IMG/VR virus record: IMGVR_UViG_3300020281_000024
Coordinates: 1-59,206 of that record
DNA from: a virus
DNA length: 59,206 nucleotides
Reading direction: 5' to 3' (one strand)
Shown: one piece after another, positions 1-59,206 of the stretch
Layout of the letters: each line of letters begins with the position of its first letter
Numbering within the stretch: position 1 is the stretch's first letter
Program-made: the position numbers and the translations under genes
Notes under the pieces: generated by a model
Databases searched by the model: none
What the model saw: only the letters and a program-made list of their open reading frames with translations
What the model was told of the DNA's origin: nothing

Positions 1-270
1 AGTGTAAGAATAGAAGATGCCACAATAAGTGGGTTGAACTCAAACCAAAATTTAAATTTAATTGCGCCTGGTACAGGTTCAGTGAGGATTGATGACTCAA
101 TGATAATAGAGAACATGGTATCAGATCCGCCAAAATACAACACAGGTGTCAAATTATATGCAAAAACTCCAGGCGGCGGAGGCACAGGATTAAATTTTGT
201 AAATACAAACGACTCAAGAGGAGAAGTAATCAGCACAAATAGAGCATTACTTTTTGGATTGATATTTTAA
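1..270 (+). CDS. Fibre-like virion protein, C-terminal fragment (5' end outside window)
   Basis: The reading frame is open from the first base to a TAA at 268-270, so this is the end of a longer gene cut by the window edge. The visible 89 residues contain two GTGSVRI(E/D)D-type repeats (S-V-R-I-E-D at the very start, G-T-G-S-V-R-I-D-D near residue 30). The same G-T/N-G-S-I/V-R-I repeat occurs near the C-terminus of the 1242-residue fibre at 4783-8511, which is the basis for the family call. A TTG at 34 could serve as a start, but the open frame upstream and the split repeat argue for a longer gene. It is followed after 9 bases by the next structural gene, which has an AAGGAG ribosome site overlapping this stop region. 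Confidence 0.6.
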   Translation, partial: SVRIEDATISGLNSNQNLNLIAPGTGSVRIDDSMIIENMVSDPPKYNTGVKLYAKTPGGGGTGLNFVNTNDSRGEVISTNRALLFGLIF

Positions 271-279
271 GGAGAAACA

Positions 280-612
280 ATGGCAATAACAAACGGTAAC
301 GTTGGAACAGGACAAACAGTTGACGTGTTAACTGTACCTGCAGGTAAAAGTTATGCTATCACTTCTGTGTTAATAACTAACACAGGATCAGAAGACCCAA
401 CAGGTGGGCAGGACAGTAGATTTTATCTATATGCTGTGACTGGTTCCTACACTGCGAATAATTCTATGATAGTCAATAATGCGGTACTTCCAGGAGCAGA
501 AACATTTACTTTAGACACTGAAAAATTAGTGTTGGGTGAAAATGACTCGTTAAAAGTTAGTGTGTCTGGTACAAACAGTGCATCAGTAGTAGTAAGTTAT
601 TTGGAGGTATAA
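280..612 (+). CDS. Small beta-rich virion protein (110 aa), paralogue 1
   Basis: A 110-residue protein with no signal peptide or membrane segment, built of alternating hydrophobic and polar residues typical of a beta-sandwich. Its C-terminal pattern (L-x-V-x-V-S-G-x-N-S-A-S-V-V-V-S-Y-L-E-V) is shared with the protein at 8518-8850 (N-S-L-N-V-Q-A-N ... V-L-S-Y-V-E-I) and more loosely with 21925-22245, so these form a small family placed next to each large fibre gene. AAGGAG at 269-274 is a good ribosome site for the ATG at 280. The stop overlaps the next start (TAATG), suggesting coupled translation. A fibre cap, connector or decoration role is inference from position only. Confidence 0.6.
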   Translation: MAITNGNVGTGQTVDVLTVPAGKSYAITSVLITNTGSEDPTGGQDSRFYLYAVTGSYTANNSMIVNNAVLPGAETFTLDTEKLVLGENDSLKVSVSGTNSASVVVSYLEV

Positions 613-1409
613 TGAGGTATCTCAAGAGACAAAGCACCAACAGAAGACTGTTGAGAGGAAAAGGCGTAATATACGATCAATATGAAAATATTGAAATCCA
701 ATCTACTGGAGCCTTGTTAATGCCTAAAGGTACGACAGCACAAAGACCAACTGCTGTTGTTGGACAATTAAGATACAACACACAAACAAAATCATTTGAA
801 GCATACGAAGATTTACAGAATGGTGGAGCAACTTGGAAAGAGTTTAGACTGGCTGAACCTGTTGCAATCACACAACAAAATTTAGGAAACGGTGACGACA
901 CGGAAGTAAACTTCGGAATATTAAATTCTGCATACACAGGTTATCTTGTACCATCAACTGCACAATCAATTTTAGTTATGGTGGAGAACGTTTTACAGAT
1001 TCCAAGCACAAACTACACATTAACACAAAATCCATGTGATGTCTCAAGCAATCAAGTAGGTGTAATTGGTAATTACAACGCAACCAATGTAGGTGCATAT
1101 GTAAGTAACAATACAAGTATCGTAGATTGGTTAGCAAAAGGATATCACGTGGGACAGACTATTGTAGTGTCAGGTGCGGCAACTACAAACAACAACGGAA
1201 CAAAAACTGTAACGGCTGTGACTGCCTCTCATTTAAGTGTTAACTCACTATTAGCCACTGAAACAAACAGCGGACAGGGAAACACTTTCGTTGTAGATGG
1301 CAAAAGTTCAATTACAGGTGCGTCATATCCAGCAGGAACATACATCACGTTTGGTACAGCAGTGCCTACAGGAAAGCCTGTTACTGTGCTACATAACTTC
1401 GACAAATAA
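612..1409 (+). CDS. Virion structural protein with T-A-Q-R-P/R-Y-N-T motif (265 aa)
   Basis: Starts at an ATG overlapping the previous stop, with GGAGG at 602-606 as ribosome site. Residues about 37-60 carry P-K-G-T-T-A-Q-R-P followed by G-Q-L-R-Y-N-T and F-E-A-Y-E. This motif recurs in the fibre genes at 1437 and 4783 and is common in marine myovirus tail and fibre proteins. The rest is Asn/Thr/Val-rich and predicted beta, with no catalytic motif seen. It sits between a small beta protein and a 1056-residue fibre, consistent with a fibre or collar component. The exact role is unknown. Confidence 0.6.
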   Translation: MRYLKRQSTNRRLLRGKGVIYDQYENIEIQSTGALLMPKGTTAQRPTAVVGQLRYNTQTKSFEAYEDLQNGGATWKEFRLAEPVAITQQNLGNGDDTEVNFGILNSAYTGYLVPSTAQSILVMVENVLQIPSTNYTLTQNPCDVSSNQVGVIGNYNATNVGAYVSNNTSIVDWLAKGYHVGQTIVVSGAATTNNNGTKTVTAVTASHLSVNSLLATETNSGQGNTFVVDGKSSITGASYPAGTYITFGTAVPTGKPVTVLHNFDK

Positions 1410-1412
1410 TCC

Positions 1413-1420
1413 AATAAATA
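1413..1420 (+). promoter_or_regulatory. T4-type late promoter motif (AATAAATA)
   Basis: AATAAATA matches the T4 late-promoter core TATAAATA except at the first base. It lies 16 bases before the ATG at 1437, with AGGAG at 1428-1432 between. The same core recurs before many genes in this window, which supports it as a promoter class. Confidence 0.6.
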
Positions 1421-1436
1421 CTAAAAAAGGAGTGCC

Positions 1437-4400
1437 ATGCCAGTCACAAATGTAGGTAAAATATCGGGTCAGTTATTAAAAGCAAACTTGACAAGAACAA
1501 GTGATTTGCTTATTGACAATACCCAAGCCACAGCAACTCCTACGCTTTTCATAGGTCACACAAACGATAGAATTGGTATTAAAACAGATAGTCCTACAAG
1601 GGAATTATTGGTCAACGGTGATACCAAAATAACTGGTGACAGTATTCAGACAAACTCCATGACCGTGGGAAATCTTACCTTTAACGGCGTCACATCCACC
1701 GTTACAGCGTCGGTTGGATCGATTAACTTAAACAGTAGCGGAAGTCACACTTTCAATGAATTACGTACAGATAATTTGGCATTTACCAATAGTGGTATAA
1801 GAAGTTTAGGTGGATCTGATATCAAAATATATCCAGGTCCTGGAACAGGAAAATTTATTATTCCAACTGATTTAAAAAGTTATGGTGGCATTCACGCAAC
1901 AGGAGACATTACTTTTGATGGCAGTGTATTCCTTGGTGGTGACGGTCCAGAAGATTCTTTAACAGTTGGAGCAGATATAGATTCAAACCTAATACCAGAT
2001 GTAACCAGCACATATGACTTAGGTGAAACTGGTAAGCGTTGGGGACAAGTGCATCTTGCATCAATGCCAGGATTGACTGATGTAACAGTTGATAACACAA
2101 TTTCATTGGCAGGTGTAAGAGTAAACTTAGGTATTCAAAACAAATGGTATGTGAGTACAAATGGTGCTGACAACCTAGCAGGTAATCACCCTAACTTTGC
2201 CTTCGGCTCAATCAAACACGCATTAAATTACATACAAGAAAGTTCAGGCGGTCCACATCAATTGCATATTTTGCCTGGCACATACATAGAAGAATTTCCA
2301 TTAGAAGTACCTGAAAATGTTACTGTGAAAGGTTCAGGCATACGTTCTTGTATTATTAAACCATCAGTGCCTAAAAGATTCAATGATGCATTTATATTGA
2401 ACAACGCATCGATGGTAGCAGATGTCACTATACAAGATTTCCAATATGATTCAGCACAAGACAAAGGTTACGCATTTAGATTTTCTACAAATGCTGGTAT
2501 TGTAAGTAAGTCACCTTACATTCAGAACGTGACTGTGTTGACACATGGTGAAACAATGACTGCGTCGGATCCAAGAGGTTTCGATTCAGGAGATGCTGGT
2601 AAAGGTGCTTTATTAGATGCAAATGTTTTAGACACAGCCTCACCAAGAGCAAGTATGCTTTTCAATGGTGTAACTTTTATTACACCAGGTGTAGATGCGG
2701 TAACAGTTAAAAACGGATCAAGAATTGAATTTATAGATTGCTTTACATACTTTGCAAACAGAGGTTTGTATATGCAACATTCTTTAAATCAGTACACACC
2801 ATCTGCAGGTTCATACAATCCAGTAACTGGTGATATGACTCTTACAGTGGGCAATCACTCGATGAGAGTTGGTGAATCTGTAACAATAGCAGACAACAGT
2901 TTGACTTTTACGTGTGCCCAGGACAATCACCAAACTGATCACACTTACCCTAGAGCAACTGACCCTTATTCAGGCAAAAAAGTTATTATCACAGCCACAA
3001 CAGCAACTGAATTTACTTGTAACGTTGGAGTTTCAAGCAACGTAACAGCACACTTATTCAAAAGTGCAACGTCTAATGCAGTGTCAGAAGGCACTTTAAA
3101 CGAAGCAAGAGTAATTGCAAGTGCTACAATATATGGAAACAAAGGTGTTGTTGCAGATGGAAATGGTTGTTTAGCATACTTAATCAGTCATAACTTTGCA
3201 TATGTTGGCACAGGTAAAAATGTTGAAAATGAAACAGATATTATTAATCAAGAAAATGAAGTTGTCACAACAAACAATGCAAAAGTACATTTTGTAAGTC
3301 AAGATCAAGACGGAGATTTTAGAGTTGGTGAAAACTTCATTGTTGATTTAGGAAAAGGTACAACAAGTATTGACGTAACAGGATTGGACTTAACAGGTTC
3401 TACTTTAACTGTTGGTACACCAGGGTCAACAACTTTAATAAGTGCAACAGGTATAGATGTGCCTAACTTTAGAATTTCAAATAATACAATATCTACATTA
3501 CAAAATGGATTAACAATTGATTCTGCAGGCACAACAAATATTAATGCTAATGCACAAATGAATCAAAATGTCACTGTAAGTGGTGACGCAACAATTGCCG
3601 GTAGTGGTATTAATTTTGGTGATGCACCAGGTGACACTATTAATTTCTCAATGGACTTTACCGACAATCTTTTACCAAGTTCTAACACATCAAGCAATTT
3701 GGGAAGTGCAAACAAACAATGGCGTACTGCAAATTTTGAAAGAGCAGAAATAGATGGTATACAAATTAAAGATTCCACATTACAAACTACAGACACAAAT
3801 GCAGGAATTGATTTACGTGGTAGCGGCACTGGTTCAGTAAATTTAGAAGAATTAAGATTTAAAACTGAAATTACATCAACTCCAGCGAACGACGTTGGAT
3901 TCGGAGTTGGCGCCGGCAGTTTAAGATTTACTGGATTACAAGACATACAACTACCTAAAGGATCAACAGCACAAAGACCAGTGGCAGAAAATTCAGTTAG
4001 ATACAACACTGACGTGAACGAATTTGAAGTGCAATCGACTGGTAACATTCCTTTGGGCGGAATAAGAGATGGTGATTTAGACACAAAAGTAGATCTATCG
4101 GGAAACCAATTTACTTTCTTTTCAGCAGGTAGCAACATGGGAACCATTGATGGATTAGGTAATTTGACAGTTCCTAGATTTAGTTCACAAGACAAATTCA
4201 CTATCGATGGCAATCAAATTACTGTAAGCACACCTGGTGAAGAAGCGGCGCTTGTTGCAAGTGGAGGCAGAAAAGTTTTCTTAGATACCTCAGAATTTGA
4301 AATGCAAGGCAGTGAATTATTAGTTACTGGAACAAATAATGACATGGTTTTCACGGGTACAGGCGTCAAACAAAACAGAATTATACACTTTGAAACTACC

Positions 4401-4607
4401 CAAGCATACAAAGGTCACGCAGGAGACGAGGCTACCAGAGATGCTCAAACAGCCAGACAGGGTGAATTGTGGTGGAACACAACAAATTCTACATTAGAAG
4501 TTTACACAGGAAGCCAATGGAAATCTGCAACAGGTTTACAAGAAATTACGGTGACAGAGGCTTTTGCACAAGAGTTGAACTTGCTCTACAACCTCATATT
4601 AAACTAA
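1437..4607 (+). CDS. Large tail-fibre-like protein with beta-helix region (1056 aa)
   Basis: A secreted-surface type virion protein with no catalytic motif. The N-terminus (V-G-K-I-S-G-Q-L-L-K) is nearly the same as in the next fibre (V-G-R-I-S-G-Q-L-L-K), so the two are paralogues with a common attachment end. Residues about 235-445 read as a right-handed beta-helix (W-Y-V-S-T-N-G-A-D opening, then L-P-G-T-Y and V-T-V-K-G-S-G turns), as in pectate-lyase-like phage fibres. Around 580-630 comes a block shared with the other fibres (Y-L-I-S-H-N-F-A-Y and D-Q-D-G-D-F-R-V-G-E). T-A-Q-R-P/R-Y-N-T motifs lie near 838-860, and a related W-W-N-T-T-N-S-T-L-E-V-Y motif at about 1010. Role: host-surface binding, inferred from architecture. 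Confidence 0.75.
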   Translation: MPVTNVGKISGQLLKANLTRTSDLLIDNTQATATPTLFIGHTNDRIGIKTDSPTRELLVNGDTKITGDSIQTNSMTVGNLTFNGVTSTVTASVGSINLNSSGSHTFNELRTDNLAFTNSGIRSLGGSDIKIYPGPGTGKFIIPTDLKSYGGIHATGDITFDGSVFLGGDGPEDSLTVGADIDSNLIPDVTSTYDLGETGKRWGQVHLASMPGLTDVTVDNTISLAGVRVNLGIQNKWYVSTNGADNLAGNHPNFAFGSIKHALNYIQESSGGPHQLHILPGTYIEEFPLEVPENVTVKGSGIRSCIIKPSVPKRFNDAFILNNASMVADVTIQDFQYDSAQDKGYAFRFSTNAGIVSKSPYIQNVTVLTHGETMTASDPRGFDSGDAGKGALLDANVLDTASPRASMLFNGVTFITPGVDAVTVKNGSRIEFIDCFTYFANRGLYMQHSLNQYTPSAGSYNPVTGDMTLTVGNHSMRVGESVTIADNSLTFTCAQDNHQTDHTYPRATDPYSGKKVIITATTATEFTCNVGVSSNVTAHLFKSATSNAVSEGTLNEARVIASATIYGNKGVVADGNGCLAYLISHNFAYVGTGKNVENETDIINQENEVVTTNNAKVHFVSQDQDGDFRVGENFIVDLGKGTTSIDVTGLDLTGSTLTVGTPGSTTLISATGIDVPNFRISNNTISTLQNGLTIDSAGTTNINANAQMNQNVTVSGDATIAGSGINFGDAPGDTINFSMDFTDNLLPSSNTSSNLGSANKQWRTANFERAEIDGIQIKDSTLQTTDTNAGIDLRGSGTGSVNLEELRFKTEITSTPANDVGFGVGAGSLRFTGLQDIQLPKGSTAQRPVAENSVRYNTDVNEFEVQSTGNIPLGGIRDGDLDTKVDLSGNQFTFFSAGSNMGTIDGLGNLTVPRFSSQDKFTIDGNQITVSTPGEEAALVASGGRKVFLDTSEFEMQGSELLVTGTNNDMVFTGTGVKQNRIIHFETTQAYKGHAGDEATRDAQTARQGELWWNTTNSTLEVYTGSQWKSATGLQEITVTEAFAQELNLLYNLILN

Positions 4608-4632
4608 TATATTATTATAGCAATATAATATA
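4608..4632 (+). other. AT-only hairpin after fibre gene
   Basis: TATATTAT at 4608-4615 pairs with ATAATATA at 4625-4632 (8 bp, 9-base loop) directly after the stop codon. It has no G-C pairs and no T-tract, so it is a poor intrinsic terminator; it may protect a 3' end or be accidental in A+T-rich sequence. Confidence 0.3.
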
Positions 4633-4645
4633 AAACCAAAATCTT

Positions 4646-4653
4646 AATAAATA
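4646..4653 (+). promoter_or_regulatory. T4-type late promoter motif (AATAAATA)
   Basis: A late-promoter core 129 bases before the ATG at 4783, far more distant than any other in the window. The resulting transcript would begin with a long leader holding several hairpins. Confidence 0.55.
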
Positions 4654-4659
4654 GTATTA

Positions 4660-4782
4660 ATGGTGTATCCGACCAGATATACCAGGACAAACCGTGGTTA
4701 ACCGGCGAAGAACTAACGAACACTGTTAGGTGAAAATCTGTGTTAGTGGGACAAGATCCCCGTGCTAAAAAAGGAGTAAACA
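4660..4782 (+). ncRNA. Structured 5' leader of the 1242-aa fibre gene, class unknown
   Basis: About 120 bases between a late-promoter core and the start codon, in the largest gap between genes in the window. Hairpins seen: 4661-4668 with 4677-4684 (8 bp including one G-U, 8-base loop); 4713-4717 CTAAC with 4725-4729 GTTAG (7-base loop), in competition with a second GTTAG at 4742-4746; and GGGA with TCCC around 4748-4760. GGTTAACC is a perfect palindrome at about 4695-4702. The ribosome site AAGGAG lies at 4771-4776. I do not recognise a known riboswitch or tRNA in it. It could be a translation-control leader or a separate small RNA. Confidence 0.45.
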
Positions 4783-7700
4783 ATGGCCGTTGGTCGAATT
4801 TCGGGTCAACTCTTAAAGTCGAATCTTCTGAGACAAGGTCAGAATTTGGCTTTTGAGACAAACCTGTTATACATTGATGTTAACAACAACAGGGTCGGTA
4901 TAAAAACCGCAACTCCACAATATCCGTTGGATGTAAACGGGACAGCACGTACAACAAATTTAGAAGCAACTGGAAACGTCCAAGTTGGAAATATCACAAT
5001 ATCAGGAAACAGTATCACAACAACTGCAAATCAGTTGAACTTATCTGCACCTGACGGAATTTTATACAACAATAATCTACAAGTTGATGACCTTATAATC
5101 AGCGGTAACACAATTAGAGCCACTGATTCGAACCAGAATTTTGAGATTGTAACAAGCGGAACAGGTACAGTTGACATATATGGTGACACAAGAGTAAATG
5201 GTAACATCCACGCAACAGGTAACATCAGAACCGATGGTAATATCACTATTGGTGACCAAGACACAGATTCATTAACAATCAACGCGGATGTGGCATCCAA
5301 TCTAACTCCAGATGTGAGCAATACTTACGACCTAGGTACTGCAACAAAAAGATGGAACAATGCATACGCAAACAATTTAACTGTTGACAACTTAACACTA
5401 TCGGGAAACATCACAGTACAAGGACTAAACTTAACAGCACGTCCAGGCAAAGTGATATATGTTGCAACAAATGGTGATGACAGTAATTCAGGAACTCACC
5501 AAAACGATCCTTACGCAACAATTGAGCAGGCGTTGTCTGTTTGTGTTGCTGGTGATCACGTTCACGTCTATCCAGGCACATACACAGAAGCATTTCCATT
5601 AACTATGCCAACAGGTGTATCTTTGCGAGGTGATGGCTTAAGAGCAGTAACGATCCAACCAACTGGCGCAACAAATACAAAAGATGCTTTTATATTAAAT
5701 GGTGAAGTAACTATAGAAGATGTTACAATTACAGGTTTTTATTACAACAGTTCTGCAAACGAAGGACACGCATTTAGATTTAACCCTACTGGCAATGACG
5801 ATAGCACTGGTTATCAAGTTACATCTAGATCACCTTACATAAGAAATATTACAGTCATTACACAAGGTTCGACAACAACTGCGGCAGATCCAAGAGGTTT
5901 CGCGGCGGGCGATGCTGGAAGAGGAGCATTCTTTGATGGGGAACTTGCTACGCCAAACAGTAACGAGGCAAGTTGTTTATTCCAAAATGCAACATTTATC
6001 ACTCCAGGCGTTGACGCAATCACACTTACAAATGGTGTTAGAATAGAATGGTTAAACTCATTCACATACTTTGCATTATCAAGTATCAATGCTTACGACG
6101 GCACAAACGGATTGAAAGGTGCTGGTCAAACTGCATTGAAAGTTGGCGGCTTTTCGGGTACACCACTTGCACAAGGTCAAGTATTAAGTTATTACGATTC
6201 ACAAGGTAACCAATTAGCATCAGGCACTATTGCGGCAGTTGATGGAGATAAAATTTTTATCAACGGAAAATCATTAGGATTCCAATTACCTTCAGAACAA
6301 AACGGAAAAACTATACAAGCAATAGGTGATGCAAAATTAAACACAACAACTAAAAAATTCGGTTCAGCAAGTTTACAATTAGATGGCGTGGGTGATGCCG
6401 CAAAAATAAACACAAACGCAGACTTTGGCTTTGGCACAGGAGATTTTACTATAGACTTCTGGGCGTATCCTAATGCAGTGCAAACAACTTCATTGATTGA
6501 TATGCGTAACAATGTATCAGTCGAGAACGCATTATATTTTTACGTTGCAAACAACGTTCCAAAAGTTTATGTAAATGGCTCAGATATAATCACTGGTTCA
6601 CAAGGCTTTAACCTATCTACTTGGACACACTGTGAAATAGTTAGAAGCAGTGGCACAATCACAGTTTACATTAATGGTTCAAGTGTAGGAAGTGCAAGTG
6701 CATCGGCAGATTTTGCAAATGCAAAACCACTTGTAATAGGAAACAACTACGGAAACACAAATGGTTGGAATGGATACATTGATGGATTAAGAGTCTATAA
6801 AGGACAAGCGTTACACACAGGAAACTTTACAGCACCTACAACAGAAGCAGTTGGAAATGCAAACACAAAATTAGTTGCAAACTTTAACGGCAACAATGCA
6901 TCAACAACATTTTTAGATACAAATTTAATTGCACAAGATATTAGAACATCTGCAGGTGCAACAGCAACATCATTCACACTTGTTGACTACACAGACTTTG
7001 GTGCTGAGGTAAGATCAATAGCATCTGCTTCTATCTACGGAAGATTTGGAGTAAAAGGTGACGGTGTTGGTGTAAAAATGTATTTGATCAGTCACAACTT
7101 TGCATACATAGGAAATGATTACGAAGTAGACAATGATGCGGCAACTGTAATACAGGCAAACGAAGTTGTTGCAAATAACGGCGCAAAAATATTTTATAGT
7201 TCAGTTGACCACAGAGGAGACTTTAGAGTAGGCGATCAATTCAGTGTAAATCAACAAACAGGACAAGTAAGTTTCACAAGTGCTGATTTGAACATAGATG
7301 TTGATTCAACTTTAACATTTACAACAGGTCCAGATGTTACAACTATTTCAGGAAGTGAAATACAATCCGGAAATGTAAAAATTAGTGGAAATACAATAAC
7401 AACAACATCAGGCAATTTAAATTTAGATTCATTCACAGACACAGTTGCTTTTAGTGACAACGTAAACATCACAGGAAATTTAGATGTTGGTGGAGATATA
7501 ACGATTGGCGGTAACGTTACAATCGGTGATCAAACAACTGACAACATTACAATATCGGCGGGTATAGCATCAGACTTGATTCCAGCAACAAACAATTTGT
7601 ACAACATTGGTTCTTCAACAAAAAATTGGAACACACTTTTTGCAAACGAGGCAATAGTTGACAGTGTTAGAATTACAGGAAATAAAATTGAGTCAATAGA

Positions 7701-8511
7701 CACAAACGCAGATTTAGATTTAAGAACAAGTGGTACAGGAAACATAACACTTGAAAACTTTACCGCATCAGGTGACACGATTACAAATACTTCTGGAGAC
7801 TTCATAATTAATCCAGCAAGTTCAGTGTTCAAAGTTGCAGGTACGGGTTCAATCAGAATACCATCTGGTAACACAGCACAAAGACCTAACCCAGCAGTGG
7901 CAGGCATGATGAGATACAACACTCAGACAAATGTGTTTGAGGGTTACAATGGCTCAAACTGGATAGCATTGACAGGTGTGTACGACCTTGACCAGGACAC
8001 ATACATCACAGCAGAACTTACACCAGGTAATGATGATGACACAATAAGATTTTATGCGGCTAACCAACTTGTTGCAAACGTAAATTCAACAAGATTTGAC
8101 GTCACAAAATTGGTGGTTGATAACATAGAAATTAGTGGAAATACACTGACAACCACTGGAGTTGACCAGGATTTGATCCTAAATGCCAATGGAAATGGTA
8201 GTATAAGGATTGAAGACTTCAGATTCCAAGGAAATACGATAACTAATATTATATCTGCTCCGTTGAAGTTAAAAACAACTGGAACTGGGTATATTGATGT
8301 ATCAGACGCTGGTGGATTTGTTATTCCGGTTGGATCAACAGTAGATAGACCAGTAACTGGCTTGTTGGGTATGATTAGATACAATACCAACGATGAGCGG
8401 GTTGAGTTATACGACGGTACACAATGGGGATCAATTGCAGGATCTTCAGGTGCTGTAAGTATAATTGATGCAACAGAAATAGCCGTACAAATGGCGGTAA
8501 CATTAGGATAG
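4783..8511 (+). CDS. Large tail-fibre-like protein with beta-helix and inserted LamG-like domain (1242 aa)
   Basis: Paralogue of the preceding fibre: same N-terminal G-R-I-S-G-Q-L-L-K, then a beta-helix at about 222-430 (V-I-Y-V-A-T-N-G-D-D opening, Y-P-G-T-Y). Residues about 519-690 are an extra domain absent from the paralogue: F-G-S-A-S-L-Q-L-D-G, F-T-I-D-F-W-A-Y-P, V-Y-I-N-G-S-S-V-G, G-Y-I-D-G-L-R-V-Y-K-G, the signature of a concanavalin/laminin-G-like lectin fold. The shared Y-L-I-S-H-N-F-A-Y block follows at about 765, and R-G-D-F-R-V-G-D at about 806. Two P-x-G-x-T-x-x-R-P/R-Y-N-T motifs end the protein (1026 and 1180). The LamG insertion suggests glycan or protein binding at the host surface (inference). 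Confidence 0.75.
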   Translation: MAVGRISGQLLKSNLLRQGQNLAFETNLLYIDVNNNRVGIKTATPQYPLDVNGTARTTNLEATGNVQVGNITISGNSITTTANQLNLSAPDGILYNNNLQVDDLIISGNTIRATDSNQNFEIVTSGTGTVDIYGDTRVNGNIHATGNIRTDGNITIGDQDTDSLTINADVASNLTPDVSNTYDLGTATKRWNNAYANNLTVDNLTLSGNITVQGLNLTARPGKVIYVATNGDDSNSGTHQNDPYATIEQALSVCVAGDHVHVYPGTYTEAFPLTMPTGVSLRGDGLRAVTIQPTGATNTKDAFILNGEVTIEDVTITGFYYNSSANEGHAFRFNPTGNDDSTGYQVTSRSPYIRNITVITQGSTTTAADPRGFAAGDAGRGAFFDGELATPNSNEASCLFQNATFITPGVDAITLTNGVRIEWLNSFTYFALSSINAYDGTNGLKGAGQTALKVGGFSGTPLAQGQVLSYYDSQGNQLASGTIAAVDGDKIFINGKSLGFQLPSEQNGKTIQAIGDAKLNTTTKKFGSASLQLDGVGDAAKINTNADFGFGTGDFTIDFWAYPNAVQTTSLIDMRNNVSVENALYFYVANNVPKVYVNGSDIITGSQGFNLSTWTHCEIVRSSGTITVYINGSSVGSASASADFANAKPLVIGNNYGNTNGWNGYIDGLRVYKGQALHTGNFTAPTTEAVGNANTKLVANFNGNNASTTFLDTNLIAQDIRTSAGATATSFTLVDYTDFGAEVRSIASASIYGRFGVKGDGVGVKMYLISHNFAYIGNDYEVDNDAATVIQANEVVANNGAKIFYSSVDHRGDFRVGDQFSVNQQTGQVSFTSADLNIDVDSTLTFTTGPDVTTISGSEIQSGNVKISGNTITTTSGNLNLDSFTDTVAFSDNVNITGNLDVGGDITIGGNVTIGDQTTDNITISAGIASDLIPATNNLYNIGSSTKNWNTLFANEAIVDSVRITGNKIESIDTNADLDLRTSGTGNITLENFTASGDTITNTSGDFIINPASSVFKVAGTGSIRIPSGNTAQRPNPAVAGMMRYNTQTNVFEGYNGSNWIALTGVYDLDQDTYITAELTPGNDDDTIRFYAANQLVANVNSTRFDVTKLVVDNIEISGNTLTTTGVDQDLILNANGNGSIRIEDFRFQGNTITNIISAPLKLKTTGTGYIDVSDAGGFVIPVGSTVDRPVTGLLGMIRYNTNDERVELYDGTQWGSIAGSSGAVSIIDATEIAVQMAVTLG

Positions 8512-8517
8512 AATAAA

Positions 8518-8850
8518 ATGGCAACGACCTTTAGAAACAATGTAACAAAAAACATAGGAACTGTACCTAACTCTGTATACACAGCAGGTAACGGAATTTA
8601 CACAACTGTCGTTGGTATGGTTTTAGCAAATTTGACAGAATCAGTTGTGAAAGCAAGTGTAACTTTAACAGCAACTCCAGATTCAGTTACAGGTTTTATA
8701 GTAAAAGATGTATTGATAGCACCTAACTCCAGTTTACGTGTGTTGAACTCAGGAGAAAAATTAATTGTTGCAAGTCAAAACAGTTTGAACGTACAAGCAA
8801 ATATTAACGACTCACTTGATTGTGTGTTAAGTTACGTGGAGATAAGTTAA
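8518..8850 (+). CDS. Small beta-rich virion protein (110 aa), paralogue 2
   Basis: Same length as the protein at 280-612 and with the same ending pattern (S-x-N-S-L-N-V ... V-L-S-Y-V-E-I-S). It sits just after a large fibre gene, 6 bases after its stop. It has no cysteine pattern, membrane segment or catalytic motif. The ribosome site is weak (AGGA in the upstream stop region). Likely a small structural partner of the fibre; the role is inferred from position and paralogy. Confidence 0.6.
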   Translation: MATTFRNNVTKNIGTVPNSVYTAGNGIYTTVVGMVLANLTESVVKASVTLTATPDSVTGFIVKDVLIAPNSSLRVLNSGEKLIVASQNSLNVQANINDSLDCVLSYVEIS

Positions 8851-8851
8851 G

Positions 8852-9313
8852 ATGTCAAATACGGTTGGTCAGGATACAGTTGTTTATTTAGAAAATGGTA
8901 TAAAGTCGAGATACTTCTACGGATTAAGAAGAACAGACGAAGGAACTTTATACATTGGAAAAGTTGACCAACTACAAGCAAATGATCCTGTAACAATTAA
9001 CGTGCCAGGTGCGATAGTTGACAACTACGAAGGTTTTGACCAAGGTGAAGATTTTTACGAAGGAAGAGATTTAAATCACGCTAAACCATTTAAAAATTTA
9101 AAGTACGAACAATTTAGATGGGATGATGTAAATTTAAATTATTACATCAACAGCGAAGGAGAATTTGTTGTTCGATTAAACAGTAAAGTTGGAGACGGAA
9201 CTATCACGTATCCACAAACTGATGAAACTTTAGTGGCACAACCAAGTGTGTTTACTATGGATAAGAACACAATTAAATTTGATAGTAACGAAATAACATT
9301 CGATAGAACGTAA
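8852..9313 (+). CDS. Virion-associated hypothetical protein (153 aa), paralogue of 10628-11002
   Basis: Residues about 20-110 match the protein at 10628-11002: R-Y-F-Y-G-L-R-R-T, then D-N-Y, G-E-D-F-(Y/F)-E-G-R-D, F/Y-K-N-L-x-Y-E-Q-(F/Y)-(R/K)-W-D, Y-Y-(I/V)-N-x-(E/D)-G-E. The two copies flank the cupredoxin-tipped protein, so that gene sits inside a duplicated pair. The extra tail of this copy (about 40 residues) is Thr/Val/Phe-rich. The family is acidic and aromatic with no recognised domain. Probably a tail or fibre accessory protein; function unknown. Confidence 0.55.
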   Translation: MSNTVGQDTVVYLENGIKSRYFYGLRRTDEGTLYIGKVDQLQANDPVTINVPGAIVDNYEGFDQGEDFYEGRDLNHAKPFKNLKYEQFRWDDVNLNYYINSEGEFVVRLNSKVGDGTITYPQTDETLVAQPSVFTMDKNTIKFDSNEITFDRT

Positions 9314-9332
9314 ACGTGGGAGGATACGAAGA

Positions 9333-10619
9333 ATGACAAGACAACTAATTAACACTGGTACTTTACCTAACGATGGTCAGGGTGACTCGTTACGTGATGC
9401 TGGTACAAAACTGAATTCCAATTTCAGTGAATTATACACTGCACTTGGAAACGGCACGACATTAACAGTCGTACAAAATAATTTATTCAACGCAACAGGA
9501 TCTAACAAGATAGCCTTTAACTATGCCGCATTGAGTGACTTACCCAATGCAACAACGTATCACGGAATGTTCGCCCACGTACACGCCGAGAACGCGGCTT
9601 ATTATGCTCACGCAGGAGCATGGGTCAAACTTGTTGACGCAAACAAGTCAATTGACCTTCTATCGGATGTAGATACTTCAACAGCGGCTCCGACAAACGG
9701 ACAAGCATTAGTTTGGGACGCTGGTGGCGGAAAATGGAAACCAGGAACTGTACAAGCAGGCGGCGGCGGCGGTGGCGGTTCAACCACGTTCACGGGACTT
9801 ACTGACACGCCAAGTTCGTTCAGTGGTTACGCAAATGGTTTCCTAAGAGTTAATTCTGCGGCAGATGGTCTAGAACTAACAACAAGTTTTGGAATAGACA
9901 CTTTGTCAGATGTTGACACAACAACGTCGGCACCTACAGCAGGACAAGTTTTAAAATGGAGTGGTACAAAGTGGCAACCGGCGGCTGATGCAACGTCAGG
10001 TGGTGGTTCAGCAGATGCCACAACATTAGATGGTTTAGATAGTACGTACTTCTTAAACTACAACAACTTGAACAACAAACCTACAATCGCAACTGCATTT
10101 ACAGGATTATCAGATACTCCTGCAAACTTCACAGGTGCGGCAGGTAGATTTGTTAAAGTGAACGCAGGTGGTACAGCATTAGAATTTGTTACTTCATCAG
10201 CGGCTTCAACTGCATTCAACGATTTGACAGACGTTACGGCATCAGGTGCGGCACAAGGTGATGTGATTTACTACAACGGAAGTGCATGGGTCACACAAAA
10301 TGGTCCAACAATGAGATGGAGCATTGGTGCAAACGGTTCATCAGACTACACATTTAGTGGTCCTGGTTTTCCAACAACAACTAATGATCCAGTGTTATAC
10401 TTGAACAGAGGACACACTTACATTTTTGTTAACACAACTGGAACAACACACCCATTTGAAATTAGAACTTCTAACAACGGAAGTGCATACACTTCAGGAG
10501 TTAGTGGATCACAATCAGGAACACAGGTGTTCACTGTGCCAATGAACGCACCAAGTACTTTATATTATCAATGTACGATACATGGTGGAATGGGTAACAC
10601 AATTAATATTATAACATAA
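9333..10619 (+). CDS. Fibre-like protein with C-terminal cupredoxin domain and intact type-1 copper ligands (428 aa)
   Basis: N-terminus I-N-T-G-T-L-P-N-D-G-Q-G-D-S-L-R-D-A-G-x-K-x-N-x-N-F is the opening seen in many T4-type marine fibre and baseplate proteins. Repeats of L-S-D-V-D-T-(S/T)-(T/S)-A-P-T-x-G-Q follow at about 112 and 190, with related G-L-T/S-D-T-P repeats, and a seven-Gly stretch near residue 147. Residues about 323-428 form a cupredoxin-like beta-sandwich: Y-L-N-R-G-H-T-Y-I-F, T-H-P-F-E-I, then Y-Y-Q-C-T-I-H-G-G-M-G. His373, Cys414, His417 and Met420 match a type-1 (blue) copper set with the C-x2-H-x2-M spacing of amicyanin. GGGAGG at 9316 is a strong ribosome site. Copper binding is predicted, not shown. 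Confidence 0.7.
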   Translation: MTRQLINTGTLPNDGQGDSLRDAGTKLNSNFSELYTALGNGTTLTVVQNNLFNATGSNKIAFNYAALSDLPNATTYHGMFAHVHAENAAYYAHAGAWVKLVDANKSIDLLSDVDTSTAAPTNGQALVWDAGGGKWKPGTVQAGGGGGGGSTTFTGLTDTPSSFSGYANGFLRVNSAADGLELTTSFGIDTLSDVDTTTSAPTAGQVLKWSGTKWQPAADATSGGGSADATTLDGLDSTYFLNYNNLNNKPTIATAFTGLSDTPANFTGAAGRFVKVNAGGTALEFVTSSAASTAFNDLTDVTASGAAQGDVIYYNGSAWVTQNGPTMRWSIGANGSSDYTFSGPGFPTTTNDPVLYLNRGHTYIFVNTTGTTHPFEIRTSNNGSAYTSGVSGSQSGTQVFTVPMNAPSTLYYQCTIHGGMGNTINIIT

Positions 10620-10627
10620 GGATTATA

Positions 10628-11002
10628 ATGGCACAAGTTTTTGGAGTAGGCATAGACGAATTACAGAAGACACTTGGTAACAACAGGTATTTTTATGGTT
10701 TACGCAGAACTTCAGATGGAACAGTTTACATGGTAAAAGCAGATTTGCTTGAACTTGAGGATGGTGTGGAACTGAACAGATCAGGTAATATTGACGACAA
10801 TTACAATAACTGGTCACGTGGAGAGGACTTTTTTGAAGGAAGAGACACTCAACACAAATTGGTTTACAAAAACCTTGTTTATGAACAGTACAAATGGGAC
10901 GGAAGAAACCTATTTTACTATGTGAATAAAGACGGTGAATTAGTATTAAAAGTTAACGAGGCTCAAACGTACACTGGTTACGTTGAACCTTATAGTAGTT
11001 AG
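10628..11002 (+). CDS. Virion-associated hypothetical protein (124 aa), paralogue of 8852-9313
   Basis: Shares R-Y-F-Y-G-L-R-R-T, G-E-D-F-F-E-G-R-D, Y-K-N-L-V-Y-E-Q-Y-K-W-D and Y-Y-V-N-K-D-G-E with the protein at 8852-9313 but lacks its C-terminal extension. It begins 8 bases after the cupredoxin gene, with AAGGA upstream. No catalytic residues or membrane segments are visible. The duplication on both sides of the cupredoxin gene suggests a partner in the same tail or fibre assembly (inference). Confidence 0.55.
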   Translation: MAQVFGVGIDELQKTLGNNRYFYGLRRTSDGTVYMVKADLLELEDGVELNRSGNIDDNYNNWSRGEDFFEGRDTQHKLVYKNLVYEQYKWDGRNLFYYVNKDGELVLKVNEAQTYTGYVEPYSS

Positions 11003-11006
11003 AGGA

Positions 11007-11014
11007 AATAAATA
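11007..11014 (+). promoter_or_regulatory. T4-type late promoter motif (AATAAATA)
   Basis: Core located 18 bases before the ATG at 11033, with AAGGA at 11020-11024 in between. It is directly after the stop of the previous gene, so it would give the fibre gene its own transcript. Confidence 0.6.
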
Positions 11015-11032
11015 GTAATAAGGAATTAATCA

Positions 11033-14000
11033 ATGGCAGATTTTCGAATAGATAGGATACGTTTTAGATGGAGAGGCGACTGGTCAGCAGGCACTCTTTA
11101 TGTGAAAGATGATGTCCTAAGATTCGGTGCAAAAGTTTATGTTTGTGTTGAAGTACACACGTCAGACTCGAACTTTTACAACGATTTAAACGCAACTATT
11201 CCAAGATGGACACAGATGATGGACGGTCAAAGTTGGACCGGCGCATGGCAACCATCTACATTTTACAAAATAGGTGAACTTGTTAAAGTTGGTGGTCTTA
11301 TCTATAAATGTATAGAAGGACACACTTCAAATGCATCAGCAACGAATGGTGTATTAGGTGATGAAACAAAATGGGTTTACTTTGCACGTGGAGAGGATTG
11401 GGCAAGTGTATGGCAACCAAACACTCTTTACAACGTTGACCAAACAGTAATCTACGGTGGTTCGATTTGGAAGTGTAACACAGCACACACTTCTGCGACA
11501 GCAGATGATGGACTACAATACAACGCAGATTACTGGGATCAATATTCTAGATCAGACAACTGGAGAGGTGACTGGACACACAATACTTTATATTATCCAG
11601 ATGACATTGTTTATCATGGTGGTATGGTTTACAGATGTCTGTCAGGACACAGATCAGCAACTACAAACGAATTCATAAATCCAACAGTTGCAGTCAGCAA
11701 CGTGTCTGGAACAAATTTTACATTTGCAATTTTTAGAGTTGCAGGCACTTATTATGTAAGAATTATAAATGCTGGATCAGGTTACACTGCTTTAGGCACT
11801 TTAACAATTTATGGAGCAAACATAGGCGGTACAACAGGAGCCAACGATGCTGTGATAACAATCAACACAGTGGATGGTTCTGGTGCAGTAACTTCAGTTT
11901 CTATCAACGGAACACCAAATGTTAACACAGATGGATTAGAAGCCAACCAAGCACAATGGGAAACTGTTGTAGATGGAATAAGATATCAAGGTGACTGGGC
12001 ATTTGGTAAGAGGTATTCAAAAGGTGATTTAGTAAGATGGTCTCCAGGTATGTGGAGAGTGACAACTGGACACTGGGCAACGACAGACAGCATGGACGAA
12101 ACAAAATTCAGTCTATGGTTACCAGGTCTAGAATTTGAACAATTATGGAACACATCACAATATTACCAACAAGGTGATATTGTTTTATACGGAGGTTACA
12201 CATATGTTGCATTACAAAGTAACATCGGAGTAACTCCAGCGGTAACAGATTCAAGCAACACATGGGAATTACAAATTGTTGGATACACATTCACTGGTGA
12301 GTGGGTTGGACAGACATTAGTAAACAATCAACTTACTCCATACGAATACAAAACTGGAGATGTTGTAACAGCAGGTGGTCATTTATACATAGCAGTCAGA
12401 ACACATTCTAATCAAGATCCGAACACGGATACAACCTACGATCCTGGCACTGACGAACCGTTCCCGTGGCAAAAACTTGTAGACGGTCACGCATGGAAAG
12501 GTCCATGGGTAGCACAAGACGTAGGTGGCAAAACTGGTGAATCAACTTACTTCCCAGGTGATGTTGTATCAGTTGCTGGTACATTGTACAGATGTATACT
12601 GACACACGAAGCGAATTCATCAGACGCAAAACCACCATTAGACTTTGCATCTGAAAATGTTGGACCATATTGGAGATTATTAGCACAAGGTCACGCACCT
12701 AACGTACTGGAATATCCAGGTGATATTAAAACACAACAAACAGATTCCACAAGAATAAGAATAGGTTTAGGTACTGCGGGACAATTATTAAAAGTAAACA
12801 CAAACGGCTTGCCATATTGGGAAGACTTTGAAGTAGTACAAAAAGTTTACTATGTTGCTCCGGAAGGAAATGACACAATAAACAATGGAACAAAATTATC
12901 TGCTCCATTCAAAACTGTAAAATATGCTTGTGATTACATCAATCAAGACTTGAATGCTAGAGCACCAGCCACAGTATTCATCAAAACAGGAATATATGAA
13001 GAAATTTTACCAATCACAGTGCCAAGAGATGTTGCACTTGTTGGAGATGAATTAAGAAGCACAACAATTAAACCTGCATCAGGATACGAAACTGGTTACG
13101 ATATGTTTAGAGTAAACAACGGAACTGGTATTAGAAACATGACGTTACAAGGTTTACAAGGAAGTTTAGGTGCAGTGAACCAATACGGTACAAAACGTCC
13201 AACTGGTGGTGCATTTGTTACATTGAATCCGGGAACAGGTCCAACAGACGCTAGTGCTTGGATAACAAGTAAATCATGTTATGTACAAAACGTATCTACA
13301 TTTGGAACAGGATGTATTGGTATGAAAGTAGATGGAGATTTACACAACGGTGGTAACAAATCTATTGTAGCAAACGACTTTACACAGGTAATTTCCGATG
13401 GAATAGGTTATTGGGCAAATGGAGAAGGTAAATCAGAACTTGTATCTGTGTTTACGTACTACTGCCACATAGGTTATCTAGCAACAAACGGTGGAAAAGT
13501 TAGAGCAACAAACGGAAACAACTCATACGGAGATTTCGGTTCAGTTGCAGAAGGCGTTACGCCAACTGAAACAGCAATTACGGCAAAAATTAACAACAGA
13601 ACCAAAGAAGCAACTGTAGATGCAGTATACAACGATGAGAATGAAATATTTGCATTCGCATACGCACACGCAGGACAAGATTACACAGCGGCTACAATAA
13701 CAATATCAGGTTCAGGTCAAGGTGCATCAGGTACAATTGGCTATGCAAACACACGTGATGGTGGTGTTAACAGAATTAGATTAATAGGTCCTGGAGATTC
13801 AACTCCAGCAGGTGGTGCCGGTTATACAAGTTTATCTGGTCCGGCTATTACAGGTGACAAAACATCTATTAAATTAAATGCACAATACCAAGGTACTACG
13901 GCACAGACAGTTGGACAAAGAATTTACATTTGGGAAGGTACAGGAAGAGGACAATACGCAATAGTTGATACCTTTAATGAAGTGACAAAAGTTGCAACAG

Positions 14001-16195
14001 TCAAAAAAGAGTTTGATAACACTCCAGGTTGGCAACACTTACTAGGTGGTTTCCCTATTGCAGATCCATTAGATCCATCTACAAAATATTTTATTGAGCC
14101 AAGAGGAAGTTTTGCGGAACCAACTTATTCAAGTGCTCCAGCAAGTTTACCTATAGCAGGTGATTATCATGTGGGAACACATGGAAGAATAGGTTCATCT
14201 AACATAACTGTTTTATTAGGAAACGGTAGAGGTTCAAGAACAACAGACGGTGCAAGTTTCACTGCTTGTAGCGGAGTATCAACAACAACTTGGAATGATA
14301 TAGAAGCAAATGCAAATAAATTCATTGCAGTGTCATCAGGTGGTGTAGTAAACTCATCTAACGATGGTGCTACATGGAGTGACATAAGTGGTTCAGTTGG
14401 ATCGGACACATTTACAGGTGTTGCGGCAATTGGACAAACTTGGATTATTGTATCAGACACAGGTATAATATATCGATCAACAGACAACGGTTCAAGTTGG
14501 ACAAACGCACAGATAGAACCATACGATGGTTCAACTCCGATATTCAAATTTGTTGCGGCTGGTAACGGATTGTTTATCACTGCAAACCAATATGGTCAAA
14601 CATGGGAATCAGTAGATGATGGTGTAACTTGGCAATTGGCGGCAAACGTTGGACTAGGTGTTGGTGGACCAAAATATATTGCAAAAGATTTAGTGTTCAA
14701 AAATGGAAAATTTTTAATGCCAGTGCAAGATTCACCTTTAGATGATTCTACTTCATTAAACAAAATTTTTGTAACGAATGCAAACGTGGCACAAAGTTCT
14801 ACAAGTGCGGTAACAGTTTGGACAGAATCTGACACATTACCTCATTCAGGACCATACAAAGTTACAGGTATGCAAGGAACTTTTGTGGCAATCACTGCAA
14901 ATGGTGAAACTGCTTACAGTTATGATGGAATAAGTTGGAAACAATTGACAGGAACACTTTCAGGCACATATGACAAAATTGTTGAAGGTAGAAATGCAGG
15001 CGGCTACTTCATTCCAATATCTACCACTGCAATGAGTTCGGTAACAGTAATGAAAAAAGGTGCTCCACCGTTAGTAAGAATTATTACTAATGCAGGAAAA
15101 CTTTCTAAAGTACAAATTTTTGATCCAGGTAGTGGTTATTCGGCGGCGCCTAACATAACAATTACTGATAATAGAAATACTATAGATGCACAATTACAAT
15201 GTAGAATTGCAAATGGTGTTTTATCTCAACCAACATTTACAAACAGAGGAACAGGATTTATAAATGTAAGTGCAACTATAGACGGAGATGGTTTAGCAGA
15301 TGAATATCAAACTGGTAAAGTTATCCAGGTAAAAGATATTTCAAGAGAACCTGGACCAGGTGATTTATTATACGTAAATGGCATCGATGATCAAATTTAC
15401 AGAGTAACACAAATTACAAATGTCACTGGTGTTGCTCCAAACTTATCGGCGCAATTTAGAATATCACCAAGTTTCAAAGCAAATGAATCTCCGGATCATG
15501 AAACAACATTAACGATTAGACAACAGTATTCACAAATTAGATTAACTGGTCACGACTTCCTAGACATAGGTACTGGTGGAACTTCAACTACAAACTATCC
15601 AGACTTATACACTAATTTAGGATTCACAACTGGTTATGAAGCACAACAAAATAGAGAAGTCAAAATGGCAGGTGGTGGTAGAGTGTTCTACACGTCAACT
15701 GACCAAGATGGTAACTTTAGAACAGGTGAATTATTTGAAGTAGAACAGGCAACTGGTATTGTAACACTTAACGCAGACTTATTCAATCTATCAGGATTGA
15801 GTGAATTAAGTTTAGGTGGAGTTGTATTAGGTGGTACAGAAGTTGTAATAAGAGAATTTAGTACAGATGAAACAATGTCTGCTAACTCTAACGAAAAAGT
15901 TCCAACGCAAAAAGCAATAGTTTCTTACATTGGAAATAGAGTATCGGGTGGTGGTGCTAACTTGAACGTTTCTGGTTTCAGAGCAGGTCAAGTTAAGGTT
16001 AGAAATGCTGAAATATTTAACGAAGCATTTCCTACTACTGGAACAATTACGTTCCCACAAACCACTGAATTAGCAGGTGGAATAGACGGTTACTTGATGG
16101 CATTAAACTTCTTTACAGGTGGTTTAGCAAGTACCAATTTAGATGAAGGAGATCCGATTAGTGCAACTGACCCATCTAACGGATATGGACAATAA
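11033..16195 (+). CDS. Giant fibre with eight carbohydrate-binding-like repeats, beta-helix and Asp-box propeller (1720 aa)
   Basis: The first ~540 residues hold eight repeats of the form W-x-G-x-W-x3-T-x-Y-x3-D-x-V-x-x-G-G-x-x-Y-x-C-x3-H-T-S, resembling CBM5/12 (chitin-binding type 3) modules. A beta-helix begins at about 601 (V-Y-Y-V-A-P-E-G-N-D; I-K-T-G-I-Y-E-E-I-L-P). At about 1060-1320 lie Asp-box (BNR) turns: S-N-D-G-A-T-W, S-T-D-N-G-S-S-W, S-V-D-D-G-V-T-W, Y-S-Y-D-G-I-S-W, indicating a sialidase-type beta-propeller fold without proof of enzyme activity. Near 1548 is the shared T-S-T-D-Q-D-G-N-F-R block found in the other fibres. One L-G-G/A-N-D repeat of the type seen in 33288-40298 occurs near 265. 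Role: multi-domain host-surface adhesin, inferred. Confidence 0.75.
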   Translation: MADFRIDRIRFRWRGDWSAGTLYVKDDVLRFGAKVYVCVEVHTSDSNFYNDLNATIPRWTQMMDGQSWTGAWQPSTFYKIGELVKVGGLIYKCIEGHTSNASATNGVLGDETKWVYFARGEDWASVWQPNTLYNVDQTVIYGGSIWKCNTAHTSATADDGLQYNADYWDQYSRSDNWRGDWTHNTLYYPDDIVYHGGMVYRCLSGHRSATTNEFINPTVAVSNVSGTNFTFAIFRVAGTYYVRIINAGSGYTALGTLTIYGANIGGTTGANDAVITINTVDGSGAVTSVSINGTPNVNTDGLEANQAQWETVVDGIRYQGDWAFGKRYSKGDLVRWSPGMWRVTTGHWATTDSMDETKFSLWLPGLEFEQLWNTSQYYQQGDIVLYGGYTYVALQSNIGVTPAVTDSSNTWELQIVGYTFTGEWVGQTLVNNQLTPYEYKTGDVVTAGGHLYIAVRTHSNQDPNTDTTYDPGTDEPFPWQKLVDGHAWKGPWVAQDVGGKTGESTYFPGDVVSVAGTLYRCILTHEANSSDAKPPLDFASENVGPYWRLLAQGHAPNVLEYPGDIKTQQTDSTRIRIGLGTAGQLLKVNTNGLPYWEDFEVVQKVYYVAPEGNDTINNGTKLSAPFKTVKYACDYINQDLNARAPATVFIKTGIYEEILPITVPRDVALVGDELRSTTIKPASGYETGYDMFRVNNGTGIRNMTLQGLQGSLGAVNQYGTKRPTGGAFVTLNPGTGPTDASAWITSKSCYVQNVSTFGTGCIGMKVDGDLHNGGNKSIVANDFTQVISDGIGYWANGEGKSELVSVFTYYCHIGYLATNGGKVRATNGNNSYGDFGSVAEGVTPTETAITAKINNRTKEATVDAVYNDENEIFAFAYAHAGQDYTAATITISGSGQGASGTIGYANTRDGGVNRIRLIGPGDSTPAGGAGYTSLSGPAITGDKTSIKLNAQYQGTTAQTVGQRIYIWEGTGRGQYAIVDTFNEVTKVATVKKEFDNTPGWQHLLGGFPIADPLDPSTKYFIEPRGSFAEPTYSSAPASLPIAGDYHVGTHGRIGSSNITVLLGNGRGSRTTDGASFTACSGVSTTTWNDIEANANKFIAVSSGGVVNSSNDGATWSDISGSVGSDTFTGVAAIGQTWIIVSDTGIIYRSTDNGSSWTNAQIEPYDGSTPIFKFVAAGNGLFITANQYGQTWESVDDGVTWQLAANVGLGVGGPKYIAKDLVFKNGKFLMPVQDSPLDDSTSLNKIFVTNANVAQSSTSAVTVWTESDTLPHSGPYKVTGMQGTFVAITANGETAYSYDGISWKQLTGTLSGTYDKIVEGRNAGGYFIPISTTAMSSVTVMKKGAPPLVRIITNAGKLSKVQIFDPGSGYSAAPNITITDNRNTIDAQLQCRIANGVLSQPTFTNRGTGFINVSATIDGDGLADEYQTGKVIQVKDISREPGPGDLLYVNGIDDQIYRVTQITNVTGVAPNLSAQFRISPSFKANESPDHETTLTIRQQYSQIRLTGHDFLDIGTGGTSTTNYPDLYTNLGFTTGYEAQQNREVKMAGGGRVFYTSTDQDGNFRTGELFEVEQATGIVTLNADLFNLSGLSELSLGGVVLGGTEVVIREFSTDETMSANSNEKVPTQKAIVSYIGNRVSGGGANLNVSGFRAGQVKVRNAEIFNEAFPTTGTITFPQTTELAGGIDGYLMALNFFTGGLASTNLDEGDPISATDPSNGYGQ

Positions 16196-16196
16196 T

Positions 16197-16204
16197 GATA
16201 AATA
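16197..16204 (+). promoter_or_regulatory. T4-type late promoter motif (GATAAATA)
   Basis: Core 26 bases before the ATG at 16231, with AAGAGGA at about 16213-16219 as ribosome site. It overlaps the end region of the previous fibre gene. Confidence 0.6.
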
Positions 16205-16230
16205 ACTTTAATAAGAGGAAATTTTAACCC

Positions 16231-19200
16231 ATGGCAGAGTTTAAATTAGGTAGAATACGTTTTGTATGGAAAGGTGCTTGGTACACGGGCACTATTTACA
16301 GTGTAGATGACGTCGTAAGATACGGTGGTAGAACATATATCTGTGTTGTTAACCACACGGCCAACGCGGAATTCCAAGTTGACTTAACAGCGGCAAATTG
16401 GGCATTGATGTCCGATGGTCAGGAATGGAAAGGCAATTGGAGTCTTAACACAACTTACAAACCAAACGATATTGTAAAATACGGTGGTTACATTTACATT
16501 GCAAACACAGGACACACATCTACTTCAAGTGCATCTGATGGATTGGAAGTTGATTCTTCTAAATGGGATTTATTCATTGAAGGTTTTGATTACAAATCTT
16601 CTTGGGCAATAAACACAAGATACAAAGTAAACGATTTAGTAAAATACGGTGGCACAATTTATCTTTGTATCACTGAACACACTTCAGCGGCAACTACATC
16701 TTTAGGATTAGAAAATGATCAAGCGAAGTGGGAAGCATTTTCAAAAGGTTTCAATTGGTTAAACACTTGGGCAACTGGCACAAGATACAAAGTAAACGAC
16801 ACAGTTTCTTACGGTGGACAGATTTATGTTTGTGTAACAGGTCACACATCGAACGCATCAGCGGCACAAGGTTTAGAAGCCGACCAAGCAAAATGGGAAT
16901 ACCTACACAAAGGTATTGAATACAAAGGTGCTTTCGCAGGTACAACAAGATACAAAGCAAACGATGTTGTAAAAGGTGGAGCAAACTTATACATCTGTAC
17001 AGTAGGTTACACATCAACAACAGACATCAATGCCGACTCGGCTAACTGGGCATTATTTGTTCCAGGTTTAGAATTTGAAGATTCATGGAGTTCAGCAACA
17101 AAATATCAACCAGGTGACACAGTTACTTACGGAGGTTACCAATACGTTGCAAAAACTTTAAACGAAAATAAAGTTCCGTCAACACAAACAAGTGACTGGG
17201 CATTATTTGTAACAGGATTTAATTTAAGAGGCGACTACAACAACGGTACAGCATACAAAACTGGAGACGTTGTAAGAGTTGGTGGTTTCACTTACATTTC
17301 AATTGCAGACACAACAGGTAATAGACCACCTAACGTTGTTTACTGGAATAAACTTAACGAAGGTTTGTACTGGAAAGGCAACTGGTCAAATGCAACTTAC
17401 TATGACAAAGGTGATATTGTAAGAGGAACAACAAACACAGATACATCTTATATTTGTGTTACTTCACACACATCAAACAACCAAGCACCAAGCACAATCA
17501 ATCAACCAGATTATCCAGCAGGTGCAGGTGTTGATACTTCTGTATGGCAATTACTATCAGGCGGTCCTGAGAACGATGTATTGTCAGCAGGTGGTGACAT
17601 TTTAATTTATGGATCATCAGGTCCACAAAGATTACCAATCGGTACAGCAGGTCAGGCGTTAGTTGTTAACGCGGCAGGTACTTTACCTGAATGGGGTAAC
17701 GTTGGTAAGATTGATCAAGTTTACTATGTAAGTCCAAATGGAACGGACCAACCAGCACCAACATCAGGTGTGACATTAGATAGAGCATGGAAAACAATTA
17801 GATATGCACTACATGAAATTGACAAAGGTCCTAACAATCCACAAGCGGCTTATATGCTTACAAGAAACAAAGCATACATTCAAGACGAAACTATTGCTTG
17901 GATCAACGCACAGATTTCCAACAATACTCCACCATTTACAAGTTCGTTTACATACAACGCGACAAAATGTAGAAGAGATATTGGTATAATCATTGACGCA
18001 ACAATACATGACTTGACACACGGCGGTAACGTAAAATCAAGATTTGCGGCATTAAGTTATTTCACACCAGCAGGTACTTCATATGTAACTGGTCAGGAAG
18101 CAGAAACTTCTGCGGCAATTGTACAAGCGAGTGCTATTGCTAAATTAGTTGTTGCAAATGCAACACACAGTAACTTACAAGGTTCGACACCTAAGTATAC
18201 AAATGCAAGTTACATCGCGGAAGCAGGTTCAACAGATTTAATTGAAACATTGATGAAATATTCATCAGATGCAATCACGGCAGGTAACGTAAATGGTGTA
18301 CCGGCGAAAAATAATCCTAACATTACTTTAAATGTTAAGACTGGAATTTACAACGAAATCCTTCCAATGAGGGTATCAAGAAACACAGCAGTTGTTGGAG
18401 ATGAATTAAGATCAACAAACATCAGACCAGCGGGTTCAGTTGTTAACTCTTCAGACGTACAATACAGTTTACAAGGTATTCAACGTATGGAAGCAATTTT
18501 AAGTGACATCATTCAAAATAATTCAGTAACAAAAACACCATCAGGTGGTGTTGTTTCAATAACTGCTCCAGGTGGTTACATAGGTTCAAACGAAGGTACA
18601 GGAACAGCAGTTTCTTCAACAGGTGGTAATGGTTCAGGTGCTACATTCAACATTACAGTTAACTCATTTGGTTTCGTGACTGCATTGGCAGTGGCGGCTC
18701 CAGGACAAAGTTATCAAATCGGTGACAATATCACTATTCCAGCAAGTACAACTATTATTGGTCCAAGTGGTAACACAACACTTGGTGTTGCAGTCACTTT
18801 CCCAGTTACAGCGGTAACTTCAGGAAACACATTGACGCAGAACACAGATGCTCCGGCAGGTTCGGCGGCGGCTGGTACAAGAGCGGCTACAATCGCTGAC
18901 CAAATTGAGAAGTACATTGACTTCAAAATCAATGCAAACGGTTCGGAACCAGCACTTCAAGGTAGCAACATTCCAGAATTAACAGCGGCTTACACAGATG
19001 CAAGATTAAGACTTTTAGCAAACAAAGAATTTATTGCCAAAGAAGCGGCAGAATACGTGAAAAGAAATAATCCAGGCGTAAGTTTTGTTGTTTCAGACTG
19101 TGAAGATGACATTAAAGATTACGTAGATGGAATAATTTACGACTTACAATTTACAGGAAACCAGAGATCATTGCAAGGTGCAGAATGGTACGTGAACGCA

Positions 19201-21906
19201 GTACAAGGTTCAACTACTAAAAATATGTTCCATATGAGAAACGCAACTGGTTTAAGAAACTGTACACTACAAGGTTTAACAGGTACATTAGGTTCAGCAA
19301 ACAGTTATGGTACAAAACGTCCTTCAGCAGGTGCTTTTGTTTCATTAGATCCAGGATACGGTCCACAAGATTACAAAACTTGGATCGCAACTCCGACTGC
19401 TGGAACAGTACAATACACACCAACAAATGGTACATATGATCCTGCAACAGGAACAACAGTATTAACAATTGGTGCTCACAACATGGAAGCAGGTGAGTCT
19501 GTGAGAGTAACAACTGGAAGTTTAAGTTTCCAATGTTCACAAGACAACTACAATACAACTCATGCTTATCCAAGATCAACTGACCCAGCGGCAGGTAAAG
19601 AATTATTAGTTGAAGCAGTTACTGACACAACAATTCAAATTAATGTTGGAGCAAGTGGCGGTGGAGACCAATACGTACACAGATGGGTAAGTGCTTCTGC
19701 AAACGCAGTACAACAAGAAACTGTATGTAGAACAGGTGGTAGATCACCTTACGTACAAAACGTTACAAACTTTGGTACAGCGGCAATTGGATTAAAAATT
19801 GATGGAAACTTACACGAAGGTGGTAACGATTCAATCGTTGCTAACGACTTTACACAGGTAATTTCCGATGGTATAGGTGCTTGGGTAACTAACTTGGGAA
19901 GAGCAGAACTTGTTTCTGTGTTCTCATACTACGGACACATTGGTTACCTTGCAGAAAACGGTGGAAAAATTAGAGCAACAAACGGTAACAGTTCATATGG
20001 TGACTTTGGTTGTGTGTCAGAAGGTGTTGACTCAACAGAAGTGCCAATAACTGCAACTGTAAACAACAGATCAACTGATGCACTTGCAGATGTATTCACA
20101 GACGGAAGTGCTATCCAGGCGCTATTCTACAAAAACGCAGGTAGAGAATACGTTGCTAACCAAACAACTTTAACTTTCGCAGGTGATGGTTATGGATTAA
20201 ACACACCAGCGGCAACAGTTAATACAGGTGGTGTATACGAAATTAGAGTAACTGACCCAGCAGGTAACAACTTAGGTGGAGATGGTTACATCACAACAAC
20301 TAACTCAGCACAAACAGGAACAACAACACAAATTACTTTAGCGGCGGCAGACAGCAGAGCCTCTGGTGCTTATGTTGGTATGTTCTTATTAATTACAGAA
20401 GGTAAAGGTGCAGGTCAATATGGTTACATTGACACGTACAGTTCAGCAAGTAAAATTGCAACAATCAAGAAACTTTCAGACAACAGTGCTGGATTTGATG
20501 TATTAGGTGGAGTAAGTGTTGAATCAAGTTTAGATTCTACAACAATTTATGAAATCACTCCAAGAGTACAGATAGGTGCTCCGGATAACGATGGATCAAC
20601 TGCTGTGAGACAGGCAGTTGGTATTGCGACAGTTGTAACAAATAAAATTACACAAATCAGAATAATTGATTGTGGTGCTTCTTACACAAGTGCACCAACA
20701 GTTACACTTGTTGATCCTAACAACACATCAGACGCAACATTACAATCTTACATTGGTGATGGTGTGTTAGGTCCACCAACATTTGTTGCACGTGGTATAG
20801 ATTACAAAACAGCGTCAGTTGGAATCACTGCACAAGGAACACAGGCAACTGTAACTGGAATTACTCAAGCAAGACCACCAGTGATTACTACACAGGCGGC
20901 GCACAATTACAGTTCAGGTGATAGAGTTAAATTCACTGGCATAGTTGGAATGACAGAATTGAATACAGGTGTATTTTACTATGTAAGAGTTGTAAACACA
21001 ACTTCATTTGAACTTTTTGCAGATGATGGATTTACTACTCCATTAGATTCAACAAATTACACTGCATACTCAAGTGGTGGTACAGCAGAGTTGTTTGGTG
21101 GATTTAGAGATTCTTTCCAATCAGGAAAATTCATACAGGTAGAAAATTTAAGTGAATTACCAAGAGCAGGTGCAAACATTGAGTTCGGTCACAGACCAGG
21201 AGTTTATTACAAACTTGTTGCAACTATCAGTCAACTTGGAACACAAACACCTTACAGTGCATTGTTACAAGTTTCACCAAACGTGACGGCGCAGTATGCT
21301 CCGGATCATGGTACAAGTTTATCTATAAGAATTAGATATTCACAAAATAGATTGACTGGACACGACTTCTTAGATATTGGTACTGGTAACTTTAGTTCAA
21401 CTAACTATCCAGGAACACCAAATCAAAATCCAATACCGGCAAACGAAACTGTTGAAGGCGGCGGTGGTAGAGTATTCTTTACTTCAACTGACCAAGACGG
21501 TAACTTCAGAGTTGGTGACTTGTTCAACGTAGAACAGGCAACAGGTATTGCGTCGTTGAATGCAGATGCATTTAACATTTCAGGACTACAAGAATTACAG
21601 TTGGGAGATCTAGCATTAGGAGGATCTAGTGCTTCAATTAACGAGTTCTCAACTGATGGTACAATGGCGGCTAATTCGGACTCCATTGTTCCGACACAGA
21701 GAGCAATTAGAACTTATATCGCTTCACAGATCGGTGGTGGTGCAAGTTCGCTCAATGTTAACTTAATTACTGCTGGATTAGTGGTAATTACGGGTAATAC
21801 GATAAGTACAAGTAACAACAGTAAAATTACTATTAGCAGTGTTGCAAACTTCACAAAAGGAGTAACAGGTGTGCCGATAGCAATGAATATGTTGATACAT
21901 AGTTAA
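16231..21906 (+). CDS. Giant fibre with eight carbohydrate-binding-like repeats and beta-helix, no propeller (1891 aa)
   Basis: Paralogue of the 1720-residue fibre. It again starts with eight W-x-G-x-W...Y-x-C-x3-H-T-S repeats (about residues 9-430), then V-Y-Y-V-S-P-N-G-T-D at about 492. It has two modules of the form C-x-R/D-D-I-x-x-x-I-D/G-x-I-x-D-L-x-x-x-G-N (about 579 and 956), also found near the N-terminus of 33288-40298. A beta-helix continues with V-K-T-G-I-Y-N-E-I-L-P (about 700) and S-Y-G-T-K-R-P-S-A-G-A-F (about 1022). The C-terminal block T-S-T-D-Q-D-G-N-F-R-V-G-D (about 1750) matches the other fibres. The Asp-box propeller of its paralogue is missing. A 29-base stretch at 19843-19871 is identical to 13373-13401. 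Adhesin role inferred. Confidence 0.75.
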   Translation: MAEFKLGRIRFVWKGAWYTGTIYSVDDVVRYGGRTYICVVNHTANAEFQVDLTAANWALMSDGQEWKGNWSLNTTYKPNDIVKYGGYIYIANTGHTSTSSASDGLEVDSSKWDLFIEGFDYKSSWAINTRYKVNDLVKYGGTIYLCITEHTSAATTSLGLENDQAKWEAFSKGFNWLNTWATGTRYKVNDTVSYGGQIYVCVTGHTSNASAAQGLEADQAKWEYLHKGIEYKGAFAGTTRYKANDVVKGGANLYICTVGYTSTTDINADSANWALFVPGLEFEDSWSSATKYQPGDTVTYGGYQYVAKTLNENKVPSTQTSDWALFVTGFNLRGDYNNGTAYKTGDVVRVGGFTYISIADTTGNRPPNVVYWNKLNEGLYWKGNWSNATYYDKGDIVRGTTNTDTSYICVTSHTSNNQAPSTINQPDYPAGAGVDTSVWQLLSGGPENDVLSAGGDILIYGSSGPQRLPIGTAGQALVVNAAGTLPEWGNVGKIDQVYYVSPNGTDQPAPTSGVTLDRAWKTIRYALHEIDKGPNNPQAAYMLTRNKAYIQDETIAWINAQISNNTPPFTSSFTYNATKCRRDIGIIIDATIHDLTHGGNVKSRFAALSYFTPAGTSYVTGQEAETSAAIVQASAIAKLVVANATHSNLQGSTPKYTNASYIAEAGSTDLIETLMKYSSDAITAGNVNGVPAKNNPNITLNVKTGIYNEILPMRVSRNTAVVGDELRSTNIRPAGSVVNSSDVQYSLQGIQRMEAILSDIIQNNSVTKTPSGGVVSITAPGGYIGSNEGTGTAVSSTGGNGSGATFNITVNSFGFVTALAVAAPGQSYQIGDNITIPASTTIIGPSGNTTLGVAVTFPVTAVTSGNTLTQNTDAPAGSAAAGTRAATIADQIEKYIDFKINANGSEPALQGSNIPELTAAYTDARLRLLANKEFIAKEAAEYVKRNNPGVSFVVSDCEDDIKDYVDGIIYDLQFTGNQRSLQGAEWYVNAVQGSTTKNMFHMRNATGLRNCTLQGLTGTLGSANSYGTKRPSAGAFVSLDPGYGPQDYKTWIATPTAGTVQYTPTNGTYDPATGTTVLTIGAHNMEAGESVRVTTGSLSFQCSQDNYNTTHAYPRSTDPAAGKELLVEAVTDTTIQINVGASGGGDQYVHRWVSASANAVQQETVCRTGGRSPYVQNVTNFGTAAIGLKIDGNLHEGGNDSIVANDFTQVISDGIGAWVTNLGRAELVSVFSYYGHIGYLAENGGKIRATNGNSSYGDFGCVSEGVDSTEVPITATVNNRSTDALADVFTDGSAIQALFYKNAGREYVANQTTLTFAGDGYGLNTPAATVNTGGVYEIRVTDPAGNNLGGDGYITTTNSAQTGTTTQITLAAADSRASGAYVGMFLLITEGKGAGQYGYIDTYSSASKIATIKKLSDNSAGFDVLGGVSVESSLDSTTIYEITPRVQIGAPDNDGSTAVRQAVGIATVVTNKITQIRIIDCGASYTSAPTVTLVDPNNTSDATLQSYIGDGVLGPPTFVARGIDYKTASVGITAQGTQATVTGITQARPPVITTQAAHNYSSGDRVKFTGIVGMTELNTGVFYYVRVVNTTSFELFADDGFTTPLDSTNYTAYSSGGTAELFGGFRDSFQSGKFIQVENLSELPRAGANIEFGHRPGVYYKLVATISQLGTQTPYSALLQVSPNVTAQYAPDHGTSLSIRIRYSQNRLTGHDFLDIGTGNFSSTNYPGTPNQNPIPANETVEGGGGRVFFTSTDQDGNFRVGDLFNVEQATGIASLNADAFNISGLQELQLGDLALGGSSASINEFSTDGTMAANSDSIVPTQRAIRTYIASQIGGGASSLNVNLITAGLVVITGNTISTSNNSKITISSVANFTKGVTGVPIAMNMLIHS

Positions 21907-21924
21907 TAAAAGGAGAAAAAGGAC

Positions 21925-22245
21925 ATGGCATCAGGAAGAATAGGAAAAGCAAATCTTACTGCCGCTACCAATACCACTGTGTATACGACACCTGCTTCAA
22001 CTTTCACGGTTGCAACAGTATCGTTTTGTAACAGAGGTAATCAAGCCATTGCTGTTAGATTAGCGGTGGCGGATAGTGCGACTCCAGATAACGCAGAATA
22101 CGTTGAATATGAAACAGAAATTCTGAGTCACGGAGTGTTAGAAAGAACTGGTTTAGTACTTGCGGCAACGCAAAAATTGGTTGCATATTCAAGTGCGGCT
22201 AACGTAAGCGTGGTTGTAACTGGAATTGAAACAAGTACTGCTTAA
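21925..22245 (+). CDS. Small beta-rich virion protein (106 aa)
   Basis: A 106-residue Ala/Thr/Val-rich protein placed just after the 1891-residue fibre, with AAAGGAG at about 21909-21915. It loosely resembles the 110-residue proteins at 280 and 8518 (K-L-V-A-Y-S-S-A-A-N-V-S-V-V-V near the end) and, like them, follows or precedes a large fibre. No catalytic or membrane features are seen. Likely a minor structural protein; the paralogy is suggestive only. Confidence 0.55.
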   Translation: MASGRIGKANLTAATNTTVYTTPASTFTVATVSFCNRGNQAIAVRLAVADSATPDNAEYVEYETEILSHGVLERTGLVLAATQKLVAYSSAANVSVVVTGIETSTA

Positions 22246-22260
22246 TTTTATGTAAATTAA

Positions 22261-22268
22261 CATAAATA
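22261..22268 (+). promoter_or_regulatory. T4-type late promoter motif (CATAAATA)
   Basis: Core 23 bases before the ATG at 22292, with GAAGG at about 22277-22281 between them. Confidence 0.6.
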
Positions 22269-22291
22269 GTATAAACGAAGGAAACAAAAAA

Positions 22292-22624
22292 ATGGGAAGA
22301 TACATATCAACAACTGGAACTGCTGGAGTATCCACTAAAATAGTGAGTACGACACACCAAGCGGCGGTAAATGAGAGAATCTTAGCAAACAGTTCTTCAG
22401 GAACGTTTACAATAACGTTACCAGCGAACGCAAGTTTATTAGTTAATGACACAATTCAGATCATTGACGCAAACTCTAGTTTTGGAACTAATGCGGTAAC
22501 TGTTGCAAGAAATTCATCTTTAATTCAAGGAAGTGCAGACGACTTAACACTTGACTTAAATGGTGCAATAGTAACTTTAATTTACACAGGCGCGACTTAT
22601 GGTTGGATCGTAGGTGCTGTATAA
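22292..22624 (+). CDS. Small virion protein (110 aa)
   Basis: Beta-rich 110-residue protein (S-S-G-T-F-T-I-T-L-P-A-N-A, then N-D-T-I-Q-I-I-D-A-N). This pattern of a short capping domain with T-F-T-I-x-L-P-A occurs in many phage fibre and appendage proteins. The end (A-T-Y-G-W-I-V-G-A-V) is hydrophobic but too short for a clear membrane anchor. It precedes the cysteine-rich paralogue cluster. Function not recognised. Confidence 0.5.
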   Translation: MGRYISTTGTAGVSTKIVSTTHQAAVNERILANSSSGTFTITLPANASLLVNDTIQIIDANSSFGTNAVTVARNSSLIQGSADDLTLDLNGAIVTLIYTGATYGWIVGAV

Positions 22625-22672
22625 TATTTTTATTATATTACACTTATAAAACTAATTGGGGAAACGGAGACT

Positions 22673-23635
22673 ATGGCAAGTTTAAAATCATTACTCGGTA
22701 CAAAGCAGGACGCATTCGTATCGGTTGCGGAATCTAACCTAGAAAAAGGTCAGATTTTTACATACCATAACGGTGCAAACTACTCTAGAATATGGTGCGG
22801 ATTTTGTTTCCACCCGGACGTATCTGGAACAGCAGTAATAGAGGCGTGGGGAGCAGGTGGCTCTGGCGCTGAGATGTGTTGTTGCGGTTTTGGTCTTCCA
22901 GGTAACTCAGGTGCCTACGTTAAGAAAACAGTTGTTATGTCACCAGGCGATTACATTTGTGGTTGCACTGGTATATCTTGTGGTAACTCAGATAGTTTAT
23001 GTTTTAGAGGTTGTTCAGAACCTACCATGGTAAGATTATGCATAGGTGGAACAGAGACTTGTATGTGTGCAGAAGGTGGTAGAGGTGGAATAACTTATTG
23101 TTCAACTAACTCAAGTTTTTATTGTTGCTACAGAGCAAATGGTTTCTGTGTAACAAAAACAGACAACAACCAATGTGGAATTATTTGTAACCAGTGTAAC
23201 GGGGCATGGGTAGCCTGTGCATATGGTGGAGAGATTAACAAGCCAGGATTAAATTCTTGTGTGTCAGCATTTGGTTGCTATCCTTCATGTATTTGTATGT
23301 TTAATCACCACATTCCAACTCCAGCGGGACAAGGTTCCAAAGAGGGAAGGATGATTGTATATACAAATGACAACAATAACGATTTTGCACAATGGTCAGG
23401 TAACGGTCATCACCAACACAGAGCAAATTTAGGATCAGGTAGATTCCCAACAGGCGGTATACCTTGGTCATCTTGTTGGGGAGCGAGTAAGGCTTGTGGA
23501 TGTTACAACAATGATGGTTGTGTGCCAGTACTTCCAGTTGGATCTGGTGGTAGAGGACCTAACCCTTGTCCAGGTGTTAGAGATCACGCAATCAGAGGTG
23601 GCTTTGGAGCAGTGAGGATTAGATTTATAAGTTAA
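22673..23635 (+). CDS. Cys/Gly-rich virion adhesin-like protein, copy 1 of 3 (320 aa)
   Basis: First of three tandem paralogues. It contains about 30 cysteines in 320 residues by hand count, with many glycines. Features: N-terminal M-A-S-L-K-S-L-L; W-G-A-G-G-S-G-A-E-M-C-C-C-G-F-G-L-P-G-N (about 60-80), a polyglycine turn of the type seen in T-even adhesins; cysteine pairs C-G-C, C-M-C, Y-C-C-Y, I-I-C-N; and a conserved end R-G-P-N-P-C-P-G-V-R-D-H-A-I-R-G-G-F-G. There is no signal peptide, so disulfides would form only after lysis or in the periplasm; metal binding is another possibility. ATG at 22673 with GGAGA upstream. Probably a receptor-binding tip (inference). Confidence 0.6.
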   Translation: MASLKSLLGTKQDAFVSVAESNLEKGQIFTYHNGANYSRIWCGFCFHPDVSGTAVIEAWGAGGSGAEMCCCGFGLPGNSGAYVKKTVVMSPGDYICGCTGISCGNSDSLCFRGCSEPTMVRLCIGGTETCMCAEGGRGGITYCSTNSSFYCCYRANGFCVTKTDNNQCGIICNQCNGAWVACAYGGEINKPGLNSCVSAFGCYPSCICMFNHHIPTPAGQGSKEGRMIVYTNDNNNDFAQWSGNGHHQHRANLGSGRFPTGGIPWSSCWGASKACGCYNNDGCVPVLPVGSGGRGPNPCPGVRDHAIRGGFGAVRIRFIS

Positions 23636-23644
23636 GGATTTATT

Positions 23645-24658
23645 ATGGCAAGTTTAACAACATTATTACAAACCAAATATGATTTTGCAGTAGGTAACGA
23701 GACTAACCTAGAGCAAGGAAGAATTTATCAGTACTATCCAGGCAGTGCTAGAGGCACAAACTTTAGATGTCACGTTTGTTTCGTGGCACCATCGGCTGGT
23801 ACAGCAACTATCGAGATATGGGGTGCTGGTGGATCAGGTGCTGAGATGTGTTGTTGTGGATTTGGATTAAACGGAAATCCAGGTGCATACAGTAAAAAAA
23901 CTTTAACAATGGCATCAGGCTGTTTCATTTGTGGAATAGTTGGTCAGTCATGTGGTAACGCAGATGACCTATGTCACAGAGGTACTTCGGAACCAACACA
24001 AATTTGTTGGTTTGCAGGTGGTACAGATGGATGTATGTGTGCCCAAGGTGGTAAGGGTGGTTACACTTATTGTTCAACTGGTAACTCACCATACTGTTGT
24101 TTCATAGCAGGCGGATTCTGCGGAACACAAGGTGGAGACCAATACTGCGGAATTATTTGTAACTTTAAAGATTCATCAAGTGAACCAACTTTCTGTGCTC
24201 AGGCATATGGCGGTGATACAAACTGCTACGGTGGGTTCAGTTGTTGGTATTTCAGAGGATGTCAACCAAACTGTAACTGTAGAAACGTTCCAGTAATTAA
24301 ATTCCCTCCAGGAATGATATCTACTTGTGGTGGAGAAGTTCATTACACATTAGATTCTGACAATGGTAGATCTCAATGGTCAGGAATGGGTGGTTGGATG
24401 AATGCCTCTCACGGATTTAACCTTGCAACAAGATCACCAACACAAGGTGGTCCATACACTGCTTGTTGGACAGGTAACAGAAGTTGTGGTTGTTATCAAG
24501 CCAATGGTTGTATACCTTTCATGCCAGCAGGTATAGGTGGACAAGGTCCAAGACCATGTGATGGCGTAAGAGATCACGCACACAGAGGTGGACATGGTTT
24601 AATTAGAATTAAATTTGTAAGTAGCACTAACGACTACGATTTAGATAGTGCACCGTAA
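23645..24658 (+). CDS. Cys/Gly-rich virion adhesin-like protein, copy 2 of 3 (337 aa)
   Basis: Second tandem copy, starting 9 bases after copy 1. The shared core includes W-G-A-G-G-S-G-A-E-M-C-C-C-G-F-G-L-N-G-N, C-M-C-A-Q-G-G-K-G-G-Y, C-G-I-I-C-N, C-W-T-G-N-R-S-C-G-C-Y and G-V-R-D-H-A-H-R-G-G-H-G. The middle third (about 175-260) and the last ~10 residues (S-T-N-D-Y-D-L-D-S-A-P) differ most from the other copies, suggesting a conserved scaffold with a variable receptor-facing part. Cysteine positions in the scaffold are conserved between copies even where other residues change, arguing that they are structural. Confidence 0.6.
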   Translation: MASLTTLLQTKYDFAVGNETNLEQGRIYQYYPGSARGTNFRCHVCFVAPSAGTATIEIWGAGGSGAEMCCCGFGLNGNPGAYSKKTLTMASGCFICGIVGQSCGNADDLCHRGTSEPTQICWFAGGTDGCMCAQGGKGGYTYCSTGNSPYCCFIAGGFCGTQGGDQYCGIICNFKDSSSEPTFCAQAYGGDTNCYGGFSCWYFRGCQPNCNCRNVPVIKFPPGMISTCGGEVHYTLDSDNGRSQWSGMGGWMNASHGFNLATRSPTQGGPYTACWTGNRSCGCYQANGCIPFMPAGIGGQGPRPCDGVRDHAHRGGHGLIRIKFVSSTNDYDLDSAP

Positions 24659-24680
24659 GGATAAGGAGTAAATATAGTAT

Positions 24681-25658
24681 ATGGCTAGTTTAAAAGGATT
24701 ACTAACTAACAGAAACCCAGCAGAGATGATCGAAGAGAATCTCGAGACTGGTTATATCTACGTTTGGTCTCCAGGAACTAACTACACAAACTTCTGTAAT
24801 GGTGTATGTTGGAAAGCACCAGCGGCAGGTACAGCACACATAGAAATATGGGGAGCAGGTGGCTCGGGTGCTAGAATGTGTTGTTGCGGTGATGGATTAC
24901 CAGGCAACGCAGGTGGATATGCTTACAAAAAAATTACTGTAGAAGCAGACGATACATTAACAGGATGTACAGGTATGCCATGCTACGCACACTCACTTTG
25001 CCACTCAGGTTGTTCAAATCCAACAGGCATTTGTTGGGTAACACAAAACAACGGAAATGGTTGTATGTGTGCAAGAGGTGGATACGGTGGTAAATCTATG
25101 TGTACAACAGGAAGTTCTTTATACTGTTGTTACAGAGCACAAGGTTTCTGTACTGTAAGATGTAACAATGATAACTGTGGATTAGTTTGTAACGTGTGTA
25201 CAGACGGTAACACAGAATCTTGGCAGGCGTGTGCATACGGTGGAGATATCAACTGTTGCGGACAGTTCGGTTGTGTATCTTTCTTCGGATGTTGCCCACA
25301 CTGTAAATGTAGATTCCAACAACACGTTCCGATTCCAGCAGGACAATTTGCTGTTAACGGTGCGTTGATAACTTTCCAGAAAGAGTCGGATGGAACTCCG
25401 ATGTCTAACTGGTCAGGTAACCAAATTTTCCAATACTATGCGGCTTTGAACTCAGCATCCAAATCGCCAAGACAAGGAACTCCAGACTCACACTGTTGGA
25501 GATCAGATAGAGCGTGTGGATGTTATGAAATGCAAGGATGTAACAATTATCTACCAGTTGGTGGTGGGGGAATTGGCCCCAACCCATGTCCGGATGTAAG
25601 AGATCACGGAATCAGAGGTGGATTCGGAGGAGTAAGAATCAGATTTGTTGCTTCATAA
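24681..25658 (+). CDS. Cys/Gly-rich virion adhesin-like protein, copy 3 of 3 (325 aa)
   Basis: Third tandem copy: W-G-A-G-G-S-G-A-R-M-C-C-C-G-D-G-L-P-G-N, C-M-C-A-R-G-G-Y-G-G, Y-C-C-Y-R-A-Q-G-F-C (close to copy 1), C-G-C-Y-E-M-Q-G-C, and P-N-P-C-P-D-V-R-D-H-G-I-R-G-G-F-G. It is nearer to copy 1 than to copy 2 in the central region. Its upstream sequence has both AAGGAG (24663-24668) and an overlapping AGTAAATA (24667-24674) six bases before the ATG, so it may have its own late promoter. Role as in the other copies, inferred. Confidence 0.6.
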   Translation: MASLKGLLTNRNPAEMIEENLETGYIYVWSPGTNYTNFCNGVCWKAPAAGTAHIEIWGAGGSGARMCCCGDGLPGNAGGYAYKKITVEADDTLTGCTGMPCYAHSLCHSGCSNPTGICWVTQNNGNGCMCARGGYGGKSMCTTGSSLYCCYRAQGFCTVRCNNDNCGLVCNVCTDGNTESWQACAYGGDINCCGQFGCVSFFGCCPHCKCRFQQHVPIPAGQFAVNGALITFQKESDGTPMSNWSGNQIFQYYAALNSASKSPRQGTPDSHCWRSDRACGCYEMQGCNNYLPVGGGGIGPNPCPDVRDHGIRGGFGGVRIRFVAS

Positions 25659-25670
25659 TAATTGAAGTTA

Positions 25671-25678
25671 GATAAATA
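25671..25678 (+). promoter_or_regulatory. T4-type late promoter motif (GATAAATA)
   Basis: Core 23 bases before the ATG at 25702, with AAGAGG in between. It separates the adhesin cluster from the next transcription unit. Confidence 0.6.
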
Positions 25679-25701
25679 AAACTGTAAGAGGATATAAAAC
25701 T

Positions 25702-26346
25702 ATGTTTACAAAAGAATTTGATATAGCAATGCCAAATGAACCAATGAAGAACGACTTCAGTGGTGGTGCAACAATCACTGGAACTTACAAAGGTCCAAGA
25801 TACATTAAAATCGAGTACAACAATGACACTAAAATTGTTGGTAACTGGATTGACGAAGGTGACGCAGAGGCAGATTTCGCAGGTAACCCAGTAGCAGAAG
25901 GTTTTTCATCAACAACTTTAGACGCAGATGTTGATACAAAATGGGTTGCATACATAACAGGTCTTTATACAACAGGCGACGTTGCTGACTACGAAGAAGA
26001 TTTAGGCACAACAGATGAAAACGGCGACGCAGAGAAATGGACTTTTTACTGGCACGATGGTTCAGGTGTACTTGCACAGATTTACAATCAAGGTACAATG
26101 AAATTTGAAGATGGTGCAATAGTAGAACCAACAGTAAGAACACACTCAGTAACAGAAGCAGAATTCACAGAATCAGTAAACGAACATATTGCTAACGCAA
26201 CATCAGAAGCGGCAAGAGATGTTTACTCAGATGATGAAAAAGCGGCAATCAATGCTTACAAATCTACACTAGAAGGTTTAAGCACGAGGTATTCTGGTAA
26301 AGATCACTGGAAGATTCCGTTCCCACAACAACCAGACTACAAGTAA
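25702..26346 (+). CDS. Conserved hypothetical protein (214 aa), paralogue of 26390-27118
   Basis: Acidic 214-residue protein. Shared with the next gene: M-P-N-E-P-M/L-P-N-Q-P opening with D-D/N-D-F-S, the centre W-V/E-A-Y-I-T-G-x-Y ... Y-E-E-(D/E)-L-G-T-T-D, G-V-L-A-Q-I-Y, and the end H-W-K-I-(P/K)-F-P-x-x-P-(D/N)-Y-K. These conserved blocks define a two-member family here. No enzyme motif is recognised. Its position after adhesins and before sugar-transfer genes fits either a structural or a glycan-related role; neither is supported directly. Confidence 0.5.
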   Translation: MFTKEFDIAMPNEPMKNDFSGGATITGTYKGPRYIKIEYNNDTKIVGNWIDEGDAEADFAGNPVAEGFSSTTLDADVDTKWVAYITGLYTTGDVADYEEDLGTTDENGDAEKWTFYWHDGSGVLAQIYNQGTMKFEDGAIVEPTVRTHSVTEAEFTESVNEHIANATSEAARDVYSDDEKAAINAYKSTLEGLSTRYSGKDHWKIPFPQQPDYK

Positions 26347-26376
26347 TCATTTTTTAAAGTAAGGTTTCGTACACAA

Positions 26377-26384
26377 AATAAGTA
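26377..26384 (+). promoter_or_regulatory. Late-promoter variant AATAAGTA, start codon 5 bases downstream
   Basis: AATAAGTA differs from the usual core by one A-to-G change and lies five bases before the ATG at 26390, the same spacing and same change as before the terminase gene (58238-58245). There is no ribosome site close to the ATG, consistent with a leaderless message. Confidence 0.4.
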
Positions 26385-26389
26385 CGAGT

Positions 26390-27118
26390 ATGCCTTACAA
26401 AGATTTAGCAGTACCAAGGGAAGACAAATACTCAGAAGATGATATGAATCATCTGACTTTCATCAATAACAAAATTCCATTCACCGTAAATTTACCAAAT
26501 CAACCATATGTAGATGATTTCAGTGAAGGCATAACGCACGATTGCTTTTACATAGGAATGAATTACATCAAAGTTAATAGAAGAATCAGTGACGGACTTG
26601 TATTAGAAGTATTAACCGAAGCACAAAAAATGGAAGAAATAGAGTCCAGAAAAATTATTCATGACGAAGGTTGCGACAGTTTTATAATAGACGCAAGAGA
26701 ACACACTTGGGAAGCGGCATACATCACTGGAAGATATTATCATGAGGACATACCGAATTACGAAGAGGAACTTGGCACAACAGACTTTTGGGGTAAGCCT
26801 GAAGTTTGGGATTACAGCCACACTCCAGAAACTGGCGTACTGGCACAAATTTATTATGTAAATTCGATGTATTACAATGATGGAAAATTTAGTAAGCCTA
26901 AATTCAGAGAACACATTATTAAAAGAGAAAGTTTTGACGATATGGTACAAGTACACATAAGAGACACAGTACGCGAACTAAAAAGAAATGTTTACAAGCC
27001 AGAAGATATAGAATACATAAAAAAATATGGTGAATGGCTTAAAACAGTGCCCGAAACATACAAAAATATTAAGCATTGGAAAATAAAATTTCCTCCCCTG
27101 CCTAATTATAAACCTTAA
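26390..27118 (+). CDS. Conserved hypothetical protein (242 aa), paralogue of 25702-26346
   Basis: Carries the same blocks as its neighbour: D-D-F-S-E-G, W-E-A-A-Y-I-T-G-R-Y, Y-E-E-E-L-G-T-T-D, G-V-L-A-Q-I-Y, and ends with H-W-K-I-K-F-P-P-L-P-N-Y. It is longer at the N-terminus (P-Y-K-D-L-A-V-P-R) and in a Lys/Arg-rich helical region at about 185-220. No domain recognised. No Shine-Dalgarno sequence is seen close to the ATG; a promoter variant sits five bases upstream. Confidence 0.5.
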   Translation: MPYKDLAVPREDKYSEDDMNHLTFINNKIPFTVNLPNQPYVDDFSEGITHDCFYIGMNYIKVNRRISDGLVLEVLTEAQKMEEIESRKIIHDEGCDSFIIDAREHTWEAAYITGRYYHEDIPNYEEELGTTDFWGKPEVWDYSHTPETGVLAQIYYVNSMYYNDGKFSKPKFREHIIKRESFDDMVQVHIRDTVRELKRNVYKPEDIEYIKKYGEWLKTVPETYKNIKHWKIKFPPLPNYKP

Positions 27119-27163
27119 TCAGACTTAACACTCCTGGAATAACCCAATCATTAAATAAATTAT

Positions 27164-28114
27164 ATGAGCAATTCAAAAAGACCTAAGGCTTTCTTTTTAA
27201 ATGGTGGAATGGGTAGAATAATATCTGCGATACCTGCCTTAGAAAAATATCACGAAGCAAAAGAAGATCCTGATTTCATAATAGTTATAGAAGGAATATG
27301 TAACATTATGAATGGTCATCCTACTTTAGATAATAAAACTTATGATATGTACCATAAAAATTTATTTCATACAAAATTAATCAATATGGATATTGTAAGT
27401 CCAGAGCCTTACAGACTAAATGAATATTTTAATCAAAAGTGTGACATTGCTCAGGCGTTTGATATGTTAATCAACAAAAAAGGCATCAGAGAATTACCTG
27501 CACCAACTTTAATTTTAAGTAAAGAAGAATTATTAGAAGGCAGAAAAGCAATAGACGAAATCAAAAAGAAAGTAAAAAAAGAAAAATTAGTAATTATTCA
27601 ACCGTTTGGACGTGCAATCACACAAATAGATAATTCATTTGTAGACAAAAGCAATAGGAGTATAGAATTTAGTAATTTAAAACAAATAATAAAAAAATTA
27701 CAAGAAAAAGATTGGGCAGTATGCATAATGAGTGAATTCGGAATAGAATTTAAAGATGCAGGATTTAAGGACGAGGTAGCAATTCCTGAGATACCCGACT
27801 TACGTAAATGGGCAGGTTTAATAAAATACGCAGATCACTTTCTTGGTTGTGACAGTGTAGGACAACATCTTGCAAAAGCAATGGAAACTCCTGCGAGTGT
27901 AGTAATGGGTGCAACATATCCTATCAATACAAGTTATCCTAATGATAAAAATTTTACAATTATTGATATGGGACAGTTCGATAGAGAATATGATCCAATA
28001 AGAATAAGTTTTGACGAAAGAATAAGCAGAAAGCACGAGAGAATTATGACAATGACTCCCGAGATAGAAGACTATGTAGTGTCTGCTGTAAACGGAGACC
28101 CAATAGAGGAATAA
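27164..28114 (+). CDS. GT9-like (heptosyltransferase-type) glycosyltransferase, copy 1 (316 aa)
   Basis: N-terminus F-L-N-G-G-M-G-R-I-I-S-A-I-P-A-L is a GT-B-type Gly-rich nucleotide-sugar loop like the G-D-x-x-x-T/S-x-P-x-L opening of GT9 enzymes. Residues about 225-255 (A-D-H-F-L-G-C-D-S-V-G-Q-H-L-A-K-A) match the GT9 donor-site pattern D-S-G-x-x-H-x-A-x-A. V-I-I-Q-P-F-G-R at about 144 fits the second Rossmann domain start. GT9 enzymes move heptose from ADP-heptose in LPS. The HldE/HldD pair at 40.7-43.3 kb could supply that donor. It is a paralogue of 29941-30921 on the other side of the carbamoyltransferase. The overlap of a weak AATAAATT (27154-27161) with the start suggests a leaderless message. 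Substrate is inferred. Confidence 0.6.
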   Translation: MSNSKRPKAFFLNGGMGRIISAIPALEKYHEAKEDPDFIIVIEGICNIMNGHPTLDNKTYDMYHKNLFHTKLINMDIVSPEPYRLNEYFNQKCDIAQAFDMLINKKGIRELPAPTLILSKEELLEGRKAIDEIKKKVKKEKLVIIQPFGRAITQIDNSFVDKSNRSIEFSNLKQIIKKLQEKDWAVCIMSEFGIEFKDAGFKDEVAIPEIPDLRKWAGLIKYADHFLGCDSVGQHLAKAMETPASVVMGATYPINTSYPNDKNFTIIDMGQFDREYDPIRISFDERISRKHERIMTMTPEIEDYVVSAVNGDPIEE

Positions 28115-28115
28115 T

Positions 28116-29948
28116 ATGAGCGACGATTTAACAAAATACAACAAGACAGGATACATTGCCGCAGTGGCCAGAGGTCATAATGCTGGAGTGTGTTTACTAA
28201 AAGATGGCAAAATAGTTTTTTCAATAGAAGAAGAAAGATTGTCTAGAAGAAAATATGACGGTGGACCATATGCTTCTATGTTTGAAATTTTAAAATACAC
28301 AGACAAGATAGATTATCTTGTAATTGCACACACACAATCATTAAAAGATCCTTCCACAGGAAGAGTAGACTACTCGGGAGATGATGTTTACACAGGTATT
28401 GCAAGAAAATTAGGATTAATAGATCCATACATACACAAAATTGAACATCCACAAGTGATTGACTTGTCACATATACATCACAAACTTCATGCGGCGTGTG
28501 CCTTTTATAGATCAGGCTTCGATAAAGCAGTTGCAGTAATTGTTGATGGTGCAGGAACATTTATTCCTATAAAAAATAGTGTAGCAGGTGATATGACAGT
28601 GTTTGAAGTTGAAAGTATATTCAGTTGTGATTATCCAAATGATATCTATGCATTATACAAACACTACGGAACAGGCACAGCAAGTCCAGGCGGTTATTAT
28701 CCTCACATGGATTCAGAAAGCATAAGCGAGCCTGGAAAAACACACGAAGCATTATTCACTGACAAAGCAGGAATAACAAAAACTTATGAAGCAGTAACTC
28801 AATACTGTGGATTTAGTGCCATCGAGGCAGGCAAGACAATGGGATTATTTCCTTACGGAAAACAAAATGATGTTATACCACCATTATTTCAAAAGGAAGG
28901 TAAATTTGAACTATCAAACAGAAACTTTATAATACCAACATATCCAAATGCGGCACAGGTGAACAGTCAGATTTATCCTTTTGTAGATGAAAATCCTGAT
29001 ACAGAGGACAGCAAAGACTGGACAAAAATGCAAAACAGAAGAGACATGGCTTACGCCGTGCAAAAAGAAACACAGAAACAGTGTTTGGATCTAATTTACA
29101 AAGCAGTACAGATGAGCGGATGTAAAAATGTTGTATTCTCAGGAGGTTATGGATTAAATTGTGTGGCAAATTATTATTATCTTGAAAGTTTACAAAAAGA
29201 CGGAATAAAATTATATGCTGAACCAGTGTCAAACGATGCGGGAACGGCTATGGGTGCGGCTATGTTGTTTTATTACAGCCTAACACAAACAAAAGAAAAG
29301 AAAGTAGATGCTCCAACTTTATATTTAGGACCAAAAAGAACATACACAGCAGAACAAATTAGTGAAATATGCCAAAGACCAGGCGTTGTTTTAGAAGATT
29401 GTGATGATTCGAAAGTTGTACAACTTTTAATTGATAAAAATATAGTATCAATATTCCAAGGACAAAGTGAAAATGGTCCTAGAGCATTGGGTAACAGAAG
29501 TATTTTATTTGATCCTAGATTCAAAGACGGTAAAGATTATGTTAACAGAGTTAAAAAACGTGAATATTTTAGACCGTTCGCTGGCACAATACTTCATGAT
29601 TATGTGCATGATTGGTTTGATCTACGTGGTATGGAAGAAACTCCACATATGATGTACGCTGTAAACTGTCAACCAGGAATAGAAGAGAAAATTCCTAGCA
29701 TAATACACGTTGATGGCACTTGTAGAATACAATCTGTGAAGCGTGAACAGAATCCTTTGTACTATGATTTAATCAAAGAATTTCATAAACAGACAGAATG
29801 TCCAATTATATTCAACACATCATTCAATTTAGGTGGAGAACCACTTGTAGAAACTTTGGAAGACGCTGTAAGAACGCTTCAGCACAGTGAAATTGAATAT
29901 CTGTACTTGCCAGAGTACAAAAAAATAGTAAAGGTTTTAAATGGATAG
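28116..29948 (+). CDS. Carbamoyltransferase, NodU/CmcH/TobZ family (610 aa)
   Basis: Full-length member. N-terminal Kae1-like domain: G-H-N-A-G at 20-24, I-E-E-E-R-L-S-R at 37-44, H-H-K-L-H-A-A-C-A-F at 121-130 (metal-binding histidines), V-D-G-A-G at 143-147. Later: S-G-G-Y-G-L-N-C-V-A-N; then the C-terminal YrdC-like/carbamoyl-transfer domain with S-E-N-G-P-R-A-L-G-N-R-S-I (about 452), Y-F-R-P-F-A, V-D-G-T-C-R and F-N-T-S-F-N-L-G-G-E-P. The family makes carbamoyl-adenylate from carbamoyl phosphate and ATP and transfers the carbamoyl to a sugar or antibiotic hydroxyl. It starts one base after the upstream glycosyltransferase stop and its end overlaps the next gene, so the three form one unit, probably modifying the transferred sugar (inference). 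Confidence 0.88.
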   Translation: MSDDLTKYNKTGYIAAVARGHNAGVCLLKDGKIVFSIEEERLSRRKYDGGPYASMFEILKYTDKIDYLVIAHTQSLKDPSTGRVDYSGDDVYTGIARKLGLIDPYIHKIEHPQVIDLSHIHHKLHAACAFYRSGFDKAVAVIVDGAGTFIPIKNSVAGDMTVFEVESIFSCDYPNDIYALYKHYGTGTASPGGYYPHMDSESISEPGKTHEALFTDKAGITKTYEAVTQYCGFSAIEAGKTMGLFPYGKQNDVIPPLFQKEGKFELSNRNFIIPTYPNAAQVNSQIYPFVDENPDTEDSKDWTKMQNRRDMAYAVQKETQKQCLDLIYKAVQMSGCKNVVFSGGYGLNCVANYYYLESLQKDGIKLYAEPVSNDAGTAMGAAMLFYYSLTQTKEKKVDAPTLYLGPKRTYTAEQISEICQRPGVVLEDCDDSKVVQLLIDKNIVSIFQGQSENGPRALGNRSILFDPRFKDGKDYVNRVKKREYFRPFAGTILHDYVHDWFDLRGMEETPHMMYAVNCQPGIEEKIPSIIHVDGTCRIQSVKREQNPLYYDLIKEFHKQTECPIIFNTSFNLGGEPLVETLEDAVRTLQHSEIEYLYLPEYKKIVKVLNG

Positions 29949-30921
29949 GAAAACAGCAATATTTGTTAATGGCGGAATGGGTAGAAGTATTAGTTCTATA
30001 CCTGCAATCGAGAAATATGTGGAAGAAAACGCGGATAAAGATCCAATAATTATTTGCGAAGGTGGCACTGATGCCTACAAAGGTCATCCGAAACTACATT
30101 ACAGAGCATATGACACTTGGCACAAAAATTTATTCCAAGATTTATTAAAAGATAGGGATTTATTGTCTCCGGAACCTTATAGAATATGGGAATACTACAA
30201 TCAGAAATGTAGTTTAGGACAAGCATATGATATAGCAATAAATGACAAAGGAATAAGAGATCTGCCAAGAGCAAATTTAAGATTAAGCAAAGAAGAAATG
30301 CTACTTGCAAGAAAAATGATTTCAGAAGTAAAAGAAAAAACTGGAAAAGATAAAATTGTTGTATTCCAACCATTTGGCAGAGGCGCACAACCAGAAAAAT
30401 TGGACGAAAAAAATAAAGAAAAGCAACCTGATATAATAGACACTACGGGCAGAAGTGTAGAACTAAAAAATGTTTGGAATATTGTGCGTAAATTATCCAA
30501 AGAATATGGCGTAATGGTGATGAGTGAATTTCCATTGGACTTTGGAAAACATATACCTAACAAACCTGTTGCACTTCCTATGGGAACACACATAAGAGTA
30601 TGGATGGGTATAATACAACAAGCAGATCATTTTATTGGCTGTGATTCAGTTGGTCAACACATTGCCCATGCATACAATAAATCAGCGACTGTTGTTATCG
30701 GATCCACATATCCTATCAATACAAGTTTTCCTAATGATGAAAAATTTGATGTAATTGACCTTGGTAAAGACGAACGTGTTTATAGTCCAATAAGAGTCAC
30801 TTCAGATGAGTTTTCAGACCGGCTAAATGAGGGAATAATGGCTATGGAAGAGGAAACAGAGACCCGTATCGTGAAGTCAGCACAAAGGCTTATCAAACAC
30901 GGTAAAAACACCCGCAAATAA
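29941..30921 (+). CDS. GT9-like (heptosyltransferase-type) glycosyltransferase, copy 2 (326 aa)
   Basis: Paralogue of 27164-28114. It shares F-V-N-G-G-M-G-R-S-I-S-S-I-P-A-I at the start, D-T-W-H-K-N-L-F, S-P-E-P-Y-R-(I/L), Y-(Y/F)-N-Q-K-C, V-V-F-Q-P-F-G-R at about 140, and A-D-H-F-I-G-C-D-S-V-G-Q-H-I-A-H-A at about 232-248 followed by Y-P-I-N-T-S-(F/Y)-P-N-D. The donor-site Asp, Ser and His are kept in both copies. It begins inside the carbamoyltransferase end (8-base overlap), which points to translational coupling. Two transferases suggest two linkages or two acceptors; both acceptor and sugar are unknown. Confidence 0.6.
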   Translation: MDRKTAIFVNGGMGRSISSIPAIEKYVEENADKDPIIICEGGTDAYKGHPKLHYRAYDTWHKNLFQDLLKDRDLLSPEPYRIWEYYNQKCSLGQAYDIAINDKGIRDLPRANLRLSKEEMLLARKMISEVKEKTGKDKIVVFQPFGRGAQPEKLDEKNKEKQPDIIDTTGRSVELKNVWNIVRKLSKEYGVMVMSEFPLDFGKHIPNKPVALPMGTHIRVWMGIIQQADHFIGCDSVGQHIAHAYNKSATVVIGSTYPINTSFPNDEKFDVIDLGKDERVYSPIRVTSDEFSDRLNEGIMAMEEETETRIVKSAQRLIKHGKNTRK

Positions 30922-30956
30922 CCTATATCTACGTATTCCACAACTCTTGTCAATTA

Positions 30957-30964
30957 GGTAAATA
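30957..30964 (+). promoter_or_regulatory. Late-promoter-like motif (GGTAAATA)
   Basis: A one-mismatch core 24 bases before the ATG at 30989, with AAGGGA at about 30974-30979. GGTAAATA also occurs before the genes starting at 57604 and (minus strand) 49168, supporting it as a variant. Confidence 0.45.
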
Positions 30965-30988
30965 CACTATAACAAGGGATTTTCGACT

Positions 30989-31423
30989 ATGTTTGATGTA
31001 TCAAGATTTTTTGGCAAGGGTGATAAAAATACGCTTCTTTTGAAGAACGGATTAAATTTTTCACACAATGGGCCATATGGAGTTGTAGAGGACGGTCTAG
31101 TATTAGACAAGTTCCACGTGAACACGTTTTCATCGGCGGAATACGCAATACAAGTTGACTATGATACTAACAACAAAGAACTTATTAAGATGTTAGTCAC
31201 TGCAAGTCCTAATCAATCAGCATTAACAATATATGCTAGAACAAATTTAGGTAACAATCTTATTACAATAGACAGCACAGTTGATAATTCATTGTGCAAA
31301 ATAACGGTAAATCCAACTGACAAAAGTCAAACAGAGAAATATTCGGGATCAAAAATAATATTCAGCGCCACTTATTTTGCAACGCAAAATGCATTGGTGG
31401 GAGGAACACAGGTAACAAGTTAA
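30989..31423 (+). CDS. Virion structural protein, unknown role (144 aa)
   Basis: A 144-residue beta-rich protein opening M-F-D-V-S-R-F-F-G-K-G-D-K-N-T-L and ending S-G-S-K-I-I-F-S-A-T-Y-F-A-T-Q-N. It lies directly before two long fibre-like genes and ends one base before the next ATG. No catalytic motif or membrane segment is visible. Context and composition suggest a minor tail protein; I do not recognise a T4 counterpart. Confidence 0.5.
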   Translation: MFDVSRFFGKGDKNTLLLKNGLNFSHNGPYGVVEDGLVLDKFHVNTFSSAEYAIQVDYDTNNKELIKMLVTASPNQSALTIYARTNLGNNLITIDSTVDNSLCKITVNPTDKSQTEKYSGSKIIFSATYFATQNALVGGTQVTS

Positions 31424-31424
31424 T

Positions 31425-33281
31425 ATGGCAGTAGTAAAAAGACCTTTTATAAGTGAAAGTGGTTTTCAAAGTACAGGTTTTACAGTTGATACGGCAGGTA
31501 ACGTTACTGTCCGTACAATTACGAACACATACACTCCACCAGCACCGGCAGTAGTACCTGATTTCAACGTAGAAGAAACAGCAGGTGCTTTTAGTTGGAA
31601 AAAAGATGGTACAGCAGTAGCAGGAACCAATCCTACTATCACTGTCGAGAGAGGTAAAACATATTCCATAAATTTAAATTTAAGCAGTTTAGCATTTAAC
31701 ATCTTCAAAGCGGACACAAACAATAGTGCCGTGCCTGGAGACCTATACAGCACAGGTCTATCACACACAAACATAGTTACTGGAGCGACTTTAGTTTCAG
31801 GCACTAAAAACTTTTCACAAACATGGCAACAACAAACATCTGGTGCAAACAGAACAGTTGAATACTTTACTCCAGACACAACTGGAACAGCATACGCAAA
31901 CAAAAAATTACCTGTTGTAATTGCTCTACATGATTCGGGTAGCAATAGCACAACAGGTTTAGCATCTATAAATTACATAACAAACAGCATATTGATTGCA
32001 CCGCAAGGATATTTGAACACATGGAACGTTGGTTATCAATCAAGCAAAGCCAATGACATTGCACTATTAGATTCAATAATCGCGGACTTAGAAAATTATG
32101 ACAACGTAGATACAAGAGAAATTACAATAATAGGTTACGGAAATGGCGCACAATTGGCGTTACAATATTCTTTGTACAATCAATCTGCTACTATCAAACA
32201 TATTATTTGTTACAATGGTTTATTACACCTTGACCAATACAACTCAACGTTACAAAAATTTTATTCATACTCATTGAACAGTGTCGACAATGACACATCT
32301 ACTGAAATCACTTGGGCAGAACTTACACCAATAGGACAAAGAAAAATTTTAATGTTCAATGGTGAACAAGAATTAAATTTCTTGTTTAATGGTGGATCAT
32401 ATTTGGGGCAAACTTTATATGGCGGTGTTGATTCAGTTCATGGAATGGCAGTTGCTAATGCTTACAGTGGAACAAAAATTACATCACCTACATTACAACC
32501 TAATGGAAGTAATTTATATGATTACTCAGATGTAAAAATGTATTCTTTTCCAACAGTTGCAAATAATTTTAGTGCTGTTCAGAATGATATTAGAAGTTTA
32601 ATTACAACACAAATTACTCCGGGCACATATTTAGATGTGCCAACATCTACAACTTTGACAGATGCACAGGCACAAGGACAACAAACAGGAAATTTAAGTT
32701 ACACAGTTCCAGTTGACGCACCTGACAGTATGTTTTATGCTGACAGCGACGGAAATCCATTTGGAACAGTAACGGTAACACAACCATCAGTAATTGGTGT
32801 TGGTGTATTCAGCAGTATTTTAAACACAGGAAATTTATTACAAAATGGTGTTAATGCAAACATCGAAATGAAACCAACAGGAACAGGTCTTATTACGATT
32901 AATCCGGAAACAACTGGTACAATTAACAACATGAACATCAACACAGCACAATTAACAACATCAGGAAACGTAAACTTGACACCAAATGCAGACGTTACAA
33001 TTAGTCCACAAGCAAGTGGTACACTAACAATAAGTCCTCTTGCTGTAGGTACTTTAGATAACGTCACAGTGGGCGGAACTACACCAAGAAATGGAACCTT
33101 TTCAAATATAGTTTCGAGCCAAGGAACGTTAAATAGTACTACAATAGGCTTAACAACTGCGGCGCAGGCGGCATTTACATCGGCTACTGTAACAAGTGGT
33201 CCGGCAACGGCTAATAGTTTAACTAGAAAGTCGTATGTAGACAACACTGCAACAGTTTTAAGTATTGCCTTAGGAGCGTAA
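31425..33281 (+). CDS. Virion protein: cupredoxin-like sandwich split by an alpha/beta-hydrolase-like insertion lacking Ser (618 aa)
   Basis: Residues about 45-135 (N-P-T-I-T-V-E-R-G-K-T-Y) and about 405-460 (L-S-Y-T-V-P-V-D-A-P-D-S-M-F-Y) read as the two halves of the cupredoxin-like fold seen at 9333-10619, but without Cys/His/Met copper ligands. Between them (about 147-395) lies an esterase/PHB-depolymerase-like domain: L-P-V-V-I-A-L-H-D-S-G-S-N, I-L-I-A-P-Q-G-Y, then I-T-I-I-G-Y-G-N-G-A-Q-L-A where the nucleophile elbow G-x-S-x-G has Gly at the Ser position (about residue 239). The usual G-x-x-D turn reads G-E-Q-E-L. The end has P-T-G-T-G-L-I-T-I-N repeats shared in style with the fibres. 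Likely a binding, not catalytic, domain (inference). Confidence 0.6.
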   Translation: MAVVKRPFISESGFQSTGFTVDTAGNVTVRTITNTYTPPAPAVVPDFNVEETAGAFSWKKDGTAVAGTNPTITVERGKTYSINLNLSSLAFNIFKADTNNSAVPGDLYSTGLSHTNIVTGATLVSGTKNFSQTWQQQTSGANRTVEYFTPDTTGTAYANKKLPVVIALHDSGSNSTTGLASINYITNSILIAPQGYLNTWNVGYQSSKANDIALLDSIIADLENYDNVDTREITIIGYGNGAQLALQYSLYNQSATIKHIICYNGLLHLDQYNSTLQKFYSYSLNSVDNDTSTEITWAELTPIGQRKILMFNGEQELNFLFNGGSYLGQTLYGGVDSVHGMAVANAYSGTKITSPTLQPNGSNLYDYSDVKMYSFPTVANNFSAVQNDIRSLITTQITPGTYLDVPTSTTLTDAQAQGQQTGNLSYTVPVDAPDSMFYADSDGNPFGTVTVTQPSVIGVGVFSSILNTGNLLQNGVNANIEMKPTGTGLITINPETTGTINNMNINTAQLTTSGNVNLTPNADVTISPQASGTLTISPLAVGTLDNVTVGGTTPRNGTFSNIVSSQGTLNSTTIGLTTAAQAAFTSATVTSGPATANSLTRKSYVDNTATVLSIALGA

Positions 33282-33287
33282 AAAAGA

Positions 33288-36200
33288 ATGGCTAAAAGAC
33301 GAATAAACGATTATAAATTTATACCAGGTATCCCTACAACAGGAAACCTATATCCTAATGCTTGGGCACAGATCAATGCCAACCAAGAATACTTGAAAGA
33401 TGAAGCAACGGCTTACATCGCTTCTAGAGTTACAACTGATACTGCTTATGATGCCTACCCTAACACATCAGCAAGAATTACAAACAACTTAGAATACATT
33501 AAGGCAGAAGTTGCGAAATATGTTGAAAATCAAGTTGCAGGAAACGTGGCTCCATTCGCGGGTTATGGTGGTTTATCTGCAAACATAAAACAGGATGTTG
33601 AAAAAGTTGTAAATGCCGCTTACAAAGATGCAAGATATGGCGGTAACGAAAGAATGAGAGCTCAGTCAAACACATACTACGTTGACGGTGTTTTACAACT
33701 AGGAGATCAAGGTAATCCAGAAATTGATTACTTAACATACGCAAGAAACTTAATTCATAGTTACATCTTAACTGGTGCGGCAAACTCTACAATTAACACT
33801 GAAGGTTTAACACAGAACACATCAGGTTCAAACGCAGAGTCGGCGGGACGTACATTGATGCAATCAAACATGAACGTTATTATCAATGCAATTGATAATG
33901 GCATACTGACGTTGCCGGCAGAAGTTATTTCGAGTTATCCTTTTGCAGATTACACTTATGACCCTTACCTTTGTGAAAGAGATATGGGTTACAACATCAC
34001 TGGTATACTGAAAGATTTAAGATATGGTGGTAACGAACAATCAAGATACAACGCAGGTACATATTGGAACGGCGAAGTTTCTGTTCTAACAGGAAACAGA
34101 CAGCCGGAAATACAGACAAAAAATGAAATAAGAAATATTATCAACAATCACATTATACCTGGAACTGCACACACAACAAAACAAAGTCCAGTTGTTACGC
34201 AACAAACAATATTAGGAAATGCAGGTGAAGCCGCGGCAAGTGGAAGAGTAACAACATTATTTGGAATAATCACAGATGTGATCCAAAATGGATTAGATAA
34301 TTTACCTACACAGATCAACAACGGAATATCAAGTGTAAAAATTCCAGAGAGAGTAGAATTAGCAGAATTATTATTGATCACAAACACCACAGACAACACA
34401 GTATTATACACGTTTAATGATTCGGCACAAGGTGCAACAGTAAGTTTCAAAAGAGAATATGAATCAGGAACTTCTAACACAACAGCATTTGTTGATCCAG
34501 ATTTTCCAAAAGCATATCATGGCAATGATGTAATCACAACTATATTTTTAAATGCAGATACATCTGCGGATAATGACACAGATGAATTACAAATATTTGT
34601 GGAAGATGATGAAGTAAGAACACGTCCACATGACTTTGGAACTGATGCAATTGAAAGACTTAGAGTTGCACAACCTGAATCAATGCTTGACGCTGACTTT
34701 GAATACGGTCTTCAGCCTACGAAGTGGCAAGCGATTGCAACACAAAGAGGTTATCCATCAATTTACGAAGTGCCAGGTACAGACTTTGATATTGCAACTG
34801 TGACTTCAGATGCTTCGGCAGGTACACAAGGTATTGGTTCATCTTTGATTACAGTGACAACAGTAGGACCACACAACTTTGAAGCAGGACAACCATTCAC
34901 AATTACAGGATTTAACAATGCAGTGACTGGTGCAAGTAGAGCCGCAGGTTCATTTGTTGTAAACACTATCATAAGTTCAACACAATTTACATATTACGCA
35001 AAGGCAAAAGTTGCTTCTGCAAATCCAACAACTATTTCTACAACAAATACGCAGTTAAGAGAAGGTAACTTCTATACAGGAGCGGCGATTGGATTTCCTT
35101 CTTTCAGTGTATCAAGTAACGGATCATCAGGATCTTTCACAACGGCTTTGAATGCATTAAGTGGTGCAAGTATTTTACCTTACACAGGAACAACTCCACC
35201 AGTTGGTGCTCCACTGTCAGGAACGGGTATTCCAACAGGTACACAGATTACTGGTGCTAACGGAGCCGGTGGTGCATTAGCATCTCCTAATGTTACAGGA
35301 GACTTTTTATCAGGAGTTACAGAAATCACAGTGGCAGATTCCGCTGGTATTGTACAAAACTCTGTAATCGATAGAGGTGACGGTTACGCAGTTGCAATCA
35401 CAAACATCGCAGGAAACAATTTAACTTTATCAAGTCCATTGGTACAAAACATTATTGGTGACATCACAAACTACACAGGACTAGCAGGTGTTAATTATAC
35501 ACCAGCAGGTCAATTAGCAACATTTGATATTTCAAGAGTTGGTGGTAACTACTCTGTTGTCATAGCGTCATCAGGTGAAAATTACACAGTAGGTGATGCA
35601 ATAGTAGTTCCAGGAACAAGTTTAGGTGGATCTACACCAGCCAATGATGCAACAGTTTTAGTAGAAAGCGTTGACACTGGTGGAGAAATTTTGACAGCAA
35701 GTATAAGTGGATCTGCATTCACAGGTACAGGAAATACAACTGGTACATCTCCAACATGGCAAGGTGGATTAGGACAAGGTGCACAAATTAATGTAACAAA
35801 AACTAACCAATCATACACAGTTGCATTAAATTCTCCAACTTACACAGGCACAGCAGTAGGAACTTTCCCAGGAGCGGCAGGTTCAAGTGCAACATTTGAT
35901 GTTGTTGCAACAGCAGGATCTTATTCTGCAAGTGTAAACGGAGCAGGTTCAGGATACATTGTCAATGATGTTATTAGAATTGACGGTTCAACATTTGGTG
36001 GTACAAGTGCCAACCATGCAAACATTAGAGTGACAGCAGTAACAGGTGGTGGAGCAATACAAACTATTTCAGTGTTAGGTACAGCGCCAGCACAGGAAGT
36101 AACTTACAACACAGTGGCGTTTACAGGTGGTAATGGAACATCAGCGGCATTCAACGTTACAAGAAACGGAACGACTTATTCGGCGGCAATTACAAGTTTA

Positions 36201-39200
36201 GGTTCAAACTATCAACAGAATGATGTTTTAACTTTCTTAGGTTCAAATCTAGGTGGTGTGGACTCAACCAACGATGCACAATTAACAGTCACAGCAGTTG
36301 ACGGCAATGGTGGAATTTTAACTTTCAACGTTACTGGTACAGCAGTTGATACAAAATCTTACACAGCAATATCAAGTGGTGCAAACCTATCTGGTGTTGA
36401 TGCAACATTTGACGTGTCAATTTCAGGCACATCTTATTCTGTATCAGTAAACCAAGCAGGTAACGATTACAGCGTAGGACAAGATTTAATAATTGCAGGA
36501 ACTTCTTTGGGTGGAACGTCACCAGCAAATGATTTAACAATATCAGTTGCATCTATCACAGGATCAACTGGTACAGGACCAATCAACACAATTTCAACAT
36601 CAGGTACAGCGGCACTTGAAGGTACAAATGGTTACAAAGTTGGTGACCAGTTCCTAGTAGGTGGCAGTGACTTAGGTGGTGTGGCTACAACCAATGATGC
36701 TATCGTTAGCGTTGGAGGTGTAAATGGCACAGGCGGTATCACATCATTAACAATTAGCGGTACAGGAACTGATGCCAATGTAGATTATACAAGTCCTGCT
36801 TACACAACATCCGCTTCAGGTACTGGTGCAGTGTTCGATATTAATAGAACAGGTACGACATATACAGCAACATTCAGCAATAATGGTAGTTCATTTATTG
36901 CTTCAGAAACAATTGACATAGCGGGTACGGCATTAGGTGGAACAAGTCCGGCCAACGATTGTCAAATTACAGTTGATACAGTGTCAGCAGGCGCAGTTGC
37001 AACATTCACAGTAACTGGTACAGCAGTAAACACACAAACATACACAAATGTAAACAAAGCAGGTAGAACAGGAACAGGTTTAAGTGTTAATGTAACTTTA
37101 TCCAGTGGTTCTTACAGTGTTGCATTGAACAATCCAGGTGCAAATTATGCCGTGAACCAAACATTTAAAATATTAGGAACAAGTTTATTTGGAACTTCTC
37201 CTGCAAATGATTTAGAATTTACAATCACAGCAGTAAACAATTTAGTAAGTGGTGTTGTAACAACGATAGGAAGTATCACAGGTACAGCAAACACAGGAAC
37301 AGGTAATTCATTAAACGTAAGTGGAACAAACAGAACTCCACAAGGTGTTGGAGCACAATTCAGTATAACAAGATCGAACCAAACTGACTCTTCAACTGCA
37401 TACACAGATGTACAAATAACAAGTTTAGGTTCTAACTATGCAATTGGTGACAAACTTGTGATAGCAGGTTCAAGTTTAGGTGGACAAACTCCTGCAAATG
37501 ATGTAACAATAAGAATTCAAAATATTAACACAACTGGTGGAATATTAGCACAAACACACACTGGTACAGCAGTCGCTGGTACAGGATTAAGTGTATTCGG
37601 TTCTTTATCAATATCAGAAACAATCACACAGAACATAGCACAGAACAGCACAATTACTTACAGTGCGTTAGCAACTATGCAGGTAGATTTTACTACTCCT
37701 CATGGACTAGTTCCAGGAAACGCATTCATTGTTGTAATACAATCAGATGACGGTGCAAACAATCACATACTTGCATCAGGTCCATTCCTTGCTACTGCAA
37801 TTCCGTCAGCAACAAGATTACAATATCAAGTAAGATCACCTGGAGCAATTACGGATTCAGGATGGCAAGGGTTCGTGTACGCGAGACCAGATTCATTCTT
37901 CGTGCATAGACCATTTGATGGTGGTGTACAATTAGGTACAGGTGGTCCATCACATGGTGCACAGGCGATACGTCAATCTAAAAAATACATTAGATATCAA
38001 TCAGGAAAAGGTTGTATGTATACAACGGGTGCCTTGTTTGCTCCAAGTTATGACTTATTGGCTGTATCAGCAGATGGATTGACACAAGGTTCTACAATCA
38101 CAGTGACCACTGATGATGTTGACCACAATTTACAGGTAGGTGCTAGAATAAGATTGATAGGTATAGCAACATCTGGTTATGATGGATTATACACTATTGC
38201 AAGTGTTGTAAATGAAAGAACATTTACAGTATTGGCAACTATTGCACTGGGTGGTACAACAGCAGAATTTACAGATCAACCACAGGTATCATTATACGAA
38301 TGGAATGGTGCAACTGTAAGATCAGGAATATTTGATGATCAGAACGGAATTTATTGGGAATACGACGGACAACAAACCAACGCAGTACAAAGAACAGCAA
38401 CAAGACAACTTGCAGGTGTTGTAACTGTTTCACCTAACAGTAACACAGTGACAGGAACTGGTACAAGATTTAGAGAACAAGTTAAAGCAGGTGATAGAGT
38501 TGTCATCAGAGGTATGACACACGTCGTATCATCTGTTGCTTCTAATACATCAATGTTTGTTACTCCAGATTATAGAGGTGTCAATACTTCGCAAGGTGTA
38601 AAAGTTTGTGCAGTTGTAGACAAAAAAGCAAAACAATCAGAATTCAACAGGGACAAATTAGACGGCAACGGTAAGAGCGGTTATAATTGGGACGTATCTA
38701 AGATGCAGATGATCGGGATACAGTTTTCATGGTACGGGGCTGGATTTATTGACTGGATGGCAAGAGGTAACAAGGGTGACTTTGTGTTTGCTCACAGAAT
38801 GAGAAACTCAAACATCAACACAGAAGCATTTATGAGAACAGGTAACCAACCTGTACGTTACGAAGTAACCAACGAAGGTCCAAACGGTAGATTAGAATTA
38901 GATATGACTACGTCACAAACAACAGTGCCACTAGTTGATGCATCATTCTTCCCTGACAACGGTGGAACTTTGTTTATTGACAACGAAATTATAACTTACA
39001 CTGGTAAAACAGGAGATACTCTAACTGGTTGTACTAGAGCGGCTACATTAACAAACTTTAACGCAGGATCTACAAGAAACTATACTGGTGGATCAGCAAC
39101 ACAACACTTTAGAAACACAGGAGTTGTGTTGATATCTAACACAGCATCACCGATCATATCACACTGGGGATCAGCATATCTAACAGATGGTAACTTCGAC

Positions 39201-40298
39201 GAAGATAGAGGATATCTATTCAGTTACGCTTCCACAGGATTAAGTCTTACAACTACAAAACAAACAGTGTTCCTATTAAGACTAGCACCGTCAGTATCTA
39301 ACGCATTGACAGGTGACTTAGGAGATAGGGATCTACTTAACAGAGCCCAGTTGCTACTAGACGGTGTTGAGATCACAACAGACGTTCCGTCGGCGGGTGT
39401 TAACGGACAGTTGGTTGTACAGGGTGTATTGAATCCACAAAACTATCCAATTGATCCAGCAGATATAGGTTGGGGTGACTTGAAAGGTCCAGCACAAGGT
39501 GGACAGCCAAGTTTCGCTCAGATTGCGGCAGGTGGTTCGGTTAACTGGAACGGTGGTGCATCACAAACTACTCAAACAGCGGACACTATTGCACAGATGA
39601 CTGCAACAGCAAACCACTGGTTCAACTTAGGTGGTAACAGAAACTATGCATACTTCCTTGAAGCACAATGGGAAGGCAAAGGTTTAAGAGTAGGTATGTC
39701 TGTAACATCTGGTCAGTTCCCATCAGGAACGGTGGTAACACAGATTATCGATTACAATTCATACTACTTCGTAAGATTTAGTAATAGACACACAGGTATA
39801 AGTTCAAACCAAGCAGTTGATTTTGCACTAGGTGGTGATCTAACTGGTACAAACTTCTTGTACATGGATCAAACGACATGGGAGGCTTCTAACGCAGTTA
39901 GCGGTACAGAAGTTGACACAGGTTACGCTAGTTTCCCACCAGGTACAACGGTTGCATCAGTTGATCCACTAGATACATTTGGTGCATCTAACTTCTACAG
40001 AGTTACATTCACACAGACATCGACAGGTACAATTACAGCAGGAAGTTCAGTAACGTTTGTATTTGGTCAACCACCATATGCACAACCGGGTGAAACTATA
40101 TTTTCATTTATTGCGGTGCCAGGTGAAAGAGCGACATTGAATCTAGCGGCGATCAAAGCCTTAACTAACACCACACTAGGTGGACGTGGTACGTTCCCTA
40201 ATGGTCCAGACGTGTTAGCAATCAACGTATTTAGAACAGCAGGTACGGGTGATGTTGCAGGAACAGTTACACTGCGTTGGTCAGAAGCACAGGCTTAA
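33288..40298 (+). CDS. Giant fibre/tail protein with eight L-G-G...A-N-D repeats (2336 aa)
   Basis: Largest gene in the window. The N-terminus has helical Y-L-K-D-E-A-T-A-Y-I / Y-I-K-A-E-V-A-K-Y-V segments and C-E-R-D-M-G-Y-N-I-T-G-I-L-K-D-L-R-Y-G-G-N (about 226), a module also in the 1891-residue fibre. Residues about 737-1445 contain eight beta-rich repeats centred on G-x-S-L-G-G-x-x-x-A-N-D. Near 1541 is F-D-G-G-V-Q-L-G-T-G-G-P-S-H-G-A-Q and I-R-Q-S-K-K-Y-I-R-Y. The C-terminus (Q-P-G-E-T-I-F-S-F-I-A-V-P-G-E-R ... N-T-T-L-G-G-R-G-T-F-P-N-G-P-D-V-L-A-I-N-V) resembles the conserved end I recall from long fibre-like proteins of marine T4-type phages. Its stop abuts the converging cupin gene with no spacer. 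Confidence 0.75.
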   Translation: MAKRRINDYKFIPGIPTTGNLYPNAWAQINANQEYLKDEATAYIASRVTTDTAYDAYPNTSARITNNLEYIKAEVAKYVENQVAGNVAPFAGYGGLSANIKQDVEKVVNAAYKDARYGGNERMRAQSNTYYVDGVLQLGDQGNPEIDYLTYARNLIHSYILTGAANSTINTEGLTQNTSGSNAESAGRTLMQSNMNVIINAIDNGILTLPAEVISSYPFADYTYDPYLCERDMGYNITGILKDLRYGGNEQSRYNAGTYWNGEVSVLTGNRQPEIQTKNEIRNIINNHIIPGTAHTTKQSPVVTQQTILGNAGEAAASGRVTTLFGIITDVIQNGLDNLPTQINNGISSVKIPERVELAELLLITNTTDNTVLYTFNDSAQGATVSFKREYESGTSNTTAFVDPDFPKAYHGNDVITTIFLNADTSADNDTDELQIFVEDDEVRTRPHDFGTDAIERLRVAQPESMLDADFEYGLQPTKWQAIATQRGYPSIYEVPGTDFDIATVTSDASAGTQGIGSSLITVTTVGPHNFEAGQPFTITGFNNAVTGASRAAGSFVVNTIISSTQFTYYAKAKVASANPTTISTTNTQLREGNFYTGAAIGFPSFSVSSNGSSGSFTTALNALSGASILPYTGTTPPVGAPLSGTGIPTGTQITGANGAGGALASPNVTGDFLSGVTEITVADSAGIVQNSVIDRGDGYAVAITNIAGNNLTLSSPLVQNIIGDITNYTGLAGVNYTPAGQLATFDISRVGGNYSVVIASSGENYTVGDAIVVPGTSLGGSTPANDATVLVESVDTGGEILTASISGSAFTGTGNTTGTSPTWQGGLGQGAQINVTKTNQSYTVALNSPTYTGTAVGTFPGAAGSSATFDVVATAGSYSASVNGAGSGYIVNDVIRIDGSTFGGTSANHANIRVTAVTGGGAIQTISVLGTAPAQEVTYNTVAFTGGNGTSAAFNVTRNGTTYSAAITSLGSNYQQNDVLTFLGSNLGGVDSTNDAQLTVTAVDGNGGILTFNVTGTAVDTKSYTAISSGANLSGVDATFDVSISGTSYSVSVNQAGNDYSVGQDLIIAGTSLGGTSPANDLTISVASITGSTGTGPINTISTSGTAALEGTNGYKVGDQFLVGGSDLGGVATTNDAIVSVGGVNGTGGITSLTISGTGTDANVDYTSPAYTTSASGTGAVFDINRTGTTYTATFSNNGSSFIASETIDIAGTALGGTSPANDCQITVDTVSAGAVATFTVTGTAVNTQTYTNVNKAGRTGTGLSVNVTLSSGSYSVALNNPGANYAVNQTFKILGTSLFGTSPANDLEFTITAVNNLVSGVVTTIGSITGTANTGTGNSLNVSGTNRTPQGVGAQFSITRSNQTDSSTAYTDVQITSLGSNYAIGDKLVIAGSSLGGQTPANDVTIRIQNINTTGGILAQTHTGTAVAGTGLSVFGSLSISETITQNIAQNSTITYSALATMQVDFTTPHGLVPGNAFIVVIQSDDGANNHILASGPFLATAIPSATRLQYQVRSPGAITDSGWQGFVYARPDSFFVHRPFDGGVQLGTGGPSHGAQAIRQSKKYIRYQSGKGCMYTTGALFAPSYDLLAVSADGLTQGSTITVTTDDVDHNLQVGARIRLIGIATSGYDGLYTIASVVNERTFTVLATIALGGTTAEFTDQPQVSLYEWNGATVRSGIFDDQNGIYWEYDGQQTNAVQRTATRQLAGVVTVSPNSNTVTGTGTRFREQVKAGDRVVIRGMTHVVSSVASNTSMFVTPDYRGVNTSQGVKVCAVVDKKAKQSEFNRDKLDGNGKSGYNWDVSKMQMIGIQFSWYGAGFIDWMARGNKGDFVFAHRMRNSNINTEAFMRTGNQPVRYEVTNEGPNGRLELDMTTSQTTVPLVDASFFPDNGGTLFIDNEIITYTGKTGDTLTGCTRAATLTNFNAGSTRNYTGGSATQHFRNTGVVLISNTASPIISHWGSAYLTDGNFDEDRGYLFSYASTGLSLTTTKQTVFLLRLAPSVSNALTGDLGDRDLLNRAQLLLDGVEITTDVPSAGVNGQLVVQGVLNPQNYPIDPADIGWGDLKGPAQGGQPSFAQIAAGGSVNWNGGASQTTQTADTIAQMTATANHWFNLGGNRNYAYFLEAQWEGKGLRVGMSVTSGQFPSGTVVTQIIDYNSYYFVRFSNRHTGISSNQAVDFALGGDLTGTNFLYMDQTTWEASNAVSGTEVDTGYASFPPGTTVASVDPLDTFGASNFYRVTFTQTSTGTITAGSSVTFVFGQPPYAQPGETIFSFIAVPGERATLNLAAIKALTNTTLGGRGTFPNGPDVLAINVFRTAGTGDVAGTVTLRWSEAQA
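35530..37600 (+). repeat. Eight imperfect in-frame repeats of about 80-90 codons
   Basis: Protein-level repeats inside the 2336-residue gene, each containing a variant of V-G-D-x-I-x-I-A-G-x-S-L-G-G-T-S-P-A-N-D followed by a glycine-rich strand and an ending S-G-T-A. I count eight (roughly 83 residues apart, the fifth with a shortened first half). A single similar copy is in the 1720-residue fibre (about 11790-11930), indicating exchange between fibre genes. Confidence 0.7.
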
Positions 40299-40688
40299 TT
40301 ATTTTTCTTCAGTAACGGTAGTTTTTTGGTTATCGCCTTTGATTATGCGATAGTTGTCATTGGGATCATCAGCAGTACTCACTTCAGTAATACTTCCATT
40401 GTCAGTTAGACATTGCACTTGATGAGGTAGGAAAGGAATGTTACGCCATGTATCACCTTCATTTAATTCTTTTGTGTAAAGTGTTGCGTCCTTGGTATCT
40501 ATCCAACTTAATAAAAATTTGCCAGCATTGACAAACCAAGATTCATCTTTTTTTGCGTGATAGTGCATAGAAAATTTTGCACCTTTTCTATTGAAAACCA
40601 TTATTTTTCCACAATATAAATCATTGGAAGCAAAAATTAATTCGTATCCCCAACCTTTGTCTATTTTACCTTCTTTATTAATTGGCAT
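40299..40688 (-). CDS. Cupin-fold sugar-isomerase-like protein (129 aa)
   Basis: A single cupin domain: G-W-G-Y-E-L-I-F at 12-19, then M-H-Y-H-A-K-K-D-E at 41-49 and L-P-H-Q at 87-90. His42, His44, Glu49 and His89 form a complete cupin metal site, resembling the C-terminal half of type II phosphomannose isomerases and related sugar-phosphate enzymes. Last gene of the minus-strand operon. Its ATG overlaps the end of the HldD-like gene by 11 bases. Within a heptose-type pathway it might isomerise or epimerise a sugar intermediate; substrate unknown. Confidence 0.6.
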   Translation of the reverse strand: MPINKEGKIDKGWGYELIFASNDLYCGKIMVFNRKGAKFSMHYHAKKDESWFVNAGKFLLSWIDTKDATLYTKELNEGDTWRNIPFLPHQVQCLTDNGSITEVSTADDPNDNYRIIKGDNQKTTVTEEK

Positions 40689-41496
40689 TTAAGAACTCCT
40701 CCACTGTTTTAAATTTGTGTTCTATGTTTTTATTTAATTCTGTTAAATCTGCACTGGTGTAGGTCTGATATTGACCTTGTAGTTTTGTAGGCATAGGTAT
40801 GATTTCTATTTCTGCGTTGTATTTTTTGGCTACCAATTCAGCAACTTTCTGAAAAGATATTGGTGCACCTGTACCAACATTAAAAATCCCTGAAACATCT
40901 TTGTTCATCATCTTACTATGCACATCACACACGTCATCCACACAAACAAAATCACGCAAATATTGATCGCTGTTTTCAAACAATTTTATCTTGCCAGTCT
41001 TAGCCTGGTTTGCAAATTTTGTTACAGGTGATGCTTGATCTCCTTTGCTTTCTTCGTTGTTACCATACACATTAAAATATCTATAACCCTGGACAAGCAC
41101 TTTAAATTCTCCCATTATTGAATTCACAAATCTGTCAAATAGATATTTGCTCCAAGCATATGCATTTAGAGGATACACATCACCGTCCTCTTTGAAGTTG
41201 CCTGTGTTTCCGTACACACTTGCCGAACTGGCATACTGGAAATTTGTTCCCATTGTGTCACACATTTCTAAAAGTTTCATACTGTATTCTAAATTTGTTT
41301 TCAAAATTTTGTCAACATTTCTTTCTGTTGTGCTTGTGATTGCACCAAGGTGGATTACCCAATCATACAATGACGGATCTGGAAAATGATTTGGATTTTC
41401 CCATCTAAAGCCTATGACTTCATGACCTTCTTTAGCCAATTGCATTCCTAAATGACTCCCTATAAATCCTTTATATCCTGTTAAACAAATTTTCAT
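40678..41496 (-). CDS. HldD-like ADP-heptose 6-epimerase (NAD-dependent SDR family, 272 aa)
   Basis: Rossmann N-terminus with G7-x-x-G10-x-x-G13 (T-G-Y-K-G-F-I-G). The HldD signature runs along the protein: T-S-T-T-E-R-N (about 54-60), Y-A-S-S-A-S-V-Y-G (88-96), P-L-N-A-Y-A-W-S-K with Tyr113 and Lys117 as the SDR Y-x3-K pair, G-Y-R-Y-F-N-V-Y-G, K-G-D-Q-A-S with Lys151 at the HldD lysine, L-F-E-N-S-D-Q-Y-L-R-D-F-V, G-I-F-N-V-G-T-G and P-M-P-T-K-L-Q-G-Q-Y-Q. HldD inverts C6'' of ADP-D-glycero-D-manno-heptose. It is shorter than E. coli HldD (310). I choose ATG 41496 because it overlaps the upstream stop as TAATG; an in-frame ATG at 41514 would add six residues. Confidence 0.82.
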   Translation of the reverse strand: MKICLTGYKGFIGSHLGMQLAKEGHEVIGFRWENPNHFPDPSLYDWVIHLGAITSTTERNVDKILKTNLEYSMKLLEMCDTMGTNFQYASSASVYGNTGNFKEDGDVYPLNAYAWSKYLFDRFVNSIMGEFKVLVQGYRYFNVYGNNEESKGDQASPVTKFANQAKTGKIKLFENSDQYLRDFVCVDDVCDVHSKMMNKDVSGIFNVGTGAPISFQKVAELVAKKYNAEIEIIPMPTKLQGQYQTYTSADLTELNKNIEHKFKTVEEFLNAN

Positions 41497-42101
41497 TACC
41501 AAACGTTCTCCCATAATTTAATAATTTTATCTGCGCCTTCTGGTCTTATACTTTTTGTAAGTTCGTCATGATGATTGGGCATATAATTCATGTTTATATT
41601 AATCCTACTTCTTTTATCTGTGCAAGTAGTTCCTGTGTGTTCCATATAACTAGGAAACACCACCATAGAATTTTCAACACTAGGCACTTTTGTTCCGTCT
41701 CTAAATTCAGTGTAACCATCAGTTGAGTTCACATAATATATCGCAGTGTAACTTAACACAACTCTAGTGTCTGCATGGAATCCGTGTTTTATAATTTTTT
41801 CAGTTCTTGGAATATTATTTGCTTTCACTCTCACAAATGTATTTGCTTTCAGCACGTTGAAGATTGGATACAACATTTCCCAATTACTCCATTCCGTTGA
41901 TACATCTGAAACTCCGTGAAAATTATGTACAAATTGTAACTGATCTTTATCTTGAGTCATTTTTTGTTTGTCTTCTACAACGTGTTCTGTGTAATACCAA
42001 GGAAAATGATCACTTAACATTTTATTTTGTATACGTTGTAATTCTTCTTTAGTAATTACGTTTGTACAAATTAATTTACCGTTTTCAATTCTTGTTTCCA
42101 T
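41496..42101 (-). CDS. 2OG-Fe(II) dioxygenase (201 aa)
   Basis: Jelly-roll oxygenase with the full iron and cosubstrate set: His109-x-Asp111 (G-F-H-A-D-T), distal His155 (Y-M-E-H-T-G-T), and Arg164 or Arg166 for 2-oxoglutarate. S-Y-T-A-I-Y-Y-V-N fits the central strand. These enzymes hydroxylate small molecules, sugars or proteins with O2 and 2-oxoglutarate. It lies between HldE-like and HldD-like genes, overlapping both (17 bases with the former, TAATG with the latter), so a sugar or nucleotide-sugar intermediate is a reasonable but unproved substrate. A different 2OG oxygenase is at 47630-48274. Confidence 0.75.
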   Translation of the reverse strand: METRIENGKLICTNVITKEELQRIQNKMLSDHFPWYYTEHVVEDKQKMTQDKDQLQFVHNFHGVSDVSTEWSNWEMLYPIFNVLKANTFVRVKANNIPRTEKIIKHGFHADTRVVLSYTAIYYVNSTDGYTEFRDGTKVPSVENSMVVFPSYMEHTGTTCTDKRSRININMNYMPNHHDELTKSIRPEGADKIIKLWENVW

Positions 42102-43338
42102 TGACCTTATCCACTATGTTTGTTGTTGAAAATCCTTTCACTGTTGGAAAAATTCTTACTTCCGCAAGATCATTCCCGACCACTGTGTCAAATGTGTAAT
42201 CACCGCCTTTTACAATTATGTTTGGCTCATACTTTTTAATTGCTTCTATCGGTGTATCTTCGTTAAACACAACAACTTTATCTACCCAAGGTAATTGCAG
42301 TAATTGTTGTTCACGCACAAATGAATTATTGAATGGTCTGTTTTGTCCCTTTAATCTTTTGACACTTTCATCGGAGTTAATGCCCACAATTAATTGATCT
42401 CCTTGTTGTTTCGCAAATTTTAATAATTTAAAGTGTCCTTCATGTAATATATCAAACACTCCATTGGTCCATACCACTGTGTCTTCAACATCTGATCTAT
42501 CAATTATTGATACTCCTCTTTTTTGTACAATTTTTTCTGCACCTTTTACCGCAAGTTCGCAACAATTAATCATTTTAATATTTTGAAAGTAATGTGCAAT
42601 AATGGCTAAAACAGAATCACCCGCTCCACTTACATCTGCAACTTCAACAGTATTGCTTTTGATATGGTCATACGAGTCTTTAGTTACAACGTGTATTCCG
42701 TTGGCTCCATCTGTAACAATAAGCCACGTCCATTCGTTGTCTTCACATCTCTTTTTAGCAATTTCAACGTCAAAATTTCCAAACCATGCTTCATATTCTT
42801 TCATATTTGGTTTAACTAAAAATGCTCCTATGTACTTGCTAAATCCTTGTTTTGGATCCACATAAACATTTTTGCATTTTTCTAAAATTTTCATCACAGT
42901 GTCCTTTTTGATCACTCCTTTATTGTAATCACTAACAATTACTGTGTCGTCTTCTTGCAAATCTTTTAATAATAATTCTAATGGTGAATCAGACGTATAT
43001 TTTTCTTCTTTGTCTACCCTGATAAGATGTTGTCCATTTTGTCCTATGATTCTAGTTTTGGTAGTGGTCATTATACCATCTTGGCACAGATGCGACTTTA
43101 CTCCATTTTGCAGTAAAATTTCTTGGATTTTGTGTCCGGGTATGTCGTTGCCCACGGAACCATAAAGCCACGTGTCTGTGCCCAAGTTTGATAGGTTTAA
43201 CGCTAGGTTTCCAGCGCCTCCAACGTTGAAGTCTTTGTTTGTTTCTTTAACTACAAGTACCGGTGCTTCTGGACTGACTTTTTGGCAGTCGCCCTGCGTC
43301 CACATATCAAGCATAACGTCACCGATGATTTTAATCAT
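42085..43338 (-). CDS. hldE: HldE-like bifunctional heptose-7-P kinase / heptose-1-P adenylyltransferase (417 aa)
   Basis: Two domains in the usual order. Residues 1-~285: PfkB/ribokinase fold with V-G-G-A-G-N at 39-44 and the catalytic anion-hole motif S-G-A-G-D at 237-241. Residues ~288-417: nucleotidyltransferase with T-N-G-V-F-D-I-L-H-E-G-H, the H-x-G-H signature at 299-302, then N-S-D-E-S-V-K-R-L-K-G, F-N-E-D-T-P-I-E-A-I, V-K-G-G-D-Y and S-T-T-N-I-V. Both active sites look intact; it is shorter than E. coli HldE (477). Expected reactions: D-glycero-D-manno-heptose 7-phosphate to the 1,7-bisphosphate, and heptose 1-phosphate plus ATP to ADP-heptose. The isomerase GmhA and phosphatase GmhB are not in this window. 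Start overlaps the Nudix stop (TAATG). Confidence 0.88.
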   Translation of the reverse strand: MIKIIGDVMLDMWTQGDCQKVSPEAPVLVVKETNKDFNVGGAGNLALNLSNLGTDTWLYGSVGNDIPGHKIQEILLQNGVKSHLCQDGIMTTTKTRIIGQNGQHLIRVDKEEKYTSDSPLELLLKDLQEDDTVIVSDYNKGVIKKDTVMKILEKCKNVYVDPKQGFSKYIGAFLVKPNMKEYEAWFGNFDVEIAKKRCEDNEWTWLIVTDGANGIHVVTKDSYDHIKSNTVEVADVSGAGDSVLAIIAHYFQNIKMINCCELAVKGAEKIVQKRGVSIIDRSDVEDTVVWTNGVFDILHEGHFKLLKFAKQQGDQLIVGINSDESVKRLKGQNRPFNNSFVREQQLLQLPWVDKVVVFNEDTPIEAIKKYEPNIIVKGGDYTFDTVVGNDLAEVRIFPTVKGFSTTNIVDKVNGNKN

Positions 43339-43766
43339 TACATTAATTTTAGCATTTTGAACACAGTGTCTAGTTTGACCTGGTTCATTTTATTTTGTAG
43401 AGTCTTACGTAAACCTTGATGCAATGGCTTGGGCCAATTGCCAAAACTTACCCACGCATATCCATCGTGTTCTGTATTCAATTTTGGAATAAATTCTTTT
43501 TCTACGACACATAGGAAAGTATGGTATAAAAAGTTTTCGTCGTTGCTGATGAAAGTTTCCATAGGTATTTTCTTTTTGATATCCACGTCACCTATTTCTT
43601 CTTTGATTTCACGGTTTAAGCCTTCCCATAAATTTTCATTCACGGTTGTACCGCCAACCAATCCCCACACATGATTTTGTTTACTTTGTACTCTATGAAG
43701 TAATAAAAACCTTTGGGTATCCAAAGTATAGAAGAGTGCACCGCACCCGATAATTTTACTGCTCAT
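43338..43766 (-). CDS. Nudix hydrolase, GDP-mannose mannosyl hydrolase-like (142 aa)
   Basis: Complete Nudix box at residues 38-60 (G-x5-E-x7-R-E-I-K-E-E-I-G), with Gly38, Glu44, Arg52, Glu53, Glu56 and Glu57. The N-terminus V-W-G-L-V-G-G-T is the typical strand before the box. The W-x-F-G-N-W-P end portion resembles nucleotide-sugar Nudix enzymes. Such enzymes cleave nucleoside diphosphates linked to another group. Next to an ADP-heptose synthesis gene it could trim nucleotide sugars or act as pool control. It starts 16 bases downstream of gene 15 and is coupled by TAATG to the HldE-like gene. Substrate not deducible. Confidence 0.75.
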   Translation of the reverse strand: MSSKIIGCGALFYTLDTQRFLLLHRVQSKQNHVWGLVGGTTVNENLWEGLNREIKEEIGDVDIKKKIPMETFISNDENFLYHTFLCVVEKEFIPKLNTEHDGYAWVSFGNWPKPLHQGLRKTLQNKMNQVKLDTVFKMLKLM

Positions 43767-43782
43767 GTAAATAATTATGTGA

Positions 43783-45240
43783 TTAGGATATCTTCCAGGT
43801 TCCTTTACGATATTCGCCTTCGAAACTTAAGATCCATTCACTACCATTCCACTTGTATTGGATACCAGTTTTTAAATTGGTAATGTATGTTGGAGTAAAT
43901 GTGCTGTCACCTGGATCAGGATTTGCACTTGCGTCAAAAATTATTTGCCAATTTGTGCCATTCCATTCAACTATGTCATTGGCACTTGCAACTAAATCGA
44001 TGTTACTGTCACCTTTCCAAGCATCTGCACCATCAACGTTTTGTGTGCTACCAATATCTTTCAATAATAGGACACGTTTTCCATTTTGTTTTATCGCACT
44101 TGGATTGAAAGTTGTCGGATCTACTATAAAGTCTACACTGCCTCTAGTATCTTGAGGACCAACAATCACTGTGTCTGTTGGAATAGTATCCATATCCCAT
44201 GTGACCAATATTTGCATTGGATTAGATTCGTTTAATGCAATAGTACCAACCACGGGCACATCTATACCTTCTCTATTCAATTGTATTTTGCTTAAACCTG
44301 CTTTGTAATTTGGAATAACATCAAGGTATCCATTCCATGCAAGTGAACCTATAACACCTTTGTCAATTATAGATACTGTTTGTCCAAGTACATAAATGTC
44401 GAACTGTGTTCCTGTTGTGCCTTGTACACTAGAAGTATCTTTACGTGCCGCAACACTGGTATCAATACTGCCATCAGCAGATGTTTTAATTGAAGCCTTG
44501 ATACTTTTTTCATAGTCGTCTTGGTAAGCCATTAGTTCAGGCATGGACTGACTTAGGTCAATGTTGCCTGTTTTTTCATTGAATATACTGGTAATAATGT
44601 GTGTAATGACTCCTAATTTTTTGACCTTAGTTGGAGGACTAATAAAGATTGGCATACTAAAACTTAATGTTGCAACATCTATTTCGCTTTCAGTTCCTAA
44701 AGGTATTGTTCTACTTGAAAAGTTTATATTATCTAATTCAACAACACTCAAACTTGTCCAATCAACGTAATTGTCTGTGGTTTGAATTTCTAAACTTGGA
44801 TTGAAAAGCATACAAATTTGTTCTAATATTTGTAATTTTTGTTCTGTGTTACTTGACCATATGTCACAATTCACTGTTAAAGTGTAAGGTGTTGGCATGA
44901 GTCTTTCCACAGTAACATTTTTTCCTTGGGTGTTTAGATATTCTTTATTTGTGCTGTCATATGCACGTTCTCTAACATGAATTTTACTGATAAAACTTGC
45001 ATCAGCCAACCTAGTTCTATCCATTGTTAAATTTGTTACATACACACCCATTCTAGGCACACTAGGTAATTTGTTTTCTGAATTGTCTCTGATTATGTGA
45101 CCGACCTGTCTACTGATGTCACCATACATCACTGGTATTGTCCGTAATGCATCATCTCCATCTTTGTAAGTGAAGTTACTCATAAGTCTGATCACCTGAG
45201 TAATGTATCTTCTAATCTGTCCATCGTAAAAATGTTGCAT
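43783..45240 (-). CDS. Tail sheath terminator/stabiliser, gp15-like, with C-terminal extension (485 aa)
   Basis: Residues 1-~230 follow the T4 gp15 pattern: F-Y-D-G-Q-I-R-R-Y-I-T-Q-V-I-R-L-M-S-N-F, I-P-V-M-Y-G-D, L-P-S-V-P-R-M-G-V-Y, M-P-T-P-Y-T-L-T-V-N-C-D-I-W, Q-I-L-E-Q-I-C-M-L-F-N-P, and an I-F-I-S-P-P strand. In T4 this ring-forming protein caps the tail tube and sheath and docks to the neck. T4 gp15 is 272 residues; this copy has about 200 more, including a C-terminal W-N-G-T-N-W / Y-K-W-N-G-S-E-W pair of W-N-G motifs, probably an added surface domain. Unusually it is on the minus strand in an operon with sugar genes. Start overlaps the upstream stop (TAATG). Confidence 0.75.
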   Translation of the reverse strand: MQHFYDGQIRRYITQVIRLMSNFTYKDGDDALRTIPVMYGDISRQVGHIIRDNSENKLPSVPRMGVYVTNLTMDRTRLADASFISKIHVRERAYDSTNKEYLNTQGKNVTVERLMPTPYTLTVNCDIWSSNTEQKLQILEQICMLFNPSLEIQTTDNYVDWTSLSVVELDNINFSSRTIPLGTESEIDVATLSFSMPIFISPPTKVKKLGVITHIITSIFNEKTGNIDLSQSMPELMAYQDDYEKSIKASIKTSADGSIDTSVAARKDTSSVQGTTGTQFDIYVLGQTVSIIDKGVIGSLAWNGYLDVIPNYKAGLSKIQLNREGIDVPVVGTIALNESNPMQILVTWDMDTIPTDTVIVGPQDTRGSVDFIVDPTTFNPSAIKQNGKRVLLLKDIGSTQNVDGADAWKGDSNIDLVASANDIVEWNGTNWQIIFDASANPDPGDSTFTPTYITNLKTGIQYKWNGSEWILSFEGEYRKGTWKIS

Positions 45241-45614
45241 TATTTTTTACCTTTTTTGTTTGCATTTATGTATCTTCTGAACACAGCCGCCTCTTTGCTT
45301 TTTCCAGCCGCTTTTGCCCTTTGTTCCATGCTTACAGCCGCCTGAATTTTGTGTGCATGACTTCTGCCTGATTTGCGTATTCTAGATACACTGGCTCTAG
45401 CGGTAGATACATCTTTGTAACCTAATTTTTTTATTGTATCTTTAGGATTGTCATCCGTGTATAGATCGCCTTTTTTCTTCTTTTCATTAATCTTATTACC
45501 AACAGGCTCGTAAAAAGTTCTTACTTTGCCCATAAATTCTTTAGTGACTTTTTTAAGTCCTACTGCTTTTTCAGTACCTGGTATAGGTATTCCCCAAAGT
45601 TCTCTTAATTTCAT
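45240..45614 (-). CDS. Basic hypothetical protein with helical C-terminus (124 aa)
   Basis: A Lys/Arg-rich 124-residue protein between genes 14 and 15, joined to both by TAATG overlaps. Residues about 60-124 form a compact helical block: I-K-K-L-G-Y-K-D-V-S-T-A-R-A-S-V, S-G-R-S-H-A-H-K-I-Q-A-A-V-S-M-E-Q-R-A, then F-R-R-Y-I-N-A-N-K-K. Similar blocks occur in many phage and marine viral small proteins as I recall, but I cannot assign a named function. Positive charge suggests nucleic-acid or head-content contact; this is only a guess. Confidence 0.55.
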   Translation of the reverse strand: MKLRELWGIPIPGTEKAVGLKKVTKEFMGKVRTFYEPVGNKINEKKKKGDLYTDDNPKDTIKKLGYKDVSTARASVSRIRKSGRSHAHKIQAAVSMEQRAKAAGKSKEAAVFRRYINANKKGKK

Positions 45615-46771
45615 TAACCGTCCGCCTTAGGTTTAAGTGCTTTTGAAAGTGCCTGTCTTTCTGTTACAGTTTCACCAGCAATAGATGATGTTTTTGTGTT
45701 ATTAATAAATGTGCCTTTCAAATTGCTTCTTGTATCTGTGTTAGATAGTGTCATACGCACATTATCTTCCATCTTGACCCAACGTCCACCATCATATCTG
45801 AATAGTCTGTTAGGTAAAAAGTCTGTTCTTAGGAAATAATCACCTTTGTCTGAAGCACTTGGAAAACTAATTCCAAATCCAAATACCTCTCCGTTAGGAG
45901 CCAAACCATCACCCAACAAATATCCATCATATCCTGACTTATCAGGTGTTTGATTAATTCTGTCGGCAAGTGTGTTATGGGTTGTTGTATCTAAAGTTGA
46001 AGTATCTGTTGTTACTAATTCAGGTTTTCCTTTATCGTCTACCTGTAAAGTATATAAATTTTTTGTTTCATAACCTGATTTTTTTGTATCGTCTTCTGCT
46101 TGTTGTACTACTGCATTATTAATTTGCATTTCTTTTTCATATGTAGAAAGCACATCTCGTAAAGTTTTACCGTCGCCAGTACCAGCATCTTTCTGTAAAA
46201 TTTCTTTGAATTCTTGACTGTCGTATATCTGTTTAAGTTTAATTCTATATAAATGTGGATACCAAGTTTGTGAAAATCCTTCTGCCGCCCTGTTAATATC
46301 TTCTACAACGTAAAATCTTTTAAGTGCAACACTAAAATCATTCAATGCGTATTCGTCTTTTAGATGCGGAAGTTCAAAAACATCTCCCGGCATAACTTTT
46401 CTACCCAACGTTTTCACACTTGTTGTTATAGGCATTGTCATAAACAGTGTGTCATTTTGTAAAAATAAACCAAACTGGCTCATGTCAAAGTCAACATCAG
46501 CCACATTGTATATTCCTCGCAATGTGTATATTGAACTGTCATATTTCCTATCACGATTTTCTAAGAATAACATATCTTGAATATTAGTTTCTTTCACAGA
46601 ATCGTATCTAGGTTCTGTAGCAGTAGCATCTGCTTCGGCAGGATTCTTTGGTCCTAGGTATTTGTGTACAAAAACGTCTGTTCCACCCACAGTAAACATC
46701 TCTACTACGGTCTTGTCTAAAAACGTGTAATCCTGACCTTTTTCCGGCTTATATAGACTTAATCTTGGCAT
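45614..46771 (-). CDS. Neck protein, gp14-like (385 aa)
   Basis: Assigned by position next to genes 13 and 15 and by a weak gp14-like layout: a short N-terminus (M-P-R-L-S-L-Y-K-P), D-K-T-V-V-E-M-F-T-V-G-G-T-D-V-F-V-H-K-Y-L, then F-G-L-F-L-Q-N-D-T-L-F-M, M-P-G-D-V-F-E-L-P and F-Y-V-V-E-D-I-N-R-A-A-E-G-F-S-Q-T-W-Y-P-H-L-Y-R-I-K. T4 gp14 is 256 residues; this one is longer at the C-terminus. A longer frame exists (TTG 46834 or ATG 46777), but the minus-strand late promoter core at 46786-46779 would place transcription start near 46773, so I choose ATG 46771. The message would then be essentially leaderless. Neck rings connect portal and tail. Confidence 0.6.
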   Translation of the reverse strand: MPRLSLYKPEKGQDYTFLDKTVVEMFTVGGTDVFVHKYLGPKNPAEADATATEPRYDSVKETNIQDMLFLENRDRKYDSSIYTLRGIYNVADVDFDMSQFGLFLQNDTLFMTMPITTSVKTLGRKVMPGDVFELPHLKDEYALNDFSVALKRFYVVEDINRAAEGFSQTWYPHLYRIKLKQIYDSQEFKEILQKDAGTGDGKTLRDVLSTYEKEMQINNAVVQQAEDDTKKSGYETKNLYTLQVDDKGKPELVTTDTSTLDTTTHNTLADRINQTPDKSGYDGYLLGDGLAPNGEVFGFGISFPSASDKGDYFLRTDFLPNRLFRYDGGRWVKMEDNVRMTLSNTDTRSNLKGTFINNTKTSSIAGETVTERQALSKALKPKADG

Positions 46772-46778
46772 AGACATA

Positions 46779-46786
46779 TATTTATC
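46779..46786 (-). promoter_or_regulatory. T4-type late promoter motif (GATAAATA) on minus strand
   Basis: Drives gene 14 and the sugar operon leftwards. It is part of a perfect 13-base inverted repeat with the gene 13 promoter. The distance to ATG 46771 is seven bases. Confidence 0.55.
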
Positions 46787-46800
46787 GGATGGTACTGAGT

Positions 46801-46808
46801 GATAAATA
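46801..46808 (+). promoter_or_regulatory. T4-type late promoter motif (GATAAATA)
   Basis: Core 19 bases before the ATG at 46828, with TAAGGA at about 46813-46818 as ribosome site. Divergent partner of the gene 14 promoter. Confidence 0.6.
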
Positions 46809-46827
46809 TATGTAAGGAACGTATTAA

Positions 46828-47586
46828 ATGGCAAATTTAACCACAGAAAAACAAGAGATATTCGACTACGTATTCAATTCGCTGGGTGGCGGAATGGTGG
46901 ATGTAGAACTAGATCCTGCCCACTATGAGACCGCTATTAAAGACGCTTTAGACAGATTTAGACAAAGGTCTGACAATTCAGTAGAAGAAAGTTACGTGTT
47001 TTTACCTTTAGTGAAAGACCAGAATGATTACACTCTGGCTGATGAAATAATTGAAGTAAGACAAATTTTCAGAAGAAGTATTGGTTCTAGATCAGGTGGT
47101 GGAGACGGTGGTACATTATTTGAGCCGTTCAATTTAGCCTACACAAACACATACCTATTAGCAAGTTCTAATATGGGTGGAGTCGCCACTTACAATATGT
47201 TTTCACAGTTCCAAGAATTGGTTGGAAGAATGTTTGGTTCTTTCATTGAATTTAAATGGAACACAACAACTAAAAAATTAACAATATTACAAAGACCAAG
47301 ACAAGGTGAAGAAGTGTTGATGTATGTCTATATGTATAGACCAGATACAGAACTGTTCAAAGATTATTTGGCTAAAAAATGGATCAAAGACTACACTTTG
47401 GCAAAATGCAAGTATATGCTTGGTGAAGCAAGAAGCAAATTTAACACAATAGCAGGTCCACAAGGTGGTACGTCACTAAACGGTGACGCATTAAAACAAG
47501 AAGCCATTGCAGAAATGGATAGACTAGAAGCAGAAGTCAAAACTCAAACTGCTGGTGGACAAGGTTACAGTTTCCTAATCGGCTAA
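46828..47586 (+). CDS. Neck protein, gp13-like (252 aa)
   Basis: Follows T4 gp13 layout: I-F-D-Y-V-F-N-S-L-G-G-G-M-V-D-V-E-L-D-P-A-H-Y-E-T-A-I-K-D-A-L at the start, I-E-V-R-Q-I-F-R-R-S-I-G, M-F-S-Q-F-Q-E-L-V-G-R-M-F-G-S-F-I-E-F-K-W-N, then K-K-W-I-K-D-Y-T-L-A-K-C-K-Y-M-L-G (T4: R-W-V-K-D-Y-A-T-A-L-A-K), and the Gly-rich C-terminal G-Y-S-F-L-I-G (T4 ends in F-G-I-L-V-G). T4 gp13 is 309 residues. In T4 gp13 with gp14 completes filled heads for tail joining. It is separated from gene 14 by divergent promoters rather than co-transcribed as in T4. Confidence 0.7.
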   Translation: MANLTTEKQEIFDYVFNSLGGGMVDVELDPAHYETAIKDALDRFRQRSDNSVEESYVFLPLVKDQNDYTLADEIIEVRQIFRRSIGSRSGGGDGGTLFEPFNLAYTNTYLLASSNMGGVATYNMFSQFQELVGRMFGSFIEFKWNTTTKKLTILQRPRQGEEVLMYVYMYRPDTELFKDYLAKKWIKDYTLAKCKYMLGEARSKFNTIAGPQGGTSLNGDALKQEAIAEMDRLEAEVKTQTAGGQGYSFLIG

Positions 47587-47592
47587 TTCCTA

Positions 47593-47621
47593 TTGACATT
47601 ACCATAATTTTGTTGTATTAT
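47593..47621 (+). promoter_or_regulatory. Sigma70-type promoter (TTGACA, 17-base spacer, TATTAT)
   Basis: TTGACA at 47593-47598 is a perfect -35; TATTAT at 47616-47621 has one mismatch to TATAAT; the spacer is the optimal 17 bases. The predicted start near 47628 is two bases before the ATG at 47630. It is the only such element I recognise in an intergenic gap, and it precedes two metabolic, early-type genes. Confidence 0.6.
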
Positions 47622-47629
47622 CGTTAGAT

Positions 47630-48274
47630 ATGCAACATGAAATGATTCCGTTATTCTCCGTGCCTTTGATAAAAATGAATATTGGAGAATTGGATCAAGT
47701 GTCACGTGCATGGATACGTGGCTTAGATTATCCATCTCAAAGGACAGGAACAGATCACACAGATGACGATTTACCTATGATGAATAGAGGTATGAAAATA
47801 CTTGAAAAGCCACAAATGAAAGACCTTAGATACAAAATACAAACTGCATTAAATTACTTTGTAGATGATATTTTAGGTATAGTGCAGAATTTTCAAATCA
47901 CAACCAGTTGGGTTAATAAAACAGCAAAGTCAGAGTACATAGACAAACATTCACATCCTAACAGCATTATAAGTGGCGTATACTATGTAGACACAACAAA
48001 AGATTGTGCTCCTATAATTTTTAGTAAACCGCATATGTATCCTAATATTACATTCCAAAACATACAACTTGCCTACAGCGGTGAAAACAAAAATCAATAC
48101 AACACAGACTACTATGGATTTAATCCTCTTCCTGGTGAACTTTTAATGTTTCCGTCTTGGTTGGAACATGAAGTATTGGAACAAGGTTCAAAACAAGATA
48201 GGATCAGTCTAGCATTCAATTCATATCCTAAAGGAGATATAGGAGAAGGTACTAAACAACTTAAAATATTATGA
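47630..48274 (+). CDS. 2OG-Fe(II) oxygenase, TIGR02466-type (214 aa)
   Basis: The family signature is clear: H-S-H-P-N-S-I-I-S-G-V-Y-Y-V at 107-120 and P-G-E-L-L-M-F-P-S-W-L-E-H at 168-180, with Arg191 in D-R-I-S-L-A-F-N. His107 and/or His109 with His180 bind iron and Arg191 binds 2-oxoglutarate. Homologues are frequent in marine T4-type phages as I recall; the substrate is not known. It overlaps the dNMP kinase by four bases (ATGA), so the two are co-expressed from the sigma70-like promoter. No ribosome site is seen, as expected for a nearly leaderless start. Confidence 0.8.
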   Translation: MQHEMIPLFSVPLIKMNIGELDQVSRAWIRGLDYPSQRTGTDHTDDDLPMMNRGMKILEKPQMKDLRYKIQTALNYFVDDILGIVQNFQITTSWVNKTAKSEYIDKHSHPNSIISGVYYVDTTKDCAPIIFSKPHMYPNITFQNIQLAYSGENKNQYNTDYYGFNPLPGELLMFPSWLEHEVLEQGSKQDRISLAFNSYPKGDIGEGTKQLKIL

Positions 48275-48897
48275 TTATAGGAATTTGTGGATTGATAGGA
48301 TCTGGTAAAGACACAATAGCAGATCATCTTGTGAAAGATCATAAATTTGTTAAAATATCCTTCGCAGATAAACTGAAAGATACAGTGGCAACACTGTTTG
48401 AATGGGACAGGGATCTACTAGATGGCAAGACAGAACAAAGCAGATTGTGGCGTGAACAAGAGGACCACTTCTGGAGCAAAGAACTAAAAAAGAAAGTGAC
48501 TCCAAGATATGTGTTACAGGTGTTCGGTACAGAGTGTATGCGTGATGGATTCTATGATGGAATATGGGTCAGTATGCTAAAGAAGAAAGTTACAGAAAAT
48601 CCTGATATAAATTGGGTAATACCTGATGTTAGATTTGAAAATGAGGTTAAAGTTTTAAAAGAAATAGGTGGAGAAGTTTGGTGGGTAAAACGTGGACAAC
48701 TGCCTATGTGGTTTAGGATGTATCAGGACATAGGACAGAAGCCAAAGGATGTTCATGCATCAGAATGGCAATGGGCAAATGCTAAATTTGACAAAGTGTT
48801 TGAAAATGATTCAACTATAAATGCACTTAAAAGTCAGGTACAAGATCACCTTGTTTCCAACGGATTCCTTCAAGGTGCAGTGTTGTTTGGCAGTTAG
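48271..48897 (+). CDS. Deoxynucleoside monophosphate kinase, gp1-like (208 aa)
   Basis: P-loop G-L-I-G-S-G-K-D-T at 7-15 with the Asp after Lys typical of phage dNMP kinases. It continues F-A-D-K-L-K-D-T (LID/substrate region), Q-V-F-G-T-E-C-M-R (about 85-95, as in T4 gp1-type enzymes), and W-V-I-P-D-V-R-F-E-N-E (about 112-122). It phosphorylates dNMPs to feed DNA synthesis. Coupled by a four-base overlap to the upstream 2OG oxygenase. Its last 71 bases overlap an antisense HNH-type gene. An early-type gene among late genes, in line with its different promoter. Confidence 0.8.
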   Translation: MIIGICGLIGSGKDTIADHLVKDHKFVKISFADKLKDTVATLFEWDRDLLDGKTEQSRLWREQEDHFWSKELKKKVTPRYVLQVFGTECMRDGFYDGIWVSMLKKKVTENPDINWVIPDVRFENEVKVLKEIGGEVWWVKRGQLPMWFRMYQDIGQKPKDVHASEWQWANAKFDKVFENDSTINALKSQVQDHLVSNGFLQGAVLFGS

Positions 48898-49168
48898 CAC
48901 ACACAGTTTTTAAATTATTAAATTTACAATTATTGAGATTAGCGTCTATATGGAACACTCTGAAACGTTCTTTGTACTCACTTTTATGCCCACATTTATC
49001 ACATTGTTGCTTAGGTCTATATCCTGCAACATACCATTTGGGCATATAACCACTAGGGCCGCCATACCGTAAACACATTTCACACAGCCTTCTGTAGTAA
49101 GTCTTGTTAGCCTTTTTATAGTTTACTGCCGCAGGTCTTTCGTTACATTTATTGCATAAAGGTCTCAT
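48827..49168 (-). CDS. HNH-type endonuclease-like zinc protein (113 aa)
   Basis: Two zinc-knuckle pairs: C-N-K-C with C-E-M-C near the N-terminus, and C-D-K-C (about 56-59) with C-A-N-C (about 90-93). Between the latter is F-R-V-F-H-I-D-A-N-L-N-N-C-K-F-N-N-L-K-T-V-C, the H...N...H-type loop of HNH nucleases (final T-L-H). Antisense to, and overlapping 71 bases of, the dNMP kinase end. I choose ATG 49168; a GTG at 49174 lies upstream of the predicted start of the promoter core at 49183-49176. Small HNH genes in T4-type phages are often homing endonucleases, but a DNA-processing role is equally possible. Confidence 0.65.
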   Translation of the reverse strand: MRPLCNKCNERPAAVNYKKANKTYYRRLCEMCLRYGGPSGYMPKWYVAGYRPKQQCDKCGHKSEYKERFRVFHIDANLNNCKFNNLKTVCANCQTTLHLEGIRWKQGDLVPDF

Positions 49169-49175
49169 ATACACG

Positions 49176-49183
49176 TATTTACC
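49176..49183 (-). promoter_or_regulatory. Late-promoter-like motif (GGTAAATA) on minus strand
   Basis: One-mismatch core seven bases before the HNH gene ATG at 49168, giving a near-leaderless message. Sequence context (GTAAATACGTGTATATG) resembles that before the gene starting at 53268. Confidence 0.4.
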
Positions 49184-49239
49184 TGCCCTTTACCACCCCT
49201 TTTTCATACCTATTAATTTGGTGCATTTTGACATTATTA

Positions 49240-49247
49240 CATAAATA
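49240..49247 (+). promoter_or_regulatory. T4-type late promoter motif (CATAAATA)
   Basis: Core 44 bases before the sheath gene ATG at 49292, with TAGGAG at about 49275-49280 as ribosome site; a normal leader, in contrast to the leaderless class. Confidence 0.65.
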
Positions 49248-49291
49248 CAAACAATACAAAAAGTTTTTAATAAAACTAGGAGATTTAACAA

Positions 49292-52200
49292 ATGGCAATA
49301 GTTTCACCAGGAGTACAAGTCAGCGTAATTGACGAAAGTTTTTACACACCAGCCGAACCAGGCACGGTGCCAATGATCTTTGTTGCGACAGCACAAGATA
49401 AAACATCAAGCACAGGAACAGGAATAGCATCAGGAACAACAGCGGCAAATGCCGGCAAAGTGTTCTTAATGACATCTCAAAGAGAATTAGCAGAAACATT
49501 TGGAGATCCAGTATTCAAAACAGACGCAAGTAACAATCCAATCCATGGCGGTGAAACTAATGAGTTTGGATTACAAGCGGCTTATTCATTACTAGGTGTT
49601 AGCAACAGAGCGTTCGTTGTTAGAGCAGATGTAGACCTAGGTCAACTAGAAGCAAGTGCAAATGCACCAGCGGCAAATCCAGCATCTGGAACTTATTGGT
49701 TCGACACAGCAAGTTCAAGATTTGGTATATTCCAATGGAACGGATCAGCGGCAACTGTAACAGGTGGTCAATCATTCACAAACAAAATTCCAACAGTAAT
49801 CACATCAACTACACAATTATCATCAGGACTAGGAAGTGCACCAAAAACTTCAGTTGGTTCAATTGGTGACTATGCGATTACGGCTACAGATACAAACAAT
49901 GACGTATACTACAAACAATACGACGGAAGTTGGGTTGCAGTAGGTTCAGCGGCTTGGGTTGCATCAAGTCCAACAATAGCAGGTGGTACGCCAGGTACTA
50001 TCACAGGTGGTCAAACTTTTGATATCACTATCAACAGTGCGACTACTACTATCACAGCAAGTGGTACAACAGTTACAGATATAGCAAGTGATATCACGGG
50101 TGCTGGTGTTTCGGGGTTATCAGCAAGAGCAAATGGTGGTAAATTAGATATCCATTACAACGGTTCAAACGATAACAAAGTACAAATAGCAGATAACACA
50201 ATGACTATCGCAACTGCTTTAGGAATCACAGCAGGCATTTACTATGTGCCAGCAGTAGAAGTAGCGGCACACACTTCAGTACCAGCGTTCAAATCAAGTG
50301 ACGCAAATCCAAGACCAACAGGTTCATTATGGTTCAAAACAACTGATCCGAACCTAGGTGCTAAATGGAGTGTTAAAAAATTCAACGGCACAACTAAACT
50401 TTGGGAAACTGTAAGTGCACCTATCTACGCTTCAAACGAAAGTGCATTATACAATCTAGATAGATCAGGTGGCGGAAGAAATATTGCAGTTGGAGACCTT
50501 TATGTAAATTCAGGTAACGGAACAACTGAAATAGATTTCATTATACAAAGAAGAGAAAATGCAGGTAACACAACAATCACATCATCAGCGGTTGCAACAG
50601 GTCAAGGTGCTGGTAGCAAATCATTTACGATTGCAGAATCAATTGTAGGTCAAGAAGCATTAAACAGTGGAATCACTGTTACTGTTACAACAAACAATAA
50701 TGCCGCAGATGCTGACGTTATTGCAGGTGGTATCAACGGTGCAGGATTTACAAACATTGTGGCAAGTGTTGATTCACAAAACAGAGTTGTAATAGAACAC
50801 AATGATGGTGGTGAATTTAAAATTACTGATACAAACGGTTTAATTGAAGCAATTGGTTTAACAAACACTTCAACAAATTTAGGATTTGAACCAGGAACAA
50901 CTGCCGCAACAAATCCAAAACAATTCAGAGCAAGTAACTGGAAAGTGTTAAGTTATACTGCAAGTGCAAACGCAGTAACTTCATTGACTACAAACGGACA
51001 ATTATGGTACAGTTCGGTTGTTGACGAAGTTGACATCATGGTACACAACGGTACGACATGGAACGGTTACACTAACGTTTATGCAAATACAGATCCAGCA
51101 GGTCCACAAGTTTCCGCAACTGCGCCAACTACACAATCAGATGGAACAGCACTTGTTGAAAATGACCTATGGATAAGCACAGCAAATTTAGAAGAATATG
51201 CAGACATCTACAGATGGAATGCAAACAGTCTAAAATGGGAAGAAGTAGACAATTCAGATCAAACAACAGAAAACGGAATATTGTTTGCTGATGCAAGATT
51301 TGGAACTTCAGGTGGAACTTCAACAGTTGCTCCATCAGGCACTATTGCAGAATTATTATCAAGTGACTTCTTAGATCCAGATGCTCCAGATCCAGCATTA
51401 TATCCAAAAGGAATGTTGTTATGGAACTTAAGACGTTCAGGTTTCAACGTTAAAAAATTTGTAAGAAACAGCATTGACACAACAGCAACTAACCTAAGAC
51501 AAGGTGGTGCAAGTATGTCTGCTTACTATCCACACAGATGGGTAACTGAATCTGCTAACCAGGCAGACGGTGCAGGTTCTTTCGGAAGAAAAGCACAAAG
51601 AAAAGTTGTTGTACAAGGCTTACAAGCATTGGTTAACAGCAACCAAGACATCAGAGACGATGAATCAAGAATATTCAACGTAATGGCAACTCCAGGTTAT
51701 CCAGAGTTGATCGGTGAAATGGTTTCGTTAAACAGCGACAGAGGATTATCAGCGTTCATTATTGGTGACTCACCAATGAGATTGACACCTGATGCAACTT
51801 CTTTAGCCAACTGGGCAACCAACGTAAACCAAGCAGTTGAAGACAACGACAACGGTTTAGTTACAACTAACTCATACTTAGGTGTGTTTTATCCATCAGG
51901 ATTAACAAGTGACAACTTTGGAAACAACATTGTTGTACCAGCATCACACATGATGTTAAGAACTATTGCATTAAGCGATCAAGTTTCTTTCCCATGGTTT
52001 GCTCCAGCAGGAACAAGAAGAGGTGGTATTACAAATGCAAGTTCAACAGGTTACATCAACGCAGAAGGTGAATTTGTTTCAACAGCATTGAACGAAGGTC
52101 AAAGAGACACTTTATACACAAACAAAGTTAACCCAATTACGTTTATTACAGGTGCAGGTTTAGTCAACTACGGACAAAAGACTAGATTTGCTGGTACAAG

Positions 52201-52525
52201 TTCTTTAGATAGAATTAACGTATCAAGATTAGTAATTTACCTAAGAAGTCAATTGAACAAACTTGCAAGACCATTTGTGTTTGAGCCAAATGATAAAATC
52301 ACAAGAGATGAAATCAAGGCACAAGCAGAAAGTTTATTATTAGAACTTGTAGGTAACAGAGCAATTTTTGACTTCCTAGTAGTGTGTGACGAATCAAACA
52401 ACACACCTACAAGAATAGACAGAAACGAGTTGTACTTAGATATTGCTATTGAACCAGTCAAAGCAGTTGAGTTCATCTACATACCGTTAAGATTGAAAAA
52501 TACTGGCGAAATAGCAGGATTATAA
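49292..52525 (+). CDS. Tail sheath protein, gp18-like (1077 aa)
   Basis: N-terminus S-P-G-V-Q-V-S-V-I-D-E-S-F-Y (T4-type sheath start) and the conserved sheath C-terminus V-F-E-P-N-D-K-I-T-R-D-E-I ... F-L-V-V-C-D-E-S-N-N-T-P, then D-I-A-I-E-P-V-K-A-V-E-F-I-Y-I. The conserved core also shows F-P-W-F-A-P-A-G-T-R-R-G and G-Q-K-T-R. T4 gp18 is 659 residues; the excess lies in the middle (about 150-640), with Thr/Ser/Gly-rich insertions such as T-I-T-A-S-G-T-T-V-T-D-I-A and two similar 60-residue motifs (about 255 and 470), probably domains on the outside of the sheath. It has its own late promoter and a good ribosome site. Confidence 0.85.
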   Translation: MAIVSPGVQVSVIDESFYTPAEPGTVPMIFVATAQDKTSSTGTGIASGTTAANAGKVFLMTSQRELAETFGDPVFKTDASNNPIHGGETNEFGLQAAYSLLGVSNRAFVVRADVDLGQLEASANAPAANPASGTYWFDTASSRFGIFQWNGSAATVTGGQSFTNKIPTVITSTTQLSSGLGSAPKTSVGSIGDYAITATDTNNDVYYKQYDGSWVAVGSAAWVASSPTIAGGTPGTITGGQTFDITINSATTTITASGTTVTDIASDITGAGVSGLSARANGGKLDIHYNGSNDNKVQIADNTMTIATALGITAGIYYVPAVEVAAHTSVPAFKSSDANPRPTGSLWFKTTDPNLGAKWSVKKFNGTTKLWETVSAPIYASNESALYNLDRSGGGRNIAVGDLYVNSGNGTTEIDFIIQRRENAGNTTITSSAVATGQGAGSKSFTIAESIVGQEALNSGITVTVTTNNNAADADVIAGGINGAGFTNIVASVDSQNRVVIEHNDGGEFKITDTNGLIEAIGLTNTSTNLGFEPGTTAATNPKQFRASNWKVLSYTASANAVTSLTTNGQLWYSSVVDEVDIMVHNGTTWNGYTNVYANTDPAGPQVSATAPTTQSDGTALVENDLWISTANLEEYADIYRWNANSLKWEEVDNSDQTTENGILFADARFGTSGGTSTVAPSGTIAELLSSDFLDPDAPDPALYPKGMLLWNLRRSGFNVKKFVRNSIDTTATNLRQGGASMSAYYPHRWVTESANQADGAGSFGRKAQRKVVVQGLQALVNSNQDIRDDESRIFNVMATPGYPELIGEMVSLNSDRGLSAFIIGDSPMRLTPDATSLANWATNVNQAVEDNDNGLVTTNSYLGVFYPSGLTSDNFGNNIVVPASHMMLRTIALSDQVSFPWFAPAGTRRGGITNASSTGYINAEGEFVSTALNEGQRDTLYTNKVNPITFITGAGLVNYGQKTRFAGTSSLDRINVSRLVIYLRSQLNKLARPFVFEPNDKITRDEIKAQAESLLLELVGNRAIFDFLVVCDESNNTPTRIDRNELYLDIAIEPVKAVEFIYIPLRLKNTGEIAGL

Positions 52526-52528
52526 TAA

Positions 52529-52536
52529 GATAAATA
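52529..52536 (+). promoter_or_regulatory. T4-type late promoter motif (GATAAATA)
   Basis: Core 15 bases before the tube gene ATG at 52552, with AGGAG at about 52541-52545. It separates tube from sheath transcription. Confidence 0.65.
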
Positions 52537-52551
52537 TTATAGGAGAAACAA

Positions 52552-53178
52552 ATGAGTATATCTACACTATCAAAACTTACAGTTCCATTGAATAGTAGCC
52601 AAAGTGCTTCTAATCAAGGTCTGTTAATGCCTAAATTACAATATCGTTTTAGAGTAAGTTTAGAAAACTTTGGTGTATCAACACCTACAACTGAGTTAAC
52701 AAAACAAGTAGTAGATATCACAAGACCTAATTTATCATTTGAAACAACAACTATCGATGTATACAACTCTAAGGTATATCTTGCTGGTAAACACACATGG
52801 GAAGCAGTAACATTGACTTTAAGAGAAGATGTATCTAACAACGTACAAAAATTAGTTGGTGAACAATTACAGAAACAATTCGATTTCTTTGAACAAAGTG
52901 CGGCGGCATCAGGTTCAGACTACAAATTTGTTACTAGAATAGAAATAACAGATGGTGCTAACGGTGCCAATGTTGTAAACGTTTTAGAAACATTTGAATT
53001 GTATGGTTGCTACGTAGAGTCAGCAAACTACAATCAGTTAGCATACGGTACTAGCGATCCAGTTACTGTAACGCTATCATTGAGATATGACAACGCAATC
53101 CAAACTCCACAAGGTACAGGAGTAGGAACAGCAGTAGGTAGAACAACAAACACTCTAATTACAGGCGGCGGTGCATAA
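52552..53178 (+). CDS. Tail tube protein, gp19-like (208 aa)
   Basis: Recognised by length, position right after the sheath, and tube-fold pattern: Y-R-F-R-V-S-L-E-N-F, Q-V-V-D-I-T-R-P-N-L-S-F-E-T-T-T-I-D-V-Y-N, G-K-H-T-W-E-A-V-T-L-T-L-R-E-D-V, and the late strand E-T-F-E-L-Y-G-C-Y-V-E-S-A-N-Y. T4 gp19 is 163 residues; this copy has extra N- and C-terminal residues. It polymerises into the hexameric inner tube. It is followed by a strong terminator, fitting high-level expression of a major virion protein. Confidence 0.85.
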   Translation: MSISTLSKLTVPLNSSQSASNQGLLMPKLQYRFRVSLENFGVSTPTTELTKQVVDITRPNLSFETTTIDVYNSKVYLAGKHTWEAVTLTLREDVSNNVQKLVGEQLQKQFDFFEQSAAASGSDYKFVTRIEITDGANGANVVNVLETFELYGCYVESANYNQLAYGTSDPVTVTLSLRYDNAIQTPQGTGVGTAVGRTTNTLITGGGA

Positions 53179-53201
53179 TTTTCATTCGCATTTATAAATT
53201 T

Positions 53202-53227
53202 AAAAGGGGGCTACGGCCCCTTTTTTA
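53202..53227 (+). terminator. Intrinsic terminator after tail tube gene
   Basis: Stem AAAAGGGGGC (53202-53211) with GCCCCTTTTT (53216-53225), one G-T pair, closed by the very stable C(TACG)G tetraloop, then TT and A+T-rich sequence. The A and T arms make it able to act in either direction. It is the only strong terminator seen in the window. Confidence 0.9.
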
Positions 53228-53253
53228 TTCTGTGACCCACCATTTTTACATAA

Positions 53254-53261
53254 CATAAATA
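53254..53261 (+). promoter_or_regulatory. T4-type late promoter motif (CATAAATA), leaderless class
   Basis: Core with its last base seven positions before the ATG at 53268, so the predicted start of transcription (about six bases after the core) falls on or next to the A of the start codon. No ribosome site. Drives the unit from the tube-like gene to the FkbM gene. Confidence 0.55.
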
Positions 53262-53267
53262 CTGTAT

Positions 53268-54386
53268 ATGGCAAATTTATTAAAAGGTTTTTTAGATAAC
53301 GTACTTAAAGGTGCATTAAATCCAAAAGGTAATCTGGCTGATTTCGCCCATGCATCTAGACTATATGTGGATGACAGTTTTAGACTGGCACCCAAGCAAA
53401 AATTTTTATATCACGTTGTGTTTAACTTGAATACAGGTGCACAAATTTCAGATCCACCTTTAGCAAATCATCAACGCGAACTTAATATGCTGGTTAAGAA
53501 CGTAGACTTGCCAAAGTACACCATCGACATGGCAACGGTGCAACAATACAACAAGAAAAGAAAATTACAAACACGTATTGCTTATGACCCTGTGACTATT
53601 GTGTTTCATGATGACAACTACGGAGTCACAAGTGCTTTATGGGAAACTTATTACAGATATTATTTCCAAGATGGTAGATACGGAAAAGTAAACGCTGTGG
53701 GAGATCCTGAAACTACATATCCTGAATTTGCGAGAGAAAGAATTTTTTCAGGAGAAAAATATCCAAGGTTTGGATTAGACGCGGACATTAAAAAACCTTT
53801 CTTCACTAGCATACAAATATATCAAATGGCAAGAAAAACTTACACTTGTTACACACTTGTAAATCCACTCATACAACAATGGCAACACGATACACTTAAC
53901 AATCAGGAAAGTGGTCCTATGGCTAACCAGATGGTTATAGAATATGAAACTGTTTTTTATTCAAGAGGACGTGTTATGCAGAACGGTGCGCCTGCTGGAT
54001 TTGGAAAAGAACATTATGACAGAACTCCATCACCTAATTCATTATCCGGTGGTGGTTCAACAAGTTTATTAGGCACTGGTGGAGTGCTTACAGATTTATT
54101 TGGCGCAAACGATGGTCCTTACACTTATATAGGAAGTGCTATCGGAGGTTCAAGAGGTGGAATCACTTTAGGTTCATTAATTAGAACAGCAAACAGATTA
54201 AAGAATGCAAAAAAACTTAACAAAGAAGGATTGGCGCAAGAAGGTTTTAATATTCTCACAGGTGCTATAGGTAGAATAGGTGGCACGGCGGATTCCGCAT
54301 ATGGTATACCTAACACTTACATAGGAAGAACAACAAGTAATATTAAAAATTTCTTTACTATTGCTAAACAGAAAACTAGATTATAA
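53268..54386 (+). CDS. Tail-tube-fold baseplate protein, gp54/gp48-like (372 aa)
   Basis: The first ~250 residues read as a tube-like fold: F-R-L-A-P-K-Q-K-F-L-Y-H-V-V-F-N-L, L-V-K-N-V-D-L-P-K-Y-T-I-D, Q-Y-N-K-K-R-K-L-Q-T, V-T-I-V-F-H-D-D, and E-Y-E-T-V-F-Y-S-R-G. It is followed by a Gly/Ser-rich linker (S-G-G-G-S-T-S-L-L-G) and a basic helical end. In T4, gp48 (364 aa) and gp54 (320 aa) share the tube fold and join baseplate to tube; length and position fit one of these, and I cannot decide which. TAATG overlap with the next gene. Confidence 0.55.
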   Translation: MANLLKGFLDNVLKGALNPKGNLADFAHASRLYVDDSFRLAPKQKFLYHVVFNLNTGAQISDPPLANHQRELNMLVKNVDLPKYTIDMATVQQYNKKRKLQTRIAYDPVTIVFHDDNYGVTSALWETYYRYYFQDGRYGKVNAVGDPETTYPEFARERIFSGEKYPRFGLDADIKKPFFTSIQIYQMARKTYTCYTLVNPLIQQWQHDTLNNQESGPMANQMVIEYETVFYSRGRVMQNGAPAGFGKEHYDRTPSPNSLSGGGSTSLLGTGGVLTDLFGANDGPYTYIGSAIGGSRGGITLGSLIRTANRLKNAKKLNKEGLAQEGFNILTGAIGRIGGTADSAYGIPNTYIGRTTSNIKNFFTIAKQKTRL

Positions 54387-54748
54387 TGTCAAACTTACCT
54401 AAAACAAAAAACGATAGTCAACAACCAGTAAGAGAGTTCTTCGACAATTACTTCAACGAAAATTTAACTTTCCCAGGAGCAGAAGTAGATGCAGTTGTAG
54501 GATATTTCGAATCAAGGGGATTTGATAGAACATCAAGTATAAGCACAGCATCAGTAATACTTAAACAAGCAAAAATAGATAATGTTAATGTGTTTGAATT
54601 ACTAGATACATTAAAAGGTTTAGACGGAACACAATTAAGTTACATCGTGACAGAAGTTTTAAATAACAACAGAGTCAACACATCATCTCTAGGATACAAA
54701 GTAGAATCACCTTCGGACTTATCAGAAAAACGTAACATAGTGGTTTAG
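54386..54748 (+). CDS. Conserved hypothetical protein (120 aa)
   Basis: A 120-residue, mainly helical protein (V-R-E-F-F-D-N-Y-F-N, V-V-G-Y-F-E-S-R-G-F-D, A-S-V-I-L-K-Q-A-K, L-S-Y-I-V-T-E-V-L-N). It lies between the tube-fold gene and the gp4-like gene and is coupled to the former by TAATG. No domain or motif is recognised. Position suggests a late structural or assembly role. Confidence 0.5.
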   Translation: MSNLPKTKNDSQQPVREFFDNYFNENLTFPGAEVDAVVGYFESRGFDRTSSISTASVILKQAKIDNVNVFELLDTLKGLDGTQLSYIVTEVLNNNRVNTSSLGYKVESPSDLSEKRNIVV

Positions 54749-54752
54749 TACA

Positions 54753-55181
54753 ATGGCAAAGTTTGCTCAGGGAAGATACAATATGAAAAATCCTGACAAG
54801 TACATTGGCGGCAAAACACCTTTGTACAGAAGCAGTTGGGAATTTGCTTTTATGAGATTCTGTGATGAAAGTCCAAGCATACAAAAGTGGGCAAGTGAAT
54901 CTATTCGTATTCCATACAGACATCCTTTCACTGGTAAATTTACAATTTACGTTCCAGACTTTTTCATAGCATACGCAGATAAGAATGGAAAACAACACGC
55001 AGAGGTAATTGAAATTAAACCAGAAAATCAAACATTGTTAGAAAAAGCAAAATCAAAACAAAATCAAGGTCAACTTATCGTGAACAGAGCAAAATGGAAA
55101 AATGCACAACTATGGTGTAAGAATAAAGGCTTTAGATTTAGAATAATTAATGAAAAAGATATTTTCCATGGTGCAAGATGA
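54753..55181 (+). CDS. Head completion nuclease-like protein, gp4-like (142 aa)
   Basis: Pattern of T4 gp4 (gp50): Y-R-S-S-W-E-F-A-F-M-R-F-C-D, W-A-S-E-S-I-R-I-P-Y-R-H-P-F-T-G-K, Y-V-P-D-F and V-I-E-I-K-P. Glu30, Asp69, Glu87 and Lys89 make a TnsA/restriction-endonuclease-like E...D...E-x-K site. T4 gp4 is 150 residues and is needed to finish DNA-filled heads. It starts four bases after the previous stop and overlaps the FkbM gene by four bases (ATGA). Confidence 0.8.
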   Translation: MAKFAQGRYNMKNPDKYIGGKTPLYRSSWEFAFMRFCDESPSIQKWASESIRIPYRHPFTGKFTIYVPDFFIAYADKNGKQHAEVIEIKPENQTLLEKAKSKQNQGQLIVNRAKWKNAQLWCKNKGFRFRIINEKDIFHGAR

Positions 55182-55720
55182 GTGCTTTAAAAATTAGACA
55201 ATGGGCCTGGCCTTATATTAAAAATTTCCGAACATACATAGACGTTGGTGCATTAGATGGCGATACATCTGCACCTTTTATAAAAAACTTTAAAAAAGTT
55301 ATTGCTTTCGAACCAAACCCTGAACAATATAAATTAATACCCGAAGGAATAGAAAAATATAATGTTGGACTAGGTGATAAAACAGAAAAGAGAATCTTGA
55401 AATTGCCTGATAATGGTTTAAATTTAGCCGCACATGGTAGTCTAGTAAAATATAGCACTGGTATAAAACAATTTGATGTGCAATTAGAAAGACTAGATGA
55501 TTACAGTTTCACAGACGTTGATTTTGTAAAAATTGATGTAGAGCATTTTGAATTGCAAGTATGCAAAGGTGCAGAAATCACCTTGAAAAAATATATGCCT
55601 ACTATCATGTTTGAAAATAAACGTAATGAAGCACTTGACTGCAAGGAATACCTCGAGACACTGGGTTATTCAACCAAGGTTTATAAGTCTGACACAGTGG
55701 CATTCACCCCAAATAGATAA
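55178..55720 (+). CDS. FkbM-family methyltransferase (180 aa)
   Basis: SAM-binding motif Y-I-D-V-G-A-L-D-G-D at about 20-29, acidic loop V-I-A-F-E-P-N-P-E-Q at about 40-49, and the FkbM signature F-V-K-I-D-V-E-H-F-E-L-Q-V-C-K-G-A at about 124-140 followed by P-T-I-M-F-E. It is shorter than many FkbM proteins (200-280 aa) but all core motifs are present. These enzymes O-methylate sugars and polyketides. It is located within head/tail genes, not in the sugar operon, but could act on the same glycan. The gene is co-transcribed with gp4 and expressed late. Confidence 0.75.
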   Translation: MSALKIRQWAWPYIKNFRTYIDVGALDGDTSAPFIKNFKKVIAFEPNPEQYKLIPEGIEKYNVGLGDKTEKRILKLPDNGLNLAAHGSLVKYSTGIKQFDVQLERLDDYSFTDVDFVKIDVEHFELQVCKGAEITLKKYMPTIMFENKRNEALDCKEYLETLGYSTKVYKSDTVAFTPNR

Positions 55721-55723
55721 ATA
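55716..55723 (+). promoter_or_regulatory. T4-type late promoter motif (GATAAATA), leaderless class
   Basis: Overlaps the FkbM stop codon and is eight bases before the ATG at 55732; no ribosome site between. Confidence 0.5.
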
Positions 55724-55731
55724 CGTACATA

Positions 55732-56175
55732 ATGAAAAGACTAGATTTAAGCGACCAAACGGCAATTAGTATGCCAATGAAGAATCTGATAGCCATTGTA
55801 TCAGCAGTGGCAGTTGGTGTATGGGCATACTTTGGTGTTATCGAAAGACTGAATAAATTGGAGACACAATCAGTACTTTTGGAGAAAGATATGAGTGCAG
55901 AGGATGAAAGATTGCACAATGAAGTTACTAAAAATACAGATTTTAGAATTAGATATCCAAGAGGGGAATTAGGTCAAAGTTCACAAGATATTGAACAATT
56001 CATGTTGATCGAAGATTTATACAAGAGTGTTGATAGAATGCAGAAACATCTTGATGACATGGCTAACAATAAAGTCAACATAGAGTTTCTTAAAGAGCAA
56101 ATGGAAAAAGCACAAAATTCTATCGAAAAACTTAAAGACGCTGATAGAGAAATAGTATACAAAAACGGAAACTAA
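55732..56175 (+). CDS. Single-pass membrane coiled-coil protein (147 aa)
   Basis: N-terminal cytosolic tail (K-R-L-D-L-S-D-Q), one membrane segment at about 17-36 (K-N-L-I-A-I-V-S-A-V-A-V-G-V-W-A-Y-F-G-V), and then about 100 charged residues with heptad-like leucine/isoleucine spacing (I-E-R-L-N-K-L-E-T; D-L-Y-K-S-V-D-R-M-Q-K-H-L). This is the layout of an inner-membrane spanin or a membrane-anchored scaffold, but no lysis gene is recognised nearby, so the role is open. Followed one base later by the next gene. Confidence 0.55.
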   Translation: MKRLDLSDQTAISMPMKNLIAIVSAVAVGVWAYFGVIERLNKLETQSVLLEKDMSAEDERLHNEVTKNTDFRIRYPRGELGQSSQDIEQFMLIEDLYKSVDRMQKHLDDMANNKVNIEFLKEQMEKAQNSIEKLKDADREIVYKNGN

Positions 56176-56176
56176 T

Positions 56177-56386
56177 ATGATAGAACAAGTTGTAGCCTTA
56201 TTGATGTTCGTAAATGGTGAAATAAAAGAACATCGGATTCAAGAAAATATGGCAGGATGCCTAAGAGGCAAACGTCATGCAGAAAGAAATTACAGTCCGA
56301 GTGTAAAGTATCAATGTTGGAAAGGCAAAGCCGAGACTGAGATTTACATGGGTGAAAAATCAATCAAAGCAATCATATTAGAATAA
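56177..56386 (+). CDS. Small conserved hypothetical protein (69 aa)
   Basis: 69 residues with two cysteines (M-A-G-C-L-R-G-K-R and Y-Q-C-W-K-G-K-A-E), basic centre and an I-K-A-I-I-L-E end. Only one base separates it from the upstream membrane protein, and its stop overlaps the next start (TAATG). The fold resembles no family I can name. Confidence 0.5.
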   Translation: MIEQVVALLMFVNGEIKEHRIQENMAGCLRGKRHAERNYSPSVKYQCWKGKAETEIYMGEKSIKAIILE

Positions 56387-56454
56387 TGGATAGATTAGTA
56401 TTTTGGTTAGTGGTTTTTGGTATAGCAGTCTATCTTGGCATATACGTTTGGTAG
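56386..56454 (+). CDS. 22-residue membrane micropeptide
   Basis: An ATG overlapping the previous stop (TAATG) opens a 22-codon frame ending in TAG at 56452-56454. The peptide (M-D-R-L-V-F-W-L-V-V-F-G-I-A-V-Y-L-G-I-Y-V-W) is almost entirely a single transmembrane helix with Asp/Arg at the N-end. Coupling to the upstream gene and the clean hydrophobic composition support translation. Size and topology resemble small membrane regulators or lysis-related peptides; the role is unknown. Confidence 0.45.
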   Translation: MDRLVFWLVVFGIAVYLGIYVW

Positions 56455-56459
56455 TCACC

Positions 56460-56467
56460 AATAAATA
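56460..56467 (+). promoter_or_regulatory. T4-type late promoter motif (AATAAATA)
   Basis: Core 15 bases before the gp16-like ATG at 56483; predicted leader of about ten bases without a ribosome site. Confidence 0.55.
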
Positions 56468-56482
56468 TTTTCAGCAATAGTT

Positions 56483-57025
56483 ATGACCAAAAAATTAGAA
56501 GAATTACTTAATCTGCCTGAGTCACAAGAAATTGTGCAAGAAGAAAAAGCAAAAGCAGAAGCCGAAGACAAAAAGGCTGAGGACAAGCAACAATCATTAC
56601 AAGCACAAAAGAATACAATGCGTGATATAGCCGAGTTTGACAAGATAGCGGCGGCTCTTCCTAAGGTGGAAGGTCTGGGAGAAATGGGTGATTCCGAGCT
56701 CGATGACGTCGGCACACGGGCGATAAATGCCTATGAGGATCTCATGGACTTGGGCATGAACGTAGAAAGCAGATACTCAGCACGTATATTTGAGGTTGCA
56801 GGACAGATGCTAAAGACTACTCTTGACGCCAAAGTTGCTAAAATGGACAAGAAATTGAAGATGGTAGACCTACAATTGAAGAAGCAAAAGCAGGATTCCA
56901 AGGCTGGAGATGGTGATGCAAACGTGATTCCGGGCGAAGGATACGTGGTCACTGACCGTAACAGTTTGCTGGAAAAACTTAAAAAGTTGGATAAATATAA
57001 TAAAGATGACAAAAATGACAAGTAA
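56483..57025 (+). CDS. Terminase small subunit, gp16-like (180 aa)
   Basis: Start L-E-E-L-L-N-L-P-E-S, then a long charged helix rich in Lys/Glu/Ala (about 20-50), a core with A-I-N-A-Y-E-D-L-M-D-L-G-M and S-A-R-I-F-E-V-A-G-Q-M-L-K-T-T-L-D, and a coiled K-M-D-K-K-L-K-M-V-D-L-Q-L-K-K-Q-K segment. The (R/A)-x-x-E-V-A-x-Q-M-(L/M)-K-T block is the most recognisable gp16 feature in marine T4-type phages. T4 gp16 is 164 residues; it binds DNA and regulates the large terminase. The large subunit follows two genes later. Confidence 0.75.
   Translation: MTKKLEELLNLPESQEIVQEEKAKAEAEDKKAEDKQQSLQAQKNTMRDIAEFDKIAAALPKVEGLGEMGDSELDDVGTRAINAYEDLMDLGMNVESRYSARIFEVAGQMLKTTLDAKVAKMDKKLKMVDLQLKKQKQDSKAGDGDANVIPGEGYVVTDRNSLLEKLKKLDKYNKDDKNDK
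56990..56997 (+). promoter_or_regulatory. T4-type late promoter motif (GATAAATA), leaderless class
   Basis: Lies inside the 3' end of the gp16-like coding sequence, eight bases before the ATG at 57006, without a ribosome site. Its predicted start falls about three bases before that ATG. Confidence 0.5.
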
Positions 57026-57599
57026 ATTACAACAGATATTAGCAGAAAGCAAAAGAACATACCCATTTAAAATTGGTATAGTTGGTGAGCCTAAAGATAT
57101 AGATGTAGGCGCACTAGAAAGCACACTTCAAAAATTTGTAGTTGAAAAAATGAGTACAGGTAAGAAAACTCCAATTACAAAAAGACCATTAGATTTTCCA
57201 CACATTGAGAATCAAAGTGTAACATATTTCGACGTAGAATTAACATACCCAACAACAAGTGCTGTACTACATAACTATCTAACAAAATCTTTAGGCATTG
57301 CTGAAGCACACATGGTAGTTAGAAATCCAAATGAACCAACAGAGCAGTATCAAGCAGAAAAAGATGATACTCCATATGAAGCAAAATTAAATTCACCATA
57401 CGAAGACAGCAAGGACGAACAGAAGTCAGCAGGACAAAGCAGAGTTATGGATTTATTAAAAGAATTAGAAAAAGAAAGAAAAGAAAGATCAGCACCAGAC
57501 GCCGCAGGTGATATTAAACCAGGCGGTAATGTACTTCCTAACGAAGGCGACAGCAAAAACAAAATGTCACCTATTTCAGGCAAGTCGAAAGGTAAATAA
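57006..57599 (+). CDS. Conserved hypothetical protein between small and large terminase genes (197 aa)
   Basis: Residues 1-~115 look globular (Y-P-F-K-I-G-I-V-G-E-P, L-E-S-T-L-Q-K-F-V-V-E-K, Y-F-D-V-E-L-T-Y-P-T-T-S, G-I-A-E-A-H-M-V-V-R-N-P), with a ferredoxin-like beta-alpha-beta feel. Residues ~120-197 are charged and disordered (E-L-E-K-E-R-K-E-R-S, Pro/Gly/Ser end). It overlaps gp16 by 20 bases; a second in-frame ATG lies at 57015. I cannot name the family. Location suggests a role in packaging or head assembly (inference). Confidence 0.5.
   Translation: MTKMTSKLQQILAESKRTYPFKIGIVGEPKDIDVGALESTLQKFVVEKMSTGKKTPITKRPLDFPHIENQSVTYFDVELTYPTTSAVLHNYLTKSLGIAEAHMVVRNPNEPTEQYQAEKDDTPYEAKLNSPYEDSKDEQKSAGQSRVMDLLKELEKERKERSAPDAAGDIKPGGNVLPNEGDSKNKMSPISGKSKGK
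57591..57598 (+). promoter_or_regulatory. Late-promoter-like motif (GGTAAATA), leaderless class
   Basis: Overlaps the previous stop codon and lies five bases before the ATG at 57604, so the predicted transcription start would coincide with the start codon. Confidence 0.4.
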
Positions 57600-57603
57600 T
57601 AAT

Positions 57604-58044
57604 ATGGACATTAGAGATTTTTTAAAGAAAGTTGATAACATTCAAAACAAAGAGCAAATGAAAGCAGATGTGAAAAGAATTCACGTCAAAGAAGCCGCTC
57701 AGGTTATGTTGTATGGTGACACACCAGAAGAAATGAATGCTATCGCGGCAATTTTTAAGAATGCAGGTTTAACACCTCCGGCACCAATGCCTGAGCCTAA
57801 GCCAGCAGAAGAAGTTACTACACAAGAAGAAGTTCCAGGAAAAGCAAACACAACACCAAAACCTGAATACAAAGACACAGGTTATATGCAGAAAGATATT
57901 GCAGGTGGAATCAACAAGCCAAAAAAAATGTATAGAAAAGAATATCCAGGAGACAATCCTATGGCAGTTGAGACAGAAGACAAAACAAATTCTATCAAAG
58001 AAGAATTACAAAAAGCATACGAAGACTTCAAAAAAAAAGACTAG
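57604..58044 (+). CDS. Hypothetical protein with candidate -1 frameshift extension (146 aa, or about 200 aa if shifted)
   Basis: A longer in-frame frame begins at 57508 inside the previous gene, but M-D-I-R-D-F-L-K-K-V at 57604 is the natural start, next to a promoter-like motif. The N-terminus is helical (K-R-I-H-V-K-E-A-A-Q-V-M-L-Y-G-D-T-P-E-E-M-N-A-I-A-A-I-F), the middle Pro/Glu-rich, the end charged. The zero frame stops at 58042-58044 just after nine A's (58030-58038). Shifting back one base at that run opens 56 more residues ending at TAG 58206-58208, with a conserved-looking basic helical domain and no start codon of its own. Function unknown. Confidence 0.55.
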   Translation: MDIRDFLKKVDNIQNKEQMKADVKRIHVKEAAQVMLYGDTPEEMNAIAAIFKNAGLTPPAPMPEPKPAEEVTTQEEVPGKANTTPKPEYKDTGYMQKDIAGGINKPKKMYRKEYPGDNPMAVETEDKTNSIKEELQKAYEDFKKKD

Positions 58045-58208
58045 CGGAACGTCCACTCACTAAACCAGAAAAGCGTAAAGTCACACATTACAAAAAGAAA
58101 TTTGACAAGAAAAATGTCAAAAAAGACTTTATAAAACGTTATGGAAAAGAAAAAGGAACTGCGTATATGTACGCAACCATCAACAAGATGGCTAAAAAAC
58201 ACGCATAG
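58032..58208 (+). other. Candidate -1 frameshift site and extension domain
   Basis: A-AAA-AAA at 58032-58038 is a slippery heptamer in the correct zero-frame register. The -1 frame continues as R-L-A-E-R-P-L-T-K-P-E-K-R-K, then K-D-F-I-K-R-Y-G-K-E-K-G-T-A-Y-M-Y-A-T and K-M-A-K-K-H-A. The (K/R)-R-Y-G-K-x-K-G ... Y-A-T-x-x-K-M-A-K-K pattern is one I recall from other phage proteins, so the sequence looks like selected protein rather than chance. I see no upstream Shine-Dalgarno stimulator or strong downstream hairpin. A base-count error in the A run is the main alternative. Confidence 0.5.
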
Positions 58209-58237
58209 TCAATTTAATTTCTACCACCCTTTTACAG

Positions 58238-58245
58238 CATAAGTA
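58238..58245 (+). promoter_or_regulatory. Late-promoter variant CATAAGTA, leaderless class
   Basis: Five bases before the terminase ATG at 58251, the same variant base and same spacing as the motif at 26377-26384. No ribosome site is present. Confidence 0.4.
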
Positions 58246-58250
58246 CATAT

Positions 58251-59206
58251 ATGAGCAATAAAAGTTTAGATGGAGTATTAACCAAAAAAGCACACACAAG
58301 GGAAAAATTTTCGGAAGAACAAATACAAGACCTTGTGGAATGTTCCAATTCAAAAACTGGTTTCGAATATTTTGCTAAAAAGTTTTTCTACATACAACAC
58401 CCTGTAGAAGGCAAAATGCTATTCCAACCATTTGAATATCAAAAAAATTTACTTCACAGTTATCACGATCATAGATTCAATGTTAATATGTTACCAAGAC
58501 AAAGTGGTAAGACAACCACCGCGGCTTGTTATCTATTATGGTTTGCTATGTTCCATCCAGACCAAACAATTTTGATCGCGGCACACAAATACACAGGTGC
58601 ACAAGAAATTATGCAACGTATACGTTATGGATATGAACTTTGTCCTAATCATGTGAGAGCAGGTGTAATCAACTACAACAAAGGTTCAATGGAGTTTGAA
58701 AATGGTTCACGTATTGTTAGTGCAACCACAACAGGTAACACAGGTAGAGGTATGTCCATATCACTTCTTTACTGTGATGAGTTTGCGTTTGTCAATCCAG
58801 GTATTGCACAGGAGTTCTGGACTTCTATTTCACCAACACTTGCGACAGGTGGTCGTGCAATTATCACATCAACGCCCAACTCAGATGAAGATGTGTTTGC
58901 ACAAATTTGGAGAGAAAGTCAAAACAAATATGATGAACACGGTAACGAACAGGAAGTAGGACAAAATGGATTCCATGGTTTTACTGCCAGTTGGGACGAA
59001 CACCCTGACAGGGACGAACAATGGAAACAAGAAGAACTTGGTCGTATAGGTGAGGAAAGATTTAGAAGAGAGTATGGGTGCGAATTTTTAGTATTTGACG
59101 AGACATTAGTAAACAGTATTGTACTTTCCACATTAGAAGGTATACAGCCTATCGTTAACATGGGACAAACACGTTGGTACAAAAAAATGGATCCGCAAAA
59201 AACCTA
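58251..59206 (+). CDS. Terminase large subunit, gp17-like (5' 318 codons, runs off window)
   Basis: ATPase domain complete: adenine/N-terminal region P-F-E-Y-Q, Walker A P-R-Q-S-G-K-T-T at 82-89 (T4: R-Q-L-G-K-T-T), Walker B S-L-L-Y-C-D-E-F-A-F at 171-180 with Asp176 and catalytic Glu177, coupling motif I-T-S-T-P-N at 205-210. Then F-T-A-S-W-D-E-H-P-D-R-D and E-R-F-R-R-E-Y-G-C-E-F, the link towards the nuclease domain, which lies beyond the right edge. This is the motor that packages DNA into the prohead and cuts headful lengths. No stop before base 59206. Confidence 0.92.
   Translation, partial: MSNKSLDGVLTKKAHTREKFSEEQIQDLVECSNSKTGFEYFAKKFFYIQHPVEGKMLFQPFEYQKNLLHSYHDHRFNVNMLPRQSGKTTTAACYLLWFAMFHPDQTILIAAHKYTGAQEIMQRIRYGYELCPNHVRAGVINYNKGSMEFENGSRIVSATTTGNTGRGMSISLLYCDEFAFVNPGIAQEFWTSISPTLATGGRAIITSTPNSDEDVFAQIWRESQNKYDEHGNEQEVGQNGFHGFTASWDEHPDRDEQWKQEELGRIGEERFRREYGCEFLVFDETLVNSIVLSTLEGIQPIVNMGQTRWYKKMDPQKT

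Follow-up and report, generated by a model that had tools for sequence, protein, structure and literature searches.

The word GCWGC (GCAGC or GCTGC) is completely absent from the window, that is, the whole 59,206-bp stretch of viral DNA analysed here (IMGVR_UViG_3300020281_000024), and from the phage clade to which it belongs. On the basis of the results below, the clade has probably avoided GCWGC over the long term since a restriction system of its hosts cuts there; both the agent and its location in the host are what we infer from these data.

Absence of GCWGC from the window and its clade

Exact counting on the plus strand gave zero GCAGC and zero GCTGC, together with 85 GCGGC and 19 GCCGC. 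The expected number of GCWGC sites was 47 from base composition, 54 under a first-order and 61 under a second-order Markov model, and the maximal-order model likewise gave 61. On the other hand, GCSGC was over-represented (104 versus 63 expected). The first-pass annotation, read by eye, had described GCWGC as missing from both strands, GCGGC as abundant and GCCGC as recurrent, and had proposed a 5-mer count against a Markov model; the computed counts agree with it in each respect.

We also shuffled synonymous codons within the genes of the window, which predicted 81.0 ± 4.3 sites (74.8, 2.7 and 3.5 in the three phases), whereas none was observed in any phase. The same shuffle for a 267.8-kb relative (G001) predicted 305.8 sites (275.7, 18.4 and 11.6), and again all three phases were empty. 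Thus, GCWGC was far under expectation in both Markov and codon-preserving models, its absence was independent of reading frame in both sequences, as had been suggested, and codon-pair bias in a single frame is therefore no explanation. The codon usage described earlier was also confirmed. Single Ala codons were mostly GCA (892 of 1,343, with a further 258 GCT; 86% for the two), whereas all 93 Ala-Ala pairs began with GCG (81) or GCC (12). Gly-Ser pairs were written GGC-AGT eight times and GGC-AGC never.

The features of the window are listed in Table 1. Judging from its contractile sheath and gp15-like genes, the window is a fragment of a T4-superfamily marine phage, a myophage. The HldE-like heptose gene suggests that the host may be Gram-negative.

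Table 1. Coordinates of word sites and predicted genes in the window
Feature	Position	Strand	Basis
GCWGC wholly missing, both strands	1..59206		Counts versus Markov expectation
AGCT site, first of two (~101 expected)	33659..33662		Word count
AGCT site, second of two (~101 expected)	56697..56700		Word count
Carbamoyltransferase, cargo gene within the structural region	28116..29948	+	PF02543/PF16861
HldE-like bifunctional kinase/cytidylyltransferase (putative function, from domains)	42085..43338	-	PfkB + CTP_transf_like
T4 gp15-like tail sheath stabiliser, marker for relatives and tree	43783..45240	-	PF16724, E 5e-24
Contractile tail sheath protein	49292..52525	+	PF17482; homologues in relatives
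Tail tube-like protein (putative function, from gene order)	52552..53178	+	Homologues in relatives

Relatives were found, and a 150-row tree was built, by using gp15 as the marker. Eleven contigs fetched from the clade, 1.08 Mb in total, contained no GCWGC against ~1,128 expected; in the 267.8-kb contig (305 sites expected), GCAGC and GCTGC were the sole absent 5-mers. In contrast, sister clades had normal counts, as did the cultured relatives Vibrio phage 2.275 and Sinorhizobium phage Phosso; GCWGC was also normal in P-SSM2 and HTVC008M. A test of related phages had been proposed in the first-pass annotation. The gp15 tree contained two deep GCWGC-free clades, with about five changes of the trait, and the pressure is therefore likely to be old and steady. 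In half-depleted phages, the flanks of surviving GCWGC sites were the same as those of normal sites, which argues against a longer, flank-dependent recognition sequence. Taken over reading frames, strands, clade and flanks, and with no sign of C-to-T decay, there is good support for selection that acts on the DNA and is directed against the word as such.

Some other words were depleted in the window and had been missed in the first pass. AGCT occurred only twice against 101 expected, a greater absolute depletion than that of GCWGC, and both GGCC (11 versus 61 expected) and GGTACC (0 versus 15) were low. Across relatives, AGCT avoidance switched independently of GCWGC avoidance. No nuclease candidate was found when the AGCT-free genomes G026, G030 and G028 were compared with the rest for an AGCT-specific gene.

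Search for a phage gene and weighing of alternative explanations

No match to the m5C methyltransferase family PF00145 was found in 22 phage records, including the 267.8-kb contig, and none to the N4/N6 family PF01555 in 14 records; a self-protecting phage methyltransferase of either family was thus not seen. Nor did we find any gene family present in GCWGC-free and absent from GCWGC-containing genomes, or any nuclease gene that was present in the former and absent or clearly different in the latter. All genes common to the free genomes G001, G003, G004 and G069 have homologues in the containing genomes G068, G070, G022 or G023, and among the families of the variable early region that were absent from the 50 containing loci, none was present in over 8 of the 25 free ones. 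The tail tube-like orthologue of the 267.8-kb relative shared 79-91% identity with the copies of both free and containing relatives. Several individual candidates were rejected. The SegE-type GIY-YIG protein G001_120 has a 77% identical counterpart in G068, a genome with 126 GCWGC sites; G001_023, with a D...DxK motif, is confined to contigs of the G001 phage. An HNH nuclease gave weak, sub-cut-off matches in G069, G071 and G075, the last of which (L358) contains GCWGC. The polymerase-adjacent G001_219 appeared to track the trait, but it is of low complexity and was undetected at the GCWGC-free loci L159 and L163-L165.

These results bear directly on the idea that a phage-made GCWGC endonuclease destroys host or competitor DNA, so that the phage's own genome, being unmodified, has to be free of the site. 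Such an enzyme would be expected to have a gene conserved among the free clades, or one present everywhere with altered specificity. An absolute zero over a deep clade and many samples would suit an agent that travels with the phage, a protective methyltransferase would be unnecessary, and the clade does have small nucleases such as the GIY-YIG protein, as well as the unassigned G001_023 with its D...DxK motif; the homologues in containing genomes, the patchy early-region families and the distribution of these two proteins all speak against it, and we consider it unlikely. We see a similarly small chance for the narrower form, in which a conserved GCWGC-specific phage enzyme, set apart from its homologues in sister clades by specificity and not by presence, would destroy host or rival DNA, and the clade would have purged its own sites instead of modifying its DNA. 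Still less likely is a modification-dependent (Type IIM/IV) host enzyme that would attack GCWGC after methylation by another enzyme and make the site poisonous in some hosts. GCWGC is a known Type IIM site that was below expectation in 66.3% of tested genomes (PMC6286503), and BisI-family enzymes are described as cutting modified GCNGC (PMC4926085); however, two host enzymes would be required, and GCSGC, which is also a GCNGC-type substrate, is abundant in the window.

Mutational loss, in which GCWGC that is m5C-methylated during infection would deaminate to GTWGC/GCWAC, is very improbable. Bacterial GCWGC m5C methyltransferases are described (PMC8936443), but comparison of free with containing relatives showed no enrichment of the expected products (GTAGC 0.90; GTTGC/GCAAC 1.07), whereas GCSGC rose 1.5-fold, which is impossible by deamination, and ACTGC 1.36-fold. 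The lost word is thus replaced by GCSGC and other neighbours, not mainly by deamination products, and an exact zero is not expected from mutation alone. Finally, a codon-pair artefact would agree with the fact that Ala-Ala codon pairs (phase 0) account for most of the expected sites. However, phases 1 and 2 of the 267.8-kb relative, where 30 sites were expected, are also empty, and one metagenome (3300020463) yielded from the same phage group both a free contig (L353, 0 versus 22.5 expected) and a containing one (L394, 24 versus 34 expected). An artefact of assembly, sampling or codon pairing therefore has a negligible probability.

Restriction by the host as the preferred explanation

Avoidance of a host restriction site is the best remaining reading, and the agent is placed in the host since none of the phage genes follows the trait and GCWGC is avoided in many genomes of Nitrospinota. 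GCWGC matches a known Type II recognition sequence, that of TseI, and is also recognized by M.AbaBS3I (PMC6329791). The phage lineage would have long infected bacteria that cut unmodified GCWGC with a specificity of the TseI/ApeKI or BbvI type; an orthodox Type II system would be the simplest case. Any phage genome bearing the site would be at risk, because the two methyltransferase families were not found in the phages. Point mutations, nearly all of them possibly synonymous, would have eliminated all sites, and fast purging of new ones could maintain the absolute zero. A second, independent pressure may have eliminated AGCT in two sub-lineages, including that of the window. The first-pass annotation had proposed selection against a restriction or nicking target, or a methylation-dependent signal, in the host. 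Selection on the word was borne out and a host seat is the best reading, but a nicking or methylation signal was not favoured over plain cutting.

Nitrospinota, which are marine nitrite oxidisers, are a possible host of the clade and should be regarded as a lead. Many Nitrospinota genomes had GCWGC at 0-30% of expectation with normal GCSGC (~1.0-1.2); observed/expected values were 0/25, 2/51, 4/24, 19/96, 13/59 and 22/74, compared with 1019/1009 in Nitrospirota. The korA gene of one GCWGC-free phage, itself without GCWGC, is 87% identical to Nitrospinaceae. It should be noted that six further viral contigs carrying a Nitrospinota-like korA had normal GCWGC and that the closest Nitrospinota genome by korA (G036) was not depleted (20/18). 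A search of the GCWGC-depleted Nitrospinota revealed no cognate restriction-modification pair; G048, G053 and G057 had no PF00145 or PF01555 match, and the methyltransferases of the remaining depleted genomes did not form a single group. As regards the host methylase suggested earlier, many Nitrospinota genomes avoid the word, but the depleted MAGs have no consistent m5C or N4/N6 methyltransferase. A tail-tube bait from the phage gave no match in 77 Nitrospinota genomes. Two further links were dropped, namely a phage tRNA-Arg (at most 93% over 59 bases, not discriminating) and the aldehyde dehydrogenase of G003 (62% identical to Nitrospinota, not informative). In addition, members of the free clade were recovered from many samples, and a single host group with one enzyme is therefore not self-evident.

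Relation to known systems and significance

Staphylococcus phage K-type genomes completely lack GATC, which is cut by host enzymes of the Sau3A type. Both cases concern large myophages from which a short palindromic word is wholly missing; for phage K, however, host and enzyme are known, whereas here the motif, the phage group and the probable host are different ones and a second motif, AGCT, toggles independently. T4 endonuclease II (DenA) is a site-specific nuclease that the phage encodes to attack host DNA, and T4 protects itself by modified cytosine. Self-sparing of a DenA-like kind would explain avoidance without host restriction, but no phage gene tracks the GCWGC-free trait here. The survey of non-temperate dsDNA phages by Rusinov et al. 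(2018) likewise found Type II recognition sequences eliminated from phage genomes, with complete or near-complete elimination documented in roughly one in ten viral genomes (PMC6286503); the present case differs in that an exact zero extends over more than 1 Mb and is common to a deep uncultured clade. This type of escape is already known; the present case stands out by its unusual completeness and its retention across a whole deep virus lineage.

Such strictness implies that a single DNA specificity has acted on these phages over a long period without interruption. This is unusual, given that gain and loss of restriction systems are the norm. The zero serves as a sharp, computable marker of the clade against which host genomes can be compared, so that host prediction becomes testable for an uncultured group of the T4 superfamily. 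That Nitrospinota genomes are depleted in parallel provides a concrete candidate host, these bacteria being the principal nitrite oxidisers of the sea, and suggests that a putative GCWGC-targeting system is widespread in this phylum.

Absence of GCWGC from the window and its relatives

An exact count over the 59,206 bases of the window revealed no GCAGC and no GCTGC, together with 85 GCGGC and 19 GCCGC, as the first-pass annotation had claimed in describing GCWGC (GCAGC/GCTGC) as absent and GCGGC as abundant. The expected number of GCWGC sites was 47 from base composition, and the Markov comparison proposed there gave 54 (first-order), 61 (second-order) and 61 (maximal-order). GCAGC was the most depleted 5-mer, and AGCT (2 versus 101 expected) was, as a 4-mer, depleted even more strongly; GGCC (11 versus 61), CATG (109 versus 205) and GGTACC (0 versus 15) were also low.

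Codon bias was ruled out as the cause by a codon shuffle, in which synonymous codons were permuted within the genome with protein and codon usage preserved. Over all three phases, 81.0 +/- 4.3 GCWGC sites were predicted for the window genes and 305.8 for G001, a 267.8 kb GCWGC-free relative, and zero were observed in each phase of both, which bears out the earlier claim that the effect crosses all reading frames. The described codon choice in Ala-Ala pairs also held: all pairs started with GCG or GCC (93/93 in the window, 325/325 in G001), despite GCA or GCT making up 86% and 91% of the other Ala codons, respectively. In one GCWGC-containing relative, GCA or GCT was used in 74 of 77 such pairs. 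This choice shows a visible cost of GCWGC avoidance.

The window is itself an IMG/VR record, and hundreds of relatives of gp15, the tail sheath stabiliser, were found in that database; the nearest named phages by this marker (Agrobacterium phage Atu_ph07, Sinorhizobium phage Phosso and PA5oct) showed only ~30% identity, and the G001 major capsid protein shared 71% identity with its Phosso counterpart and 68.5% with the one in Vibrio phage 2.275. Together with the tail genes listed below, these distant named relatives and capsid identities place the phage in a marine group of the T4 superfamily that is uncultured and has jumbo-sized genomes. G001 (L089-L095) also encodes GTP cyclohydrolase I, a PTPS/QueD-type protein and a protein resembling tryptophan halogenase, besides several genes of the radical SAM and 2OG-oxygenase families.

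Tail genes of the window and GCWGC sites of the relative G028
Feature	Pfam	Class	Location
gp15	PF16724	T4-type tail gene	window
Contractile sheath	PF17482	T4-type tail gene	window
gp9/10-type protein		T4-type tail gene	window
GCWGC sites (four only)			G028 (L228-L231), record positions 24563, 36971, 37079, 60524

Related phages, whose examination had been suggested, shared the absence. Among the first 80 gp15 loci, GCWGC was zero except in seven loci of one clade and L041, all with normal GCWGC, and in L052, with a single site near the contig end. Eleven fetched contigs (1.08 Mb) contained none of ~1,128 expected sites; in G001 (0/305), GCAGC and GCTGC were the only missing 5-mers. In a gp15 tree of 150 rows, 65 rows were free (at most 10% of expected GCWGC) and 68 had GCWGC; parsimony required five changes of this trait, one of them L052, and two of AGCT. 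DNA polymerase B neighbours gave the same picture (80-100% identity to G001 for free contigs, 80-82% for containing ones). Partly depleted lineages (G022, 67/128; G023, 45/86; G068, 126/227; G028, 4/84) are what a pressure sometimes lost or gained would produce. GCWGC was normal in cultured relatives and other marine T4-likes. Sequencing was not the cause, because one metagenome yielded both free and containing contigs.

Three of the four G028 sites share the context TTGGCAGC and the remaining one has ATGGCTGC, which may be chance. More distant contigs reached via an AAA ATPase gene (L572-L574, L552; one of 132 kb) were also GCWGC-free and are perhaps further independent cases.

Candidate mechanisms

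Avoidance by the phages of a GCWGC-cutting restriction enzyme would account for the exact zero, the frame independence, the replacement words (GCSGC, that is GCGGC/GCCGC, 1.5-fold up), the lack of the tested phage methyltransferases and the way the trait switches on and off between lineages. No m5C methyltransferase (PF00145) was present in 22 phage records, and no N4/N6 methyltransferase (PF01555) in 14. Deamination, as a route of GCWGC loss, was not supported because its products GTWGC and GCWAC were not enriched; a longer or flank-dependent recognition site was likewise not supported. Less probably, the agent is phage-borne, as a conserved phage gene with altered specificity. Genome-wide gene-content comparison with GCWGC-containing relatives, in three parts (~135-268 kb, 10-135 kb and the variable first 10 kb), left no gene family common to free phages and missing from containing ones. 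No obvious restriction enzyme was among the families listed in six Pfam scans of the G001 proteins, the list covering the first 25 families in two of them; the nucleases there were UvdE, a GIY-YIG protein, a 5'-3' exonuclease and a domain of the 3'-5' exoribonuclease type. The GIY-YIG protein was rejected as the trait gene because G068, with its 126 GCWGC sites, has a 77% identical copy.

AGCT was almost or wholly absent from the window (2/101) and from phages G026 (0/179), G030 (0/135) and G028 (0/176), sub-lineages of GCWGC-free or nearly free phages with normal close relatives. No nuclease gene tracking this absence was found; the independent pattern would fit a second restriction enzyme.

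Nitrospinota as a candidate host group

The first-pass annotation had attributed the absence to selection in the host. The free phage contig G003 (126.6 kb) has a terminal metabolic gene block including 2-oxoacid:ferredoxin oxidoreductase subunits. The korA of this contig shares 87% identity with Nitrospinaceae, and its last 16.6 kb contain 0 of 14 expected GCWGC sites. In several Nitrospinota genomes GCWGC was the most depleted 4/5-mer (0/25, 2/51, 4/24, 19/96, 13/59 and 22/74, with GCSGC at ~1.0-1.2); others were normal, as were Nitrospirota sampled around the same gene (1019/1009). Nothing else points as strongly to an agent carried by the host as this single-word match between phage and candidate host, and to this extent host-side selection gained support. 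Four results count against this reading: no methyltransferase common to the depleted genomes was found, GCWGC was not depleted in a further six viral contigs whose korA is similar, nor in G036, the Nitrospinota genome with the closest korA, and a search of 77 Nitrospinota genomes for the phage tail tube gave no match.

Strong, specific avoidance without an obvious cognate methyltransferase was seen in G048, G061, G041, G057, G058 and G053 (Nitrospinota loci L251, L259, L264, L269, L276, L438-L450 and L455). T4-like phage contigs L107 (IMGVR_UViG_3300006339_000005, last ~16 kb) and L576-L581 carry 2-oxoacid:ferredoxin oxidoreductase genes, their korA sharing 75-91% identity with that of G003, and some also ferredoxin and iron-sulphur assembly genes; these are candidates for reverse-TCA genes carried by phages that infect marine nitrite oxidisers.

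Relation to known site elimination

Site elimination is reported as complete or nearly so in about one-tenth of viral genomes; avoidance is directed at orthodox Type II sites and is stronger in non-temperate phages (PMC6286503). TseI cuts GCWGC, and lake Chloroflexi have a verified m4C methyltransferase with this specificity (PMC6329791). A limited literature search found no published report of GCWGC absence for this phage clade. The case is of the same type as the published eliminations and thus belongs to an already known phenomenon, in which it stands out because the absence is exact, reaches deep into the tree and has a parallel among Nitrospinota.
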